Assembly (NCBI RefSeq): GCF_026151205.1 | Contig: NC_087077.1 | Coordinates: forward strand, 558,001 to 622,000 | DNA length: 64,000 bases | Source of the DNA: Bolinopsis microptera | Lineage: Eukaryota; Ctenophora; Tentaculata; Lobata; Bolinopsidae | Direction of reading: 5' to 3' | Shown here: piece by piece, positions 1 to 64,000 of the stretch | Layout: each line of letters opens with the position of its first letter | How positions within the stretch are numbered: the first letter of the stretch is position 1 | Notes under the pieces: model-generated | The model's database searches: none | What the model was told of the DNA's origin: nothing | Seen by the model: the letters and a program-made list of their open reading frames with translations, nothing else | Position numbers and translations under genes: made by a program

Positions 1-159
1 AAATTGACTATCAGCTTAGTAATTTGACAACATCATTCAGATCTCACATCTCTTATTCAACGGAATACGGATGTCTGATAAACTAATGATAATATCTCCT
101 GATGATATCCGATAAACTGATGATAATATCTCCTGACCCTGATATCTTTAACCCTCCAG

Positions 160-3100
160 GGACAGTCACCCACGATAGGATTACCGGACCTGATCCCTGC
201 ACTCCAGACCCAGGAAGACCAAATCAGCAAAACGCGGGAATGGCGCGCATACACCTCCCTAATTGAGGCCTGGTCAGAGTTCACTACTATTCTTACTCCT
301 GAGCAGATTCACCAGAAGTTCGCTCCTCGGCTAGTCAAACTTATTTCTACTAACGTAAGTCTAACAACGGCTATGTTGCCTTTTGTTTACTTTTTATTGA
401 CCGTTCGTGTTATTTATCGACCGGATATTGAGTTGTGAGAATCTCATAACAACTCTATCTAGCTTGCTTGGCACAAATGCAAAATATACTTGTAAACATA
501 TTTCATTTCATTACAAAATTGAAATGGCTTTGTACAGTATTATTTCCCGCCTTAAAACCTCACCAGTTAACCTGCATAGGAAGGCTTGTTTTGACCGTGT
601 CACGTGCTCAAACTAGTGTCACGTGCTCAAACTAGTAAACCTGGAATGTAAAGCAAGCCTTCCCACACGCAGCGTTTTGGTGTGCAGCGTGTGGTGGGTA
701 GCGAGTATGAAGGTAGTACAGCCAACTTTTACTCAGCTATAAAATGTGATACGAGTTTGTAGAATAACTTAATATCAAGTTTTAATTTTTTAACAAATAT
801 ATCACTCACACGAGTTTGATTCTATTTAGATGCTTATAAAACTTATAGATTGCATGCCTAGGTTTTTTACATACACGTCAAGGTCAACGCCTAACTCTAT
901 GAAGGCAAGTCAGTAATAATAATAGGTGCTTAAGGAAACATGTAATATTAAACTTAGATAATATGCACGCTTGTAAAATCAATAAGTAACTTAAACAATT
1001 GCAACTGCACGCTACTTCAAATCTTTGAAATTAAAATGCTCACTCCAGGTAACCACCAGTAAACGGTTTATCAGCTGATTTAAATTAAAATACCGAATAA
1101 GGAATGACTCATTATATGAAATTACCGTACATAATAAAAGGCGTGTATAATCGCAGAACTTTTGCTTTATTTCACTTTTATTGTGCTGTATTCTCACAGC
1201 TCGCACTCTTACAGGCGATGCTGCCAGTCAAAAGGGCGGTGCTCAAGACCCTAGTTAAGTTTCTACACACGTGCAAGTACGCGCAGCAGCGGCACGAGCT
1301 CGCCGTGCAGATCGTCAAAGGTATTTCAATCTTCCCAAGTTCAACGATTTGGTGATCGTTAACCGTTTAGTTTGCATATTTCGTAAAACTTCTAGATCTT
1401 TTCTTGAGAGATTTTAATTATTGACTCGTTTCCATTCATACTCTGATAAGGAGTTTAACACATCTCAAATTACCCATTGTATATCCAAAATGGGCTATCT
1501 AAACCCCAAAACGTTTAATATCGGACCTGTTCGGCGGCTGTTTACACGGACTTCCCATTATTGGCCGCCAAACATTCGAAATTTGTAATTTCTGTAATCC
1601 AACCCTACGGTTAGCACATGTAACCATGTTTTAAATTATTCTGATTGAAACTAGGGCCCCAGCCAAGATTTTGTGCCTGTTGGGGAACCATAGTTACCAA
1701 TAATAACAATGATAATTCTCATGGCACATGGTGGTACAGTTTCGTGGTTAAATTATTCGATAATATTACCATTATTATTCATATTCCTGGTAAATGCTGA
1801 TAAGTAACCTTTTGGTCTGTTTTCGGTGTTGTGTCAGTCTGTTTCCCATCGACAGTCTATTGAATGTAGTCAAAGAGGAATTCTTGGAATCTGGAATATT
1901 CAGTATAATATGGTAAGAATATTACGGGCTTATTAACAGATTAACACTTTAACAGTAACAGCTTGAACCTTGGGATAAAACCTGGGTACTGTAACCTAAA
2001 CGCATCATTGGTCATGTGAACTCTGAATTACATGCAATTTTTATACCCTCCGAATGCTTTTAAAATAAAAGATCTCAAAAGTATAAAGAGTCAGGAATCG
2101 TTCACAATCACACATAACCTTTAGATCTCAGCCTTCTCAGCCATTCTAGATCATTCTAGTCCCCTCTCCCCTGGGAACAACACGAGCGTAATATTATGTT
2201 AATAGCATGAAAGATCCTCAACCATGTATTGGTAAGATGGGAAGGCAGCACGTTATTAACCATGTATTGGTAAGATGGGAAGGCAGCACGTTACCATGTA
2301 TTGGTAAGATGGGAAGGCAGCACGTTACCATGTATTGGTAAGATGGGAAGGCAGCACGTTATTGACGTCCAACTAGCATTGTGTATTGTGCAGTATTGTT
2401 AAGCACACCATCGTCATCCTATTCTATCTTCATTATCTGCACATATTTTAAATACTTAAGTAACTGGTCTCTTCAATAAGTAACTGGTCTCGTCAGACCG
2501 CCCTTAATTATAACAGGCATATGTCGGGATACATTGCATATAGCGTATAGTCTGTTACTACTAGAAACGTGCTTTTAAACATTATCAGCTGATTGATTAG
2601 GCGGTAATGAGCTCTATTAGTTGGCAATGAGCCAGAAATACAGCTTTAGTTCATTTTTTACCTGGATCAACTTCCCACGGAACAATTCAGTGGTATACGA
2701 ACCACAGTCAGGTATGTGGGAGTGTCACGTGTAAGTTTATTTTCTATTGTAAATTTACATGCGTAATATCGTTACAAGTTAGCTCAAGTATATAAGTGAA
2801 GATATAAACAAGAGCATAATACTTTTACGGCATGCACACTTAACTTTTACACTGTTCTGAGTTTGTAAACTGCAAGTACTTGCGACTGAATCACTTTGAC
2901 AAACAACAAGATATCTGTGTTACTAAAGCTAAAGTCGCATTTTGTCGCACCTTTAAGGTGAGATATTGTCTGATACCTAAACAGAGTAAACTAGAGTAAA
3001 GATATCTAGAAACTTCAATAATGATCGGTCCCTAAGAACTTAACTGTTATTACATTCTAATTTTCAAGAGCTAATGGATGATGCGCGTGTGGTGGTGAGC

Positions 3101-6100
3101 ATTTTAAGATATTATCATCAAATTAGAAGAGCCCAGCCCTTAATATCCCTCCTTCTTAATGTTGATAGCATGTATACGTAACGCTGCATCGCATCTTCCA
3201 TTATACTACATTTTATGAATTCCACTGTCCAGCAAGCACACCATTAACGTTCTGCATGATCACTCATGGTCGATTCGATGATTGATGGTTTTACAAATTC
3301 CGCGGTGGAGATCAAGTACATCTGAACACGTTTGTATTATTATTATTATAAAACAGGATCTTACCGACAAAAATGATTCTTAAAAATACCTTAATGCGGT
3401 AAACTGTACCCTTGAAAAAGATTTTCCCAACATCTGTTGCATGCAGCTATATCTCTAATTTCGTTCAATTCATGAGAGTTGTCCATTTGCAAATTTCTAC
3501 TACTTAAATCATTTCTTAAAACCGATAACAAGTTCATTCTAGGTCTCCCCAATCTTCCAATGAATAAATTATCTGATTCAATAGCAAAAGAGAGAGCCGT
3601 TTGGGCTGGGGCCGGGGTGTTCTCCATACTCCTGAGAATGTGTCCAAACATCTTCCACCGCTGGTGTTCGATACGCTTAGATAACTTTTTAACTTTGCAC
3701 CTTTCATACAATGCTTTGTTGCTTATCATACCTTTAGGCCATTTGATGTTTAGGTGTCTACGATGAAGTGTGTCCATTTTCTCCATAGTTACTTTTTTAG
3801 GACTCCAACTATTTGAGTTGTAAATTAATACAGATACAACTTGAGCGTCATATAATCTCAGCTTTCTTTCAAGGGAAATTTTCTTACCGGACAACCGTAC
3901 TTTTTCGAAGTTCTTAAAAGCAATTTCAGCTAGGATCCTCCTTCTTTGAATGTCCTTTTCAGTACACAGTAAGGAACCTAGTGACTTATTACTTCGCCAT
4001 GGTTCATTATTGGCTAATGGCTGACCGTTTGTGTCTTTGTCAGATTTTTTCGCCAGGTAGAAGGTACTGAATTCAGTTTTACTTTCATTTACTTGGAGGT
4101 TCCAGTCTTTGAGAATCTCCTTCACTGCAGGAAGGAAAATTCTCAGTTTCTCGATGTCCTCGTCAGCAAAGTCACAATCGTCTGAATATTCCCACTCAGT
4201 TGGAAAACCTAGTTCTGATACTGGTGGGTTTGGTCTCCCAGATACAGCTCTGAGGTGGTGTAAGGCTGCTGCAAGAATAAGTGTGAATAGCTTTCCAGAT
4301 AAACTGTCACCTTGAAAGGCTCCGAGTAAACTTTCAAACTCTTCCGACAGTGAGGAGTTAACACGAACTCTAAGGAGAGTATTCGATAGAAGGTATTGAA
4401 CTAAGCGAATGTCGTCCTCCGAACAACCAGCATCTTTCAAAACATTGATGATAGTATCCCTTTTCACGGTATCAAAAGCTCTACTCATATCAATACCCAA
4501 TTTGCTAAATGTCCATTTCTTCCTCATCACAACAGATATGAGCATTCTCTGAGCCCACACAATGTCAGAGCAGCTCCTACCTCTCTTGTAAGCACTCTGC
4601 CATGGCATGGTGTAGTTCTCAATTCTACTCTCAACCCGTTTTAAGGCAATTTGAGTGAGCATACGTTTGTATAATATAGTAATAGCTACAGAAGTGTAGA
4701 TATGGAGACGCGAATTGTAATTTTCACTTTTTAGCTAGTTTATCAAACGGATGATAATATGGGAATGTTCTTTGGTCGTAAAACTCACTACAATGCAAAG
4801 TAAGCCTTATATGTAGTATGTGACGGATAGTAAAGACAGTTACCTAGGTAGGTGAAGTGAAAATTATAGGTGAAACAGGTGCTACCACGTACCGTATGTA
4901 TGTGCACTGTGCAGTACATAGTGCTACCACGTACCGTATGTATGTGCACTGTGCAGTACATAGTGCTACCACGTACCGTATGTATGTGCACTGTGCAGTA
5001 CATAGTGCTATCACGTACCGTATGTATGTGCACTGTGCAGTACATAGTGCTATCACGTACCGTATGTATGTGCACTGTGCAGTACATAGTGCTATCGCGT
5101 ACCGTATGTATGTGCACTGTGCAGTACATAGTGCTACCACGTACCGTATGTATGTGCACTGTGCAGTACATAGTGCTACCACGTACCGTATTTATGTGTA
5201 CATAGTAAGGATCACGTAACACAGGTTCGGTGTGTTAATCCTGTGTTAAACTAAACACATACCCGAGTACGTACGTGCCTTGTAGCTGGGGTATGTAAAC
5301 AGGGAGTACGTACGTGCCTTGTAGCTGGGATATGTAAACAGGGAGTGCCTTGTAGCTGGGGTATGTAAACAGGGAGTGCCTTGTAGCTGGGGTATGTAAA
5401 CAGGGAGTGCCTTGTAGCTGGGGTATGTAAACACATACCCGAGTACTTGTAGCTGGGGTATGTAAACAGGGAGTTTAATTTGCTGATTAAAACTGGGTTA
5501 ACCATCAGGTTTATCTCCCCCTCCTCCTCCTCCTCAGGTTTATCACGTGGTAAGAAGTTCAACCAGCGTCTCATGTTTGTTGAGCTCTGCTACCTAGTAC
5601 TGGACAAGTTTTCTAAGAAATTCTTCAAGGAGTACTGTTTCACCCCTGCTCTTCTCCTCATAAACGTGAGTAATACTGCACCTCAGATTGTTGCAACCAG
5701 TGCAATCACTAGGAACCTTGTAAACGAATGCAATTAAAGTTAGTATTTCCTTTCATCCGTTTGTTGTGTCATTTGTGATGGGCAACATACAACTAGACAA
5801 CAATAAACAATAGACAATAGACAACTAGTTACTAGCTGAGTCAGAATATAACATAAAGGTAATTAGTTATTTACACTCGATTCAGTTCCTCGCTATCTTT
5901 AGCTAACAATAGCAGTAAAACCTACCCTATGAAACTTACCTTACATGACGTCTCTAACTCTAACTCTATGTTCCAGGACCCAACACCAATAGTACGGATT
6001 AAAAGCAGCACCCTGTTACCCCACCTAAAGTCACAGCTAAAGATGCCGTCAGATCGACCCTTGTTGCAGCAGTTGGAGGCCAGTTCCAGGCGGAGTTTGA

Positions 6101-8477
6101 TGAGTGAACGGAATAAGGATGTTTTATCGCACATTCAGAGGGTTTGTCATGTTCAATATATTCTTCTCTTCCTTTGTGAATCCCATAACTTCAATACCGA
6201 CTGTACTTAATTCCCTGCCAACATCTAGAAATTATTTCTACCGTCTGAGTCGGTTATTGAAGTGTCCTGGGATAAATTGTGAGTGAGGGGGAGTGTGGCA
6301 CGTGATGCCCATATAAGGAGTGACTGTCCGACATCCTGATCTAGACGTGCGAAAATATCTGAATTATTGTTGGCGTTCACTTTGGTTTTCTGTTCACCTT
6401 GTTGGGCTTTCTTTTGAAAGTGGATATTTTCATAATTCTTATCTTTGCAGGCAGTTATTGAGTTGGATCAAGGCGACGTAAAGCTAGATTCGGTAAGTTG
6501 ATATCTCAAAATCAGTGAGTATGATCAAAATCTCAAGTGTCAATTGCATGGGGACTGACTGTTTGAATATTAGATTTCATCAAATCATATTTTAACAAAA
6601 TTCAAATTTATGTAACATTCGAGTTGATTTTAGGTAGCACTCCCTTTGGCTAATTCTTTCATTCGATTAGACCCTCCGTCTGCGTAGCTTAGGGCAAGAA
6701 TATTTGTCGTCCGCACAGAATGGGGCATTAAATAAGCGTTACTGGAACACGCGAAAACAATTTTGTGACTAATTGCATTGTTTGTGCAGCTTCTTTGACA
6801 TTAAGTTGCGCGCGTCCCGCGTGTTGTCGGTCGGATGAAAAATATAACATGTGCAAATATTCAGGAGCCAGACCCAGATGATCGGAAACGAGATGAAGAA
6901 CAGAACATGTTTATCGTCAGAGTAAGTTTGTGTCACACATTCTACTTCTTAAAATTAATATCGTGTCCAATCGTGAATCTTCTAATCTTTTCTGTTACCA
7001 AAGACCACTGAAAATCGTGACAAAATATTGTCTCAAGTTCTTTTCTTTTTGGCCTGTTCTTCCTCCTTAGTCCTTGGCAAGCTTACACTATGTTTTTTAT
7101 TTTCGCTTGTAATTTAATTGATCTCTGATTATCTCGGCTCCCGCACAACATGTATACATTCCATCCCTCGACTAGTTGCACCTGGTGGATACTTGGATAC
7201 ACATAAAGCCACTCGATTATAATTACCATATCCAGGAAGAAAGACATGATCATCATGTGAAAGGAAGAACAAGTTTGCCCGAGATCGGATCACTTGATAT
7301 CAATAGGAAACCCAGGAAGAGCTCGCTCACTTCCCTCTCAGATACAAGTGATAACCGTAAGCTTTCAAAATGTCATTTGAAAAAGAGTGTCTGGACTCCA
7401 TGGACACGTCATCGTATAACGTAACCAATTGCCAAATCACAAATTGTCTAAGCTCTGTGTGCCGTATAACAATGTTGTGGACTACCTCGACTAATTTTCA
7501 GACAGCGGCCCGACTGGTCGAGCACGGAGGAAGATGTCTCATGCAGTCATGTCACTTTCCTCCCGACGAACTTCTAATACTGGCTCACAATCAGCCACTA
7601 CTCGTCGAGCCTCCATGCCCGGACCGTACGTTCCTAACTTATCATAACTTGCCATAACTTGTCATAACTTGTCTCAAATTGTCATAACTTGTCATGGCTT
7701 GTCAAAAGTGTTCAGTTACATAACTTCATGGATCCCTGGCCCTGTGAGCTGGCTTGTCACAATGTAACTGTTTGTCCGTCGCATTTCACAATCTCAACAT
7801 TTCCTGCTCCAGTTCCACTTTAACCGGAATCCCAGTTCTTGAGTTCCCCCACTTACAGTTTACACCCTCAATTTATCTTTCTCCTTCAATATTTATTCCA
7901 CTTTTGACATTTCACTTTCACCTTGAGTTTCACCTGTTCTCCATTTGCATTGTTATGGTTCAGATTATGTCAATATGTCTGTCACTCATCAAGTCACCAG
8001 ACATCATGTAGTCCAGTACGTTTGGTTTCCTATTTTAATAAGAGTACCATCTGATTTCATGTACCTTTGACACAACTGGTCAGTGGCGTAACGAAAGGCC
8101 CTGCTGACCCCGCTGTGCAGGGGGGCGCCGTCTTAGGGGGGCGCCAAATCGTCGTTTGAATGTGGGACAATTTCGAAAACTTAACTAAAGTACTAGCAAA
8201 ACTGCGCGTTTTGCTCTAGATACACACTTTTTTAGAGATTTTACCGGCGTATTCTTTAAAATCACCTAATTTGTTCAATTTTAGGGAGGGGAACCAAAAG
8301 GGGAGGGAGCGCCAACAGGGGGCCGCTTTTTTCGGCAGGGGGGCGCCAACAGGCAACGTTACGCCACTGCAACTGGTATTCTAAAATAACTTCTATTCGA
8401 TTTTCAGTCAACTGGTGGATGTGGCTAACAAAGCAAGGAAAAGCAGCTCAGTGAAGTTAAAATCGGTGCACAAATGA
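160..8477 (+). CDS. PPP4R4: PPP4R4-like protein phosphatase 4 regulatory subunit 4 (3' part, 9 exons)
   Basis: HEAT-repeat regulatory subunit of protein phosphatase 4; the 5' part lies outside the window. Exons: 160-354, 1215-1320, 5538-5665, 5977-6141, 6451-6492, 6865-6921, 7236-7356, 7502-7625, 8408-8477 (stop TGA at 8475). All junctions are GT-AG and phase-consistent, giving 335 residues. Recognition rests on segments resembling vertebrate PPP4R4: LPVKRAVLKTLVKFL with QQRHEL, then KFFKEYCF, then DPTPIVRIKSSTLLPHLKS with LLQQLE and KDVLSHIQR, then AVIELDQGDVKLDS. The last 100 or so residues are a basic, Ser/Thr-rich low-complexity tail, as expected for the family. The 4.2-kb intron 2 carries an antisense LINE fragment and three tandem arrays; the last intron carries a MITE. 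Family call is from memory of the protein, not from alignment; the C-terminal tail exons are supported mainly by phase and splice signals. Confidence 0.82.
2221..2363. repeat. Tandem repeat, 34-37 bp unit, 4 copies
   Basis: Four near-identical copies of a unit running from ACCATGTATTGG through GGCAGCACGTT, in intron 2 of PPP4R4. The first copy has a 3-base insertion (ATT). It does not overlap an exon. Confidence 0.95.
3328..4672 (-). mobile_element. 5'-truncated non-LTR retrotransposon with target-site duplication
   Basis: Antisense to PPP4R4 in intron 2. On the minus strand the element ends in an (ATA)n tail at 3338-3352 and encodes a reverse transcriptase. The 10-mer ATACAAACGT (minus strand) sits at both ends, plus-strand positions 3328-3337 and 4663-4672, and is a candidate target-site duplication; the 3' copy partly merges with the ATA tail. 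The element body therefore begins at the ATG at 4662. 5' truncation is the usual outcome of target-primed reverse transcription. Confidence 0.75.
3391..4662 (-). CDS. Reverse transcriptase fragment of LINE (423 aa)
   Basis: An open frame of 423 residues from the retrotransposon inserted in PPP4R4 intron 2. It begins inside the RT domain, so the N-terminal endonuclease and first RT blocks are missing. Visible RT blocks: GIDMSRAFDTVKRD (motif A, catalytic Asp), GAFQGDSLSGKLFTLIL (block B), and EYSDDCDF, a YSDD variant of the YADD box with both Asp kept. A C-terminal region with RIEHQRWKMFGHILR resembles the tail found after the RT in many invertebrate LINEs. No stop or frameshift interrupts it, so the insertion is fairly young, but without an endonuclease it cannot move itself. 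It is not a host gene. Confidence 0.88.
   Translation of the reverse strand: MLTQIALKRVESRIENYTMPWQSAYKRGRSCSDIVWAQRMLISVVMRKKWTFSKLGIDMSRAFDTVKRDTIINVLKDAGCSEDDIRLVQYLLSNTLLRVRVNSSLSEEFESLLGAFQGDSLSGKLFTLILAAALHHLRAVSGRPNPPVSELGFPTEWEYSDDCDFADEDIEKLRIFLPAVKEILKDWNLQVNESKTEFSTFYLAKKSDKDTNGQPLANNEPWRSNKSLGSLLCTEKDIQRRRILAEIAFKNFEKVRLSGKKISLERKLRLYDAQVVSVLIYNSNSWSPKKVTMEKMDTLHRRHLNIKWPKGMISNKALYERCKVKKLSKRIEHQRWKMFGHILRSMENTPAPAQTALSFAIESDNLFIGRLGRPRMNLLSVLRNDLSSRNLQMDNSHELNEIRDIAACNRCWENLFQGYSLPH
4881..5208. repeat. Minisatellite, 42-bp unit, about 8 copies
   Basis: Unit runs from GCTACCACGTACCG through GTGCAGTACATAGT. The unit length is a multiple of three, so both strands stay open in several frames; these frames are repeat artefacts. 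Intron 2 of PPP4R4. Confidence 0.95.
5262..5475. repeat. Minisatellite, about 31-bp unit, 6-7 copies
   Basis: Units contain CCTTGTAGCTGGGGTATG and TAAACAGGGAG; one copy is interrupted by CACATACCCGAGTA, which also occurs at the left edge. It ends about 60 bases before the acceptor of the PPP4R4 exon at 5538. Confidence 0.93.
5505..5544 (+). repeat. Duplicated 3' splice site of a PPP4R4 exon
   Basis: The 11-mer TCAGGTTTATC occurs at 5505-5515 and again at 5534-5544, separated by a CCT-rich tract. The second copy is the exon acceptor (AG at 5536-5537). Use of the first AG would add 29 bases and shift the frame, so only the second fits the protein. Confidence 0.8.
8081..8369. mobile_element. 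Non-autonomous hAT-type MITE
   Basis: 289-bp element bounded by terminal inverted repeats CAGTGGCGTAACG and CGTTACGCCACTG and flanked by a perfect 8-bp direct duplication CAACTGGT (8073-8080 and 8370-8377). An 8-bp duplication with CAGTGG-type ends fits the hAT superfamily. No transposase frame. It lies in the last intron of PPP4R4, ending 38 bases before the final exon, so it probably sits at or next to the branch-point region. Confidence 0.92.
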
Positions 8478-8862
8478 GCTGGGAATACCTTCACAAAACT
8501 TCCTGTTAGACCCACGAAGTTTTGTGAATAGAATCCTCACGTGGAAATTTAAAGACTGTCGACTGTAAGGAATAACTGTAAGGAGTAACTGTAAGGAGTA
8601 ACATGGGCACGTTCAACATACAGAACTACAGGATACCAAACAAATCTAAAGGACTACAGGATACCAACCTTACACTTTCCCAGAGCTTTGATGTGCTTCA
8701 TACAATAGTGAAACGGACTGTGGAAACGAACGAAAATAGCAGATTTCTTACGATGCTTTTATCATCATGTCAAATTCGGCTTGGCTACTCTGTTTTATGT
8801 AGATATGATATCAGGTTAAGCTATCGTAATACTTATTCGATACGTTATCTGTTATCGACGTT

Positions 8863-8868
8863 AATAAA
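8863..8868 (+). terminator. Candidate poly(A) signal of PPP4R4
   Basis: AATAAA lies 386 bases after the PPP4R4 stop codon, on the sense strand, with no other clear signal nearer. No transcript end is known. Confidence 0.4.
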
Positions 8869-9995
8869 CATGAAAATTTAAAGCTGTACCGAGTTGAAAC
8901 AGTTAACAACAGTAACAATAGCACAACAGATGATTTAGAATATGCGAATGTAGTTGATAATGATTGTATAATTGAATTATGGCTTTTAGTTAGCAATAGT
9001 TGCAATTATTGTAATTTCCAATTCAATTGTTGCTGATTTAATTTCACTTAATTGTACTTTTTCTTATGAAAATACACCTTAATATCAATATGATGTATGC
9101 AGACGATTAAGTAATAGGAATTTAGCTCTCGATCCGATTGCACTGTCCATTTTGAACTTAAATGGTTGAATTAATTTATGTTTTAACATTCGATCTCCAA
9201 TGAATAATCATTTTATTTTGTAATAAAACAGCAGCACAATAATGAATAACATATCACTTAAACTAGAAAGTAAGATGAGTTACCAAACACAAAGTTACAC
9301 AAAGTGGCCATGGCCGTGTATGTAGCCAATAAAACCCATAAAATGATAATTATCATGCTTGTCCCACTTGTCAGTATACACTCTACACATGCCTGAATAG
9401 TAATTTTAAACAAATATTTAATTGACACCAGTTACAGCGGTCCAAATGGAATGTGATCTGGTGAAGCTCAGTCCAGAACCCTGCAGTCTCGTTATATGGT
9501 CCTCGGGAGAAACTTATTAATGCTTTAATGGAATCTGTTGATCGCCTTGTTGATTATATCCTGTCCCTGACGAGGTGGTACCAATCTTCTTGCAGCTCGT
9601 CGGTTTGATCCGTTGTAAGCACATCATCATTAAATAACGACAAAACGTTAATTGAGTCCTGTATGCAGAAAACTGTCTCTAGCCCAATTTCATCATAATA
9701 CGTTGTGCAGTACTAGTCAGAAGATACGTACTAATTGAGTAATTGCTTATCTGTTGTCACGGTGAAATAGACCAAATTTACTGCAAGATCCTATCAAAAG
9801 CGATAGCAGCCCTGTCAAACACAACACAATGATCCCTACCATCGAAGTCAGTAATGATCAACAAAATCGATCATAGATTAATAAACTACTAATCTAGTAA
9901 GCTAACTCAGCTCTTCCAGTGATCTTCCCTTACGGGATTCATGTAGAAATTTAGAGATCGGTTTTGTTACAGAAGTTAACAAAGAGAAACTAACG

Positions 9996-10185
9996 ATAAG
10001 AACAAAAAACTTTTCACATTGCGAGCCTGTACCACAAATAGGAGCTTTGTTTCAATAAATTAGTTGAAGATACAGTGTACTACTTTTAGTACACTGTATC
10101 TTCAAATAATTTATTGAAACAAAGTTCCTGTTTGTGTTACAACTTACAAGCTCGCGAATGTGAAAAGGTTGTTTTGTGCTCTTAT
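9996..10185. repeat. Long imperfect palindrome (foldback element)
   Basis: Two arms of about 90 bases pair around TAGTACACTGTATCTTC at the centre, with tips ATAAGAACAAAAAAC on the left and a complementary GTTGTTTTGTGCTCTTAT on the right. Arms differ at several bases, so this is not a fresh duplication. No clear target duplication, no coding capacity. Confidence 0.8.
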
Positions 10186-10625
10186 TGACTCATTCGATGA
10201 TATATTTCGTAATAGTACTGCTAGTGCTACAAACTAATAAATAAATCATCGAGTAAGTCAGGTAATAAGGTGGATTCGTGATCACAGAGGTTAGCTACTG
10301 CTAGAGGGTTGGTTCTAAATAATTTCAATTATGTCCTTTCCACTCAATAAATATTACACGTGTAAAATTCCACTTATCAAGTATTTAGCTTACTATGGGA
10401 ATAAGACAAAATAGAGGTACCAGAAATTGAAAAAATGATTTTTCATACATTTTGTAACGCTTTTTCCGGCCGGAACCAAACTTAAATAGTTAAATTATAA
10501 ACTGGAGAAGAATCCCGTCCAAACTGTGGAGTTTCTACTAGTAGTACATTTTGGCTATTTTCTATTTTGCGAAACCTCCTCCGGGATTTGCTATTTTCAT
10601 TTAAAGGCGTCTCATGCCATCCTTA

Positions 10626-10789
10626 GGGGTCGTTCACATATTGCGTAATCGCTTTTTGAACAATTTGTAACCCACCTCCGTAATCAGTTTTACACATTAT
10701 AGCTATTGTGTCAAAATTACGCTAGCGTTATCATTTGGAAACCCCCTCCCCCTCGGCTGATTACGTAATGTTGAGTATGTGAACGACCC
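10626..10789. mobile_element. MITE with GGGGTCGTTCACATA ends and TTA target duplication
   Basis: 164-bp element. Left end GGGGTCGTTCACATA, right end TATGTGAACGACCC; TTA flanks both sides (10623-10625, 10790-10792). The TTA duplication and G-rich tips fit PIF/Harbinger-type elements, but the superfamily is an inference. Single ends of the same family occur near 50674 and 60893. Confidence 0.8.
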
Positions 10790-11364
10790 TTACTTCATTG
10801 AGAGAATAAAAACGACAATTATTTATTTGTTAAAGTTCAGTCATGATTGAGCGTCTCCTTTAGAGAAATACATTGACAAAAATTAATTAAGGTCAAACTC
10901 TTCAAAACGATTAATAATTCGAGGCAGCGTAGCCCAATAAGGTTAATCAAGCTTATATCAACAAAAAACAAATAAGTTAATCACAAAAAATCACGATAGG
11001 GTGAAAAGAGCCATAAAAATCAAGCCAGCTCAAAAGCCAATTTCTGACAAGGCATCATTATTTTTATCACATGGTAAGCCTTGTGATGGCAAGATATTAC
11101 GAACATTATTCACAGGTCGCTCTTAAGAAATGCAGAGCGGAGAAAAATATAAGAAGTTACATTTTTGTTGAAAAACAATTATTATTTTCACACATAAATT
11201 AACCCTTGTCAACGTATTAATATTAATGATCAATCTCAACACAAACTCTTCTTCTGTTCACACTTTGTTCCGTTGGTATTTCCTCTATACAGGTGGTGGG
11301 GGATACATACTATCTGATGTTGCGTCGCCATGGTAACTGCCACGCGCTGCCATTATGACGCTGT

Positions 11365-14300
11365 TCATGTTTCAGTTTGAGTGAACGCACTTCTCACTGC
11401 TTCCGCGTCAAAATTTACCAGGCGCGTTCCGATAAGGTATCTGTGGAAGGTGTTGCCTGGTTATTTTCTGAATAAAATTGCTAGTATACAGTTACAATCC
11501 TGTACTATAATTTCATCCTTTTTTATTTAGTTCGACGTATCAGACATAAGTACTTACTTTTCGTTTTTGATTTTGATGTAAAGACGTTTAAACTGTTTTA
11601 GTTGCAGTTTTAGAAGGATAACTCCGAGAAGTACGACTACAGTTCCAGGGTAAATTCGTCTGTGACAAACGTGGGAGAAGTCGTCTGAGAAACCGAGGAA
11701 AGGGAGAGAGGAGCAGAGAGTGTAAGGAATACAAAGAAGATGAAGTTGGGTGACAACAACAGGAAGCACCAACTTAGTGGTCACAAACCATACGTCCATC
11801 TGCATTACTCCCGCTTGAAACACCTGGTAAAATAGAAGTGTAAACATTGGTAAAATAGAAGTTACAAAGAAATGAAACACATCTTTTAGCTGACAAGAAC
11901 ATTAAAAATATTTAAGATGAAAGTGAAAGTGAATCACCTGCTCAAGAACACGTTTAAAGTGCCAGTCTGGTCCAGTAAGAGTTCCAGCATAAAGTATCTT
12001 CACAAACAATACCCCTAAACCCCAGTCCTGCAAGAATGGAAATTGTAATTTTACAATAACTATTCTAATGAGTAGTGACCTCGTATACTGGTGACCTCAA
12101 TTGACGGTAACTTGTGAATAGGATAAAGTCAATAATATATAATGATACTGATATAATATGTAATATAAGTGATTTACGAGAATCCAAATATTTGGTAAAT
12201 TATAAACAAAAGAGTGTACTGACTTGCCACAAGAGATGTACAGGTGTGTGGTGAAGGGGAACTCTGATGGGGAGGAGTAAAATCATCTCATACAACAAAC
12301 CAAACAAGACCGGGATCAGACCGAACACTGTCAGTGCAAAGTAGATACACTTTATCATTATCAGCGACCACTCCTTCATCTGAAATAAACAGAAATGTAG
12401 TACGATCCTTCAAAAAGATAACGTTCAAAATATAAAGGAAAAGGAAAGGAGACAATTTTAAGAGTTTCATAACACACAAAATTAGACCCCAACCTTTTGG
12501 AAGAAGAGAGAAAGGCCCTGGACAGCCCAGTTGTACAGCAGGGTAGAGAGCCTAGTAGCTGCCCACAGCGTGTAGAGTCCACATGCGAAGGTGTAAAGTT
12601 CGTGAAGCTGTCCGGACGGCATGAATAGTTGCAGTATCCACCGTCCTGAAAGTGAAATATGTTATCAAATTCGAATTAAACGACTAATTGAAATGAGGTA
12701 TTTACATCGCGCTCACTTGATTAATCGACACAAGGAAAGTAGTTAACCGCGTCAGAGCGGGTGACTGAGTGATGTGAGGAAAAATGTCACAAAAAATGTT
12801 GATTGTTGGTGAATGGTGACTTCATTGAAATACTAAGAAAGTGAAACTAACCAAGTGAAACAGGTACGGAAAATATAAAGACTAAGAAAGTGAAACTAAC
12901 CAAGTGAAACAGGTACGGAGAATATAAATACTAAGAAAGTGAAACTAACCAAGTGAAACTACCCAAGTGAAACTAACCAAGTGAAACAGGTACGGAGAAT
13001 ATAAATACTAAGAAAGTGAAACTAACCAAGTGAAACTAACCAAGTGAAACTAACCAAGTGAAACAGGTACGGAGAATATAAATACTAAGAAAGTGAAACT
13101 AACCAAGTGAAACAGGTACGGAGAATATAGAGACTAAGAAAGTGAAACTAACCAAGTGAAACAGGTACGGAGAATATAAATACTAAGAAAGTGAAACTAA
13201 CCAAGTGAAACAGGTACGGAGAATATAAAGACTAAGAAAGTGAAACTAACCAAGTGAAACAGGTACGGAGAATATAAAGACGAGGAAAGTGAAACTAACC
13301 AAGTGAAACTAACCAAGTGAAACTACTAAGAAAGTGAAACTAACCAAGTGAAACAGGTACGGAGAATATAAAGACTAAGAAAGTGAAACTAACCAAGTGA
13401 AACAGGTACGGAGAATATAAATACTAAGAAAGTGAAACTAACCAAGTGAAACTAACCAAGTGAAACTAACCAAGTGAAACAGGTACGGAGAATATAAATA
13501 CTAAGAAAGTGAAACTAACCAAGTGAAACAGGTACGGAGAATATAAAGACTAAGAAAGTGAAACTAACCAAGTGAAACAGGTACGGAGAATATAAAGACG
13601 AAGAGAAGGAACATGCTGATACACGTGACCCCCACTAAAGTGGCCACTCTCCGTTTGAACTGATTGGGTCGGTAGTAGGGCTGGAAGGGCACGAAGAGTT
13701 CAGCGTTGGGGCCCGTTTGAGCTGCTCCCATACCTAACCCTTCAATATTGTTACTGTATCCTGGTACCCCTGAAATCATAGTAAACCAGGTGAACCATAT
13801 CAATTACAAATCATCTAGATCAATACAGTTTGCTTATTAAACGAAACCTTAATCACAGGACTGTCCAAGAATAAGACGGAGTTAAAGAGATATTTACCAA
13901 TGTTAACAAGTTTGCCATCGCTGCTCTCCTCTCCCTGATTTGGCACATCTCCAAGAAGGTAAGATCTGATACCCAGTAACCTGGCAACCCCGATAGCCCA
14001 GACTCGCAGGGAGTTCTTGAACCATTGTCGGGAGTTGCTCTGTTCGAGTAGCTGGGGTAACACCACCTGCAACAGTGCACTTCGTTAATCATCATTTCAA
14101 ATAGGGGGGCGGGGGTTGTGGTGGAACCAAGCCATTTCTAATAACCATGACATAATGTAGTTTTTCGATCGCAGAGAAAATATTGAAATATTGCTCGAAA
14201 AGAAGTGCCACGTAAAATACACATTACTTGTAAGAGTAGAAGTTCGAGACTAATCTCTCCCAGGATGCTCTCAGTGCTCATTTCCACACTGTAGGGTATA

Positions 14301-17300
14301 ACCCCGGGTAACAGGAAACCTATACAAGTCAGCGGGGCCCACACGATAAGCAGGATGCTCACTCCGAATACCACGCAGCTGATAGCGAACCGGCGTACGT
14401 GCTTCATAACACTGTATGTTATCATCTCTTGTATCTGGGGAGAAGTCAGTTAACTTGAAAAATATATATTCGTTACTTCTGAATCTAAAAAATATCGCGG
14501 TTTGTATGTGCAAATTTAATCAGAAAATCAACAGTTTCAGATGTACTGACCGGGTGGAAGTCAGGATCGTTCAGGTTCTTGAGAAACCAGAGAACTCCAG
14601 GCCTCATGACTTGTCGGAGGAGAAGAACAAAGGAAGCGAAGTAGAACACAAACACCATCCCCACCTGAGCAGAACTCAATGATAATGAAAGTGAAACTGA
14701 AAGTCATTAATGCTAATATGAAGAAGTGAAAAGAGATATTTACATCATGGGAACACAAGAGGTTGGAGAGGGTCATTACCAGCCAGTGGAGGAAAGTGGT
14801 AGTTCCAGGGGCCGTATAGAGGTAGTTAATCCTGTCGGCTAGTGTACTGTCACACAACTTCAGAGAACATATGTCAATCCACCAGCCACTCAGTGTCGGA
14901 AATATCGCTACCTCTAGTGCCAGGAGTAAAGCTACTTTGACGATTATAAAGCCGATGCCCAAAACGTGTTCAACCCTGGTCCAGTTGAAAAACCGGGCTA
15001 CAGTGTGTCCATATCCCATCAGGAGGAATACTACCATGTACCTGTGAATAAGTCTGAATTATGTAACTATCTCCGAGATAGTATCTCGTCATTTGAAAAA
15101 CTTGTTGGAAATGTTCAAATTTTAGTGAGTTAGAAGCCCGATGATTTGGATGACGACAACAGGAAAATAAGGTTACGAATAAAATATTATGACACACCCA
15201 ATTAGAAGAATAGCACCTCTCCCAACTAACACAACTTCCAAATCTTTGTCCACTCCTGCTGCCATGGCTACAACAGTGCCCAGTAGATAGGGTATCAAAC
15301 CAAAGAGGGTGATGGACACGACATTGAGGGTGGCTACCCAAAATACGTATTCTATGAAGACCAACGAACCGTCCATTCCTAGCATTCTTTCCCATGTTAA
15401 TTCTTCTGCTGCCCGGTCGATCTGAAATGTTGGATATTCAAATTGGTAATGAGTGGAACATCTCGTAAATATTCAAATATAAGTGCTTTAACATCAAGTT
15501 CCCCAATTCTTACAATATTAGGTCCGATAATGTCATCATTGTTCTGGTTCAATATAGGATGAACTCGGGCTAGTTGCTGGCCTGCCTGCGCAGGATCATC
15601 GTCCCAATCCAACTGTCGAACCACGTTGTCATCATTATCTTCAATTCCGCTGTCATCGGTTCTGTCGTCAACTACCTAATTACAAGATACTTCAGTTCAT
15701 TTGAACCATAAATACAGCAAGATAGTTCTTATCATCAGCAAGGAAAATAGTATGTACCGACTACCAAAGTATAAAATACTACAATTATTACTACGATTAT
15801 TACTAAAAGAAAGATCCTGGTAGCCTGTTTAATACTACTTTTCTCACCTCTAAAGGAGGATCCTCCTGAATATTCTCTAACCAGTCAGGACCTCCACCGT
15901 TAACAATCTGATCTCTCAACCATACCAGTGATAATATCACACAGAAACTTATCAACACTATTATACTCCCTTTGAAACAGTCCGCGAGTATTGTTTCGAG
16001 TGGGTCGTACGGTAATGAGATAAACGCTGAAATCATTAATGGGGTGAACAATTTGAAAATTCATCGACTTTGCTGTGTTGAAGTGTCGAAAAGTTTAATC
16101 TTTATTTCCATAAGTTTTAACCAACATTTTAGTGATACAAAAAAACGTAACGTTTGTAACTTACGCGCTATTGAACCACTAAACAGACATTTGTAAGTTC
16201 TGAACGATACGAGAGGGACGAAGGCGAGCCAGCATAAAGCGACTAGGGAGTAATGTAACCACAGCTTGATAGCGTGAAGGAAGGTAGTTATGATCCCGCT
16301 AAATAGGGCACTCACTGGTAACCAGCTAGGCATCGAAGCTGCGTATATAGGCTGAAATATAGAGTACAATTTTAGTTCACAACACAAATCGGGATTGAAG
16401 CTGCGTATATAGGCTGAAATATAGATTACAACTTTAGTTCACGACACAAATTGGGATCAGCTTTTGGAAAAATAATCTATGATGTGTATTTGTAGGATTA
16501 AGAAATTCAAATTATTTGAGACATACCTGAAACTTGATTGGGTGTTTGCATAATTCGCAAAATTCCTTCTTGCTGTGCCTCATCCACTGCATAAGGCACT
16601 CTTGGTGTATGTAACGAATACTGCCAATACATTTGCAGGGATGGAACAACGGTCGACCTGAGGTCAGAGTCAGTCGGGAGAGTGTATTAATTAACCATTG
16701 TATTCTTAATTCTACAGAATAACGCACGACCCTATATATAGAAGTTAAAGTATCATGTATAGTTAAAGAAAGAGTTAAAATCGACTCCATCTGCAGTTTC
16801 GAACACTCTAATTCCTTTCGGCAGATCATTGTTGACCAAAGTGGTCGACAACCAATACTACAGGGTACACTATTACATTATGTCATCATTATCGTATTAC
16901 ACAATTACGGATTAATGAAATCCACAATGTCGTTATAAAATTCGGTCGTGCGCGCTACGCTTACAACTGAAAAAGTACACCGAATATGGAAAATCAGTAG
17001 ACCCTTTTAACGGATATATATCCTTGTGTTTCAAGAAGAACAGGCGACTTTGGCTTAGATCGATAAAGCGAATGAAATGCTTAGTAAATGGCTCCGTAGC
17101 AGAATTTGTTTGAGAATTCTTCGAAAATGGAAACTGAACAGTTGCTGGCAGTCAAAAATGCTGGCAGTCAAAATTGTGCAAAACCCGAAATAATAACATT
17201 CACTGACTCACATAGCATTTCTAGAATCACATTTCTTCATTTAACACACAAATAACTACCTGGCGATCCACCGGATCTACAAAATCTACAGATATCGCTG

Positions 17301-17368
17301 TCTTCGTCATCGAAATCCAAATCATCGTCATCCATAGGTTGATTTATTAGAGCGCTGCTTACCATCAT
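11365..17368 (-). CDS. MARCHF6: MARCHF6/TEB4-like ER membrane RING-CH ubiquitin ligase (complete, 16 exons)
   Basis: Polytopic E3 ubiquitin ligase of ER-associated degradation (yeast Doa10 family). Exons, 5' to 3' on the minus strand: 17368-17260, 16657-16527, 16351-16165, 16026-15848, 15675-15514, 15421-15177, 15041-14780, 14664-14551, 14434-14228, 14066-13898, 13769-13569, 12645-12494, 12379-12224, 12027-11938, 11823-11558, 11440-11365. Phases all agree; total 901 residues, close to the human 910. N-terminal RING-CH has all eight zinc ligands in C4HC3 order (C27, C30, C44, C46, H54, C57, C70, C73), followed by many membrane helices. Diagnostic stretches include [60 protein letters not shown] and HRRIYP near the C-terminus. 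Start: two adjacent ATGs, with a third at residue 12. Odd: the donor of exon 11 and the acceptor of exon 3 are each caught up in tandem duplications. Confidence 0.95.
12834..13613. repeat. Minisatellite (49-bp unit, about 14 copies) containing the MARCHF6 exon 11 end and donor
   Basis: Basic period 49 bp, with a shorter 15-bp sub-repeat (GTGAAACTAACCAA) locally expanded. Read on the minus strand each full unit contains TATTCTCCGTACCTG, TTTCACTTG and then GTTAGT, which is the last coding bases of exon 11 (ending 13569) plus its 5' splice site. The genuine exon end is the outermost copy; the remaining copies lie in the intron. Confidence 0.95.
16335..16458. repeat. Two-copy 62-bp duplication across the MARCHF6 exon 3 acceptor
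   Basis: GAAGCTGCGTATATAGGCTG recurs at 16335 and 16397, followed in both copies by AAATATAG and a similar TTTAGTTCAC tract. On the minus strand each copy carries the polypyrimidine/AG and the first coding bases (CCTATATACGCAGCTTC) of exon 3. Copies differ at several bases. The downstream copy (16351) is in phase with both neighbours. Confidence 0.88.
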
Positions 17369-17811
17369 CTTTACATAACTCGTCACATAGCTAGCTAGAT
17401 AGTGATAGTCGTTATAGCATAGATTATAAACGGCTCAAACGTAATGTTTTGAAGAGAGTGCTGTTCTTGCGTTCAGAAATTGGATTCAGCGATTCAATTT
17501 TGGCAAGATTTACTTGACTGAAGCTATCGATTACATCAGGGTGGTAAATTAACATTTCAAACTTATCAAGGCTACCAGCAGATAACAAACAGTTAAAAAA
17601 ATTCTAACTGTAACATTCACGACAAAACGACAAATATAACGCGTAAATGTACCATGCCCATTTCTGAATGAAGGCACTTATTTCTTAACAACGAATAAAT
17701 TAACGATCATTACGAAACACTCTCTACTTGAGTTTACAAATTGTCTACGCTTGATAATTTCAATAGAGAAATTAAAAATGTTCTAAAAGTTTCTAATCAG
17801 ATAAACGTTTC
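17369..17811. other. Short spacer between APEH stop and MARCHF6 start
   Basis: 443 bases that must hold the APEH 3' end and the MARCHF6 promoter or 5' UTR. I see no TATA-type element or coding sequence. Such a short head-to-tail spacing would also fit co-transcription followed by trans-splicing, but nothing in the sequence proves it. Confidence 0.4.
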
Positions 17812-19872
17812 CTAAGAAAGATTTAAATGTTTCTTGAACCACAAATGAACATGAGCGAGCGAGTCTGCAGAAACAGGAACACTACTCAAAGGATGACAAT
17901 CTTCAGGGTACACTCTCAACGAGCACGGAACACCACGTGACCTCAAATACCTTACATACCTTAGCCCCTGTGAGGGAGGTACTCTCAAATCTTTAGCTCC
18001 AATTAGCATCAGGACAGGACATTTAACTTGGTCTATGTAACGAATGGGGGATTTGTCCAGCATTGCTGCAATACCAGCAACATTAGGAGTGGGAGGGCGG
18101 TACACACTGTAATCTACACCTGCCTCGCAGTAACACCAATCAGGAATGTCAGATACTCCCACCATGTTAGACATGTCAATAACTGGGTTCCTGATAGCAG
18201 CTGCTTTGTAGAAGTCAGGATACTGTCCAATAAGGTGAGCAGACAAGAAACCACCATGTGAACCACCCATCACCACAACATGCTGGAACCCTGGTGCTAT
18301 CTGCATTGCAGCGTGGTGCACATCCTTCACATCTATATCACCCACATTACCAGGCAACATATCAATACTCTCCTGTCCTAAACCTAGCGAGCCAGTGTAG
18401 TTAACAAGGAGGGTGGAGTAACCAAGTTGAGCCAGGGTGTATGTGTCGTGACGGAATGCTGTTGTATACATGGAATGAGGTCCGCCGTGTGGGAACACTA
18501 TAAGAGTCTTTAAATCAGAGCAACCTTCACCAGGTCTAATGAGAATTCCATTGTACGCTCTTTCTTCTCTGCTGAATGATTCGATTGTATACTTGCAGTT
18601 CACGTCAGGGCTATCACACAAACTGCTCTTCCAAAATTCTTTAATTGAACTTTCATTGCTTAAATCAGCAGAAAAGATGCCCTGTTTTGTATTCTCACTT
18701 AAAACAGGATTTAGATCACTCACAAAGAGCAAACATCGAGAGCCAACTTGGTCCAGAACATCCAAAGAAGCCGTCCCAAATCTCCCATCCCACAAATTCT
18801 CTTTAAAGCCACTTTCTGTATTCATTTTAATCAGAACAGATTTGGTTCCTGTAAAGCTCACTAAAAGAAGATTCCTACCATCAATCCAAGGAGAAGGAGA
18901 AAACTTTCCATAGAATAGTGAATTTTCGACTATTTTGAAGTTCTCTTTACCATCGAATATACAAACGTCCATGTACTTTCGATGAGGCCCTCCTGACTCA
19001 CACATCAAGAATGCTACTTCGCCTGACTCATGGTTAGGTGAGGGCATGTAGACAGATTTACCCTCTGGCGTGTGGAATGCAACGGAATTTGTTGCAGTCT
19101 TGTATGAACATAGTTTACCAGGCTTATTCCAGCAGTATATTGCACCATGCTTCGAACACTTCAAGTCGAAACCTATAAAAAACAAAGTCTCATTACCACA
19201 CCAAGATGGTTTAGCACAAAAGATATCAGATGGTGTTTCCAGTATCTTTACCTCTCCAGAGTCTAAATTCAGCACACAGATCACAGATTCACAACATTTC
19301 TCCAGCTGCTCCCCCCAAGATTCAGTATAATCATACACCCCACCCTGTTTGTCACCTGGTTTAGGATTCTCAGCAAAGAATGACACAGATTTAACAACCT
19401 TCTTTTCTGCAACATACACAACATTTTTCCCATCCTGGCTGACAGAAAGAGACGAGAATTCCGGATCAGTGTAAATAGGGCCATGAACATCCTTTCCACT
19501 TAAATCATATCGCTTCACTAAGCCCTTATGATTCCAAAAATCCAGACAGTTCTTCTTTTTATCATCACCGTAGTTGTAAAGGTGCACATATGATGACTTG
19601 TTTCTAATCTGGCAAATTAAACCATGTTTGGAGGTAGGAGTTACAGGCATACATTTACCATCTTTAGTGTAATTTTTGTAAAGATAATGATGTGCCTCTT
19701 TTACCACAGGGTCAGTTTGTTGCCAAAGTGTGCGAAATGTTACGTCGTCAAGATCATCGTCAGGTCCTGATAATATCCAACCACCAACAATATCAAGCAA
19801 GTTCCGGGTGTTCTTATAAACTTCAGTAAATCTGGAGATATCGTTTTCCTCCTCTTCGGTCAGACTTGTCAT
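17812..19872 (-). CDS. APEH: Acylaminoacyl-peptidase (acylamino-acid-releasing enzyme), intronless
   Basis: Cytosolic serine peptidase of family S9C that removes N-acylated amino acids from peptides. Single exon, 686 residues from the ATG at 19872; the frame is open 42 residues further upstream, but the region from MTSLTEEEEN is what resembles the family N-terminus. An N-terminal beta-propeller (KHGPIYTDPEF-like stretch, then VVYVAEKK) is followed by an alpha/beta hydrolase domain. Triad by motif: Ser538 in GGSHGG, Asp628 in GAKDLRVPPSQG, His660 in PEDCHPL; also FPHGGPHS, SLPGNVG-like MLPGNVGDIDVKDV, DIPDWC and LDKSPIRYI, all typical. Human APEH is 732 residues. Odd: vertebrate APEH genes have over 20 exons and both flanking genes here are intron-rich. 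The stop is 444 bases upstream of the MARCHF6 ATG on the same strand. Confidence 0.95.
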   Translation of the reverse strand: MTSLTEEEENDISRFTEVYKNTRNLLDIVGGWILSGPDDDLDDVTFRTLWQQTDPVVKEAHHYLYKNYTKDGKCMPVTPTSKHGLICQIRNKSSYVHLYNYGDDKKKNCLDFWNHKGLVKRYDLSGKDVHGPIYTDPEFSSLSVSQDGKNVVYVAEKKVVKSVSFFAENPKPGDKQGGVYDYTESWGEQLEKCCESVICVLNLDSGEVKILETPSDIFCAKPSWCGNETLFFIGFDLKCSKHGAIYCWNKPGKLCSYKTATNSVAFHTPEGKSVYMPSPNHESGEVAFLMCESGGPHRKYMDVCIFDGKENFKIVENSLFYGKFSPSPWIDGRNLLLVSFTGTKSVLIKMNTESGFKENLWDGRFGTASLDVLDQVGSRCLLFVSDLNPVLSENTKQGIFSADLSNESSIKEFWKSSLCDSPDVNCKYTIESFSREERAYNGILIRPGEGCSDLKTLIVFPHGGPHSMYTTAFRHDTYTLAQLGYSTLLVNYTGSLGLGQESIDMLPGNVGDIDVKDVHHAAMQIAPGFQHVVVMGGSHGGFLSAHLIGQYPDFYKAAAIRNPVIDMSNMVGVSDIPDWCYCEAGVDYSVYRPPTPNVAGIAAMLDKSPIRYIDQVKCPVLMLIGAKDLRVPPSQGLRYVRYLRSRGVPCSLRVYPEDCHPLSSVPVSADSLAHVHLWFKKHLNLS

Positions 19873-20875
19873 GATGGGCTTGATTCTTTTGGAGCAAAAG
19901 ATCGTTACAGAGAAATGTAGAAATGATAAAATATGATATTTAACCGGACCGGTTAAATAAATAAATAAACCGGTGATCGGACTTTCTGAACTTATCAATT
20001 AGTATAGGAGAAACTAAGAATTAATTTACTGGGTGGGTGCCAATCAAATTTGGTCTTATAAATTTAGTTATACTGACAATAACATGACCAGTTGTACTGA
20101 AGAATTAATGCTTTTAACGTGATGATCAAACAGGCACACCAATGTACTAATAAAGGACAGAAATTATCGGCATTGATGATACATAATATACAACTTAAAA
20201 CTATTAGAAAATACAATTGTATTTTAAATTCACTTCCTATTATATTGTTTAAATAGTTAAATTATCCATTTCAAAACAATTTGCTTGTCTAAAAATTATA
20301 TTTATTCACAAAATTCTCATCTTCTGCTTGAAGAACATTTTTATTGGTGACTGCTGAACATTGTTTGTAAGTTTCAGCTTAATTTGAGCTAGTTAGAAAG
20401 TTGAAAGAACTAGATTTTGCTATTGTATTGGTTCCCAATACAATAGAAAAATAAACATGTAGTATTAACAAAGTTCATTACCTATAATTTCGTTACATAA
20501 CAAGTGTTAATAACAAAATTCAGCAGCTAAAATTAAACTTAATTGTTCAAAATACCTCCAAACGATGCAAATTGGGTAATTTTATTTGAATCTTGCATAA
20601 ATAATAATTGATAGAACACAAATCAAATTCAATAGAAAACGTCTCCATCAATGTACATGGGTGCAATTTACATCATCATAAATTCCTGACAATGCCATAA
20701 TCGAGGAACTATTCTAGAAAGTAAGCTGTCAAAAAACTGTAGCCTAACATCAAATGAAATCTATCATGTTGATATATAATATGACAATCCAGGAAACATA
20801 AATATTTACAGACTTTAACCTAATATGAACAATAAAATCAGCTCATTTAAAATCTTAATAATCCACCAATCTAAT
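19873..20875. other. Spacer between ataxin-3 and APEH
   Basis: About 1 kb of very AT-rich sequence. I see no gene, repeat array or recognisable transposon in it; it must hold the ataxin-3 3' end and APEH upstream region. Confidence 0.5.
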
Positions 20876-22452
20876 CTAGGAATGTAATAAAGACATTGCA
20901 ATAGCTTTCTGTAACTCTTCATCTTCAATACTATTGTCATCTATAGAATGAGAACTTGGGGTTAGATCAGTACTATCGGACATAACATCTTGTGATGTTG
21001 AGCTGGCTTCTCCACAAAGCTTTGCAAGACGTTTCCGTCTTATCTCCTCAACACTTTCAGTCTCAACTGGCTTTACATCTGGAGCTTTTTCTTTGGGCTT
21101 GGTTGTCTTTCGAGAGTTTGTAGTGTTGTACAAACTGGGATCTAGGGGTGATGTTAATAGGACAGCATCAGCTTGGCACTCTGGCAATGTTCCAAGGATT
21201 ACAAATATGGTGTATCCTTCGAGCTCCAGTTGCTTGAGATAAACCTCAAGATAAGTGTCTGAGATGAGGGTTGGGCCAGATTTGCAGCTGTCTATGTTAA
21301 ACCACTGTAAACCTATCTTCCTGATCGTGAACCTGAACCAGATTAAATTTATTACATACAGGATTTTGAGTTTAAATAAAATTAGATAATTTATATCAGC
21401 CACTGTTACGTTTTACTGTATGGTAAAAGTTTGATAAACTGTACCGCCTTACAATTTTTAGACACATTATATATTGTATATATGCTATGTACAGTAAAAC
21501 CGTGATTTATCAATAGCTTAGTCTTGAAAATGAAATTTTCAAATGAAACTTTGAGCAACAGCATTAAAAGGATAGCAATTCAATAAATAAATATACCATA
21601 CTCTCTGCATTAGTGAATTTACTACACAGATGTAAAACTTTCATGTCCAGAGGCTTTTTGAAACACTGTACTACGGAATCATAGACCATAGTAAATAGCA
21701 ACCTTTAAATAACTTAAATAAAGAAGAACATTTACCAGTGCTGGTTCAGGTTGCAAACAAAGGAAGAGAAGTTATTTGCAGGATGTTTTCGAGCTTCAGC
21801 TAGGTCAGGATGATTCCAATGCTTCGCAGATAATCCATAAACCTCCAGTGCTCTCATGATGACCTAAACTTTGAAGCTATAGTTGAGGCAAAGGCTGTGT
21901 TAGCACAAGCATACAACATAGAGCACAATTACTTAGTTGTTAAGTAATACAATCTTAGCTGTCATATAATACACTAAAATATGTCATCCTTCTGAGGGCT
22001 TAATCAAATCAATCAAGCTTAGTATATTCTTTTATAAATCATGACTCAAACCTGGACTGAAAAGAAGCCACTGTCATCCATATTGCTAGAAGGCTGTTCA
22101 AGGAACCGAGAATATTCCTCAGCAGATCCTTCAGCCATCCTGCTAGTCTCCTCTGAATCTAACTGCTGTGCGATGGATGCCAGCTGAAATAAATATTCTA
22201 AAAATTCACATTACATCTATTGAATTGAGTGATAACCTGACCTAATTTTATGCTTGATAATCGAAATAAGTTCAGGTTTAGTTTCACATTTATGGTGGAC
22301 ACTGTGCCATAAAGTAAAATGTTCATTTGTATGAGTCAGATACCTAAACAACTAACTTGGATGGCATCAAACACAGGACATTGTAACAGAGTGTTCAAAC
22401 AGTGTTGGGCACAGAGCTGACCTTCTTGTATCTCATGGTGAATTAGTTCCAT
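20876..22452 (-). CDS. ATXN3: Ataxin-3-like Josephin deubiquitinase (complete, 4 exons)
   Basis: Ubiquitin chain-editing cysteine protease acting with p97/VCP in protein quality control. Exons: 22452-22357, 22183-22052, 21863-21736, 21332-20876; phase-consistent, 270 residues. The Josephin domain occupies residues 1-170 with catalytic Cys14 (EGQLCAQHC), His118 (NLNQHWF) and Asn131 (QWFNIDS); NMDDSGFFSVQVI and SGPTLISDTYL are characteristic of ataxin-3 rather than of the shorter Josephin-only proteins. A basic RRKR cluster at 217-220 resembles the VCP-binding motif, and residues 254-268 (IEDEELQKAIAMSLL) form a ubiquitin-interacting motif. Compared with human (about 360 residues) it has a single recognisable UIM and no polyglutamine tract. 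It starts a run of three same-strand genes with APEH and MARCHF6. Confidence 0.95.
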
Positions 22453-22969
22453 CTATTGCTAGGGTTTATAAAGCAGATCCCAATATCACATTGCTGTAAA
22501 GGTTTTATGAACTGAACAAATTAGCTATCAAATGCTATCAAAATGATTTGATTTAATTTGAAACAAACGTTAATTATTTGGACATCACGCAGTGGAGTAA
22601 CGTTAATGGTCATGGGAACATTTAGCAACAAACAAATTATATTTTAGCCTTAATAATTAAAGTAGGCGTGATGTTAAATATATTATAGTCAGTGTGCACA
22701 TGAGGGGGATTCAAGGTTTTCCCCCCCCTTTCTGAGATGCATTATCCCTAGTAAGATTAGGAAATACTCCTACATCATGAACCAAAAATATCCATGCAGT
22801 AGGATCGGAACTGCATTACAATAATTAATAAAAGGTTGAAAGGATTAGAAATGCAATGCAAGCGATACATGCAGTAGACAACAGAATCTCGTAAGTAAAC
22901 TTCTAAGATTTTTAGAGAGAGAAAAAGAGAAAAAAGTGATTCAAACAATAAACAGATAGCATACTGCAT
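22453..22969. other. Upstream region of ataxin-3
   Basis: AT-rich, no gene recognised. It presumably holds the ataxin-3 promoter. Part may be the tail of the adjacent SINE. Confidence 0.4.
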
Positions 22970-23180
22970 AGTATAATGTAGCGCCCCTGGCCCTCCCCAT
23001 TTAACCCTCAATCACGGTTTTCCCATCATTCGGCTGAGTTGACAGAGGAGAAATTACACAATTTTGTAAGTCCACACAGATCCAAAGGATTCTAAGTTAT
23101 CTCCATAGACTAGGTGACACTGAGATTCAAACCCTGGACCTTCTGTGCAGAAGGTGGAAGCTCTAACCACTCATCCAATA
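22970..23180 (-). mobile_element. tRNA-derived SINE (head and central domain)
   Basis: On the minus strand a tRNA-like head has an A box (GATGAGTGGTTAGAGC) and a B box (GGTTTGAATCTC) with the usual spacing. The body that follows contains ACTCAGCCGAATGATG and GAGGGTTAAATGGGGAGG, which closely match the central part of the SINE at 46183-46547. The 3' end is not clear and the copy may extend below 22970. Confidence 0.7.
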
Positions 23181-23423
23181 TAATTTTAGCAATGGTCGCT
23201 GTCCAGCTATAAGATAATAAATAATAATAATTTAAACTTTTATATTATAGTGGCACAACAACTTAAAATGCACAGGTGTGCCACGAAAACAGTTCAGGAT
23301 ACAATAAAACCTGAAAAAGCAACCCACATTATATGCTAAACCAGAAAAGGGTGATTAGACTTGATACACTAAATTTAAAACGATAATGTGTATGTATTTC
23401 CCAGTAGAACCAATTAGGGAAAA

Positions 23424-23890
23424 CTAGGATTGAAAAATATTAAGAGCACGTTTGAAAAGAAATGTTTTCAGATACACTTTAAAAGAGTCCAATGTTGTAC
23501 AATTCTTAATCTCAAATGGTAGTTCATTCCATAATTTAGGGCCAACTTTCTGAAAAGATCTTTCTCCATATTGTGTGTGCACTCTAGGTTCAGTCAAATA
23601 GATAAGATGATTATAGTTTGCAAATTTAAACATTGTACTTAAGTAATCTGGTCCCATGCCATTAAGGCATTTATAAACAAGAAGTAATAATTTGTACTAA
23701 AATTCTGTAACTGATAGGCAGCCAATGAAGGTCTTTCAGAGTATCTCCTAAATGATCATGTTTATATAGTCCTACTATATAGCTTTAGCAGCAGCATTTT
23801 GAATGAGTTGAAGCTGATGGATGAGGTAGTCACTGATTCCAAAATAAAGGCCGTTGCAGTAATCCAATTTGCAGACGATAATGCAGATCA
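23424..23890 (-). pseudogene. LINE reverse transcriptase C-terminal fragment, frameshifted
   Basis: Minus-strand pieces in different frames give YCNGLYFGISDYLIHQLQ, then QLIQNAAAKAI, then TLKDLHWLPISYRI, then MGPDYLSTMFKF and YGERSFQKVGPKLWNELP. This is the order seen in the C-terminal domain of CR1/L2-group LINEs. Stops and frameshifts separate the pieces. The N-terminal part is absent. The downstream few hundred bases down to about 23200 are probably its 3' UTR. Confidence 0.85.
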
Positions 23891-24730
23891 GACACCCTCA
23901 ATAATAGTCAGTAATTATTATCAAACATGTCAATCTTACAAATGTCAACAATCCTAAAATAATTTAGAACCGAAACGTGATCCTTTGTAAAATTATATGT
24001 CCCAATAGTCAAATTGACTTGTACTCAAGTATAAAGTTAAACAATTTACTCCAATAACCACGGTCACTAGCAAGTTCTCTCAAATGGAGAATATCATCAT
24101 ACGACTCCAGCAAGATGAAACGCTTCCAGAGGTCAACCTTCAGGTGGTGTAGTCAGTAAACAAACCGATATAATAAATTATGTTTAATAGTAAATGGTAA
24201 AAATGGCCACGTAAAACATTCATTTAATCGAAGAAGAAACACATTGAAAATAAAATCCCAGGAATTGGTGAAATCGCTTTTCAAATGATACAGCATAATT
24301 TTTTTTTTATTTGAAAATTCAATTAATCATTATATATATAAATCAAGCGTTACATTTCAGCCATGCAAAATTACAATGACATATTTTGGTTACTAAATGA
24401 TAAATGGTACTGCAATATAAGTTGCTTAATGTTTGGCCGGATGACAACTAACGAGAAAAATAAACTTGATTATATAATAATTAATTCGGCTGAACCAACA
24501 CATAGCAAGAGCCACATTAACGTTGGGGCCGTCTACCAAATTTGAATGACAAACATTAACAAGAAATCAAACATATCATAAATAATTATAAGGATTTTGT
24601 TCATTACAATTCCGTCACAACTGATTAAAAAAAAAAAAAAAAAAAAAAAAAAGGACAAGCAGATAGGAAATTGGACGGACAGAATTGTAACCAACAAAAA
24701 CAAATTTCTGAGACTCATAAGACTGATGAG

Positions 24731-27700
24731 CTAATCTGGCCAGACTGTATCGGCAGCCCAGAGGTACTTGATCAGTTTGGCCTTAAAAGTAGAAATACGC
24801 TCTGACTGCCGGATACATACTGGTAGACTATTCCATTTCAGCATAGATCTATGAAAAAAGCTATTTCGGAAGGCATCCGAGCAGGGCACAGTGGTACTCA
24901 TGTAAGTTGAAGTATCCGACATATCAATTATTTGAGCATTGTGCCTAGTGTATCGGGTGCCCTCTGGACGGCATAGGACTATATATGTAGGGAGCGAAAC
25001 TGGAATTATGCTATTCACTATTTTATAGAAGGTCATAAGATCGTTATAAATAAACTTCTGTTTAACAGGGAGAATATTTAGTTTCTTTTGCTCTGTAGCA
25101 AGTTTATCGTCATTATAACTGGAGTAAGGTTCACCATTGATCCATTTAATAGCCCTCTTTTGGATAGCAACAAACTGTTGAAGATGAGTTGCAGATTGAG
25201 GGGACCATATGACAGAACAATGTTCAAATATAGACCTAATTAACGCTAAATAGAACGATCTTTTCTGCCTTTTATCAGTAGTGAAATGACATGTTCTCTT
25301 AAGTAGTCCAAGTCTAGACGTAGCTTTGGAAACAAGCGCTTTACATTGTGCACCCCAATTAAACCTGGAGTTTATTGCGACTCCTAAATCTGACTGAGAG
25401 GGCACAAAGTCAATATCACTTCCAGAAAGTTTATAAAAGAAGGTATTGAATGGCAAGTTATCCAGCACGTTTCTTTGCAGGGACACAGAGAGGGCGTTGC
25501 ACTTTTGTGGGTGGAACTTCATTCGATTTCTCACTGACCAATCATATAATCTATTGATGTCATTTTGGATTATGTGATGGTCAGGGTAACCAAGAATCTC
25601 CCTCCAAATTTTAGTGTCATCTGCATAAAGGGCGATATTGGTGCCTTCAGAGACACAGGAGAACATGTCATTTATAAATATTACAAACAATAAAGGGCCA
25701 AGTATAGAACCTTGAGGGACACCAGACCGAACTGGTAGAGAAGAAGACGTTTGGCCTCCTATCACTACTTGTTGTTGTCGCCCCTCAAGATAGGACTTAA
25801 TAAATTTAAGCATTAGTCCATCGACATTAAAAATATTCTTTAATTTACTTAAAATGAGGTCATGCGAAACGCTATCAAAGGCTTTCGCAAAATCAAAATA
25901 TATTATATCAGTCCTGGACCTGTTATTCAATGCAAGTGCAAGATTGTCCGTGAAAGGTATCATTTGGGTTGTGCATGAACGTTCATTAACAAAACCGTGT
26001 TGTCGGTCATCCAACAGATCAGAACACGCAGCGTATAATGCAGTCTTTATGCACCTTTCAAAGACTTTCATTACAAGAGATGTTAACGAGATAGGCCTGT
26101 AGTTCTCAACCGAAGACTTATCGCCCTTTTTGTGCACTGGTACTACAAGTGCCAGCTTCCAATCAGGGGGTATGCATCCGCTCGAGAAAGACAGGTTAAA
26201 TAAAACACTAAGTGGGTATGCAAGGCTTTGGGCACAGTTTTTGAGGACTCTCCCATGAATCCCATCAGGGCCAGGGGCCTTGTTAGGATTTAACTTTTTA
26301 AGAATCAACAGAACATCTTCTCTACTAAACACAAGACTTGGAAAACAATCATCACGAAAATCTATGTCAATGCCATAATCGCTCTCTTGAGAAAACTGCT
26401 CATAAAAATATTCGTTAAAAAGGGCAGCTTGATCAGATGGATTGTTTCGAAAGCGATTATGATATTTGACAGTTTCAGGGATCCTGGTTGACTTTGATTT
26501 AGATTTAACGTAGGTCCAGAATTTCTTGGAGATAAGAGCATCATCGGAGTCATCCTCAACACTGAGTCTCATTCTTTCGTCCATCAAATTTTTAAATTTT
26601 GTGCGAAATGCACGAAACTTTTGTTTATGAGACTCAGAGTTGCTCCCCTTATGCCTTATTCTCCATTTCTCCTTATTTCGTAGGAGACGATCACATTCGG
26701 AGTCATACCATGGGGGCTGGAACTGAGACTTAATGGTCTTTTTAGGGATCCATCGGTCACAGGCTGCACCGAGAACTCCTCTGAATCGACTCCAGGCAAG
26801 ATAAGGATCATTACACTCAAATATACTATCCCAATCGATGCTAAATAACTCAGAATTCAGGCCCCTAAAATTACCTTTACTATAATTAAAGATCTTTCTT
26901 TTAGGCTGCTTAATATACTTGGTCTTAATATCAATGTCAAATGTGATACAAAAGTGGTCGGACATACACATTTCGTTTTGATCTAAAACTTTAACATTCT
27001 TAATAAGGTTTTGAATGTTAGTGAACACAAGATCTAAGGTGTTGCCTGACTTGTGAGTAGGGGAGCTAATAAGTTGTGTATGTCCGAGGTCATCAGTGAG
27101 AAAATTTACAAAGCTAGAATGTAGCTGGCAAGATGACTGACCATCTGGCCAGGAAATCGAAGCCAAATTAAAGTCACCTACCAGAATGTGCCTTTGCAAT
27201 TTTCTGGCAGATGCTAAAGTAACAAAATGTTTCTTGAAAGATTCAAAATTATCTAAGCCAAGCGTTCCTACTCTATAAAATGTTGATATACAAAAGTTTC
27301 TTCCACACTGAGTCTTAATTATGATGGATAATAATTCAGCTTGAACACTAACTTTAGAGAACTTTAGACTCGAGATATCAATGTCTGTTCTATGGGCAAT
27401 CAGAACACCACCACCGTTTTTTCTGAATTTCTTGGGCTGGGTTGCATCCACTGGATGCGATCTTAAGGATCGGTCAAGCCTAAATACTTTGTATTTGTCA
27501 GGGAGCACCTCATTACTGAGAATGGAATTTTTCAGCCATGTCTCGTTTAGAATAATGATGTGAGGCTTATGTTTGTAGATATAACCATGGAATTCATGTA
27601 TCTTGGTCATATTTAGTGGTGGTGTTCCTGATGCTAAATCGCGTGTATTTAGGAAACCATGGACATTATTGTAAACAACGGATAAATTTGGTCCAGGGTT

Positions 27701-28237
27701 CAGTAAGGAACAATTACAAATTACTATCAGGGAAATATTAAGGAGAGATAGAAAAACCAGACCACACCTAGACATGACCCCAAGCCAGCTGCTGGTTATA
27801 CTGAAAAGTAACTTAGCAGTCTGTTTCGGTGACATGGTAGGTGACAGTTTGGTTTTTGTGGTAGATAGCAATTTTACAGAAATTGCAGCTAAGGCTGTCC
27901 CAATGCCCCCCTCCCCCCTATACACAAGTTTAAAGTGTCTGAGAAAAATGGTACAAAATATTACCATAAAGTAAAGATTTATGGATGACCTCAAACATGG
28001 TACAGAGTGTATTTTAGGTTGTAGGGGAGCACCAGGGAGTATATTAGCATCGATAGTCAAAGAAAATATATACAAAATAACATAAAAATAAAATATACCC
28101 AATAGAGCACATAACATATGACGAGACAGAAGACAGGACAACAAATTTTCCCCGTTACCTCTATTACTTTTACTGATGATAACATACCTAGAAAACATAC
28201 CAGTTGCAACACGGTGTTGTTGAGCCGATATTCCCAT
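24731..28237 (-). CDS. LINE ORF2: apurinic-type endonuclease and reverse transcriptase
   Basis: 1168 residues. The endonuclease domain spans about 185-435, with Asn190/191 (VVYNNVHG), Glu232 (LNETWL), Asp355 and Asn357 (GDFN), and SDH at 426-428. The RT domain spans about 640-900, with KAPGPDG at 653, YFDFAKAFDSV around 785, VPQGSILGPLLF, and the catalytic YADD at 871-874. A C-terminal region ends with LKWNSLPVCIRQ, typical of CR1/jockey-group elements. The first 180 residues are hydrophobic in three stretches and look unlike coding sequence of known LINEs; translation may really start at Met135 or Met155. No stop or frameshift. Confidence 0.95.
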   Translation of the reverse strand: MGISAQQHRVATGMFSRYVIISKSNRGNGENLLSCLLSRHMLCALLGIFYFYVILYIFSLTIDANILPGAPLQPKIHSVPCLRSSINLYFMVIFCTIFLRHFKLVYRGEGGIGTALAAISVKLLSTTKTKLSPTMSPKQTAKLLFSITSSWLGVMSRCGLVFLSLLNISLIVICNCSLLNPGPNLSVVYNNVHGFLNTRDLASGTPPLNMTKIHEFHGYIYKHKPHIIILNETWLKNSILSNEVLPDKYKVFRLDRSLRSHPVDATQPKKFRKNGGGVLIAHRTDIDISSLKFSKVSVQAELLSIIIKTQCGRNFCISTFYRVGTLGLDNFESFKKHFVTLASARKLQRHILVGDFNLASISWPDGQSSCQLHSSFVNFLTDDLGHTQLISSPTHKSGNTLDLVFTNIQNLIKNVKVLDQNEMCMSDHFCITFDIDIKTKYIKQPKRKIFNYSKGNFRGLNSELFSIDWDSIFECNDPYLAWSRFRGVLGAACDRWIPKKTIKSQFQPPWYDSECDRLLRNKEKWRIRHKGSNSESHKQKFRAFRTKFKNLMDERMRLSVEDDSDDALISKKFWTYVKSKSKSTRIPETVKYHNRFRNNPSDQAALFNEYFYEQFSQESDYGIDIDFRDDCFPSLVFSREDVLLILKKLNPNKAPGPDGIHGRVLKNCAQSLAYPLSVLFNLSFSSGCIPPDWKLALVVPVHKKGDKSSVENYRPISLTSLVMKVFERCIKTALYAACSDLLDDRQHGFVNERSCTTQMIPFTDNLALALNNRSRTDIIYFDFAKAFDSVSHDLILSKLKNIFNVDGLMLKFIKSYLEGRQQQVVIGGQTSSSLPVRSGVPQGSILGPLLFVIFINDMFSCVSEGTNIALYADDTKIWREILGYPDHHIIQNDINRLYDWSVRNRMKFHPQKCNALSVSLQRNVLDNLPFNTFFYKLSGSDIDFVPSQSDLGVAINSRFNWGAQCKALVSKATSRLGLLKRTCHFTTDKRQKRSFYLALIRSIFEHCSVIWSPQSATHLQQFVAIQKRAIKWINGEPYSSYNDDKLATEQKKLNILPVKQKFIYNDLMTFYKIVNSIIPVSLPTYIVLCRPEGTRYTRHNAQIIDMSDTSTYMSTTVPCSDAFRNSFFHRSMLKWNSLPVCIRQSERISTFKAKLIKYLWAADTVWPD

Positions 28238-28431
28238 TGAACTTTAAAGTATATTATTAACAGAATTGTGTCTCGCCGTTGTGTTTTGTCAGGTATTGTG
28301 CTATAATATGAAGTAACATACATTATGCTATCACTTCGTTTGAATACATATAAATAACATCCAAATGATCAGATCCAATAGGATACTGATGCAGACAATG
28401 AAAAATTGAAATATTGAATTGGATTACCACA

Positions 28432-29949
28432 TCAGTATCCCATTGGATTAAACCACTTTGAGTGTATGATTCTGAGATAGAACTTTGCCAACACTGGCAT
28501 CCCAGCCTTGGGGCTAAGATGAATATCATAAAAGCCCCTATTGTCACACTTAGGAAATAATCTCTCGTTTCTGTTTCCATAGCGGTCTAAGAATGCCCAA
28601 AAAACATCAAGGTAAAACAGTTTATGCCTAGAGCAGCGATCAAAGATCAAATTATTCATAGCACAAACATTACCAGGGATTTTCTCTTGTCCGTTGGGGT
28701 GGACTGGTGGAATAGCTTGTACAAAAACACGTGCATTTGGATAAAGTTTTTTTGCTGTCTTCATAAGGTCACTCACAGGGGTCTTGAGATGATTGAACCC
28801 CTGGGTACAGTACCGGATGTCGTTGGCACCGAAGCTTAAGAACAGTTTCTTTACCTGCACAAGAGGGTTCTTTGTATAAAAGGCCTCAATAGATTTCTGT
28901 ATAGCTGAGATCTTAAGCCCACCCTTAGCTATGTTGGTGACAGTTTCTTTACCTCTACTGAGGCGATCAGCGTCCAATCGAGCAGCAAAGGAGTCACCAG
29001 CAATGAGAATGATAGACTTCTGGTGTTTTTGAGAGTCTGTGATGGGGGCTTTTGGGGATACTTTATTAGGACTGTCGGATGTAGGAGAGGGAAGAATAGG
29101 AGATGAAGGGGAAGAGGAAGAGGAAGGTGTGGCTAACTTTCTGAAGGAGAGACTATACCTCCAACAGGTTTCATTGTCAGAAGGTGCAACTCCTGGGGCA
29201 ATCCTGTGCCTCATGACTTGCTGTGCACCAGGCTTCATGATGTTCAGTGTGCCATTGGTGGCAGGGAGGGTGAAGTCTGCGTTAATCAACTCTTGGGCTG
29301 GCCTTGACCTAGAGGCCCTAGTTGTGCGTTGTTCTACTTGGGTTGTATCCAGTACAAACTCAAGTGACCGTGGAGCTCCTATTGAGTAAGTGCAAATGGA
29401 GCTGGACTGTGATATTATTAGGTCTTCATCGTCTTTATGGAGGCTTAACTTAGCTTGCTGAGTGTCGTACCTAGTAACAAGGCAAGCATACATGTTGTTG
29501 GTGGTGGAGGGGAGGTCATTAATAAGTCCCATCAACTTAAAGATGCTAGGGAAGTTGTTGATGGGATGTGGCTTGTTAACTATGTTACCAAAGCAGTAGT
29601 CTTCTGATGAAGGGCTTAGCCATAGGGTGTGGACTTTTTTAGATTTGCCTTCAAGATTCATTGAATCCAATTCTTCTGTGATTTTCTTGAATAGATTTTC
29701 GTTCATTCCAGGGAGGACTGGGACGTGCTCTACGAGCGCATGTGGGCTATACGAGACATTTTGAACAGTAGTTTCCTTCTTCGTTTTCTTTTCCTTCTTC
29801 TTTTCATCTAACCGTTCTATCTTTGAAGCAAGCTTTTCCTCTTTCAGACTGTCCAGGATACTCTCAGTGAGGAGGGTATGCATGTGTTGCTTTACTTCAA
29901 GAGATAAGTTTTGCAGTAAGGCGAGGAAGTTGGCAGGCAGTGTTGGCAT
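28432..29949 (-). CDS. LINE ORF1: AlkB-like 2OG-Fe(II) dioxygenase fused to SGNH/GDSL hydrolase
   Basis: 505 residues. A short helical, Lys-rich segment (about 35-60) is followed by an AlkB-type domain (about 85-275) with the complete family signature: H171 and D173 in SLHKDDED, H248 in VMRHRI, then R264 and R270 in RYSLSFR, spaced six apart exactly as in AlkB proteins. A Ser/Pro-rich linker (275-305) leads to an SGNH hydrolase domain: Ser320 in LIAGDSF, Gly344, Asn376 in SFGANDIRY, and the Asp475/His477 pair in YDIHLSPKAG. Esterase domains are established in ORF1 of CR1-type LINEs; AlkB proteins remove alkyl groups from nucleic acids. Both catalytic sets look intact. A role protecting or repairing element RNA is inference. 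It sits 194 bases upstream of ORF2. Confidence 0.88.
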   Translation of the reverse strand: MPTLPANFLALLQNLSLEVKQHMHTLLTESILDSLKEEKLASKIERLDEKKKEKKTKKETTVQNVSYSPHALVEHVPVLPGMNENLFKKITEELDSMNLEGKSKKVHTLWLSPSSEDYCFGNIVNKPHPINNFPSIFKLMGLINDLPSTTNNMYACLVTRYDTQQAKLSLHKDDEDLIISQSSSICTYSIGAPRSLEFVLDTTQVEQRTTRASRSRPAQELINADFTLPATNGTLNIMKPGAQQVMRHRIAPGVAPSDNETCWRYSLSFRKLATPSSSSSPSSPILPSPTSDSPNKVSPKAPITDSQKHQKSIILIAGDSFAARLDADRLSRGKETVTNIAKGGLKISAIQKSIEAFYTKNPLVQVKKLFLSFGANDIRYCTQGFNHLKTPVSDLMKTAKKLYPNARVFVQAIPPVHPNGQEKIPGNVCAMNNLIFDRCSRHKLFYLDVFWAFLDRYGNRNERLFPKCDNRGFYDIHLSPKAGMPVLAKFYLRIIHSKWFNPMGY

Positions 29950-30060
29950 CTTGTTGTGAAGTGTGGGAGGATCGGGAGGAGACTGGGTGATCCAGATAAG
30001 AGATCAACAGCAGGATGTTTCAGTGGCACCGTTATAAACCCTAGCAATCTGGATCTGAAA

Positions 30061-30898
30061 CAGTCAATAGGCCAGAGATTTATAGTTAAGAGTGAAAAAA
30101 TTTGAATTATAATGAACAGAGTTGTGGTAAAGAACTGTATAGCAGAAAAAAGAATGCAATACTTATCTAAGGGAGAAGTAGCTAAAAGGAGTTAACAAAT
30201 TTCAAACATCACTAGATCTCTAACAATTAAACTAACCTCGTACCAGACCGCAGGAGCCCTGGCAGTACAAGACTACCAGGGCAATAGGAAGAAACGATTA
30301 CCACCTCCACAACATGCCATCTAACTCAGATCCATCACACCCAGGACACCGGCAGACTTTACTCCAACGGATTACTCATCGGTAGCCATGCCTAAAATTA
30401 TTTGTTATATAGTAGTGTTGAAAGTATTAAACTGTAATTGCAATGATACTGCACAGTTTAATTGCCCACTGCAACATGAAGTCCAAATCTTCGCTTGACA
30501 AACATTCCCCGAGCATTTAAGATATGTAAGGGATATTTGTCATATTCGAGTTGAGATCGCAAATATTTCAAGCACATTATAATTTAACTGAAATTGATAA
30601 CAATTGATGACACCTAAAGCTGTAAAACTACACAGAACCTTATTTCAGTAAAGTATAATATATGTGAATTGTGAAATGCAAATAGTTTTTTCTTTAGCGC
30701 TCGATTTGTAAAGAATTATGTAAGAAAATGAAAGCTGAATTATGCGCGGCGTAATTTAATTTTACGTTTTATAGTTTTAAATTGTATGTCATAGTTGTAT
30801 TTTAGTTATTTACTTTGTATACTGTTTGCGAGTAAAACTCGCGTCGCATGATTGGTTATTTTTAAATTATTTTTGCAGAATTGTGATTGACTTGTATA
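30061..30898. other. Possible LINE 5' UTR and flank
   Basis: No gene visible. The part up to about 30400 is relatively GC-richer and could be the 5' UTR of the intact LINE; the remainder is AT-rich. I could not find a convincing target duplication. Confidence 0.35.
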
Positions 30899-31276
30899 TT
30901 AATTGACGATGTCAATCCTTCGCAGCTCGGCGATGCCCAAAAGTAAAGTGCATCTTGCCGATCTAGTGAGAAGTGCATAATTGAGTGCGTGACGCAGCCC
31001 AGTAAAGCGTTGTGCTACAATTTGTATATACAATATAGTTAACGGGTGATACTCGTAAAATATTTGTTCCATATATTGGACCGTCGACGATTCCAACTCG
31101 TCGCGCGTCCTGGTAGGTTGTAAACTTACAAACAATATAGTAGCGCGAGCGCAATGCGTTACTGGGCCTGGGCCACACCGCGCATCAAATAATGCTAATT
31201 CGTTAGATCGGCAAAATGCACTTTACTACTGGGCCTCGCCGAGCTGCAGAGAATTGACATGGACATCGTCAATTAA
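30899..31276. repeat. Large foldback (inverted-repeat) element
   Basis: Outer arms begin TTAATTGACGATGTCAATCC at 30899 and end with the complement (GACATCGTCAATTAA) at 31276. Inner parts also pair: CAGCTCGGCGATGCCC and AGTAAAGTGCATC on the left against the right arm. Arms carry several mismatches and small indels. Parts recur at 31524-31719. Confidence 0.8.
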
Positions 31277-31523
31277 TGATTAACTTGCAACTTGGTCAAT
31301 TTTGTATGTTGTATATTTGTAATTTCCTTGTAATTATACAAGCCAAAAACTAAAAAAATTTCGTGCCGCGCAAAAAAAGTGTGCGCACGGCGATCTGCAT
31401 ACGCTGCGCTGTAACGTATGCATATTTGTGCTCCACGGTGGAATTATTTATTTACATCCTAATCAACTTTTGGTAAAAAATTTATCAGAATTGAAGAAAA
31501 AAGTAGTATTGTTTTCATTTGTA

Positions 31524-31719
31524 GGTTTACAACCTACCAGGACGCGCGCCGAGTTGGACTCGTCGACGGTCCTGTATATATGGAACAGTTGTAGCGCGAT
31601 GCACTACTGGGTCGCGCCGCGCATCAAATAATTCTTCTCGCAACCATGCAGATCGGCGAAATGCGAAGGATTGACATCGTGAATCAAATGGAACAAATAT
31701 TTTACGAGTATCACCCGTT
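31524..31719. repeat. Rearranged partial copy of the 30899-31276 foldback
   Basis: Shares AACCTACCAGGACGCGCG, GCGCCGCGCATCAAATAATT and GGAACAAATATTTTACGAG with that foldback, several of them in inverted orientation and in a different order. Confidence 0.72.
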
Positions 31720-32233
31720 AATGTTTTCATCAGAATCTGATAAACTTCTGTTGTGCTTTTGACGGCGATCTTAACTGGTCGGATAGCCGTACTATCTGGC
31801 CTCTTGCAGCCAACTCTAGTCGCTTCGAAGTGAGGTTTCTCCTTGATCTCCTCCAAAACTGCGGTTACTAGCGCTGGAAGCTGTTCTCACCTTTTCCTTG
31901 TCTGCTAATGCTTCCGTCTTGAAGCAATGGATGATCTCCATCGTGCTAGCCATATGGCATTCCTGCCGTCGAACGAGGTCTATTGCTTCCACAAGCCAGA
32001 GTGACAGATGCCTTTTATAAACAGATGAAGCCTCAAGCCATGAATATTTCTCTGTCCATATCTCCACAAATGTCGATTTTCAGTTCTTTTCCCAACGCAA
32101 TGAACCACTTAGTAACACGGCCATCCACATTTTCCAGTTCATCATAGTCGAATGCTTGAATTCCCAACAGAGATCGGCTCATATTCAGATCATCCTCCAT
32201 AGTGTACTTGTATGGTAATGTACAAGTACACAC
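31720..32233 (-). pseudogene. Decayed LINE ORF1-like sequence
   Basis: Three overlapping minus-strand frames read in order: MSRSLLGIQAFDYDELENVD with KWFIALGKELKID, then a segment with RRQECHMASTMEI, then VLEEIKEKPHFEATRVGCKR with RPVKIAVKSTTEVYQILMK. The last piece resembles the RNA-binding C-terminal region of ORF1 proteins found upstream of invertebrate LINE RTs (a conserved basic residue followed by RPVKV-type strand). Frameshifts separate the parts and no RT follows; the sequence runs straight into foldback DNA. Confidence 0.55.
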
Positions 32234-32628
32234 TCAAAGGTAAACTACCCGGTAACAGCAACTGAACTTATCGCAAATTTACAAAAGATAAGAGAGCTTG
32301 ATAATTGTAATGAAAGCTACACTGACCACTTCAGCGGGGCCCTTCGTTACGCCATTGCCTTGGGTGTCTACAAAGTTAAAGAGTCTTCTAAACTTGTGCC
32401 ATCAAGTTTACTCTTAGCACAGCCGACAATGTTGGTCACAGGACTCTCATGGATATCAACAAATTGAATGTTGAATATGGAATATTTGATATTGAATCTT
32501 AAATTTTGAATCTTGAATAATGAAATAACACAGTACATGTGCTCCCGCACACTGAGAGGGTTCTCTCTAGTGTACAGAAGGGACACATTATTTTTAGGTT
32601 TCCAAGAATAAAATTTAATGTTGTAGAT

Positions 32629-35600
32629 ATGGCTAATTCGATTGTTTTGGAAAAGCTGAGCAGCAGAAATCTACTTTTATTATTTGCTGGAAACTTAGTG
32701 GTCCTGATAATTCTCTGTGTGGCAGGAGGGAAAGGTAAAATATTCACTTTTTTATTAAATTACTGTTAATCTTTTAGTTATTTTGAATAGGAAAATCCAT
32801 TTTTGCCTGATATTTCTGACTAGTGAACACTAGTCAGAGTTATTAGAAAAGCATTATACTTGTTTTAATTGATTTTAATCATTTCAGGACCTCGACCTAC
32901 TAATGCCATGCACCGGAATACTAAAAATTGTAACGATAAGTACCTACAGTTTCAGAACAGTACCAAACCTATTGATGACAAGAGTTGTCCAGAAAGAATA
33001 CTGGTGAGGGAGATCCTTGCTTTTATTATCAGACAAATAATATTATTATATACAAAACGCATAAGTTGTTGCTTGAGGGAAGATAGAAAGAGAAGGTGTC
33101 AATAGTATACAGCCGTCTTAAACAAAGCATAGAATAGGCAATGGAAGAATGTCAAATAAACTGGTCAATAGTTTTGTGTCAATTATCAAAATTCACACTG
33201 CCACAGTGATAAGTGATAAACCTCAAACTCAATCAATTAAAACTCCCCAGTCGCTAGAAGAAGACAACCCTCGTCTGATTGGTAACAACCTGGTATTCTA
33301 CGTAGTCCTACCCTCTGACTTGTACTCTCACTACACAATGAGTCGGTGGTTTCAGTGGATGATCACCGTTCTTCAGATCACGCCACTGCAAAACCCTAAA
33401 ATAAAGCTTACTAGTAAGTTTTGAGAAACGTTAATTGTGTTATCTTGTATTTAATTTTGAAGAAAGCTCAACAATAAGGACAGAAGAATTGTTCTGTAAA
33501 CATGTAATCAAACTGTTTCTGAAGATTGCAAATAACTTGTGTTCTTTAGGATTATTCGTCACGAGGAATGAATCTAACTGAACAAATCAATTCCATTAAC
33601 AAATTTGCTGTTGGAGATTCATATGATGATTCCCATGGGCCATGGATATGAAACAGTTTTATAAATTTACTCGATTTTCAGATGAGAGCCCTACTCTAAC
33701 GTTCAAAGGAGCGATATTTGGGAGGCACCACGAGGACGACCACTGGAGACCAGTTCACGCTCAGGACTCGGGGATAGTTCACAGTAGACGGCTTGAGTGT
33801 GGGGTAGATAAGGAATATGATGTGAGTAGAGGGGGTAGATAAGGAATATGATGTGAGTAGAGGGGGTAGATAAGGAATATGATGTGAGTAGAGGGGGTAG
33901 ATAAGGAATATGATGTGAGTAGAGGGGGGTAGATAAGGAATATGATGTGAGTAGAGGGGACTAGATAAGGAATATGATGTGAGTAGAGGGGGGTAGATAA
34001 GGAATATGATGTGAGTAGAGGGGACTAGATAAGGAATATGATGTCAGTAGAGGGGGTAGATAAGGAATATGATGTGAGTAGAGGGGGTAGATAAGGAATA
34101 TGATGTGAGTAGAGGGGGGTAGATAAGGAATATGATGTGAGTAGAGGGGACTAGATAAGGAATATGATGTGAGTAGAGGGGGTAGATAAGGAATATGATG
34201 TGAGTAGAGGGGGTAGATAAGGAATATGATGTGATTAGAGGGGGTAGATAAGGAATATGATGTGAGTAGAGGGGGGTAGATAAGGAATATGATGTGAGTA
34301 GAGGGGACTAGATAAGGAATATGATGTGAGTAGAGGGGGTAGATAAGGAATATGATGTGAGTAGAGGGGGTAGATAAGGAATATGATGTGAGTAGAGGGA
34401 GTAGATAAGAGATATGATGTGAGTAGAGGGGACTAGATAAGGAATATGATGTGAGTAGAGGGAGTAGATAAGGAATATGATGTGAGTAGAGGGAGTAGAT
34501 AAGGAATATGATGTGAGTAGAGGGGACTAGATAAGGAATATGATGTGAGTAGAGGGAGTAGATAAGGAATATGATGTGAGTAGAGGGAGTAGATAAGGAA
34601 TATGATGTGAGTAGAGGGAGTAGATAAGGAATATGATGTGAGTAGAGGGAGTAGATAAGGAATATGATGTGAGTAGAGGGGGTAGATAAGGAATATGATG
34701 TGAGTAGAGGGGACTAGATAAGGAATATTGAGGAAGCTTTTAAACGTTTTTTATTTGATACGGAGAGTTGTTTTGTTGGTTATCGTACGGATTCAATTCA
34801 TTGCGAAATTTGCAGTTTATCAAAGTGACAATGATCTGTTGATGAGAATAAAACTGAATTTGCTGCAACGAAAGTGAAAATAATAATGTTTCAGATCATA
34901 CACTGCAGTGACGTTGCTTTGTTCGAGCTAGGATCAGTGTTTTACACTCAGTACCTGATAAACTTGCAGCTTCCTCAGCGGGATGGTCTCAATTCAGACC
35001 TACCTCGGATCAAAAGTATAGAGATAACGGTAAGACAGTTTTTAAAACTATTTTCTGTCCGTCTCTTTAATTGTTTGTCGGTCTGTCTGTTTTTTCTGTT
35101 TGCCAGCCTATTTTTATTTCTGTTTGTCGGTATGTTCGCGTGTATTTTGGTTGCTACTACCTAACTATCTGTGTCATTCGAGTGGCATCATAAAATCACA
35201 TGACATAGTTGCTATTTTAGTTATTTACTCTTCCTGGATGAACTTCCTGGCTGAACATAAACAAACACCACGCCCGATTGATTGACCTATGACCAATCTC
35301 GATCAAAGTTAGTTATTTACAAGTTGTACAGTTTTTATAGTCGTTATTTAGCATTTAGCTACAGAAGTTCTCACGATGTGTTGTGTGGATTGTGGTAAAG
35401 CCTGTTTCCGAGGCATTGGCAATTGCTTCAAAGGAATGTGCAAAGTTGTGTGTTGCTGTATCTGCGGAGGAGATTAATTGTGAGCGGAACTAGAAGAACA
35501 GAGAGGGAACTGTCGATCATAAAAGTAGCTTTGTAAAACTGGTTTGCTTGAGATCGCACACTACATGATGGGTCAAGATGGTAGGACTAAATGGGTGCAG

Positions 35601-38600
35601 CAAACTTCGAGTGGACTAGAAAACGAGGAGTGGAAACACTGTTTGAAGTGACTCTGAGGAAAAACAAACGAGGAGAAGGATTGATATCGAACATGTGAAT
35701 GACCGAATCTGAATCGATTTCATTTTAATGTTATGTTAAACTTAATGAAGTGTCCAAAATTAGTTCATCTGCGTTGTTCACTTACTCAAGGTCAATAATC
35801 AGTGTGTTCAATTTTTTTATTTACTCGTTTAAAGTACAATTAATAACGTTGTAATTTAAATAATATGATAACAAAGTAATATAACAACTATATTATATAA
35901 TATCCAGTACAACTGCTCTCCTCAATATGCAGGCTCAGTATCACAATGTTAAGATTTATCACTGGAAATATACAAATTTGTCCGGGCTGAACACATGTGA
36001 CACTGCTGCTCTTCAATATTTAACGCGGAAACCACAGACCTGTCACTATTATACACTCAACTGTTTGTATTTTGTAACGTCGTACATTAACGTACACTCC
36101 TGGCGACAAACACTCTGGTAATCTGTAAGTAGTGAATACATAGTACAGAAATAACAATTACTGTGTTATGCCCTTAGCTACAAGTCAAGAAGTCCCTTAA
36201 ATATAGGGTTCAGTGTGACATACAGAATCTACTGTTCGGCAAAAGCGTAAATTAACAAATGACTGTCTCTATGGGAGAAATTTATCGTGTACAATAAACA
36301 GTTCGACTTAAGCTTATTAAGGCAAGCGGAAATGTATGTAAAAGAAATGAAATATTTCATATCTCATCGAAATTGAAATTGAAAGTTCGTTAAAAAGTTA
36401 CAAATCACTAAATCACATACAAATTACATCGTACGTGTTTCACTGGGCAGTAGAAAGGTTTCTTTTCGCAGTTTCAGTTACAGTTTGAATAATACTGTGT
36501 GGATCAAACACCTTGATCTTCCTCAGAACAGTCTTGATAAGATCATTAGGTACAATGTGAAGGCAGGGATCTGTTACTGTGTTAATTGGCGAGAATATCA
36601 TAATGAGCGTGTAATTAGCGAAATTAGCATGTCCTGACATAATCCTGAATATCACAAAGAAAGGCATCCAGCTCAGAGAGAAGCTGAGACTAGTCAGCAA
36701 AGCTCGCACTACCACAATCTTAGTGTTCAGACATATCTTATTAGTGTTCCGCTGCAGAGCCCTCATGATCAGGGTGTAGGACACCACGTTGAACACTAGT
36801 GGGAGTATCATGGTGATCACGTCTAGGGAGTAGTAGAAAGGCGCACAGGACTCAGGAGGGTCGCAGCGCTGGAAGTGGCAGCAGCTGGAGTGGGGCTCGA
36901 AGAAGATGAGACTGCCGATGGTGGAGAAGATGTGGAAACTGAAACCAGCTGTCCAGATGAGGGGTAGTAGCCAGGTTAGTAGGATTACTGAGAACAGGGT
37001 CTTTTTGTGGGCTGGTGTCGTGTACCTGGGATGATCTGTTATAGGGATTGAGCTAATAGAGGGTTTCTATAAACAATAAACATGCAACATCCTTGTCATA
37101 GACATTTACAGTGAGAAATGGATTTGATTTTAACTGAATCTGTAGTCTAAAGTGAGAAATGGATTTGATTTTAACTCAATCTGTAGTCTAAAGTGAGAAA
37201 TGGATTTGATTTTAACTCAATCTGTAGTCTTGTTTAGAAACAATGATTAGAAAGACACCGAACAGACACCAGTTGTTTTAAATCTTCAAGGTATGTTAGA
37301 ATAGGTACCTGACAGGAAGACTACAGCTATGATCCTGTCGACTGTGATAGGCAGAATGCACAGCAAGTTAACGTAGGACATGTAGTTCTCCAGAAGTGGG
37401 GTGGCTCTGCACACTATGTTATCAGGAAATGTTGCGAAATCCCCTGAGTACGTAGTATCAGGAAATCAGTAAATTTCAGGTGCTGGGCTCATCGGAAGTA
37501 AAGTCAGTCTCTATTTCGGCACGATATTTTAAATGTATCAGAAAAAAGTCTCTCGTATAATTATAAATATCGCCAAAGTCTCAACTCTCATGATATTTTA
37601 CAATGAAATAAGAACATGTAATAATTAAATGTTAAATGTACTGACTGGGACACACCAAGACAGCAAGCACCAGTGCATAAAGCAAGTCTGCAACAGCCAT
37701 GTTAAGATAAGAGAACTCGTAAGATTTACGATACATCCTCCTTATCAGGATAAAGGAGATAACAGCTATGTTGAGAAGAGAACCTAGTGTAGCGATCACT
37801 AACTTAGCTACCTTGAGCCGTGTTATGGTCTCCTCGCTGAAAGGCATCGTTACATTCTCTGCCATCTGATAAGATAGTGTAAATTGTTATTTATATATAA
37901 TATATATATTAGTGAAACGGAAAAGAAATTGAGGGGGCTGCTGATCAGCACTTCTCGTTGCAGCAAACTGAATAGTGAGTAATGGCAGGATGCGATAAAA
38001 TGCGACTGAACCATCAATTTCTTATGGCACTGATTAATATCCAATATTGTGTGCAGCTATTACAACAGACAGTTATAGTTCAAAGCAATCAATCAGTGGA
38101 AAGACGTATATTCTTACTCCAGTTTCTAGTTTAGATCTTGGGAGTGTTTCTCACCTAACTGTAATATAAATATCACCTGGCGGCTGTTAGTTCGTTAGTG
38201 TCTCGTTAAATTAAAATATCTTCAGTTACGTTGCATTTTTGGCGGGCACTGGTTTTTACTTGTATATCAAATTTTACAATTATTAGTGGTCCTAAAATAG
38301 AAACGTTCAAGAATATTGATCCAGCCTGAAAAATATGACAGGTGTGTGATAAGATAACGGTATCTTATAAACATAAAGATAGAATGAGAAAATGGAAATG
38401 AAAAGGAGATAAGGCTCGCTTTTAATACTAATAAACTATCGCATTACTTTACTACAATATGTTAACTCTTAACAGACTGGCGACTTCAATTTCACTATAT
38501 TGTTATCCGACACAAGGGCGCATAGTCTGGCTCTCAAATTCAAACAAAAGGTAACTTATTTTCTGATTCTTAATAAGATACAGACCACAGTCTACAAGTC

Positions 38601-41600
38601 GAGCAAATACAACCTAACCCGGAAATCTTCCCGTGACGAATAGGACCGATGATTTGTATTTAATATTGTGCAATTACTAAAACCCTGATTTTGAATGATA
38701 ACGTTTAGATATGAGGTTTGTCAGTTCAATCTCTAAATTACAAATCCGTAGTTTGTACTTGGTCGGCGGTTCTATTGAGTTAGAAGCGGTTTCATGATTA
38801 AAGTTCACACTTGGATCATCCAGCCCTGAAATGTTAGTAGGCCAAACTGGTAATTTTCTTACCAGTTTTTATCATTTCTCTAGGAATTTGTCATGGCGAA
38901 ATCCGAAGTAGATGAATGATGATTTCATCACAGTTGTAAAGCTACAACTATGTGACTGATAATATTATTGACTATCTACAGCAGGTTAATACTCGGTCAT
39001 CTTAGCAACATTAAGTTGAAACGGTGTACAAACATTTAACGTTTCACTAAAAAACCGAGAGGTTCCACGAACGTGAAGATGACGACTGATATGAAAGGAG
39101 ATCTGTCCTAGAAAATAGAATGGCACCGTACAATGTATCAATATTGAAATAACCCAATTATATTAACGATAACCAAGTTAAAGACACAATCGAATCCACG
39201 ACTTTAATAAAGGTCTGACGTTTTACCGGATTGGTAATTTCGTTCCGAGCCGCGGGAGCGTAGCAAGTTGTTCTGAATTTTAATGAATAGTAGAAAGTTA
39301 TCCGTGCAAAAGTTTTCTATCTGATTATCGAAGGTCATTGACCGAATCAAGTGAGTCTTATGAAATAGGATGTTCCTCTCAGAACTTTCCACTGCGACAC
39401 TGATAGTGGGTGGAGCAACAACATGTAACACTGATAGTGGGTGGAGCAACAACATGTAACACTGATAGTGGGTGGAGCAACAACATGTAACACTGATAGT
39501 GGGTGGAGCAACAACATGTAACACTGATAGTGGGTGGAGCAACAACATGTAACACTGATAGTGGGTGGAGCAACAACATGGTGACACTGATAGTGGGTGG
39601 AGCAACAACATGTAACACTGATAGTGGGTGGAGCAACAACATGTAACACTGATAGTGGGTGGAGCAACAACATGTAACACTGATAGTGGGTGGAGCAACA
39701 ACATGTAACACTGATAGTGGGTGGAGCAACAACATGGTGACACTGATAGTGGGTGGAGCAACAACATGTAACACTGATAGTGGGTGGAGCAACAACATGT
39801 AACACTGATAGTGGGTGGAGCAACAACATGTAACACTGATAGTGGGTGGAGCAACAACATGTAACACTGATAGTGGGTGGAGTAACAACATGTAACACTG
39901 ATAGTGGGTGGAGTAACAACATGTAACACTGATAGTGGGTGGAGTATAAGCAACAACATGTAACACTGATAGTGGGTGGAGCAACAACATGGTGACACAG
40001 ATAGTGGGTGGAGCAACAACATGTAACACTGATAGTGGGTGGAGCAACAACATGTAACACTGATAGTGGGTGGAGCAACAACATGTAACACTGATAGTGG
40101 GTGGAGTATAAGTAACAACATGTAACACTGATAGTGGGTGGAGCAACAACATGGTGACACTGATAGTGGGTGGAGCAACAACATGTAACACTGATAGTGG
40201 GTGGAGCAACAACATGTAACACTGATAGTGGGTGGAGCAACAACATGTAACACTGATAGTGGGTGGAGCAACAACATGAAACACTGATAGTGGGTGGAGC
40301 AACAACATGGTGACACTGATAGTGGGTGGAGCAACAACATGTAACACTGATAGTGGGTGGAGCAACAACATGTAACACTGATAGTGGGTGGAGCAACAAC
40401 ATGTAACACTGATAGTGGGTGGAGCAACAACATGTAACACTGATAGTGGGTGGAGCAACAACATGGTGACACTGATAGTGGGTGGAGCAACAACATGTAA
40501 CACTGATAGTGGGTGGAGCAACAACATGTAACACTGATAGTGGGTGGAGCAACAACATGTAACACTGATAGTGGGTGGAGCAACAACATGTAACACTGAT
40601 AGTGGGTGGAGTAACAACATGTAACACTGATAGTGGGTGGAGTAACAACATGTAACACTGATAGTGGGTGGAGTATAAGCAACAACATGTAACACTGATA
40701 GTGGGTGGAGCAACAACATGGTGACACAGATAGTGGGTGGAGCAACAACATGTAACACTGATAGTGGGTGGAGCAACAACATGTAACACTGATAGTGGGT
40801 GGAGCAACAACATGTAACACTGATAGTGGGTGGAGCAACAACATGAAACACTGATAGTGGGTGGAGCAACAACATGGTGACACTGATAGTGGGTGGAGCA
40901 ACAACATGTAACACTGATAGTGGGTGGAGCAACAACATGTAACACTGATAGTGGGTGGAGCAACAACATGTAACACTGATAGTGGGTGGAGCAACAACAT
41001 GTAACACTGATAGTGGGTGGAGCAACAACATGAAACACTGATAGTGGGTGGAGCAACAACATGGTGACACTGATAGTGGGTGGAGCAACAACATGTAACA
41101 CTGATAGTGGGTGGAGCAACAACATGTAACACTGATAGTGGGTGGAGCAACAACATGTAACACTGATAGTGGGTGGAGCAACAACATGTAACACTGATAG
41201 TGGGTGGAGCAACAACATGGTAACACTGATAGTGGGTGGAGCAACAACATGTAACACTGATAGTGGGTGGAGCAACAACATGTAACACTGATAGTGGGTG
41301 GAGCAACAACATGAAACACTGATAGTGGGTGGAGCAACAACATGGTAACACTGATAGTGGGTTGAGCAACAACATGGTAACACTGATAGTGGGTGGAGCA
41401 ACAACATGGCGAAAAGATTAAATAAAATGTTCAAAGTTTCAGTTCTTTGTCAAAAACAAATTTTATTGACACTAATAGTGAAATGTATGAATCAAATGAC
41501 GTCAGTCAATTTAGAGAGAAAAACATGCCATCCAGAACACGTTTTTAGAGCCAGGTGAAAACTTTGAACACATGAGGCTGTAACCTACTGACTTGTCGTT

Positions 41601-44600
41601 TGTTAGGTGCACGTTACTGCCATTATTCCATGCGATCGTTATATCATTCAATTTAATTACTTCTTGATAGATTATTGAAGAAGCAATGAAAGGCTATTAA
41701 CACTGATCAGAATCAACAAACCTGGCATCTCCAGTAACCTGCATCTTACAAACCTGGCATCTCCAGTAACCTGCATCTTACAAACCTGGCATCTCCAGTA
41801 ACCTGCATCTTACAAACCTGGCATCTCCAGTAACCTGCATCTTACAAACCTGGCATCTCCAGTAACCTGCATCTTACAAACCTGGCATCTCCAGTAACCT
41901 GCATCTTACAAACCTGGCATCTCCAGTAACCTGCATCTTACAAACCTGGCATCTCCAGTAACCTGCATCTTACAAACCTGGCATCTCCAGTAACCTGCAT
42001 CTTACAAACCTGGCATCTCCAGTAACCTGCATCTTACAAACCTGGCATCTCCAGTATCCTGCATCTTACAAACCTGGCATCTCCAGTAACCTGCATCTTA
42101 CAAACCTGGCATCTCCAGTAACCTGCATCTTACAAACCTGGCATCTCCAGTAACCTGCATCTTACAAACCTGGCATCTCCAGTAACCTGCATCTTACAAA
42201 CCTGGCATCTCCAGTAACCTGCATCTTACAAACCTGGCATCTCCAGTAACCTGCATCTTACAAACCTGGCATCTCCAGTAACCTGCATCTTACAAACCTG
42301 GCATCTCCAGTAACCTGCATCTTACAAACCTGGCATCTCCAGTAACCTGCATCTTACAAACCTGGCATCTCCAGTAACCTGCATCTTGCACAATCTCTGC
42401 TGCTGATTCTTTTCTGTCAGATCAAAGGCCACAAAAACTACTCCTAACTCACAAAGCACACATACAACTAAAATCTCTAATCAACGTTGTATCTCCTCGA
42501 CCCTTGTAACCAGCAAGATCCCGCTAAGTCTAAGAAGGTGATTGTGGCTGTAAATATCTCCGAAACTTTAATTAATGATTGTCGCAGTTTTATTTTGTTA
42601 CTAATCTCGACTGTAAAATCATTTTAGTGTAAAGATAAATCCGCAAAAAATGAACTATAAAAATTTAATTGAAATTTCTATATTTTCGAGGAAGAAATCA
42701 AAATTTGTAATTTCCCTCGCAAGAATTGCTAAAAAGACTTGCCGCTCCCTGTAAATAATACTACAACTGTAATTTTGACCCGTAGTCGCAGGTGTTCACT
42801 AGCCTAACTTTTTGACTTTTGTGGAATCGTCGAGACGGTAGTTAAGTTGTCATGGTAATGGCAGCTTTTACTATAGCTATGGAAACAAGAATTGATGATC
42901 TATAAAGAGTTTTAGTCTGACTGAGATTAACTGAGCAACATAGAAGTTCCTCAGTGATAGTTCCTGACATTTTCAAGGTTCGCTGCCTACCACGGTGAAC
43001 TAAGCACAAAACTATTGCGGCAAAGTTATCTGCATATTTAGATATGTAATGTTCAGACTGACAGGAAGATATCATTAATCTGGAATATGGACCACAAATT
43101 AGATTAAAAGATGAGAAACTCGTTGTTATAATTACGTTGTGCGTATTTATTACCGAATAAATTGATAGTGATAGGTTATAACAGCCTCTTGATTTATAAC
43201 AGCTATATTACTGTCGACACCTCAAATATAATGACTGATAATATCATCAACTTTAACTGTACTAGTTACAAATAAATAACGGAAATCGCAGATAATTGCA
43301 ATGTTGTGGCTGATATTGGAGTGATTAAAAAAATCGTTGCAAGCTGCGGCTAAAGATTACAAAGTCATGGTAGTGATATAGCTTTTTAATTTTATGGTTA
43401 GCTGGGACAGACAGATTGTAAGATTAGAATACTAACTCATCTAAAATTATGAATGAGGACACTAGTTAAGTAAAAGGTTGTCTTGGCATAACCCCCTTCA
43501 AACATAGTCCGCTTGGTAAAAAGTAATAACTGAACAACTTGATAATATCTGATGCTATTCGACTCCTATCCCAGAAAAGTTAAGGACCATGGGGCCTGGT
43601 TTGATGCCTTTTGTTAATTTGAATTTTGACCTCTCACCTCTCCGTCAAGATCTGGAAATTAAAATTAGGTGGGTTTTGGACGATGTGTTTCTATATAGAG
43701 TACATATTGTGTGACTTAACGTATATTTACTTTACTACGCACGCCTCAAGGCTGTAGTGCAATCTACACATCCTCTCAACTATTCCTCACAAGTACGCCT
43801 CAAGGCTGTAGTGCAATCTACACGTCATCCTCTCAACTACTCCTCACAAGTACGCCCTTTCTCGTGCAATGATTGTCTCATTAGTAAGAAGCAGTGTAGA
43901 TAGTAAGCAGCGCCACTGCTCCTCCCCTGATTGTTTCCTCTCATTAGTTAATGACACTGACACACTCAAACTTACTCTCTAGTCCCCTTTCCTAAATCGT
44001 GACTAGTAGCCGGTTCAGGGCTCGAGTATACTGGCTCCCTGGTGATGTTAGCCGGTCATCATGTCTTCAAAAGCTCTTTCCAAGGTTCGTAGACAGTATA
44101 GTGTCTTGAGAAGTGGTCGGCGATTACTGTGAAGATCATTATAGTTTCCGGTTCAAGGTTGAAATGAAGATGAGTGTTGGTAACTATAACAACACAGCTG
44201 CAGGGATCCATGACGACATAGGGTGCAAGGTGCTTTAATCATCTTTATTACTTAATGCGATTACAAAATGTTTTGTTTTGGTAAATTTGTTTAATCGTTC
44301 CAACATTATTCACGCGGATATTTTATATGGTTGAAAACTTCATGATATTCCTGGCCCAGTCTCAAAGAAGACCGCTGACTTTAAAATAACCGGAACATTC
44401 TAGCAGAGTAACAGAATGTCACACCATAATACTGATTATGTGCATGTTTTCAATGCACGTTATTTCCTTAAATCTAGATTAACGGAAGGATGTTTAGTTT
44501 TCCTGAAATCGAGCTTCCCCCACGAATCAAGAGTGTGCCATGAAATGATAAAAGTTCAAAAAATGGTGCATCTGCTCGTGACTAACTGCAGGAATAAAAT

Positions 44601-47600
44601 GTGCAACTAACTGGCAGAGGAATAAACTATCGGCTAACGGTTTTTAAACATGAACTCCTCAAAACATGAACTCCGCTAGTGATAGTGTTGGAGCCAGCGG
44701 AAAGAATGATCGCTACAGATAATTCGAATTTACAACAGCTTAAAGAATGAAGCAACCATGAAGTAACCATGAAGCAACCATGATATGGACACCAATAATT
44801 AGCAACAATGTCAATTGCAACAATAGGAAAAGAGAGGAGTTGTAAAGAGTTTCATGTTGTGACAATGTAGCTAACAATGTAGCTTATATATACAATGTAG
44901 CAAACACAAAGTGAAGGTCATTGTTTAAGTTACAATAGTTGTAAGCCCTCACGCCCTCGCATACATTGTAAAAACATCGTTATACAACATGAAAACAAGT
45001 ACCAGCTGCAGCAGAAACACGCTACGGTTTTATTTTTCCAGGAAGCTACTTTTGGTCTGCTAATTGAGGAGAAGTTTTATGTGCTCTTTCAGAACATGGA
45101 GCCAAACTTTGATAATTATTATTTAATAAGCGGTAATTATTATTTAATTAGTGGCGGAGTCCGGAGACATTCCGATGGTTAAATTAGTAGGCTCCGTCGA
45201 TATTAATTTTCGTAAATTTATTAGAAATTAAGCCAATAAAAATAATTCTTGTTATTTATCCAATCACGCTCTCGGTGTTCAAATTTGAAGTTTGATAATC
45301 CTTGGAATATCGATTCAAACCGCATCTACATTGTACAGAAAATAACGGTGAACGTCAGAGTTACACAATGATTTTCTGTCTGAAGGGCAATGACATTATC
45401 ACTCTATTTCAGCATACGAGTTCGTGGTTTATCACGTACACTAAGTTCCCCCCTCATTTCAGGAAATCCACCAAAACGGAGGGTTCACGAAAGTGTGGGT
45501 AGCACAGAAAAGTGTGATGTGTCCCCTACTTCTCCTGGCTACTCTTCTCTTTAGAAGACAAGTCAGGATACACACCATACACAGTCCACTTCTTATCACC
45601 AAGTAAGTGAACAGTCACGCAGTCATTTTAATTCTGATATTTTAGTAACGCAGTTTGAGTCACTAGGTTCAGTAGCCTCACTAATTTAAAAAATAAATAA
45701 TGGTCAATACGCGCCTTGAAAAAAATGGAAACAGTCATATTTCCAGTCCCTTAAAATGTACGATTTATTTACAAACATGATAGTCAACACAAAACAGACG
45801 CAGTCGACCACTATCTCATCGCTTTCTCCCTTAAAATCACTACAATCATTCATATTTAAAACAGCAATGATTGGCTAATAAGTAATATCAACTGCTAAAC
45901 ACAAGAACACGTGACACGTGACACAGTGACACGTGACACAGGGCGGCTGTCCTCCTCGTATTGGCAGATACCAATATTGGGAGCCATCACTGGTATAGTG
46001 TCAGAGCTGGGAATTACCCTGAAACTGGTAATGAGGGTGTCGATTTGTGGTTTTAAATAATGATTTGATATCTTTTCTTCATCACCAGTCGCTCGGAACT
46101 GGCTCGTAACGGTGAGAAATGCGGGCTGCACCGTTTTGTGATTTGTAGATCTGAGGCAAATCTGCACTGAAGATACTTTAACGGCTTAGTGGCTCAGTTG
46201 GTTAATCCGCCTGGTATTGCTTGAGGTACCAGGTTCGATTCCCGACTCTGTCACTAGCCGTGGGGTGAGCGTCGTCGACGCTCAGCTAAGGATCCTGAGT
46301 GGTCTATGCAGCCCCCCGGTCCACTCAGCCAAATACTCGAGAAATCGGGTGTGAGGGTTAAATGAGGAGCTGCCCATTGCAGCAAAGTCTCGGGCGAAGA
46401 AAGTATGGTACACACTACCTTAACCGTCACTGGCCTAATGTATAATTGAATCCTTCGGCTTCCTGTAATTGGCTGGTTACACACTTGTGTAACAATGTGG
46501 CTGTTGGAATGTCCGAAGTAAAATAAGTGTTGAGATAAAAAAAAAAAGGAGTTTTAGTGATCCATCGCACTTATACAGTTTCCACAAGCTGATGTTCTAT
46601 TATCTGTCTCAGCCGGTCCCTTGGGAATATACCAGTTGTAAAACTATTAGTATTAAATTACAATAGAATTGTAAAAATGTTATTGTTATCGATACCCTAA
46701 TTTATATGTTGCCTGACCTTATCTGTCTTTTTTCAGAGTTATTACTGGTATTGGAATGACGAATGTAATCTTTAATTGTAAGTAAACCACTTGATACCAC
46801 AATTCTTGAACAATTTTGTTGTGATTTTTATATTTTTAAGTTTGCTTGTTCAGTTTGGCTGGCATTGTTATTGTAACGGGTATAACTTGAGTTGTTTATG
46901 AAATATTTTGTTTTGGGTAATAGGATTCTTACAGGAGTTTTCATATAACCCAGCTCTAAGTAAGTTTGTGCTGAGCTGTCGTCTTAACTTCTTAATCCTT
47001 GCTGAATTCTTGATTCTATCTCAGCATTTAAACACTAAATCTGAACACTGCAGGATACATATTTAGTAAAATGTTAATATTCTTAACTTTAATTGATCTC
47101 GATGTGATACTATACTAGCTGTCTTTGAGCTTTTAAAAACTGGTAAATCAGAAAGGAAGGGTTCGGTCAAGAACTTAAAATTTACCTATTAAACTACAGT
47201 TACTTTCCTTTACACAACCTGCCCCTGTAACAGCACTGTAACAGCACTGTAACAGCACTGTAACAGCACTGTAACAGCCCTGTAACAGCACTGTAACATA
47301 ACTGTAACAGCACTGTAACAGCACTGTAACAGCACTGTTACAGCACTGTAACAGCACTGTAACAGCACTGTAACAGCACTGTAACAGCACTGTAACAGCA
47401 CTGTAACAGAACTGTAACAGCCCTGTAACAGCACTGTAACAGCACTGTAACAGCACTGTAACAGCACTGTAACAGCACTGTAACAGCCCTGTAACAGTCC
47501 TGTAACAGCACTGTAACAGCCCTGTAACAGCACTGTAACAGCCCTGTAACAGCACTGTAACAGCACTGTAACAGCACTGTAACAGCACTGTAACAACACT

Positions 47601-49465
47601 GTAACAGCCCTGTAACAGCACTGTAACAGCACTGTAACAGCACTGTAACAGCACTGTAACAGCACTGTAACAACACTGTAACAGCCCTGTAACAGCACTG
47701 TAACAGCACTGTAACAGCCCTATCCCCCAGTGCCTATGGAGTACCTGTCCCTATTCGCTGATGTGCCAGGACTCCGAGTCTGGTACGATGTCAGCACTGG
47801 ACTCTTCTACGCTGCTACTGCTGTGCTCTGGCTCCTATTTGTCGGGGAGCACAGAATGGTAGGGGTTAAACATTGTTATTTTTTATTAATCCTGTATTTT
47901 CTTATTTTTACACAGGATGGTAGGGGTTAAACATTGTTATCTTTTATTAATCCTGTATTTTCTTATTTTTACACAGGATGGTAGGGGTTAAACATTGTTA
48001 TCTTTTATTAATCCTGTATTTTCTTATTTTTACACAGGATGGTAGGGGTTAAACATTGTTATCTTTTATTAATCCTGTATTTTCTTATTTTTACACAGGA
48101 TGGTAGGGGTTAAACATTGTTATCTTTTATTAATCCTGTATTTTCTTATTTTGTCGGGGAGCACAGGATGGTAGGGGTTAAACATTGTTATTTTTTATTA
48201 ATGCTGTATTTTCTTATTTTTTGGTCGTGCTTCTTAAGGAATAAAAAATGCAGCCCATAGTTTCTTTTAGTAGGCACAAACTCGACACATATATTTGTTC
48301 ACTATCTAGTTAACGTAACCAACGTTACAATTTAATTGGACTGATTAGTAAATAGTTCCTCTCCTAGGATCTGGATCAAAGAAACAAATTCTCAAACTAT
48401 TGGAAAGAGATAACAGCAATCAGTGTGTGCGCGTCTGTCATGTTCTTATTCGATGTGATTGAGAGAGGACTACAAATAGCGGACCCTTTTCATTCGATCT
48501 GGTCCACTGTGATGGGGGAAAATACCGCCAGAACTCTACTGATAGTGTCAGCTGGGTGTGCTGGGTTTTACCTTCTCGTTCTTATCTATCTGATGATTAG
48601 AGCTGTAATCAGCATGAGCAGGAAAAGAGCGAGCTTGGTAGGTGGAGATTAAAATATGGAGAATATTCTCTTTTATACCGGAGCTTACTTACGGAATGTT
48701 CTGTGAAGTTTATCCTTTCGAATAAATGTCTAAACGAAGAGCAATTTTTCAATCCTGGAAATTTCTATGCGAATGGTTCACCAATTACTTGATTTAACTG
48801 TTAATTGATAACAGGTGAACGTTGGTCGAGTAAGACAGATGTACTACGAGGGGTTGATAACTAGGTTTAAAGTAATGGTCTACGGAACAGCAGCGTGTGG
48901 GATCCTAACAGTCGTCATGTTCATCATGATTAACCTCAATGAAATGTACTACAAGTGGGGCAGAACAGAGAAAACTATCGAGATTAGCAGTAAGTTTGTC
49001 ATTGTGGTTGCTATGGTAGCCAATACAAATGTAGTTGTCATGGTAACTAACATGGTCATGGTTAATTTCATGGTAACCTGTCATGGTAACTAACACAATT
49101 CCCTTTTTTTACAGGTGGTTTTTTAGTTGGTATTGCTGGTCTGTGGAATTTGTATGTTTTGAACATTCTTCTTCTGTACGCTCCAACATCATCCGCCTCA
49201 CAGGCTACAGGTTTTTACTGTTTATAGAATTATTTGGGTTATTTTGTCTTTTATCGCTTTAAATATTTAACTTTAAATTGCGAAACTACAGTAGTAGTTA
49301 TAGTTATTAAAAATATGGTTACAGCTAAGATGGTCACCAGTGGTTATATAATCAAGTTGCCTGTACCCATATTTTGCAGATGAGTACGAGACTGTGGAAA
49401 TGAGTGAGGTTAACCCTGGAGGTCCAGATGCACTCACTACACTCACCAAACCTAGTGCAGACTAG
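32629..49465 (+). CDS. WLS: Wntless (WLS/Evi/GPR177), complete, 12 exons
   Basis: Multipass carrier that escorts lipidated Wnt proteins from ER/Golgi to the cell surface. Exons: 32629-32734, 32888-33003, 33251-33413, 33682-33821, 34895-35029, 45463-45602, 46737-46777, 47731-47858, 48368-48637, 48815-48989, 49115-49210, 49380-49465. Every junction is GT-AG and in phase; 531 residues against 541 in human. Residues 14-33 are the first membrane helix; a lumenal domain follows (YTMSRWFQWMITVLQI), then the multi-helix region with IHQNGGFTKVWVAQK, FYAATAVLWLLFVGEH, FSNYWKEITAISVCA, FDVIERGLQIADPFHSIW, VRQMYYEGLITRFK and GIAGLWNLYVLNILLLYAP. The C-terminus is acidic and lacks an obvious vertebrate-like tail. 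Intron 5 is 10.4 kb and hosts a whole GPCR gene on the other strand. Donors of exons 4 and 8 are embedded in tandem arrays, and the stop-codon region is duplicated. Confidence 0.97.
32815..32838. repeat. Perfect 24-bp palindrome in WLS intron 1
   Basis: TCTGACTAGTG and its exact complement separated by AA. One of several perfect short hairpins in this window. Confidence 0.9.
33803..34733. repeat. Minisatellite (about 31-bp unit, about 30 copies) carrying the WLS exon 4 end and donor
   Basis: Unit: GTAGATAAGGAATATGAT then GTGAGT then AGAGGG(G/A). The first copy is the genuine last 18 coding bases of exon 4 (ending 33821) followed by its 5' splice site; the rest fills the intron. GAT before GTGAGT is kept in nearly all copies (one has GTCAGT, one GTGATT). 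Spacer length and bases vary (GGGG, GGGGG, GGAC). Confidence 0.97.
35376..35477 (+). CDS. Candidate cysteine-rich micropeptide (33 aa)
   Basis: ATG to TAA, 33 residues, of which 10 are Cys: MCCVDCGKACFRGIG at the start and KVVCCCICGGD at the end. It lies in WLS intron 5 on the same strand, 347 bases after exon 5. It contains no duplication of neighbouring sequence. I do not recognise the family; the spacing of single and tandem Cys could suit a palmitoylated or metal-binding peptide. A chance open frame is possible at this length, though the Cys content is far above chance for an AT-rich intron. Confidence 0.35.
   Translation: MCCVDCGKACFRGIGNCFKGMCKVVCCCICGGD
36440..37865 (-). CDS. Rhodopsin-like G-protein-coupled receptor nested in WLS intron 5 (3 exons)
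   Basis: Exons: 37865-37646, 37443-37314, 37025-36440; phase-consistent, 311 residues. Seven hydrophobic segments. TM1 has the conserved Asn (GSLLNIAVI), TM2 the Leu/Asp pair (LNMAVADLL), a Cys before TM3 (IVCRATP), a DRI version of the DRY box (ITVDRIIAVV), four Cys plus others in extracellular loop 2 (SSCCHFQRCDPPESC), a Pro-containing TM6 (LSWMPFF), and a TM7 with DPCLH in place of NPxxY. N-terminus is short with one Asn-glycosylation site (NVT). Ligand unknown; many invertebrate orphan receptors look like this. The exon 2 donor GTCAGG was chosen because only it keeps TM3-ICL2 in frame. It lies opposite in strand to its host gene. Confidence 0.87.
37111..37232. repeat. Three-copy 41-bp tandem repeat in GPCR intron 2
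   Basis: GTGAGAAATGGATTTGATTT repeats at 37111, 37152 and 37193, with AATCTGTAGTC between. It does not reach either exon. Confidence 0.93.
39403..41408. repeat. 2-kb minisatellite, 31-bp unit, about 65 copies, with higher-order structure
   Basis: Unit: ACACTGATAGTGGGTGGAGC plus AACAACATGT(A). Variants (GGTGAC, AGTAAC, AGTATAAGCAAC, TGAAAC, GACACAGATAG) recur in the same order: the AGTATAAGCAAC plus CACAGATAG pair is found near 39942 and again near 40673, 731 bp apart. All minus-strand long frames here are repeat artefacts. WLS intron 5, away from exons. Confidence 0.97.
41725..42388. repeat. Minisatellite, 32-bp unit, about 21 near-identical copies
   Basis: Unit: ACAAACCTGGCATCTCCAGT then AACCTGCATCTT. 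Only one internal substitution seen (AGTATCC near 42054), so the array is very homogeneous and probably young. Confidence 0.97.
42389..45462. other. Remainder of WLS intron 5
   Basis: AT-rich. It contains a two-copy duplication of about 63 bp at 43738-43858 (CGCCTCAAGGCTGTAGTGCA in both copies) and a short AAGCAACCATG/AAGTAACCATG triplet near 44750. I see no gene. Confidence 0.55.
46183..46547 (+). mobile_element. tRNA-derived SINE, about 365 bp with A tail
   Basis: Begins with a tRNA-like head: A box TAGTGGCTCAGTTGGTTAAT and B box GGTTCGATTCCC. A central domain contains CCACTCAGCCAAATAC and GTGTGAGGGTTAAATGAGG, shared with the minus-strand copy near 23000. The 3' end is an A run of 11 bases. 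It lies in WLS intron 6. I could not confirm a target duplication. Confidence 0.88.
47222..47719. repeat. 11-bp tandem array (about 45 copies) abutting the WLS exon 8 acceptor
   Basis: Unit CACTGTAACAG with CCCTGTAACAG variants and one inverted-base copy near 47338 (GTTACAG). It ends 11 bases before the exon that starts at 47731, so it replaces the region where branch point and pyrimidine tract should be; only CCCTATCCCCCAG remains. Confidence 0.96.
47855..48225. repeat. 61-bp tandem repeat (6 copies) containing the WLS exon 8 donor
   Basis: GATG followed by GTAGGGGTTAAACATTG recurs at exactly 61-bp steps from the genuine donor at 47859 (47920, 47981, 48042, 48103) plus a last copy. Each unit also ends with CTTATTTTTACACAG, an acceptor-like tract, directly before GATG. 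The last copy instead has TTGTCGGGGAGCACAG, which is exon 8 sequence, so a longer piece of exon was copied there. Confidence 0.95.
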
Positions 49466-49503
49466 ATGCACTCACTACACTCACCAAACCTAGTGCAGAC
49501 TAG
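49426..49503 (+). repeat. 38-bp duplication of the WLS C-terminal codons and stop
   Basis: AGATGCACTCACTACACTCA through GCAGACT occurs twice in tandem; the first copy encodes the last residues and the TAG at 49463, the second lies in the 3' UTR and repeats the TAG. Confidence 0.93.
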
Positions 49504-49939
49504 AGGAGATTTGAACTGCTCACTAGAGTTAGCGCAGACTAGTGGCCATTCTGGATTACTCACTAAACCTAGCGCTATATTTCTAGGTCAAGACTTACCT
49601 TTAGACATTCAATAGATTTATGTACAAAATCATTGCAGCGATCGAGCAGACTTAAATTTTTAAATACAGCTAGAATTTAATAGACAGATTTTATATGAAG
49701 CTTTTACATTTTTAGGTGCTCTTTCCTTAGTGATTGAGTAAGATTCCTTAAGTGATATGGGGAAAATTTCCGTTAAACCCATACTAGAGTCGAAGGGAAA
49801 GAATTCGATTGATATCGATTGAAGTTATGAAGTGAAGGAATTTGTCACCGAAACTTTTAGAAAATATTTCCCGGGAGTTAACGAATTTATGATTATATCG
49901 ACAAATACTTTTAATTATCAAATTTATCGAACAATGTTT

Positions 49940-49945
49940 AATAAA
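49940..49945 (+). terminator. Candidate WLS poly(A) signal
   Basis: AATAAA 475 bases after the WLS stop codon on the sense strand. Confidence 0.5.
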
Positions 49946-51111
49946 GTTTTACAATGATTCATCTCCATCTTTATTCTTTCTCTCATTTACTTTTTATTTT
50001 ATTCAAACTGAATAATCTGAGAATTGAGATTCCCAGTTTTTATCGTTATCATATTGAACACTGTTTACAATTAGTTTATGACAGTTTATAGCAACTATTA
50101 CTAGAACATAAAATATTGAAGAACTAGGAATTTCTATTTATTTGTTGACATGTTTTATTTACAGATTTATTAAATCCTTTAAAAGAGTTTATATTAACTT
50201 TATTGTACATTGTACACCCAGATTAGATTTATCATTATATACTAGCCCTGTATCATTTATAAGATTTGACATTTAATTGGCAATATGTCAATATCAATCA
50301 ATGTTTACCATTTTGTGTCAATGATCAATCACTATTCAAAAGAGTTTTAATTTGTGCCAATCATGAAGTCACAGATGCCTCGCAAAAGGTCTACTTGGCA
50401 CTAAAAACGTAACACGCGAATAAGTTTTTGCGATAGTATCGGCGCAACATATACGCGCGTTACGTTAAATTTCGCGCGCCGTTTTGGCTAAACCACATGA
50501 AAATAGGCATAAAACATGTGGTCGGCATTTGGACGGCACATCGAAATGAAATTAAGAGTTAGACCCGGAAGCCATAATATAGCAATCTCTTAGGTTTTTG
50601 TTGAATAGAGACGGAAGACCCTCTGATATTTTGATTGCGCTGAACCTTGATACAGTTCATATGTGAACGACCCCTAATGATATCATAACACATTAATGAA
50701 ATACTCCATTGCTGATTCAAAATTATAAATCAAATTAATTACAGTGATACAAATTACTATACACTATTATAGCAAGGAGGTATTTAACTGCGTAGGCAGA
50801 GAACAATAACTATCCTTTGAGTACATATTGAAAACGATCGATAAAATTTGAAGAAAAAGATCAATTCAATAATCCAAAAGCTGATAACGTTAATACTTTA
50901 TTTATGCTAAAAGAGACTAAAAATCAAATTAGAATTTCAACAATTTCATAAATATTCGATCAAGTATAAAAAAAGTTCCTGAAGTTACGAAAAAACGTAT
51001 TTATCTGAAATGGGTTCCAACAGCTGTGCGCTTTTTACAAATAAATTAACACAACAACGATATTATAAAATTATTACTCAAAGAGAAAATCCTGAATAGT
51101 AAAATGGTAAT
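49946..51111. other. Spacer between convergent WLS and ammonium transporter genes
   Basis: AT-rich. At 50657-50674 is a single right end of the GGGGTCGTTCACATA element family (CATATGTGAACGACCCC followed by TAA); no matching left end was found. A minus-strand AATAAA at 50902-50897 could serve the transporter. No gene seen. Confidence 0.5.
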
Positions 51112-54100
51112 TCAGCAGGTCCCATCCCCATGAGGCATCCCAATTCTAGGACTGGCATGTTTGACGTCATTGAACAGTTTTGATCTACGACTCTTCATGT
51201 CATTATTGTAGGCCGGTCCCTCAAATTCAACAATATCTACTCCGTGTCTTTCACTCTCAACCTTTATTCTGAGTATCTGAAATTTTCATGTCATAAAAAA
51301 GAGTATTGAGTTTCATGTGAATGTGAATGTTATGAGTATAAGTCTTTAAAAAGTGACTCAGCACTGAAAACAAATTAATCAGTACATTTTGAGATAATAC
51401 TCAAGGTCAACACTTTAATTTTGGTTCAAGGTTTAAAGTTTGAGGTGTCCAGTTTTAAGTCTAAATTTTAAAACACTCTCTCTCTTTAAATTTGACTAAA
51501 GTGTTTAAAAGTTACAGAAAGGTAGTGCTACATACCTTGCATTGTCTGAGAATGAAGCAAGTGGGAGTAACGATAGCAGTAACGTAGATTATTGTCAGAA
51601 GTGTCAACAACACGTTACTACCTAGGTACTTCCATCCTTCACTGCATCCTGTGAATACACCACACGATTTGTACGCATACTTCAACCTTAGGGAAGATAT
51701 AACTCGTCAGATTAATTTATCTGGGAGACTTTTTTAGTGAGAGAAGTAAATACCACTTTTAAAAACTTTAACTTGAAAAAGTTTCTGAATGCTGTAACAT
51801 ACCCCTCGTCAGTGTTTAAGACTGTTTCAGCGAATAAAGGAGCACTGAGAGCACTCCAGACACCACATCCTAAGTGTACCGCCACAGCATCCACTACATC
51901 ATCAATCCTGAACCTCCTCATTAGCTTTGACACGACCATCACTATCACACCTCCCAGCGATCCTATCACAATGCCTGCATAATGCATATATGCATATATG
52001 AGTTTTATTCAAATGTTTAACAATTCTTGACAACAACAAAAAGTAAAAAAGCTTGTTTTACATTTATAATTTTTATCCTGACTGTCTAAGAAAAGTTTAA
52101 AAGTAAAAAAACAGTATAGAACATTGACAAGAGCTACAGCACTGACCAAAGTAGGGTTTGATGACAGAGCAGCCGCTAGTACTGCATACTAGTCCGGCTA
52201 AGATACCGTTACACAGGTCGCCCGGCTCCGGCAACTTCCTGCAGGTTTGGAATTTAGTTTATAAAGTTGATAAAGCTTATACAGTGGAGCTGATTTTAGA
52301 TTTCTATTCAGAGCAGTTTTGAAACTCAATCAAAATAAAGTTTCAGTGACATGATGAGAAGATTACAAACTTTCTGAGGCCAACGGACAGGGCGAGGTAA
52401 GTAGCCCCACTAGAAGCTGCGCAGATTGTTGTGTAAGCTGCTATATTTCCCATTAGAGATTCGTTACTTGCCGCTGTAAATATAATGTGATCGCTTTAGA
52501 ATATAATATTAGAAGTAATTATAAGAAAATAGTTATCAGGGAACCACAAATTATAAACATGCCTGTCCTCGTAGTAATAGTAAGTGGTGATCACAAGTAC
52601 TGCGCCAGTATGAATTATAACTCTTCCTCACGATACATCGAGCAAGCAATTAATATTGAGAAATATAACCGATCATTCTAAGTAAAGAAACTGACCGGCT
52701 AAGATAGCAGGTCCAGCGTTGAAGGCGTACCAACTAAACCACAGAACGAACATACCGAACACGATGAACGATTGGTTTTGTTTCGGCAAATCTTTCCTGG
52801 AATGTTGTGGGGATCAATAAATGTGATATAAAATTCCACAAAAATATCGAATATAAGAACAAAAACGAAACTTGAAGACTACAAAATAAAAATAAATTGT
52901 ATTACAACAAATATTTAACCGCCTATTCTTGTTAGTTAACTGAGTTTCTATTAAATCCCCTTGTCTCATTTATTGAATTATTTATCTATTGAGACATTCT
53001 TAATGATGATTTTAAATGCGGCCCAACCCCTTTATATTACAACTTATGATATATCATAAGTCGTACTATAAAGATATATATACACCCCATGGCCCATATA
53101 TATATATATCATCTCTCCAAAATTCCAAATGTTACAATCATTGAATTGCCTGCTTAATGGACAATAGGTAAGCTATGGATTTAATGATATACCAAAGATA
53201 ATCGTTTGGAAGAGAGGTAAGGATCGACGCCGAGCTCAGCTTCAAAAAGTGAATATTCATAAAGTATAACAGACTAACAGAGCACTTGTTCTATAAAATG
53301 GCACATTTTCCTTTCATCTATATCTTGTTAACCAGACTATATTCTACAAGATCTTTAGCCCTACATTATTTGCCAGTGGCATGGTTTCCCAGAGGTTGCC
53401 ACACTACTCGGGGGATCGAGCAGCCCTATTGGTTACATTATAGCTGAACAAATTCTGGTTGGACTATAGTGTTGTCACGTGGGTTGACGGAGAACCAAGA
53501 GAACTCAAAGCAGTAGATAGAGGATATCTCAATAGGTTGCCGGTTTATGTGTGTAATACAGTAGAGAGCTGGGACTTGAGCTATCGTTCCATCATTCATG
53601 ATACACGAGGCGGCCTTCGTGGACTCTCACTCGGTCCTTAACATTTAACCAAATAATAATTCGTTTATTTTTTTAATTGGTTGGCACATCAATATCATGA
53701 TATGATACATAAATGTTCATGTACCAGGAATTATTGTTCTTACGATAACAAACTTTACATTTTCTCTTTCACAGGAACATTTAGCAATGTTAATGTTTCT
53801 CTTTGTTTCTTTTAGCTTCGTCCCCTCACTACATACTGGTTAGTGGTACACATTTATCGTTATCTTTTCAATTCATTAGTTTTTACTGTCGATAACGTTC
53901 ACGGAAAAAAAAACGAAATCACGTCATGGTTCATAAACATGGGTTATGATAACTACATGCTCTAAAACGTTTCTTGGAATTCCTCGGATGCTGCATGAAC
54001 ATTTTATAGGTGCAAAATTTAAGCTCAATAGTCGAGTTTAGTCACTTAATAAGTTTAATTACTTATTACTGGACGAACCACCTCTGTTCTGATTTGCGCT

Positions 54101-57100
54101 GGTTAAACCTTATTTTGACATTTCAGCACTAAGGGAGAGACTAGTTGGTGAAATAATACCAGTCAGTGCTAAACAGTTCAAGACAAAGGAAAATAATGAA
54201 GATGAGTATGCCGCTATATTCTCGTTAGACTTGGACATGGAAACATCGTCTCATGCAGTATCAAAAGGTGTTGACGGCCGGCCCTGGTTTAAGTTAACCT
54301 TTGATCAAGTGCACTGCGTTGAACAAGTGATTAGGTATCCTCTTAAAATAAGTGGTTATACCCTGACCTGGACCTGCTCTGAAACAGAATGCATCTGCTC
54401 AGGTCACAACTACTGTAACAGGTACAACCTCACAGTGTTTACAGAATCTTCTAATGATCTCCATTCAGTATCTAACTGCAAATACGGGGACAGGTTGAAG
54501 ATAGTGAAAATTAGTGGCACCCGTGAGCTGAGCGTGCCTGAGATATCAGTTATCGGGAAAAAAGGTAAGATATTGTTACTTCTAGTAACAATACTACTAG
54601 TTCGTCGTGTTCAGATCAATAAATTAAACCGAGATGACTGTTTACTACAGTTTTTTTCTCCAGACTACAGAATTATAAAACCCCCCATTTCAGTTGATCA
54701 CTCTCCTAAATGTGTCATTCTCAACTCAACATGGAGGAATGTTGTGACGTCACCACAACTACCAGTTGAACAAGGTACAGTGATATCCTTCACTTGTGAT
54801 TTAAACTACGCCAACCATGGAGGAGACGGAGCAACTTGTCAGGAAGGAGTTATCGTCCAAATAGACACGCCTCCTGATTGTCGTGGTGAGTGGGACTATA
54901 AATTTCAAATTTAAGTTGTAAAATTCTTGCTTCAAAATGGGTTTAATTTTGGATTTAAAACGTTTTAGAACTACTCAGTAATGAGCAATTTTTTAATTGA
55001 ACAGTATTCGAGTGAACGGAACCGTTGTGAGGAGAGTAGCTACTTTTGTCATAACGAACGTATGATGATATAAATAATAGGTTTTCATTAACCTCTGGAT
55101 TATTTCAGTTGAAGTATCAAAATATGAAACCTCCAACTCAATATTGAAAGGTTCTGAAAAAGGTTCGTAATTTGTGTTTTGTTAGATCTCAAGAAATGCA
55201 GGAACTGTTTCTTCCTCACGATAGGGCTCGTAACAGTTGAAACAGTTTTTACATAATACTATAAACTAAAATTATTCGTTTCATGGTGAAATAAAGATAC
55301 ACGACATTATTAAGTTTCGCCAATATTTTTAACCATGAAGGAGTTTTTAAGATTTCAGAATGATACTTCACTGGAAAGGACCTGTTGAACGGGTAGCACG
55401 ATTAGTGCAGCTTTCAGAATCAACATTAAACATTAGTCATGTAGTGATGTAGTGAAATGTTGGGAGCGAAGATCAGACCAAATATCTTTGAAAGATATTT
55501 GGTAACTCAGATAACGCCACAGTATATGAATATCTCAGAATTAAATTAATTGCGTGATATTTCCTTATCAAACACTGGTAAACTACCAAAAATAAAATGG
55601 ACATTTTCAAATGAACCAAGACATCCACTCCTGTGATCTAATAAAATTTCACAGAAAGATCCACAGAACTTTGTAATGAAGTTTACTCACACAAAGTTTC
55701 CCTTCCTGTCAAGACGGTGTTGTCGAGGACCGACAAAGAAGCAAGCAACTATAGAACACATTCCTGCACAGGTGTGAACTGCAATACCTCCCGCATCGTC
55801 AAGAACTGGGGCTATCAAACTGTGGGGGACGTTTTATTAGTGCTGGACAGAATTTACAAATTATAACTGAGTTTCAGTTAGTATAGTGAAAAGTTCGAAA
55901 GTATTAAGTTATGTTTACAAAATAGTGCAGTTTTCAAGTCTCAATATTGTTAACTGTTCAACTTAAAGTTAATGAAAATACCCACCTATTGGGATTAAGA
56001 GCACTAGCCCAGCCAGTAGGACTCCAAATCCAGTGTGTGATAACAGGGTAGAGTAAAGTGGATCCTATGATAGAGTACACTCCGTACGCCACAAGTTGGG
56101 TCCTCTCCGCTATCGCACCAGCTACTATTGTAGCAGCTGTTGCACAATACGACCAATGGTACACCCAACCTATAATTAATTATACGTGAACTCATTTACT
56201 TTTTTAATAATGAAGCCAAAAGCGAAAGTGATAACTTCACAATGTGAAGATCAAAGCAATAACCAAACACCTGCTGTATTATAGTATATTATAGTACCTG
56301 CTGAAGAGTGGTGGATGTCAGAAGCGTTTTGGTTGGAGCTCAGAAAAAAGTTTGTTGATCCAATCAATCCTCCCGATGATGATCCGTCTCCAAATGCAAA
56401 TCCAAAACCTGGGTTTAGAATGCTTTATTCGTATACACTCTACATATAAAACGTGAATGTGATAAAATTTAAAAGCTAATATTATTAACAATCTGATTTC
56501 GCTCTTTTGAGTGGGTCAATCATATAATTGATGTTTTGGGACAAGTGAGAGTCTCCAGACTCTCCACTCAGTTTTAAAAACTGAGTGGAAACTCTCACTT
56601 GTCCCAAAACATCAATTACATTACATAATATCATTGAAACAAAATCAGTTTTTGCCATGAGACCACTTTAGCTGAACTAGCAGGAACCCGTCTAACCCTA
56701 AAGTGGTGTCAAGACTCAAGAGACTAAAATAATTATTACCTATTTAATTCGCGTTTTTGACACCACTTGGGGGTCAAAATTTTGGGCTCTAAAACTCCTA
56801 TTTCTTGGCCAATTTTTTATTTTTTCATGCTGATTTGAAGGCCATTAAAGCATTTGACCCAGTCAAAAAAGTTTCAGTTGTATATCTTTTACGGTTTTTG
56901 CGGAAAGTCGTGTTAAAGTTGATGCCATGGTGTCAGTAAAATGGCACGGAACCATATATATGTACATATATACATATATATATCGTCTCGCTTTATATAT
57001 AGTGAGATGACATCAGCTACATTGCACTTACCAACTGCAAAGTACATGATAGCTGATATGATCATATCTACCATGTTTTTCATCAGGATACTTTTAGTAA

Positions 57101-59522
57101 ACTGTACTCTCACTGACCCCACCTGAAATAGGGAGAGTTACCAGGTTACCAGGTTACCCACCTGAAATACAAGTAGTAGATATATAGTAACACCTGAAAT
57201 ACAGACCAATCATCTTTAAAGTGTGTTATATGATTGAACGCCCTAACTTAACCCCACCTGAAATACAGACCAATTATCTTTAAAGTGTGTTATATGATTG
57301 AACGCCCTAACTTAACCCCACCTGAAATACAGACCAATCATCTTTAAAGTGTGTTATATGATTGAACGCCCTAACTTAACCCCACCTGAAATACAGACCA
57401 ATCATCTTTAAAGTGTGTTATATGATTGAACGCCCTAACTTAACCCCACCTGAAATACAGACCAATCATCTTTAAAGTGTGTTATATGATTGAACGCCCT
57501 AACTTAACCCCACCTGAAATACAGACCAATCATCTTTAAAGTGTGTTATATGATTGAACGCCCTAACTTAACCCCACCTGAAATACAGACCAATCATCTT
57601 TAAAGTGTGTTATATGATTGAACGCCCTAACTTAACCCCACCTGAAATACAGACCAATCATCTTTAAAGTGTGTTATATGATTGAACGCCCTAACTTAAC
57701 CCCACCTGAAATACAGACCAATCATCTTTAAAGTGTGTTATATGATTGAACGCCCTAACTTAACCCCACCTGAAATACAGACCAATCATCTTTAAAGTGT
57801 GTTATATGATTGAACGCCCTAACTTAACCCCACCTGAAATACAGACCAATCATCTTTAAAGTGTGTTATATGATTGAACGCCCTAACTTAACCCCACCTG
57901 AAATACAGACCAATCATCTTTAAAGTGTGTTATATGATTGAACGCCCTAACTTAACCCCACCTGAAATACAGACCAATCATCTTTAAAGTGTGTTTTATA
58001 ATTGAACGCCCTAACTTAACCCCACCTGAAATACAGACCAATCATCTTTAAAGTGTGTTATATGATTGAACGCCCTAACTTAACCCCACCTGAAATACAG
58101 ACCAATCATCTTTAAAGTGTGTTATATGATTGAACGCCCTAACTTAACCCCACCTGAAATACAGACCAATCATCTTTAAAGTGTGTTATATAATTGAACG
58201 CCCTAACTTAACCCCACCTGAAATACAGACCAATCATCTTTAAAGTGTGTTATATGATTGAACGCCCTAACTTAACCCCATCTGAAATACAGACCAATCA
58301 TCTTTAAAGTGTGTTTTATAATTGAACGCCTTAACTTAAAGTTAAGCATGAGATTTCAAAAATCACAAAATAGTTACGTTGACCACCGTCTCAGAGTGTT
58401 TCTAGATCTAACTCAGGGTATCTAAAAACTACAAAATAGTAATTAGGCTGAGGAGTGAGGATGCTGCAAACTGTTCAAATTGTTTTAAAAATAAAGTATT
58501 TATATTGTATAAACTACTGACAGTATCCAATATATACCCCCTGAGTCAGTACTCACCTCTAAGAAAGTAAAGCCCAGCTGCATGAGTATCACAACACTAG
58601 CCCCCCCCCCCCACTCACCTCTAAGAAAGTAAAGCCCAGCTGCATGAGTATCACGACACAAGCCCCCCCCCCCCACCCCCACTCACCTCTAAGAAAGTAA
58701 AGTCCAGCTGCATGAGTATCACGACACTAGCCCCCCCCCCCACTCACCTCTAAGAAAGTAAAGCCCAGCTGCATGAGTATCACGACACTAGCCCCCCCCC
58801 ACTCACCTCTAAGAAAGTAAAGCCCAGCTGCATGAGTATCACAACACTAGCCCCCCCCCCCCCACTCACCTCTAAGAAAGTAAAGCCCAGCTGCATGAGT
58901 ATCACGACACAAGCCCCCCCCCCACCCCCACTCACCTCTAAGAAAGTAAAGTCCAGCTGCATGAGTATCACGACACTAGCCCCCCCCCCACTCACCTCTA
59001 AGAAAGTAAAGCCCAGCTGCATGAGTATCACGACACTAGCCCCCCCCCCCCCCACTCACCTCTAAGAAAGTAAAGCCCAGCTGCATGAGTATCACGACAC
59101 AAGCCCCCCCCCACCCCCACTCACCTCTAAGAAAGTAAAGTCCAGCTGCATGAGTGTCACGACACTAGCCCCCCCCCCCCACTCACCTCTAAGAAAGTAA
59201 AGCCCAGCTGTATGAGTATCACGACACTAGCCCCCCCCCCCACTCACCTCTAAGAAAGTAAAGCCCAGCTGCATGAGTATCACGACACTAGCCCCCCCCA
59301 CTCACCTCTAAGAAAGTAAAGTCCAGCTGCATGAGTATCACGACACTAGCCCCCCCCCCCCCCCCCCCCACTCACCTCTAAGAAAGTAAAGCCCAGCTGC
59401 ATGAGTATCACGACACTAGCAGCGCACACTAGCTGGTAATGTTTCAGATACAGTTCCTGTGACTGGACATGACTTTTCCACAACTTGAACTCCTCCATTT
59501 CCACGTAATTAGAATCCTTCAT
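51112..59522 (-). CDS. Amt-type ammonium transporter (complete, 11 exons)
   Basis: Membrane channel of the Amt/MEP/Rh family. Exons: 59522-59376, 57122-57032, 56408-56298, 56169-55986, 55819-55691, 52796-52696, 52473-52371, 52238-52147, 51974-51803, 51686-51536, 51276-51112; phases agree, 481 residues. Start is uncertain: an in-frame ATG 54 bases upstream (59576) would add 18 residues. Recognition: MQLGFTFLEVGSVR followed by KSILMKNMVD, then FGFAFGDGSS, CATAATIVAGAIAER, VITHWIWSPTGW, DDAGGIAVHTCAG, FVLWFSWYAFNAGP, and VAVHLGCGVWSALSAPLF. The conserved Asp and both pore histidines (AVH in the DDAGG segment; AVH in the VHLGCG segment) are present, which fits an active Amt rather than an Rh glycoprotein. 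Exon 1 donor and exon 2 acceptor are both embedded in large arrays. A plus-strand gene is nested in intron 5. Confidence 0.95.
53787..55170 (+). CDS. Secreted Sushi/CCP-domain protein nested in the transporter intron (4 exons)
   Basis: Exons: 53787-53838, 54127-54564, 54694-54885, 55109-55170; phase-consistent, 247 residues. It begins with a hydrophobic signal-like segment (MLMFLFVSFSFVPSL). Residues of exon 2 form a Cys-rich, discoidin-like domain: PWFKLTFDQVHCVEQVIRYP, TLTWTCSETECICS, NCKYGDRLKIVKI, ending in EISVIGKK. Exon 3 is bounded by phase-1 introns, as Sushi modules usually are, and has PKCVIL, GTVISFTCDLNY, ATCQEG and PPDC. The short last exon ends at TAA, and AATAAA at 55290 supports a 3' end inside the intron. 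A longer exon 2 ATG at 54231 is internal. Function unknown; extracellular recognition or adhesion is an inference. Exon 1 is the least certain part. Confidence 0.68.
55290..55295 (+). terminator. Candidate poly(A) signal of nested Sushi gene
   Basis: AATAAA 120 bases after the TAA of the nested plus-strand gene and before the next minus-strand transporter exon. Confidence 0.45.
56526..56617. repeat. Hairpin with internal insertion in transporter intron 2
   Basis: AATTGATGTTTTGGGACAAG and GTGAGAGT on the left pair exactly with the right arm; the inner stem TCCACTCAGT also pairs. The left arm alone has an extra CTCCAGACTC, so one arm gained or lost a 10-base piece. Confidence 0.88.
57121..58335. 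repeat. 64-bp minisatellite (18 copies) carrying the transporter exon 2 acceptor
   Basis: CACCTGAAATACAGACC starts at 57191 and recurs every 64 bp to 58279, 18 copies without a length change. Read on the minus strand every unit ends CTGTATTTCAG then GTGGGG, matching the genuine acceptor and first six coding bases of exon 2 (exon begins 57122). Degenerate copies lie between 57121 and 57190. Confidence 0.97.
58551..59425. repeat. Minisatellite (13 extra copies) carrying 45 bases of transporter exon 1 plus donor
   Basis: On the minus strand each unit holds GCTAGTGTCGTGATACTCAT, GCAGCTGGGCTTTACTTTCT and TAGAG, then GTGAGT, then a G run of 8-19 bases (some with a T break). This equals the final 45 coding bases of exon 1 (ending 59376), encoding the TM1 stretch VVILMQLGFTFLE, and the 5' splice site. 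Units vary from 56 to about 70 bp only because the G run varies; the coding part is almost invariant. Confidence 0.97.
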
Positions 59523-59599
59523 CCTGTTAGCTGTTAGTGTTAAGGTGAGGAGAGTTTGTTGAGAAAAATTGTGCATAATTTGGACTAAATATGGGCGTG

Positions 59600-60930
59600 G
59601 CTGTCCCGCGGGCACCGGTGGGCACCCGGAATCCGGAACCCCCTCAAAAGTTCGGTCACAGGCCCTAGTTTGTGACCCCCCCCCCCCCCCTTTAAGTGAG
59701 GAGAGTTTTTTGACAGTGGAGCTGCAGATTACTATTAGAATATTGAGCCAGATGAACAGAGAGGAATGTGGAAAGGAGAGTGAAAATATGTACTATGTAG
59801 TATGTAGTATGTACTGCAGATTCCTTTGTAGACTCCTTACAACATTCTACAGATAGAATAACATAGTGTTAACATATCACATGTCTGACGTATGTAATGT
59901 GTGGAACACGAGTGGACTAGTGAATTACGATTCGGCTGACCGTAAAGAACCTCAAATCTTATTAATATTTGAGCTCGAAAAAAGTCAAGACATTAAGGTT
60001 ACAAATAAATTCAACTGTAAACCACGTATAGCCCGCGGGCTATACTAGTTATTATTATTGTGTGTTCACTCCTTTCAACATAGTAGACTGGAGCGTCTAG
60101 TCTGGGCGGGCTTCAACACTATGCAGCTTAGCAGGGGGAATAATCAAATTTTAAACTGCCTTCATAACACTAGGCGAGAATTATATGAATAGTTTGAATA
60201 CTGGCGAGAAAGAAATTCGCTTGTGCAATCGTTAGTTTGGATGATAAATCTATGTTGAACTTAATGCCCTTTAAATCCTTGTATCCCATTATACTCAAGC
60301 ATCTCTGCATCATGACAGTTAAATGAAATATACACACTTGTAATATGCATTATGCTCAAGTTAAAATATTTCAATTTAGAGCTGGAGGCATGTTCCGATG
60401 TTTAGTGCTTATCCAATAATAATAATATATCTTTGACGCACCCATGATATAAATATATCTAATGCATTTGCAATGCCACACCTAAGTGTTAACAAATGCA
60501 TTAAAAGTGAAAGTTCAAACGTTCCACACAAAGTCAAACATACCTTATTATTGATTATAATGTCTAATATTGCCGGCTCTTATATTAACTAATTGCATCT
60601 CAATTCTTCTTCTTCGGAGGCAATTTATGAAATCGATAAAATCAATAAATGCTTAACTTTTTAAAATTCTTATAGGATGTGGAAAAATATATGATTTCAT
60701 GTATTTTGAAATTGTTGCATATTTATTGACAATTTATTAAAATCATACAACTGAGTGCCTAACGATGTGAAACCTAAATAATCCTATTCTTGATCTGCCA
60801 AGATCTGACAAAATATTATGTACTGTGCTTAGTTGAGATTAAACTATCGATTCGAAATTCAACAACTAATAGTAATATAAAGATCGCAAGGGGTCGTTCA
60901 CATAATACGACCGACATGGATGGTTATATA
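59600..60930. other. Upstream region of the ammonium transporter
   Basis: Contains a C run near 59677-59690 and AT-rich sequence. A single left end of the GGGGTCGTTCACATA family sits at 60893-60907. No gene recognised. Confidence 0.45.
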
Positions 60931-60937
60931 TTGTAAT

Positions 60938-61820
60938 TATATAATATATATTCATCAATCTCTCTAGCTCTGATCTCGATATATATTTACAAATCTCCAT
61001 CATGATGATGGAGATTTATAAATATCTCCGGGATTTCGACGCGGGATCATATTATCACTCAGCCCGGCCCGCTGTTAGATAAACATCTCAAGGTGATATC
61101 ATCCCGCCCCGGAAATTTGCATAAACCCGGCCCGCTTTTTAGTCGTAACTGATGTTTATCATTCAATTCTCCGACTTACAATAATCAATGATACTGCTGA
61201 TTATAACTCGATAATAGTAGAACAGTTAGACGCGCGATCACGTGGGCGCGTCACGTGCGTACCACTTGCCACCAATAGCATACGCCGAGTCTATACCACG
61301 TGACACGAAAGCGCACCACGTGATATGAAACATCGTAACCGTCCACTTCTTTTACACGCAAATTCCTGGGAACGTTGCCAAAGCAGCTAATTCTTGGAAT
61401 TTCTCCAACGCGTGGCGTGAGAAGTTGGCGACTAGCCAGCTACCCTTGTCCGTGCCCTAAAAATAGTATTGTTTTGCTTGCTCTCCTTCCAGATCTTGTT
61501 CCTACTAACGTTCAAGCTATTGCTCCACTATGACAGATCGGTTTGACATTCAGATTGATGAACTGCTTAGTATAAATCCCTTGTCGAAATCGCCGGAGAT
61601 AATTATAATCCATAAACACTTCACGCTCAGGGCTAAATAAATGTAATCCCTCAGCTGGCGCTTCGGGATTACATATTAACACAAAACTCGTGCGCTGCGC
61701 GCACTCGTATGTGTTTATCAGATCATCCCGCTAGCGCGGGATGATCTGTTATATAAACCCTTTGCGTGGCGGGTTTATGTTATTGTAAATATATATCGAG
61801 AGATTGATGAAATTATATGA
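60938..61820. repeat. Foldback element of about 880 bp with internal promoter-like DNA
   Basis: Outer arms pair: TATATTCATCAATCTCTC near 60949 with GAGAGATTGATGAAATTATA near 61798, and ATATATTTACAA with TTGTAAATATAT. Inner arms share CGGGATGAT/ATCATCCCG and AAACCCGGC/GCGGGTTT blocks. Between them lie about 500 bases of non-repetitive, GC-richer sequence. No transposase. Confidence 0.65.
61239..61322. promoter_or_regulatory. Cluster of four CACGTG E-boxes with a CCAAT box
   Basis: CACGTG at 61239, 61252, 61297 and 61317; CCAAT at 61272. Two have flanking GTCACGTG or CCACGTGA contexts preferred by USF/MITF/TFE-type bHLH-zip factors. The cluster sits inside the 60938-61820 foldback, about 210 bases before a short open frame (61530-61640, starting MTDRFDIQIDELL, 36 aa, no recognised family). 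Confidence 0.45.
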
Positions 61821-62340
61821 ATGAGCGAGGCAAATGGCCGTAGTTGTATTTCTAATTCTAAAGAACAGCTAAGAAACTAAAAAATCAGAATTAAACAAAA
61901 TGCTACAGATTTGTAGGGATTAAATAATGTGCAGAATACAATGACTCAGATCCTGGCAAACACGCGCTTACTAATTTAACGACCACTGCTCCTTTTGGGT
62001 GTTGTCCACATAAAATACGACTACTTCCTGTGTACCTTGGGGAAACTATAGCTACTAAATGTTAAATTTGCACAGATATTGGGCAAGATTAGCCTGAAAT
62101 TATCGTCACGTACATTCTGAAAACCAATTGTAGAAACGGTATGATATCACGTGACAGAAGCAATTGCGGTCCCTGCTCAATGATAGCACGTGCAGAATAC
62201 CAAACGAAACCTGAGATGGTATGTTTTATTTCTCTGTTAGGATTCAGGAAGTAAAACATGCACGACGCACGTGCAGGGTTACAACCAGCCACCAGGAGAA
62301 ACTATCGCGACAGTCAACCCAAGATCAGCGGTACTGGTAT

Positions 62341-62444
62341 AAGTTTAGAATCTTTAGATGGACTATAATCATTGATAGTCCATCTAAAGATTCTAAACTT
62401 ACCAGTTTATAAGCACTTGATAGTATCAAGTGCTTATAAACTGG
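62341..62444. repeat. Two adjacent perfect hairpins
   Basis: First: 26-base arms (62341-62366, 62375-62400) with an 8-base loop. Second: 21-base arms (62402-62422, 62424-62444) with a 1-base loop. No mismatches in either. Confidence 0.97.
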
Positions 62445-62928
62445 CGCACAAATTATTAGGAACGACACGGAATTATTAAAGTCTAAACGCGATCACAAAA
62501 GGTTAATTACACGGATCTGTACTCATGTTGGAGCTGCTACTAGAGTAGAGTTGAACTTGAGACTTTTATTGCGTCATCCTTCAAATCATCAGTGTAACTG
62601 TAAACGCTGTGTTACTTAATATTACATTATATACGCTTATTAAATGGGGGCCGAGTAGCTTGTTTAGTAGCAGTGACATAACCAGGTCAACAGTCAGCAA
62701 TCAGCATTACGGTCAGAGTTGAAAATAAATCTTATGACAGCAAATGAGATAAGCCACTCCCAGTGATATTTTTCGCACTTTAAATTTGACTGTTTATCTA
62801 TAACCTAATTGCTCGACGATGTCGCCAACATGCAACAATTTTATTTTGTCTTTCTTTATAACTTAAATATGTCATACTGAAAGGTCCCCTAATACCAACA
62901 TGTTGAATGTTATACAATATATGTTATA

Positions 62929-62974
62929 CAATATATATATATATATATAAAGCCTCCAATTTTCTTACCTAGAA

Positions 62975-63007
<33 letters not shown>
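62929..63007. repeat. AT microsatellites
   Basis: Two (AT)n runs, near 62933-62949 and 62981-63007. Confidence 0.9.
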
Positions 63008-63009
<2 letters not shown>

Positions 63010-63117
63010 TACAATGTGTTATACGAACTCGAAGCTGCACGGTTCTAGGAAATAGTTTGGTTGGAGACTTGTTACTATTATATATAAATATAATCAATTA
63101 ATATCCACTATTTACTG

Positions 63118-63163
63118 TACTTACAGTTAATATTAGTATGCAGTTTAATATTAACTGTAAGTA
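63118..63163. repeat. Perfect 18-bp hairpin
   Basis: TACTTACAGTTAATATTA at 63118 pairs exactly with 63146-63163; loop of 10 bases. Confidence 0.93.
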
Positions 63164-64000
63164 ATAGTAGCCCAAGAACTCTAGAAGTGGATGAACACCG
63201 TTATATTCAGAAACTAAGAACTATACGTCCATTGGGGCTCAATGCCGTGGACCCGTTTGGGATTCCATTATTGGATTTATCTTAAAGGTTTTCCATTGCA
63301 TTGGGGCACAAAAGTTATGTTTTTAAAAATATTCATAGGTATCGTTTTTAGTTGTGTCATTTCATTTCCAATGTTACACTTAGTAGGAACTGATATTAAC
63401 CGAGTTTCTGATTCAGGATGTTACTGAAGATAGTAATGAAAATGTTTTAACACCTCAGTACTGTGTTTTACTACAGCTCAACCTGCTCAGTCTGACTATT
63501 TGGGAATTTAAACTCTTGAGTATGCAGTTTATATAACATTAACATTGATAATCTGACGATCTGGTGGCTACTGCTGGTCTGCTGGATTTACTGGTTGAAA
63601 ATGCAACTGCCCTCAATTTTATACAAAAATAAATCCAATTAGAAACAGAGAAACGGCGAAGACTGCATATTAGGACGCAATGAAACTACCGGACCACGAT
63701 GTATGGGGACATGCCACCCCATGGCAACATTAAATATAAGATCACGGTTTATTACATGGTTGTAAGATTACGAGTTAAGAACCACTGGCAGGTGGAAATA
63801 TTATTCTAGGTAAGTTGGAGGCTTTTTCAGAAGGTCGTAAGACTAATAGTAGTAGAATCAAGCATAACGGCTCACGGCAGGTGCAATAGTAAGAACTGGT
63901 CAGCGATTCAAGCGTGATTATATAACTCCAGCCACTATTAAAGGACTTTAAAGATGCAATAATTTGGAAAAGAATTGCAGTTGGTACGGTACTGGAATTA

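What the first reader, a model, noticed from the sequence alone, without database searches (positions are those of the whole stretch)
12834..59425. Exon-edge minisatellites: arrays whose units contain the neighbouring exon end and its splice site
At least five arrays in three unrelated genes start exactly at an exon boundary, and the repeat unit includes coding bases plus the working GT or AG. Two further two-copy duplications show the same arrangement. Chance overlap is unlikely given how little of the window is exon edge. It suggests a genome-wide process, such as local duplication tolerated only when it regenerates the splice site, copying linked to splicing intermediates, or intron growth by splice-site reduplication.
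Basis: partly seen in the sequence, partly recalled or inferred. Interest (0 to 1): 0.9.

Follow-up and report, generated by a model that had tools for sequence, protein, structure and literature searches.

The report
Splice-edge minisatellites in a comb jelly
In this comb-jelly genome short stretches of DNA that include the end of an exon and its splice signal have been copied many times in a row; such arrays were already known in lancelets, and in the part sampled here they sit on exon edges about as often as random placement in short introns would put them there.

Summary
The arrays are real. In MARCH6, WNTLESS (WLS) and an ammonium transporter (AMT), minisatellite units carry coding bases plus the working splice site: three 5'-splice-site arrays (12828-13604, 47850-48221, 58551-59420), one 3'-splice-site array (57191-58339, ending 68 bp short of its exon) and one two-copy 3' duplication (16335-16457). 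No extra copy that I checked keeps an open frame. A 3,327-bp contig encoding MARCH6 matches my spliced model at 833 of 833 residues, so the exon-adjacent copy is used there. The contig length of an annotated AMT identifies the genome as the ctenophore Bolinopsis microptera.

The statistics do not support a splicing-linked process. In 354 kb with arrays collapsed to one copy, 10 of 38 multi-copy arrays touching an intron span a predicted junction, against 10.2 expected from random placement (introns: median 197 bp). The window alone looks enriched against uniform placement (4 vs 1.18, P 0.018). Arrays wholly inside exons all have periods divisible by 3 (10 of 10; 54 of 160 elsewhere). I read this as random local tandem duplication plus purifying selection. 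The same arrangement is known from amphioxus as "mirages". Unresolved: donor-like words are over-represented in arrays.

The parts
11555..16657 (-). MARCH6 (MARCHF6/TEB4-like E3 ligase) gene, 14 modelled exons; exons before the RING exon and after 11555 not modelled
   Evidence: Manual splicing gives one open frame of 833 aa; Pfam RINGv and MARCHF6_C; P0018 identical at 833 of 833 residues
12828..13604 (-). 5'-splice-site array: 49-bp basic unit (donor spacings of 14, 31 and 49 bp), 21 copies of TTTCACTTG|GTTAGT (one with GGTAGT), 36 coding nt of exon 13569-13769 in the array
   Evidence: extra copies give no open frame; unit matched only at this locus
16335..16457 (-). Two-copy 62-bp duplication of the 3' splice site of exon 16165-16351 (TATTTCAG|CCTATATACGCAGCTTC)
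   Evidence: junction KFQ|PIYAAS supported by DOA10 alignment and P0018
47731..49503 (+). WNTLESS (WLS) 3' exons flanking the array
   Evidence: Pfam WLS-like_TM; ungapped alignment to human WNTLESS structures across GEHRM|DLDQRN
47850..48221 (+). 5'-splice-site array in WLS, 61/68-bp unit, 6 copies of ATG|GTAGGG; four middle copies are 7 bp shorter and now resemble an acceptor (TTTTTACACAG)
   Evidence: unit matched only at this locus
49426..49504 (+). Two-copy 38-bp duplication of the CDS end including the stop codon; second copy falls in the 3' UTR
   Evidence: sequence; classed as exon edge
51112..59522 (-). Ammonium transporter gene (AMT); exon 1 59376-59522, exon 2 57032-57122
   Evidence: Pfam Ammonium_transp; NCBI 'ammonium transporter 2-like isoform X3 [Bolinopsis microptera]' on a 20,932,313-bp contig, the length of C6
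58551..59420 (-). 5'-splice-site array of AMT exon 1: 14 copies (58-70 bp apart) of CTTTACTTTCTTAGAG|GTGAGT plus a variable G-run; 45 coding nt in the array; the units carry the in-frame ATG of MQLGFTFLE
   Evidence: junction E|VGSVR supported
57191..58339 (-). 3'-splice-site array upstream of AMT exon 2: 64-bp unit, 18 acceptor copies (16 with the identical core TCTGTATTTCAG|GTGGGG); one further decayed acceptor (57161) lies between it and the real one at 57122
   Evidence: unit matched only at this locus

Best explanation
These are 'mirage' minisatellites. Local tandem duplications of about 15-190 bp arise at many places. Those inside an exon survive only if their length is a multiple of three. 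Those that cross an exon end survive at any length, because the exon-adjacent copy stays intact and all further copies become intron. Later slippage or unequal exchange expands some into arrays. Splicing uses the exon-adjacent copy, so the array is removed with the intron. The number on exon edges is what chance gives in a genome with short introns. Shown here: arrays, boundaries, frame consequences, period rule, match to chance in the sample, and MARCH6 splicing at the protein level. Inferred: the duplication mechanism, the later expansion, and how the spliceosome picks one of many identical sites.
For: Conditional placement test: 10 of 38 multi-copy arrays vs 10.2 expected; 12 of 65 arrays of period 15 bp or more vs 12.9; conditional result stable over five settings. 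Exon-internal periods divisible by 3 in 10 of 10, elsewhere 54 of 160 (two of the ten are the same unit in two places). One usable copy per array: 1 of 21, 1 of 14, 1 of 20, 1 of 6. MARCH6 protein from a 3,327-bp contig equals the model at 833 of 833 residues. Three array units tested matched only their own locus. A stop-codon edge duplication obeys the same logic.
Against: Donor-like motifs are commoner in multi-copy arrays than in random segments (15 vs 4.6 of 63, P 2.6e-5) or shuffled units (16 vs 8.8 of 64, P 0.007). Genome-wide, three spaced CAGGTAAGT give 447 hits against 0 for the word read backwards, GAGGTGAGT 581 against 128, although single CAGGTAAGT is only twice as common as its control (2,462 vs 1,212). 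Hits count copies; the first 100 of the 447 fall at 10 places. Array cover at donors has a mild hump (about 5-6% from -10 to +30, about 3% at +40 to +70, 6% at +80 to +90). Among the 13 edge arrays counted, donors outnumber acceptors 10 to 3 (7.3 expected each). Against uniform placement one of five settings gives 13 vs 7.6 (P 0.028). The edge counts rest on an ab initio gene finder without RNA-seq, trained on 354 kb, which missed the true edge at 16335 and counts two doubtful ones (W 33801; the 22-nt exon at B2 28103). The window plus one 40-kb block hold all 10 multi-copy edge arrays (4 and 6).
Confidence: 0.72

Rival explanations
1. Edge-biased origin: duplication is seeded at splice sites (above all 5' sites), for example by transcription- or splicing-linked nicks or R-loops, so arrays are over-produced at exon edges.
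For: Donor-word excess in arrays; donors 10 vs acceptors 3; mild hump of array cover at donors; strongest arrays (n>=4, score>=200) 10 of 46 vs 4.57 under uniform placement, P 0.011; window 4 vs 1.18.
Against: Conditional on touching the intron there is no clear excess, also for the strongest arrays (10 of 28 vs 8.26, P 0.28). Two-copy duplications, the youngest stage, show no excess (3 of 59 vs 3.4; donor motif 4 vs 2.8 of 55). Donor-like words at the lower threshold are as common antisense as sense (21 vs 19 of 53).
Confidence: 0.13
2. Intron gain or growth by splice-site reduplication (Rogers-type): the introns themselves were created or lengthened by these duplications.
For: The two arrays fill about 2.0 of the 2.25 kb of AMT intron 1 (coordinates). 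Four WLS middle copies have turned the exon-end sequence into an acceptor-like site scoring 9.0 bits. The amphioxus authors propose the same.
Against: Growth of existing introns is plain, but in the five window cases the other end of the intron is a different sequence; none supplies both ends of an intron. Intron positions in relatives could not be read.
Confidence: 0.06
3. The copies are used: alternative donor or acceptor choice within arrays makes regulated isoforms.
For: NCBI lists AMT 'isoform X3' whose protein starts at the ATG carried by the array units (MQLGFTFLE|VGSVR), as expected if one of copies 2-4, 6, 7, 11, 13 or 14 were used. A Mnemiopsis paralog has an annotated protein with six 11-residue repeats between PYY and GIIIG, absent from its sister protein.
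Against: No wrong copy keeps an open frame from the normal start. The MARCH6 contig uses the exon-adjacent copy. The isoforms are annotations whose transcripts I did not see.
Confidence: 0.06
4. A mobile or introner-like family inserted at exon edges, or an assembly artefact.
For: Arrays are common in the sample: 170 of score 50 or more in 354 kb. The B. microptera assembly was made with wtdbg v.2.4 (passage, PMC10232365), so copy numbers may be wrong (my inference).
Against: Units contain the local exon's own bases. Three units matched only their own locus in the whole assembly (the tool warns that it skips simple repeats and very common words). The units of the three genes differ.
Confidence: 0.03

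Closest known systems
Amphioxus 'mirage' minisatellites (Adh3, globins BflGb6 and BflGb9, TnC, PGBD5); PMC3087553 (abstract and passages seen) and PMC3902484 (passages seen)
   Same: Tandem units that span an exon-intron boundary; both 5' and 3' edges; units of about ten to 160 bp; AG/GT in many copies; normal splicing reported to persist; several unrelated genes.
   Different: Here in a ctenophore, up to 21 copies per window array, with a placement test against chance and the period-of-three contrast. Length polymorphism and somatic instability, reported in amphioxus, were not testable here.
Intron gain by tandem duplication of AGGT-containing exon segments (Rogers model; ATP2A1, potato RdRp); PMC4974935 (abstract and passages seen)
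   Same: Local tandem duplication that includes splice signals.
   Different: There the duplication makes a new intron; here one edge of an existing intron is re-copied.
Internal tandem repeats in human segmental-duplication genes, PMC2812944 (search listing and start of abstract only)
   Same: Tandem repeats altering gene structure.
   Different: Not read further; relation to splice edges not checked.

Membership tests
Mirage minisatellite | Tandem, minisatellite-like repeat array | tested here: met
   TRF: 6-21 copies of about 49-70 bp in the four multi-copy window arrays described
Mirage minisatellite | Unit spans an exon-intron boundary (exon bases plus GT or AG) | tested here: met
   MARCH6, WLS and AMT 5' arrays include 36, 9 and 45 coding nt; the AMT 3' array carries the motif but is displaced by 68 bp
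Mirage minisatellite | Normal mRNA splicing is kept | tested here: met
   MARCH6 only, at protein level: P0018, 833 of 833 residues. AMT and WLS rest on homology
Mirage minisatellite | Length polymorphism or somatic instability | not testable with these tools
   One assembly, no reads
Intron gain by tandem duplication | Duplicated segment supplies both splice sites of a new intron | tested here: not met
   The window arrays re-copy one edge of an intron whose other site is a different sequence; WLS middle copies carry acceptor-like and donor sites 4 nt apart but no intron is predicted from them
Intron gain by tandem duplication | Intron absent in relatives | not testable with these tools
   Only proteins of relatives were available
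Introner or mobile repeat | Related copies dispersed at other loci | tested here: not met
   Three of the four multi-copy window units searched; each matched only its own array, with the tool's caveat on common words. The AMT 5' unit was not searched

The most novel reading that the evidence does not exclude
5' splice sites are favoured seeds or favoured survivors of minisatellite growth in ctenophores. At the 5' edge the first-transcribed copy is the right one, at the 3' edge it is the wrong one, so splicing kinetics would shape which arrays persist. Up to 21 near-identical donors in one intron then form a natural experiment in which position alone decides splice-site choice, with occasional use of later copies giving truncated isoforms such as AMT X3.
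Probability: 0.15. Interest if true: 0.75.

Novelty: new member of a known kind. Interest (0 to 1): 0.45.

Why it matters
Splice-edge minisatellites have been described gene by gene in amphioxus; my searches of the held library that paired ctenophores with minisatellites or with tandem repeats and splice sites returned 2 and 3 papers, none on this subject by title. If the sampled density holds, a B. microptera genome carries several thousand of them (10 in 354 kb gives about 7,500, 95% 3,600-13,700; 6 in the 290 kb outside the window gives about 5,500, 2,000-11,900; rough, two of the ten are doubtful). That would turn a curiosity into a countable system for asking how the spliceosome chooses among many identical sites, and it supplies the null model (intron length, unit length, frame filter) that any claim of splicing-linked duplication must beat.

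Tried and rejected
Uniform-placement null as the main test: rejected because arrays cluster in intron-rich genes; reported beside the conditional null. Array classes (period 15 or more, 2.8 copies or more) were chosen after seeing the arrays; the other classes are.

Motif-only test: it shows a donor excess that exon edges alone do not fully explain. At the low threshold it is equal on both strands and partly carried by one related family of units in block B2 (ATG|GTAACT). Kept as unresolved.

Genome-wide word counts: hits count overlapping copies and there is one control word each; used as a pointer only. AAGGTAAGT did not complete.

Taxon by glutamate-receptor search: not completed; settled instead by P0023's contig length and by PMC11797021 Table 1 (265 Mb, 13 chromosomes, largest 26.2 Mb; passage). 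That table gives 346 scaffolds, the assembly held here 232 contigs.

The first array picking used a wrong score column (redone); the gene finder did not run (cause found, mended).

Full report
WHAT WAS GIVEN. The window is C6:558001-622000 of a 264.65-Mb assembly. A protein annotated by NCBI as 'ammonium transporter 2-like isoform X3 [Bolinopsis microptera]' lies on a contig of 20,932,313 bp, the length of C6. PMC11797021 Table 1 gives B. microptera 265 Mb, 13 chromosomes, largest 26.2 Mb (passage); our C1 is 26,206,493 bp. The table's 346 scaffolds differ from the 232 contigs held here. I take the genome to be this lobate ctenophore.

THE ARRAYS. TRF lists 48 rows in the window. I built the three genes by hand and by homology. 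MARCH6 (minus strand): 14 exons join into one open frame of 833 residues with RINGv and MARCHF6_C domains. The array 12828-13604 begins 36 nt inside exon 13569-13769 and holds 21 copies of TTTCACTTG|GTTAGT, 20 with an identical 20-nt core. At 16335-16457 the 3' site of the second modelled exon is doubled. WLS (plus strand): array 47850-48221 includes the last 9 nt of the exon ending at 47858; six donors; four middle copies are 7 bp shorter and now look like an acceptor (9.0 bits). AMT (minus strand): array 58551-59420 includes 45 nt of exon 1 and 14 identical donor cores, with G-runs of varying length between; array 57191-58339 carries 18 acceptors (16 with an identical 18-nt core) with an exon-start look-alike but ends 68 bp before exon 2, with one decayed acceptor between.

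ARE THE BOUNDARIES REAL. Alignments run without a gap across the junctions: human WNTLESS across GEHRM|DLDQRN, ammonium transporters across FLE|VGSVR (also proteins of two Mnemiopsis genes), DOA10 across KFQ|PIYAAS. For MARCH6, protein P0018 comes from a 3,327-bp contig (source label 'lgn', not explained by the tool; I take it to be an assembly of public reads, recalled) and matches my spliced model at 833 of 833 residues. The modelled exons span 5.1 kb of genome, so that contig must be spliced. Its protein joins the exon at the exon-adjacent donor. The junction at 12828 lies outside the Pfam and solved-structure matches, but the relatives P0019 and P0021 (63% and 42% identical) read through the same point...PVSIGRF and ...PVSLGRW.

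WHAT WRONG COPIES WOULD DO. No other copy gives an open frame: MARCH6 1 of 21 donors does, AMT 1 of 14 donors and, paired with the first donor, 1 of 20 acceptors, WLS 1 of 6. NCBI's AMT isoform X3 begins at the ATG that the AMT 5' units carry, which is what use of copies 2-4, 6, 7, 11, 13 or 14 would give; I have not seen that transcript. In Mnemiopsis, P0027 carries six 11-residue repeats between PYY and GIIIG that the sister protein P0025 lacks, which looks like a read-through of a similar array at a 5' site; this is inference from protein letters.

MORE THAN CHANCE? I sampled 354,459 bases: the window, five random 40-kb blocks of C1, three 20-kb blocks of C5, C8 and C10, and eight kinase loci. 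I collapsed 170 arrays to one copy each, then trained a small gene finder on the result (40 genes, 281 exons; 241 introns of median length 197 bp). Because prediction is made on one copy, extra copies cannot attract exon ends. Over all 170 arrays, 14 span a predicted junction against 11.2 expected for uniform placement (P 0.22). For the strongest class (period 15 or more, four copies or more, score 200 or more) it is 10 of 46 against 4.57 (P 0.011). But about half of the arrays lie in or beside introns, so the fair question is: given that a unit touches this intron, how often would it span an edge? Expected 12.9 of 65, observed 12; for multi-copy arrays 10.2 of 38, observed 10; for the strongest class 8.26 of 28, observed 10. 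Five settings of the finder give the same conditional picture; against uniform placement one of them reaches 13 vs 7.6 (P 0.028) for multi-copy arrays. Window alone: 4 vs 1.18 uniform (P 0.018), 4 vs 3.12 conditional; outside it 6 vs 5.85 and 6 vs 7.06. All 10 multi-copy edge arrays lie in the window (4, one of them the doubtful 33801) and in block B2 (6 of 25 arrays, one of them through a doubtful 22-nt exon); the seven other 20-40-kb blocks have none. With numbers this small a bias up to about 1.8-fold is not excluded.

COVER AROUND JUNCTIONS. In collapsed coordinates (arrays of period 15 or more) cover at donors is about 5-6% from 10 nt inside the exon to 30 nt into the intron, about 3% at +40 to +70 and 6% at +80 to +90; at acceptors 1.8% at the edge, rising to 12.5% at +90; 60 nt or more inside the exon it is under 1%. 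So the donor edge is covered about like intron interior, with at most a mild hump, and the acceptor edge less.

SIGNS OF A FILTER. Arrays wholly inside predicted exons: 10 of 10 have periods divisible by 3, against 54 of 160 elsewhere (Fisher P 3.6e-5); two of the ten are one unit in two places. Periods at exon edges are unconstrained (5 of 19). A 38-bp duplication at the WLS stop codon (49426-49504) leaves the first stop intact: the same logic at a different edge. In block B2 the same designs recur in other genes: 31 coding nt in a coiled-coil-like protein gene (5559-5849), 26 in a sushi-like domain gene (25396-26593), and 3'-site arrays at 26650, 28103/29924 and 33884 (gene names are my reading of the translations, no domain search was run on them).

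RESULTS AGAINST THE PLAIN READING. Multi-copy units hold donor-like motifs more often than random segments (15 vs 4.6 of 63) or shuffled units (16 vs 8.8 of 64), and acceptor-like ones more often than shuffled units at the lower threshold (17 vs 9.4), while the reversed matrices show no significant excess. For the 53 genic arrays, donors at 7.2 bits are 11 sense vs 5 antisense and acceptors at 6.5 bits 11 vs 3, which suggests roughly 14 genuine splice sites (an array may count twice), in line with the edge count. But donors are equal on the two strands at the lower threshold (19 vs 21) and nearly so at the highest (5 vs 4), which edges cannot explain. Genome-wide, triple CAGGTAAGT gives 447 hits vs 0 backwards, GAGGTGAGT 581 vs 128, TTTTTCAGG 31 vs 8, single CAGGTAAGT 2,462 vs 1,212. 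Hits are copies, not arrays; the first 100 of 447 fall at 10 places. Donors outnumber acceptors 10 to 3 at edges (7.3 expected each; multi-copy only 7 to 3, 5.1 each). A simple reason would be that at a 5' edge the first-transcribed copy is the right one, at a 3' edge the wrong one; this is inference.

COMPARISON WITH WHAT IS KNOWN. [quoted passage not shown] PMC3902484 (passages) adds PGBD5 and mentions TnC. The 2002 Adh paper was not held. The window's arrays meet the three mirage features I could test; instability could not be tested. I found no paper on such arrays in ctenophores in the held library (judged by titles and abstract starts), which is not proof that none exists.

VERDICT. A real and attractive structure, new for this phylum as far as I could search, but of a known kind and, in this sample, as frequent as random duplication plus purifying selection predicts.

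Noticed in passing
window 47905-48103 (+): Four middle copies of the WLS array have turned exon-end sequence into an acceptor-like site followed 4 nt later by a donor: a possible start of a new splice site.
   Followed up: partly
window 49426-49504 (+): Two-copy duplication spanning the WLS stop codon; the first copy keeps the stop.
   Followed up: partly
window 54093-54911 (+): A 273-aa open frame on the plus strand lies inside an intron of the minus-strand AMT gene (between exons near 52.8 kb and 55.7 kb); looks like a nested gene, no Pfam match.
   Followed up: no
window 24734-28243 (-) and 3394-4734 (-): Long reverse-transcriptase-like reading frames (Pfam RVT_1 checked for the second only).
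   Followed up: no
block B2: L013-L016 (C1:375363-415362), positions 28103-30201 of the joined block: A 26-bp 3'-splice-site array appears split in two by about 1.3 kb that includes an ORF which to my eye resembles a retroelement ORF1 (no domain search); both halves share the unit.
   Followed up: partly
L017-L018 (C1:1501059-1511593): A 10.5-kb array of a 29-bp unit, about 363 copies, with GTGAGT in the consensus unit.
   Followed up: no
P0027 versus P0025 (Mnemiopsis leidyi, ACHWQZ_G001363): Annotated protein variants differ by six 11-residue tandem repeats at one exon-junction-like point, suggesting a retained 33-bp mirage array in a public annotation.
   Followed up: partly
sample-wide and whole genome: Donor-like words are over-represented in minisatellites, on both strands at moderate scores; unexplained.
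   Followed up: partly
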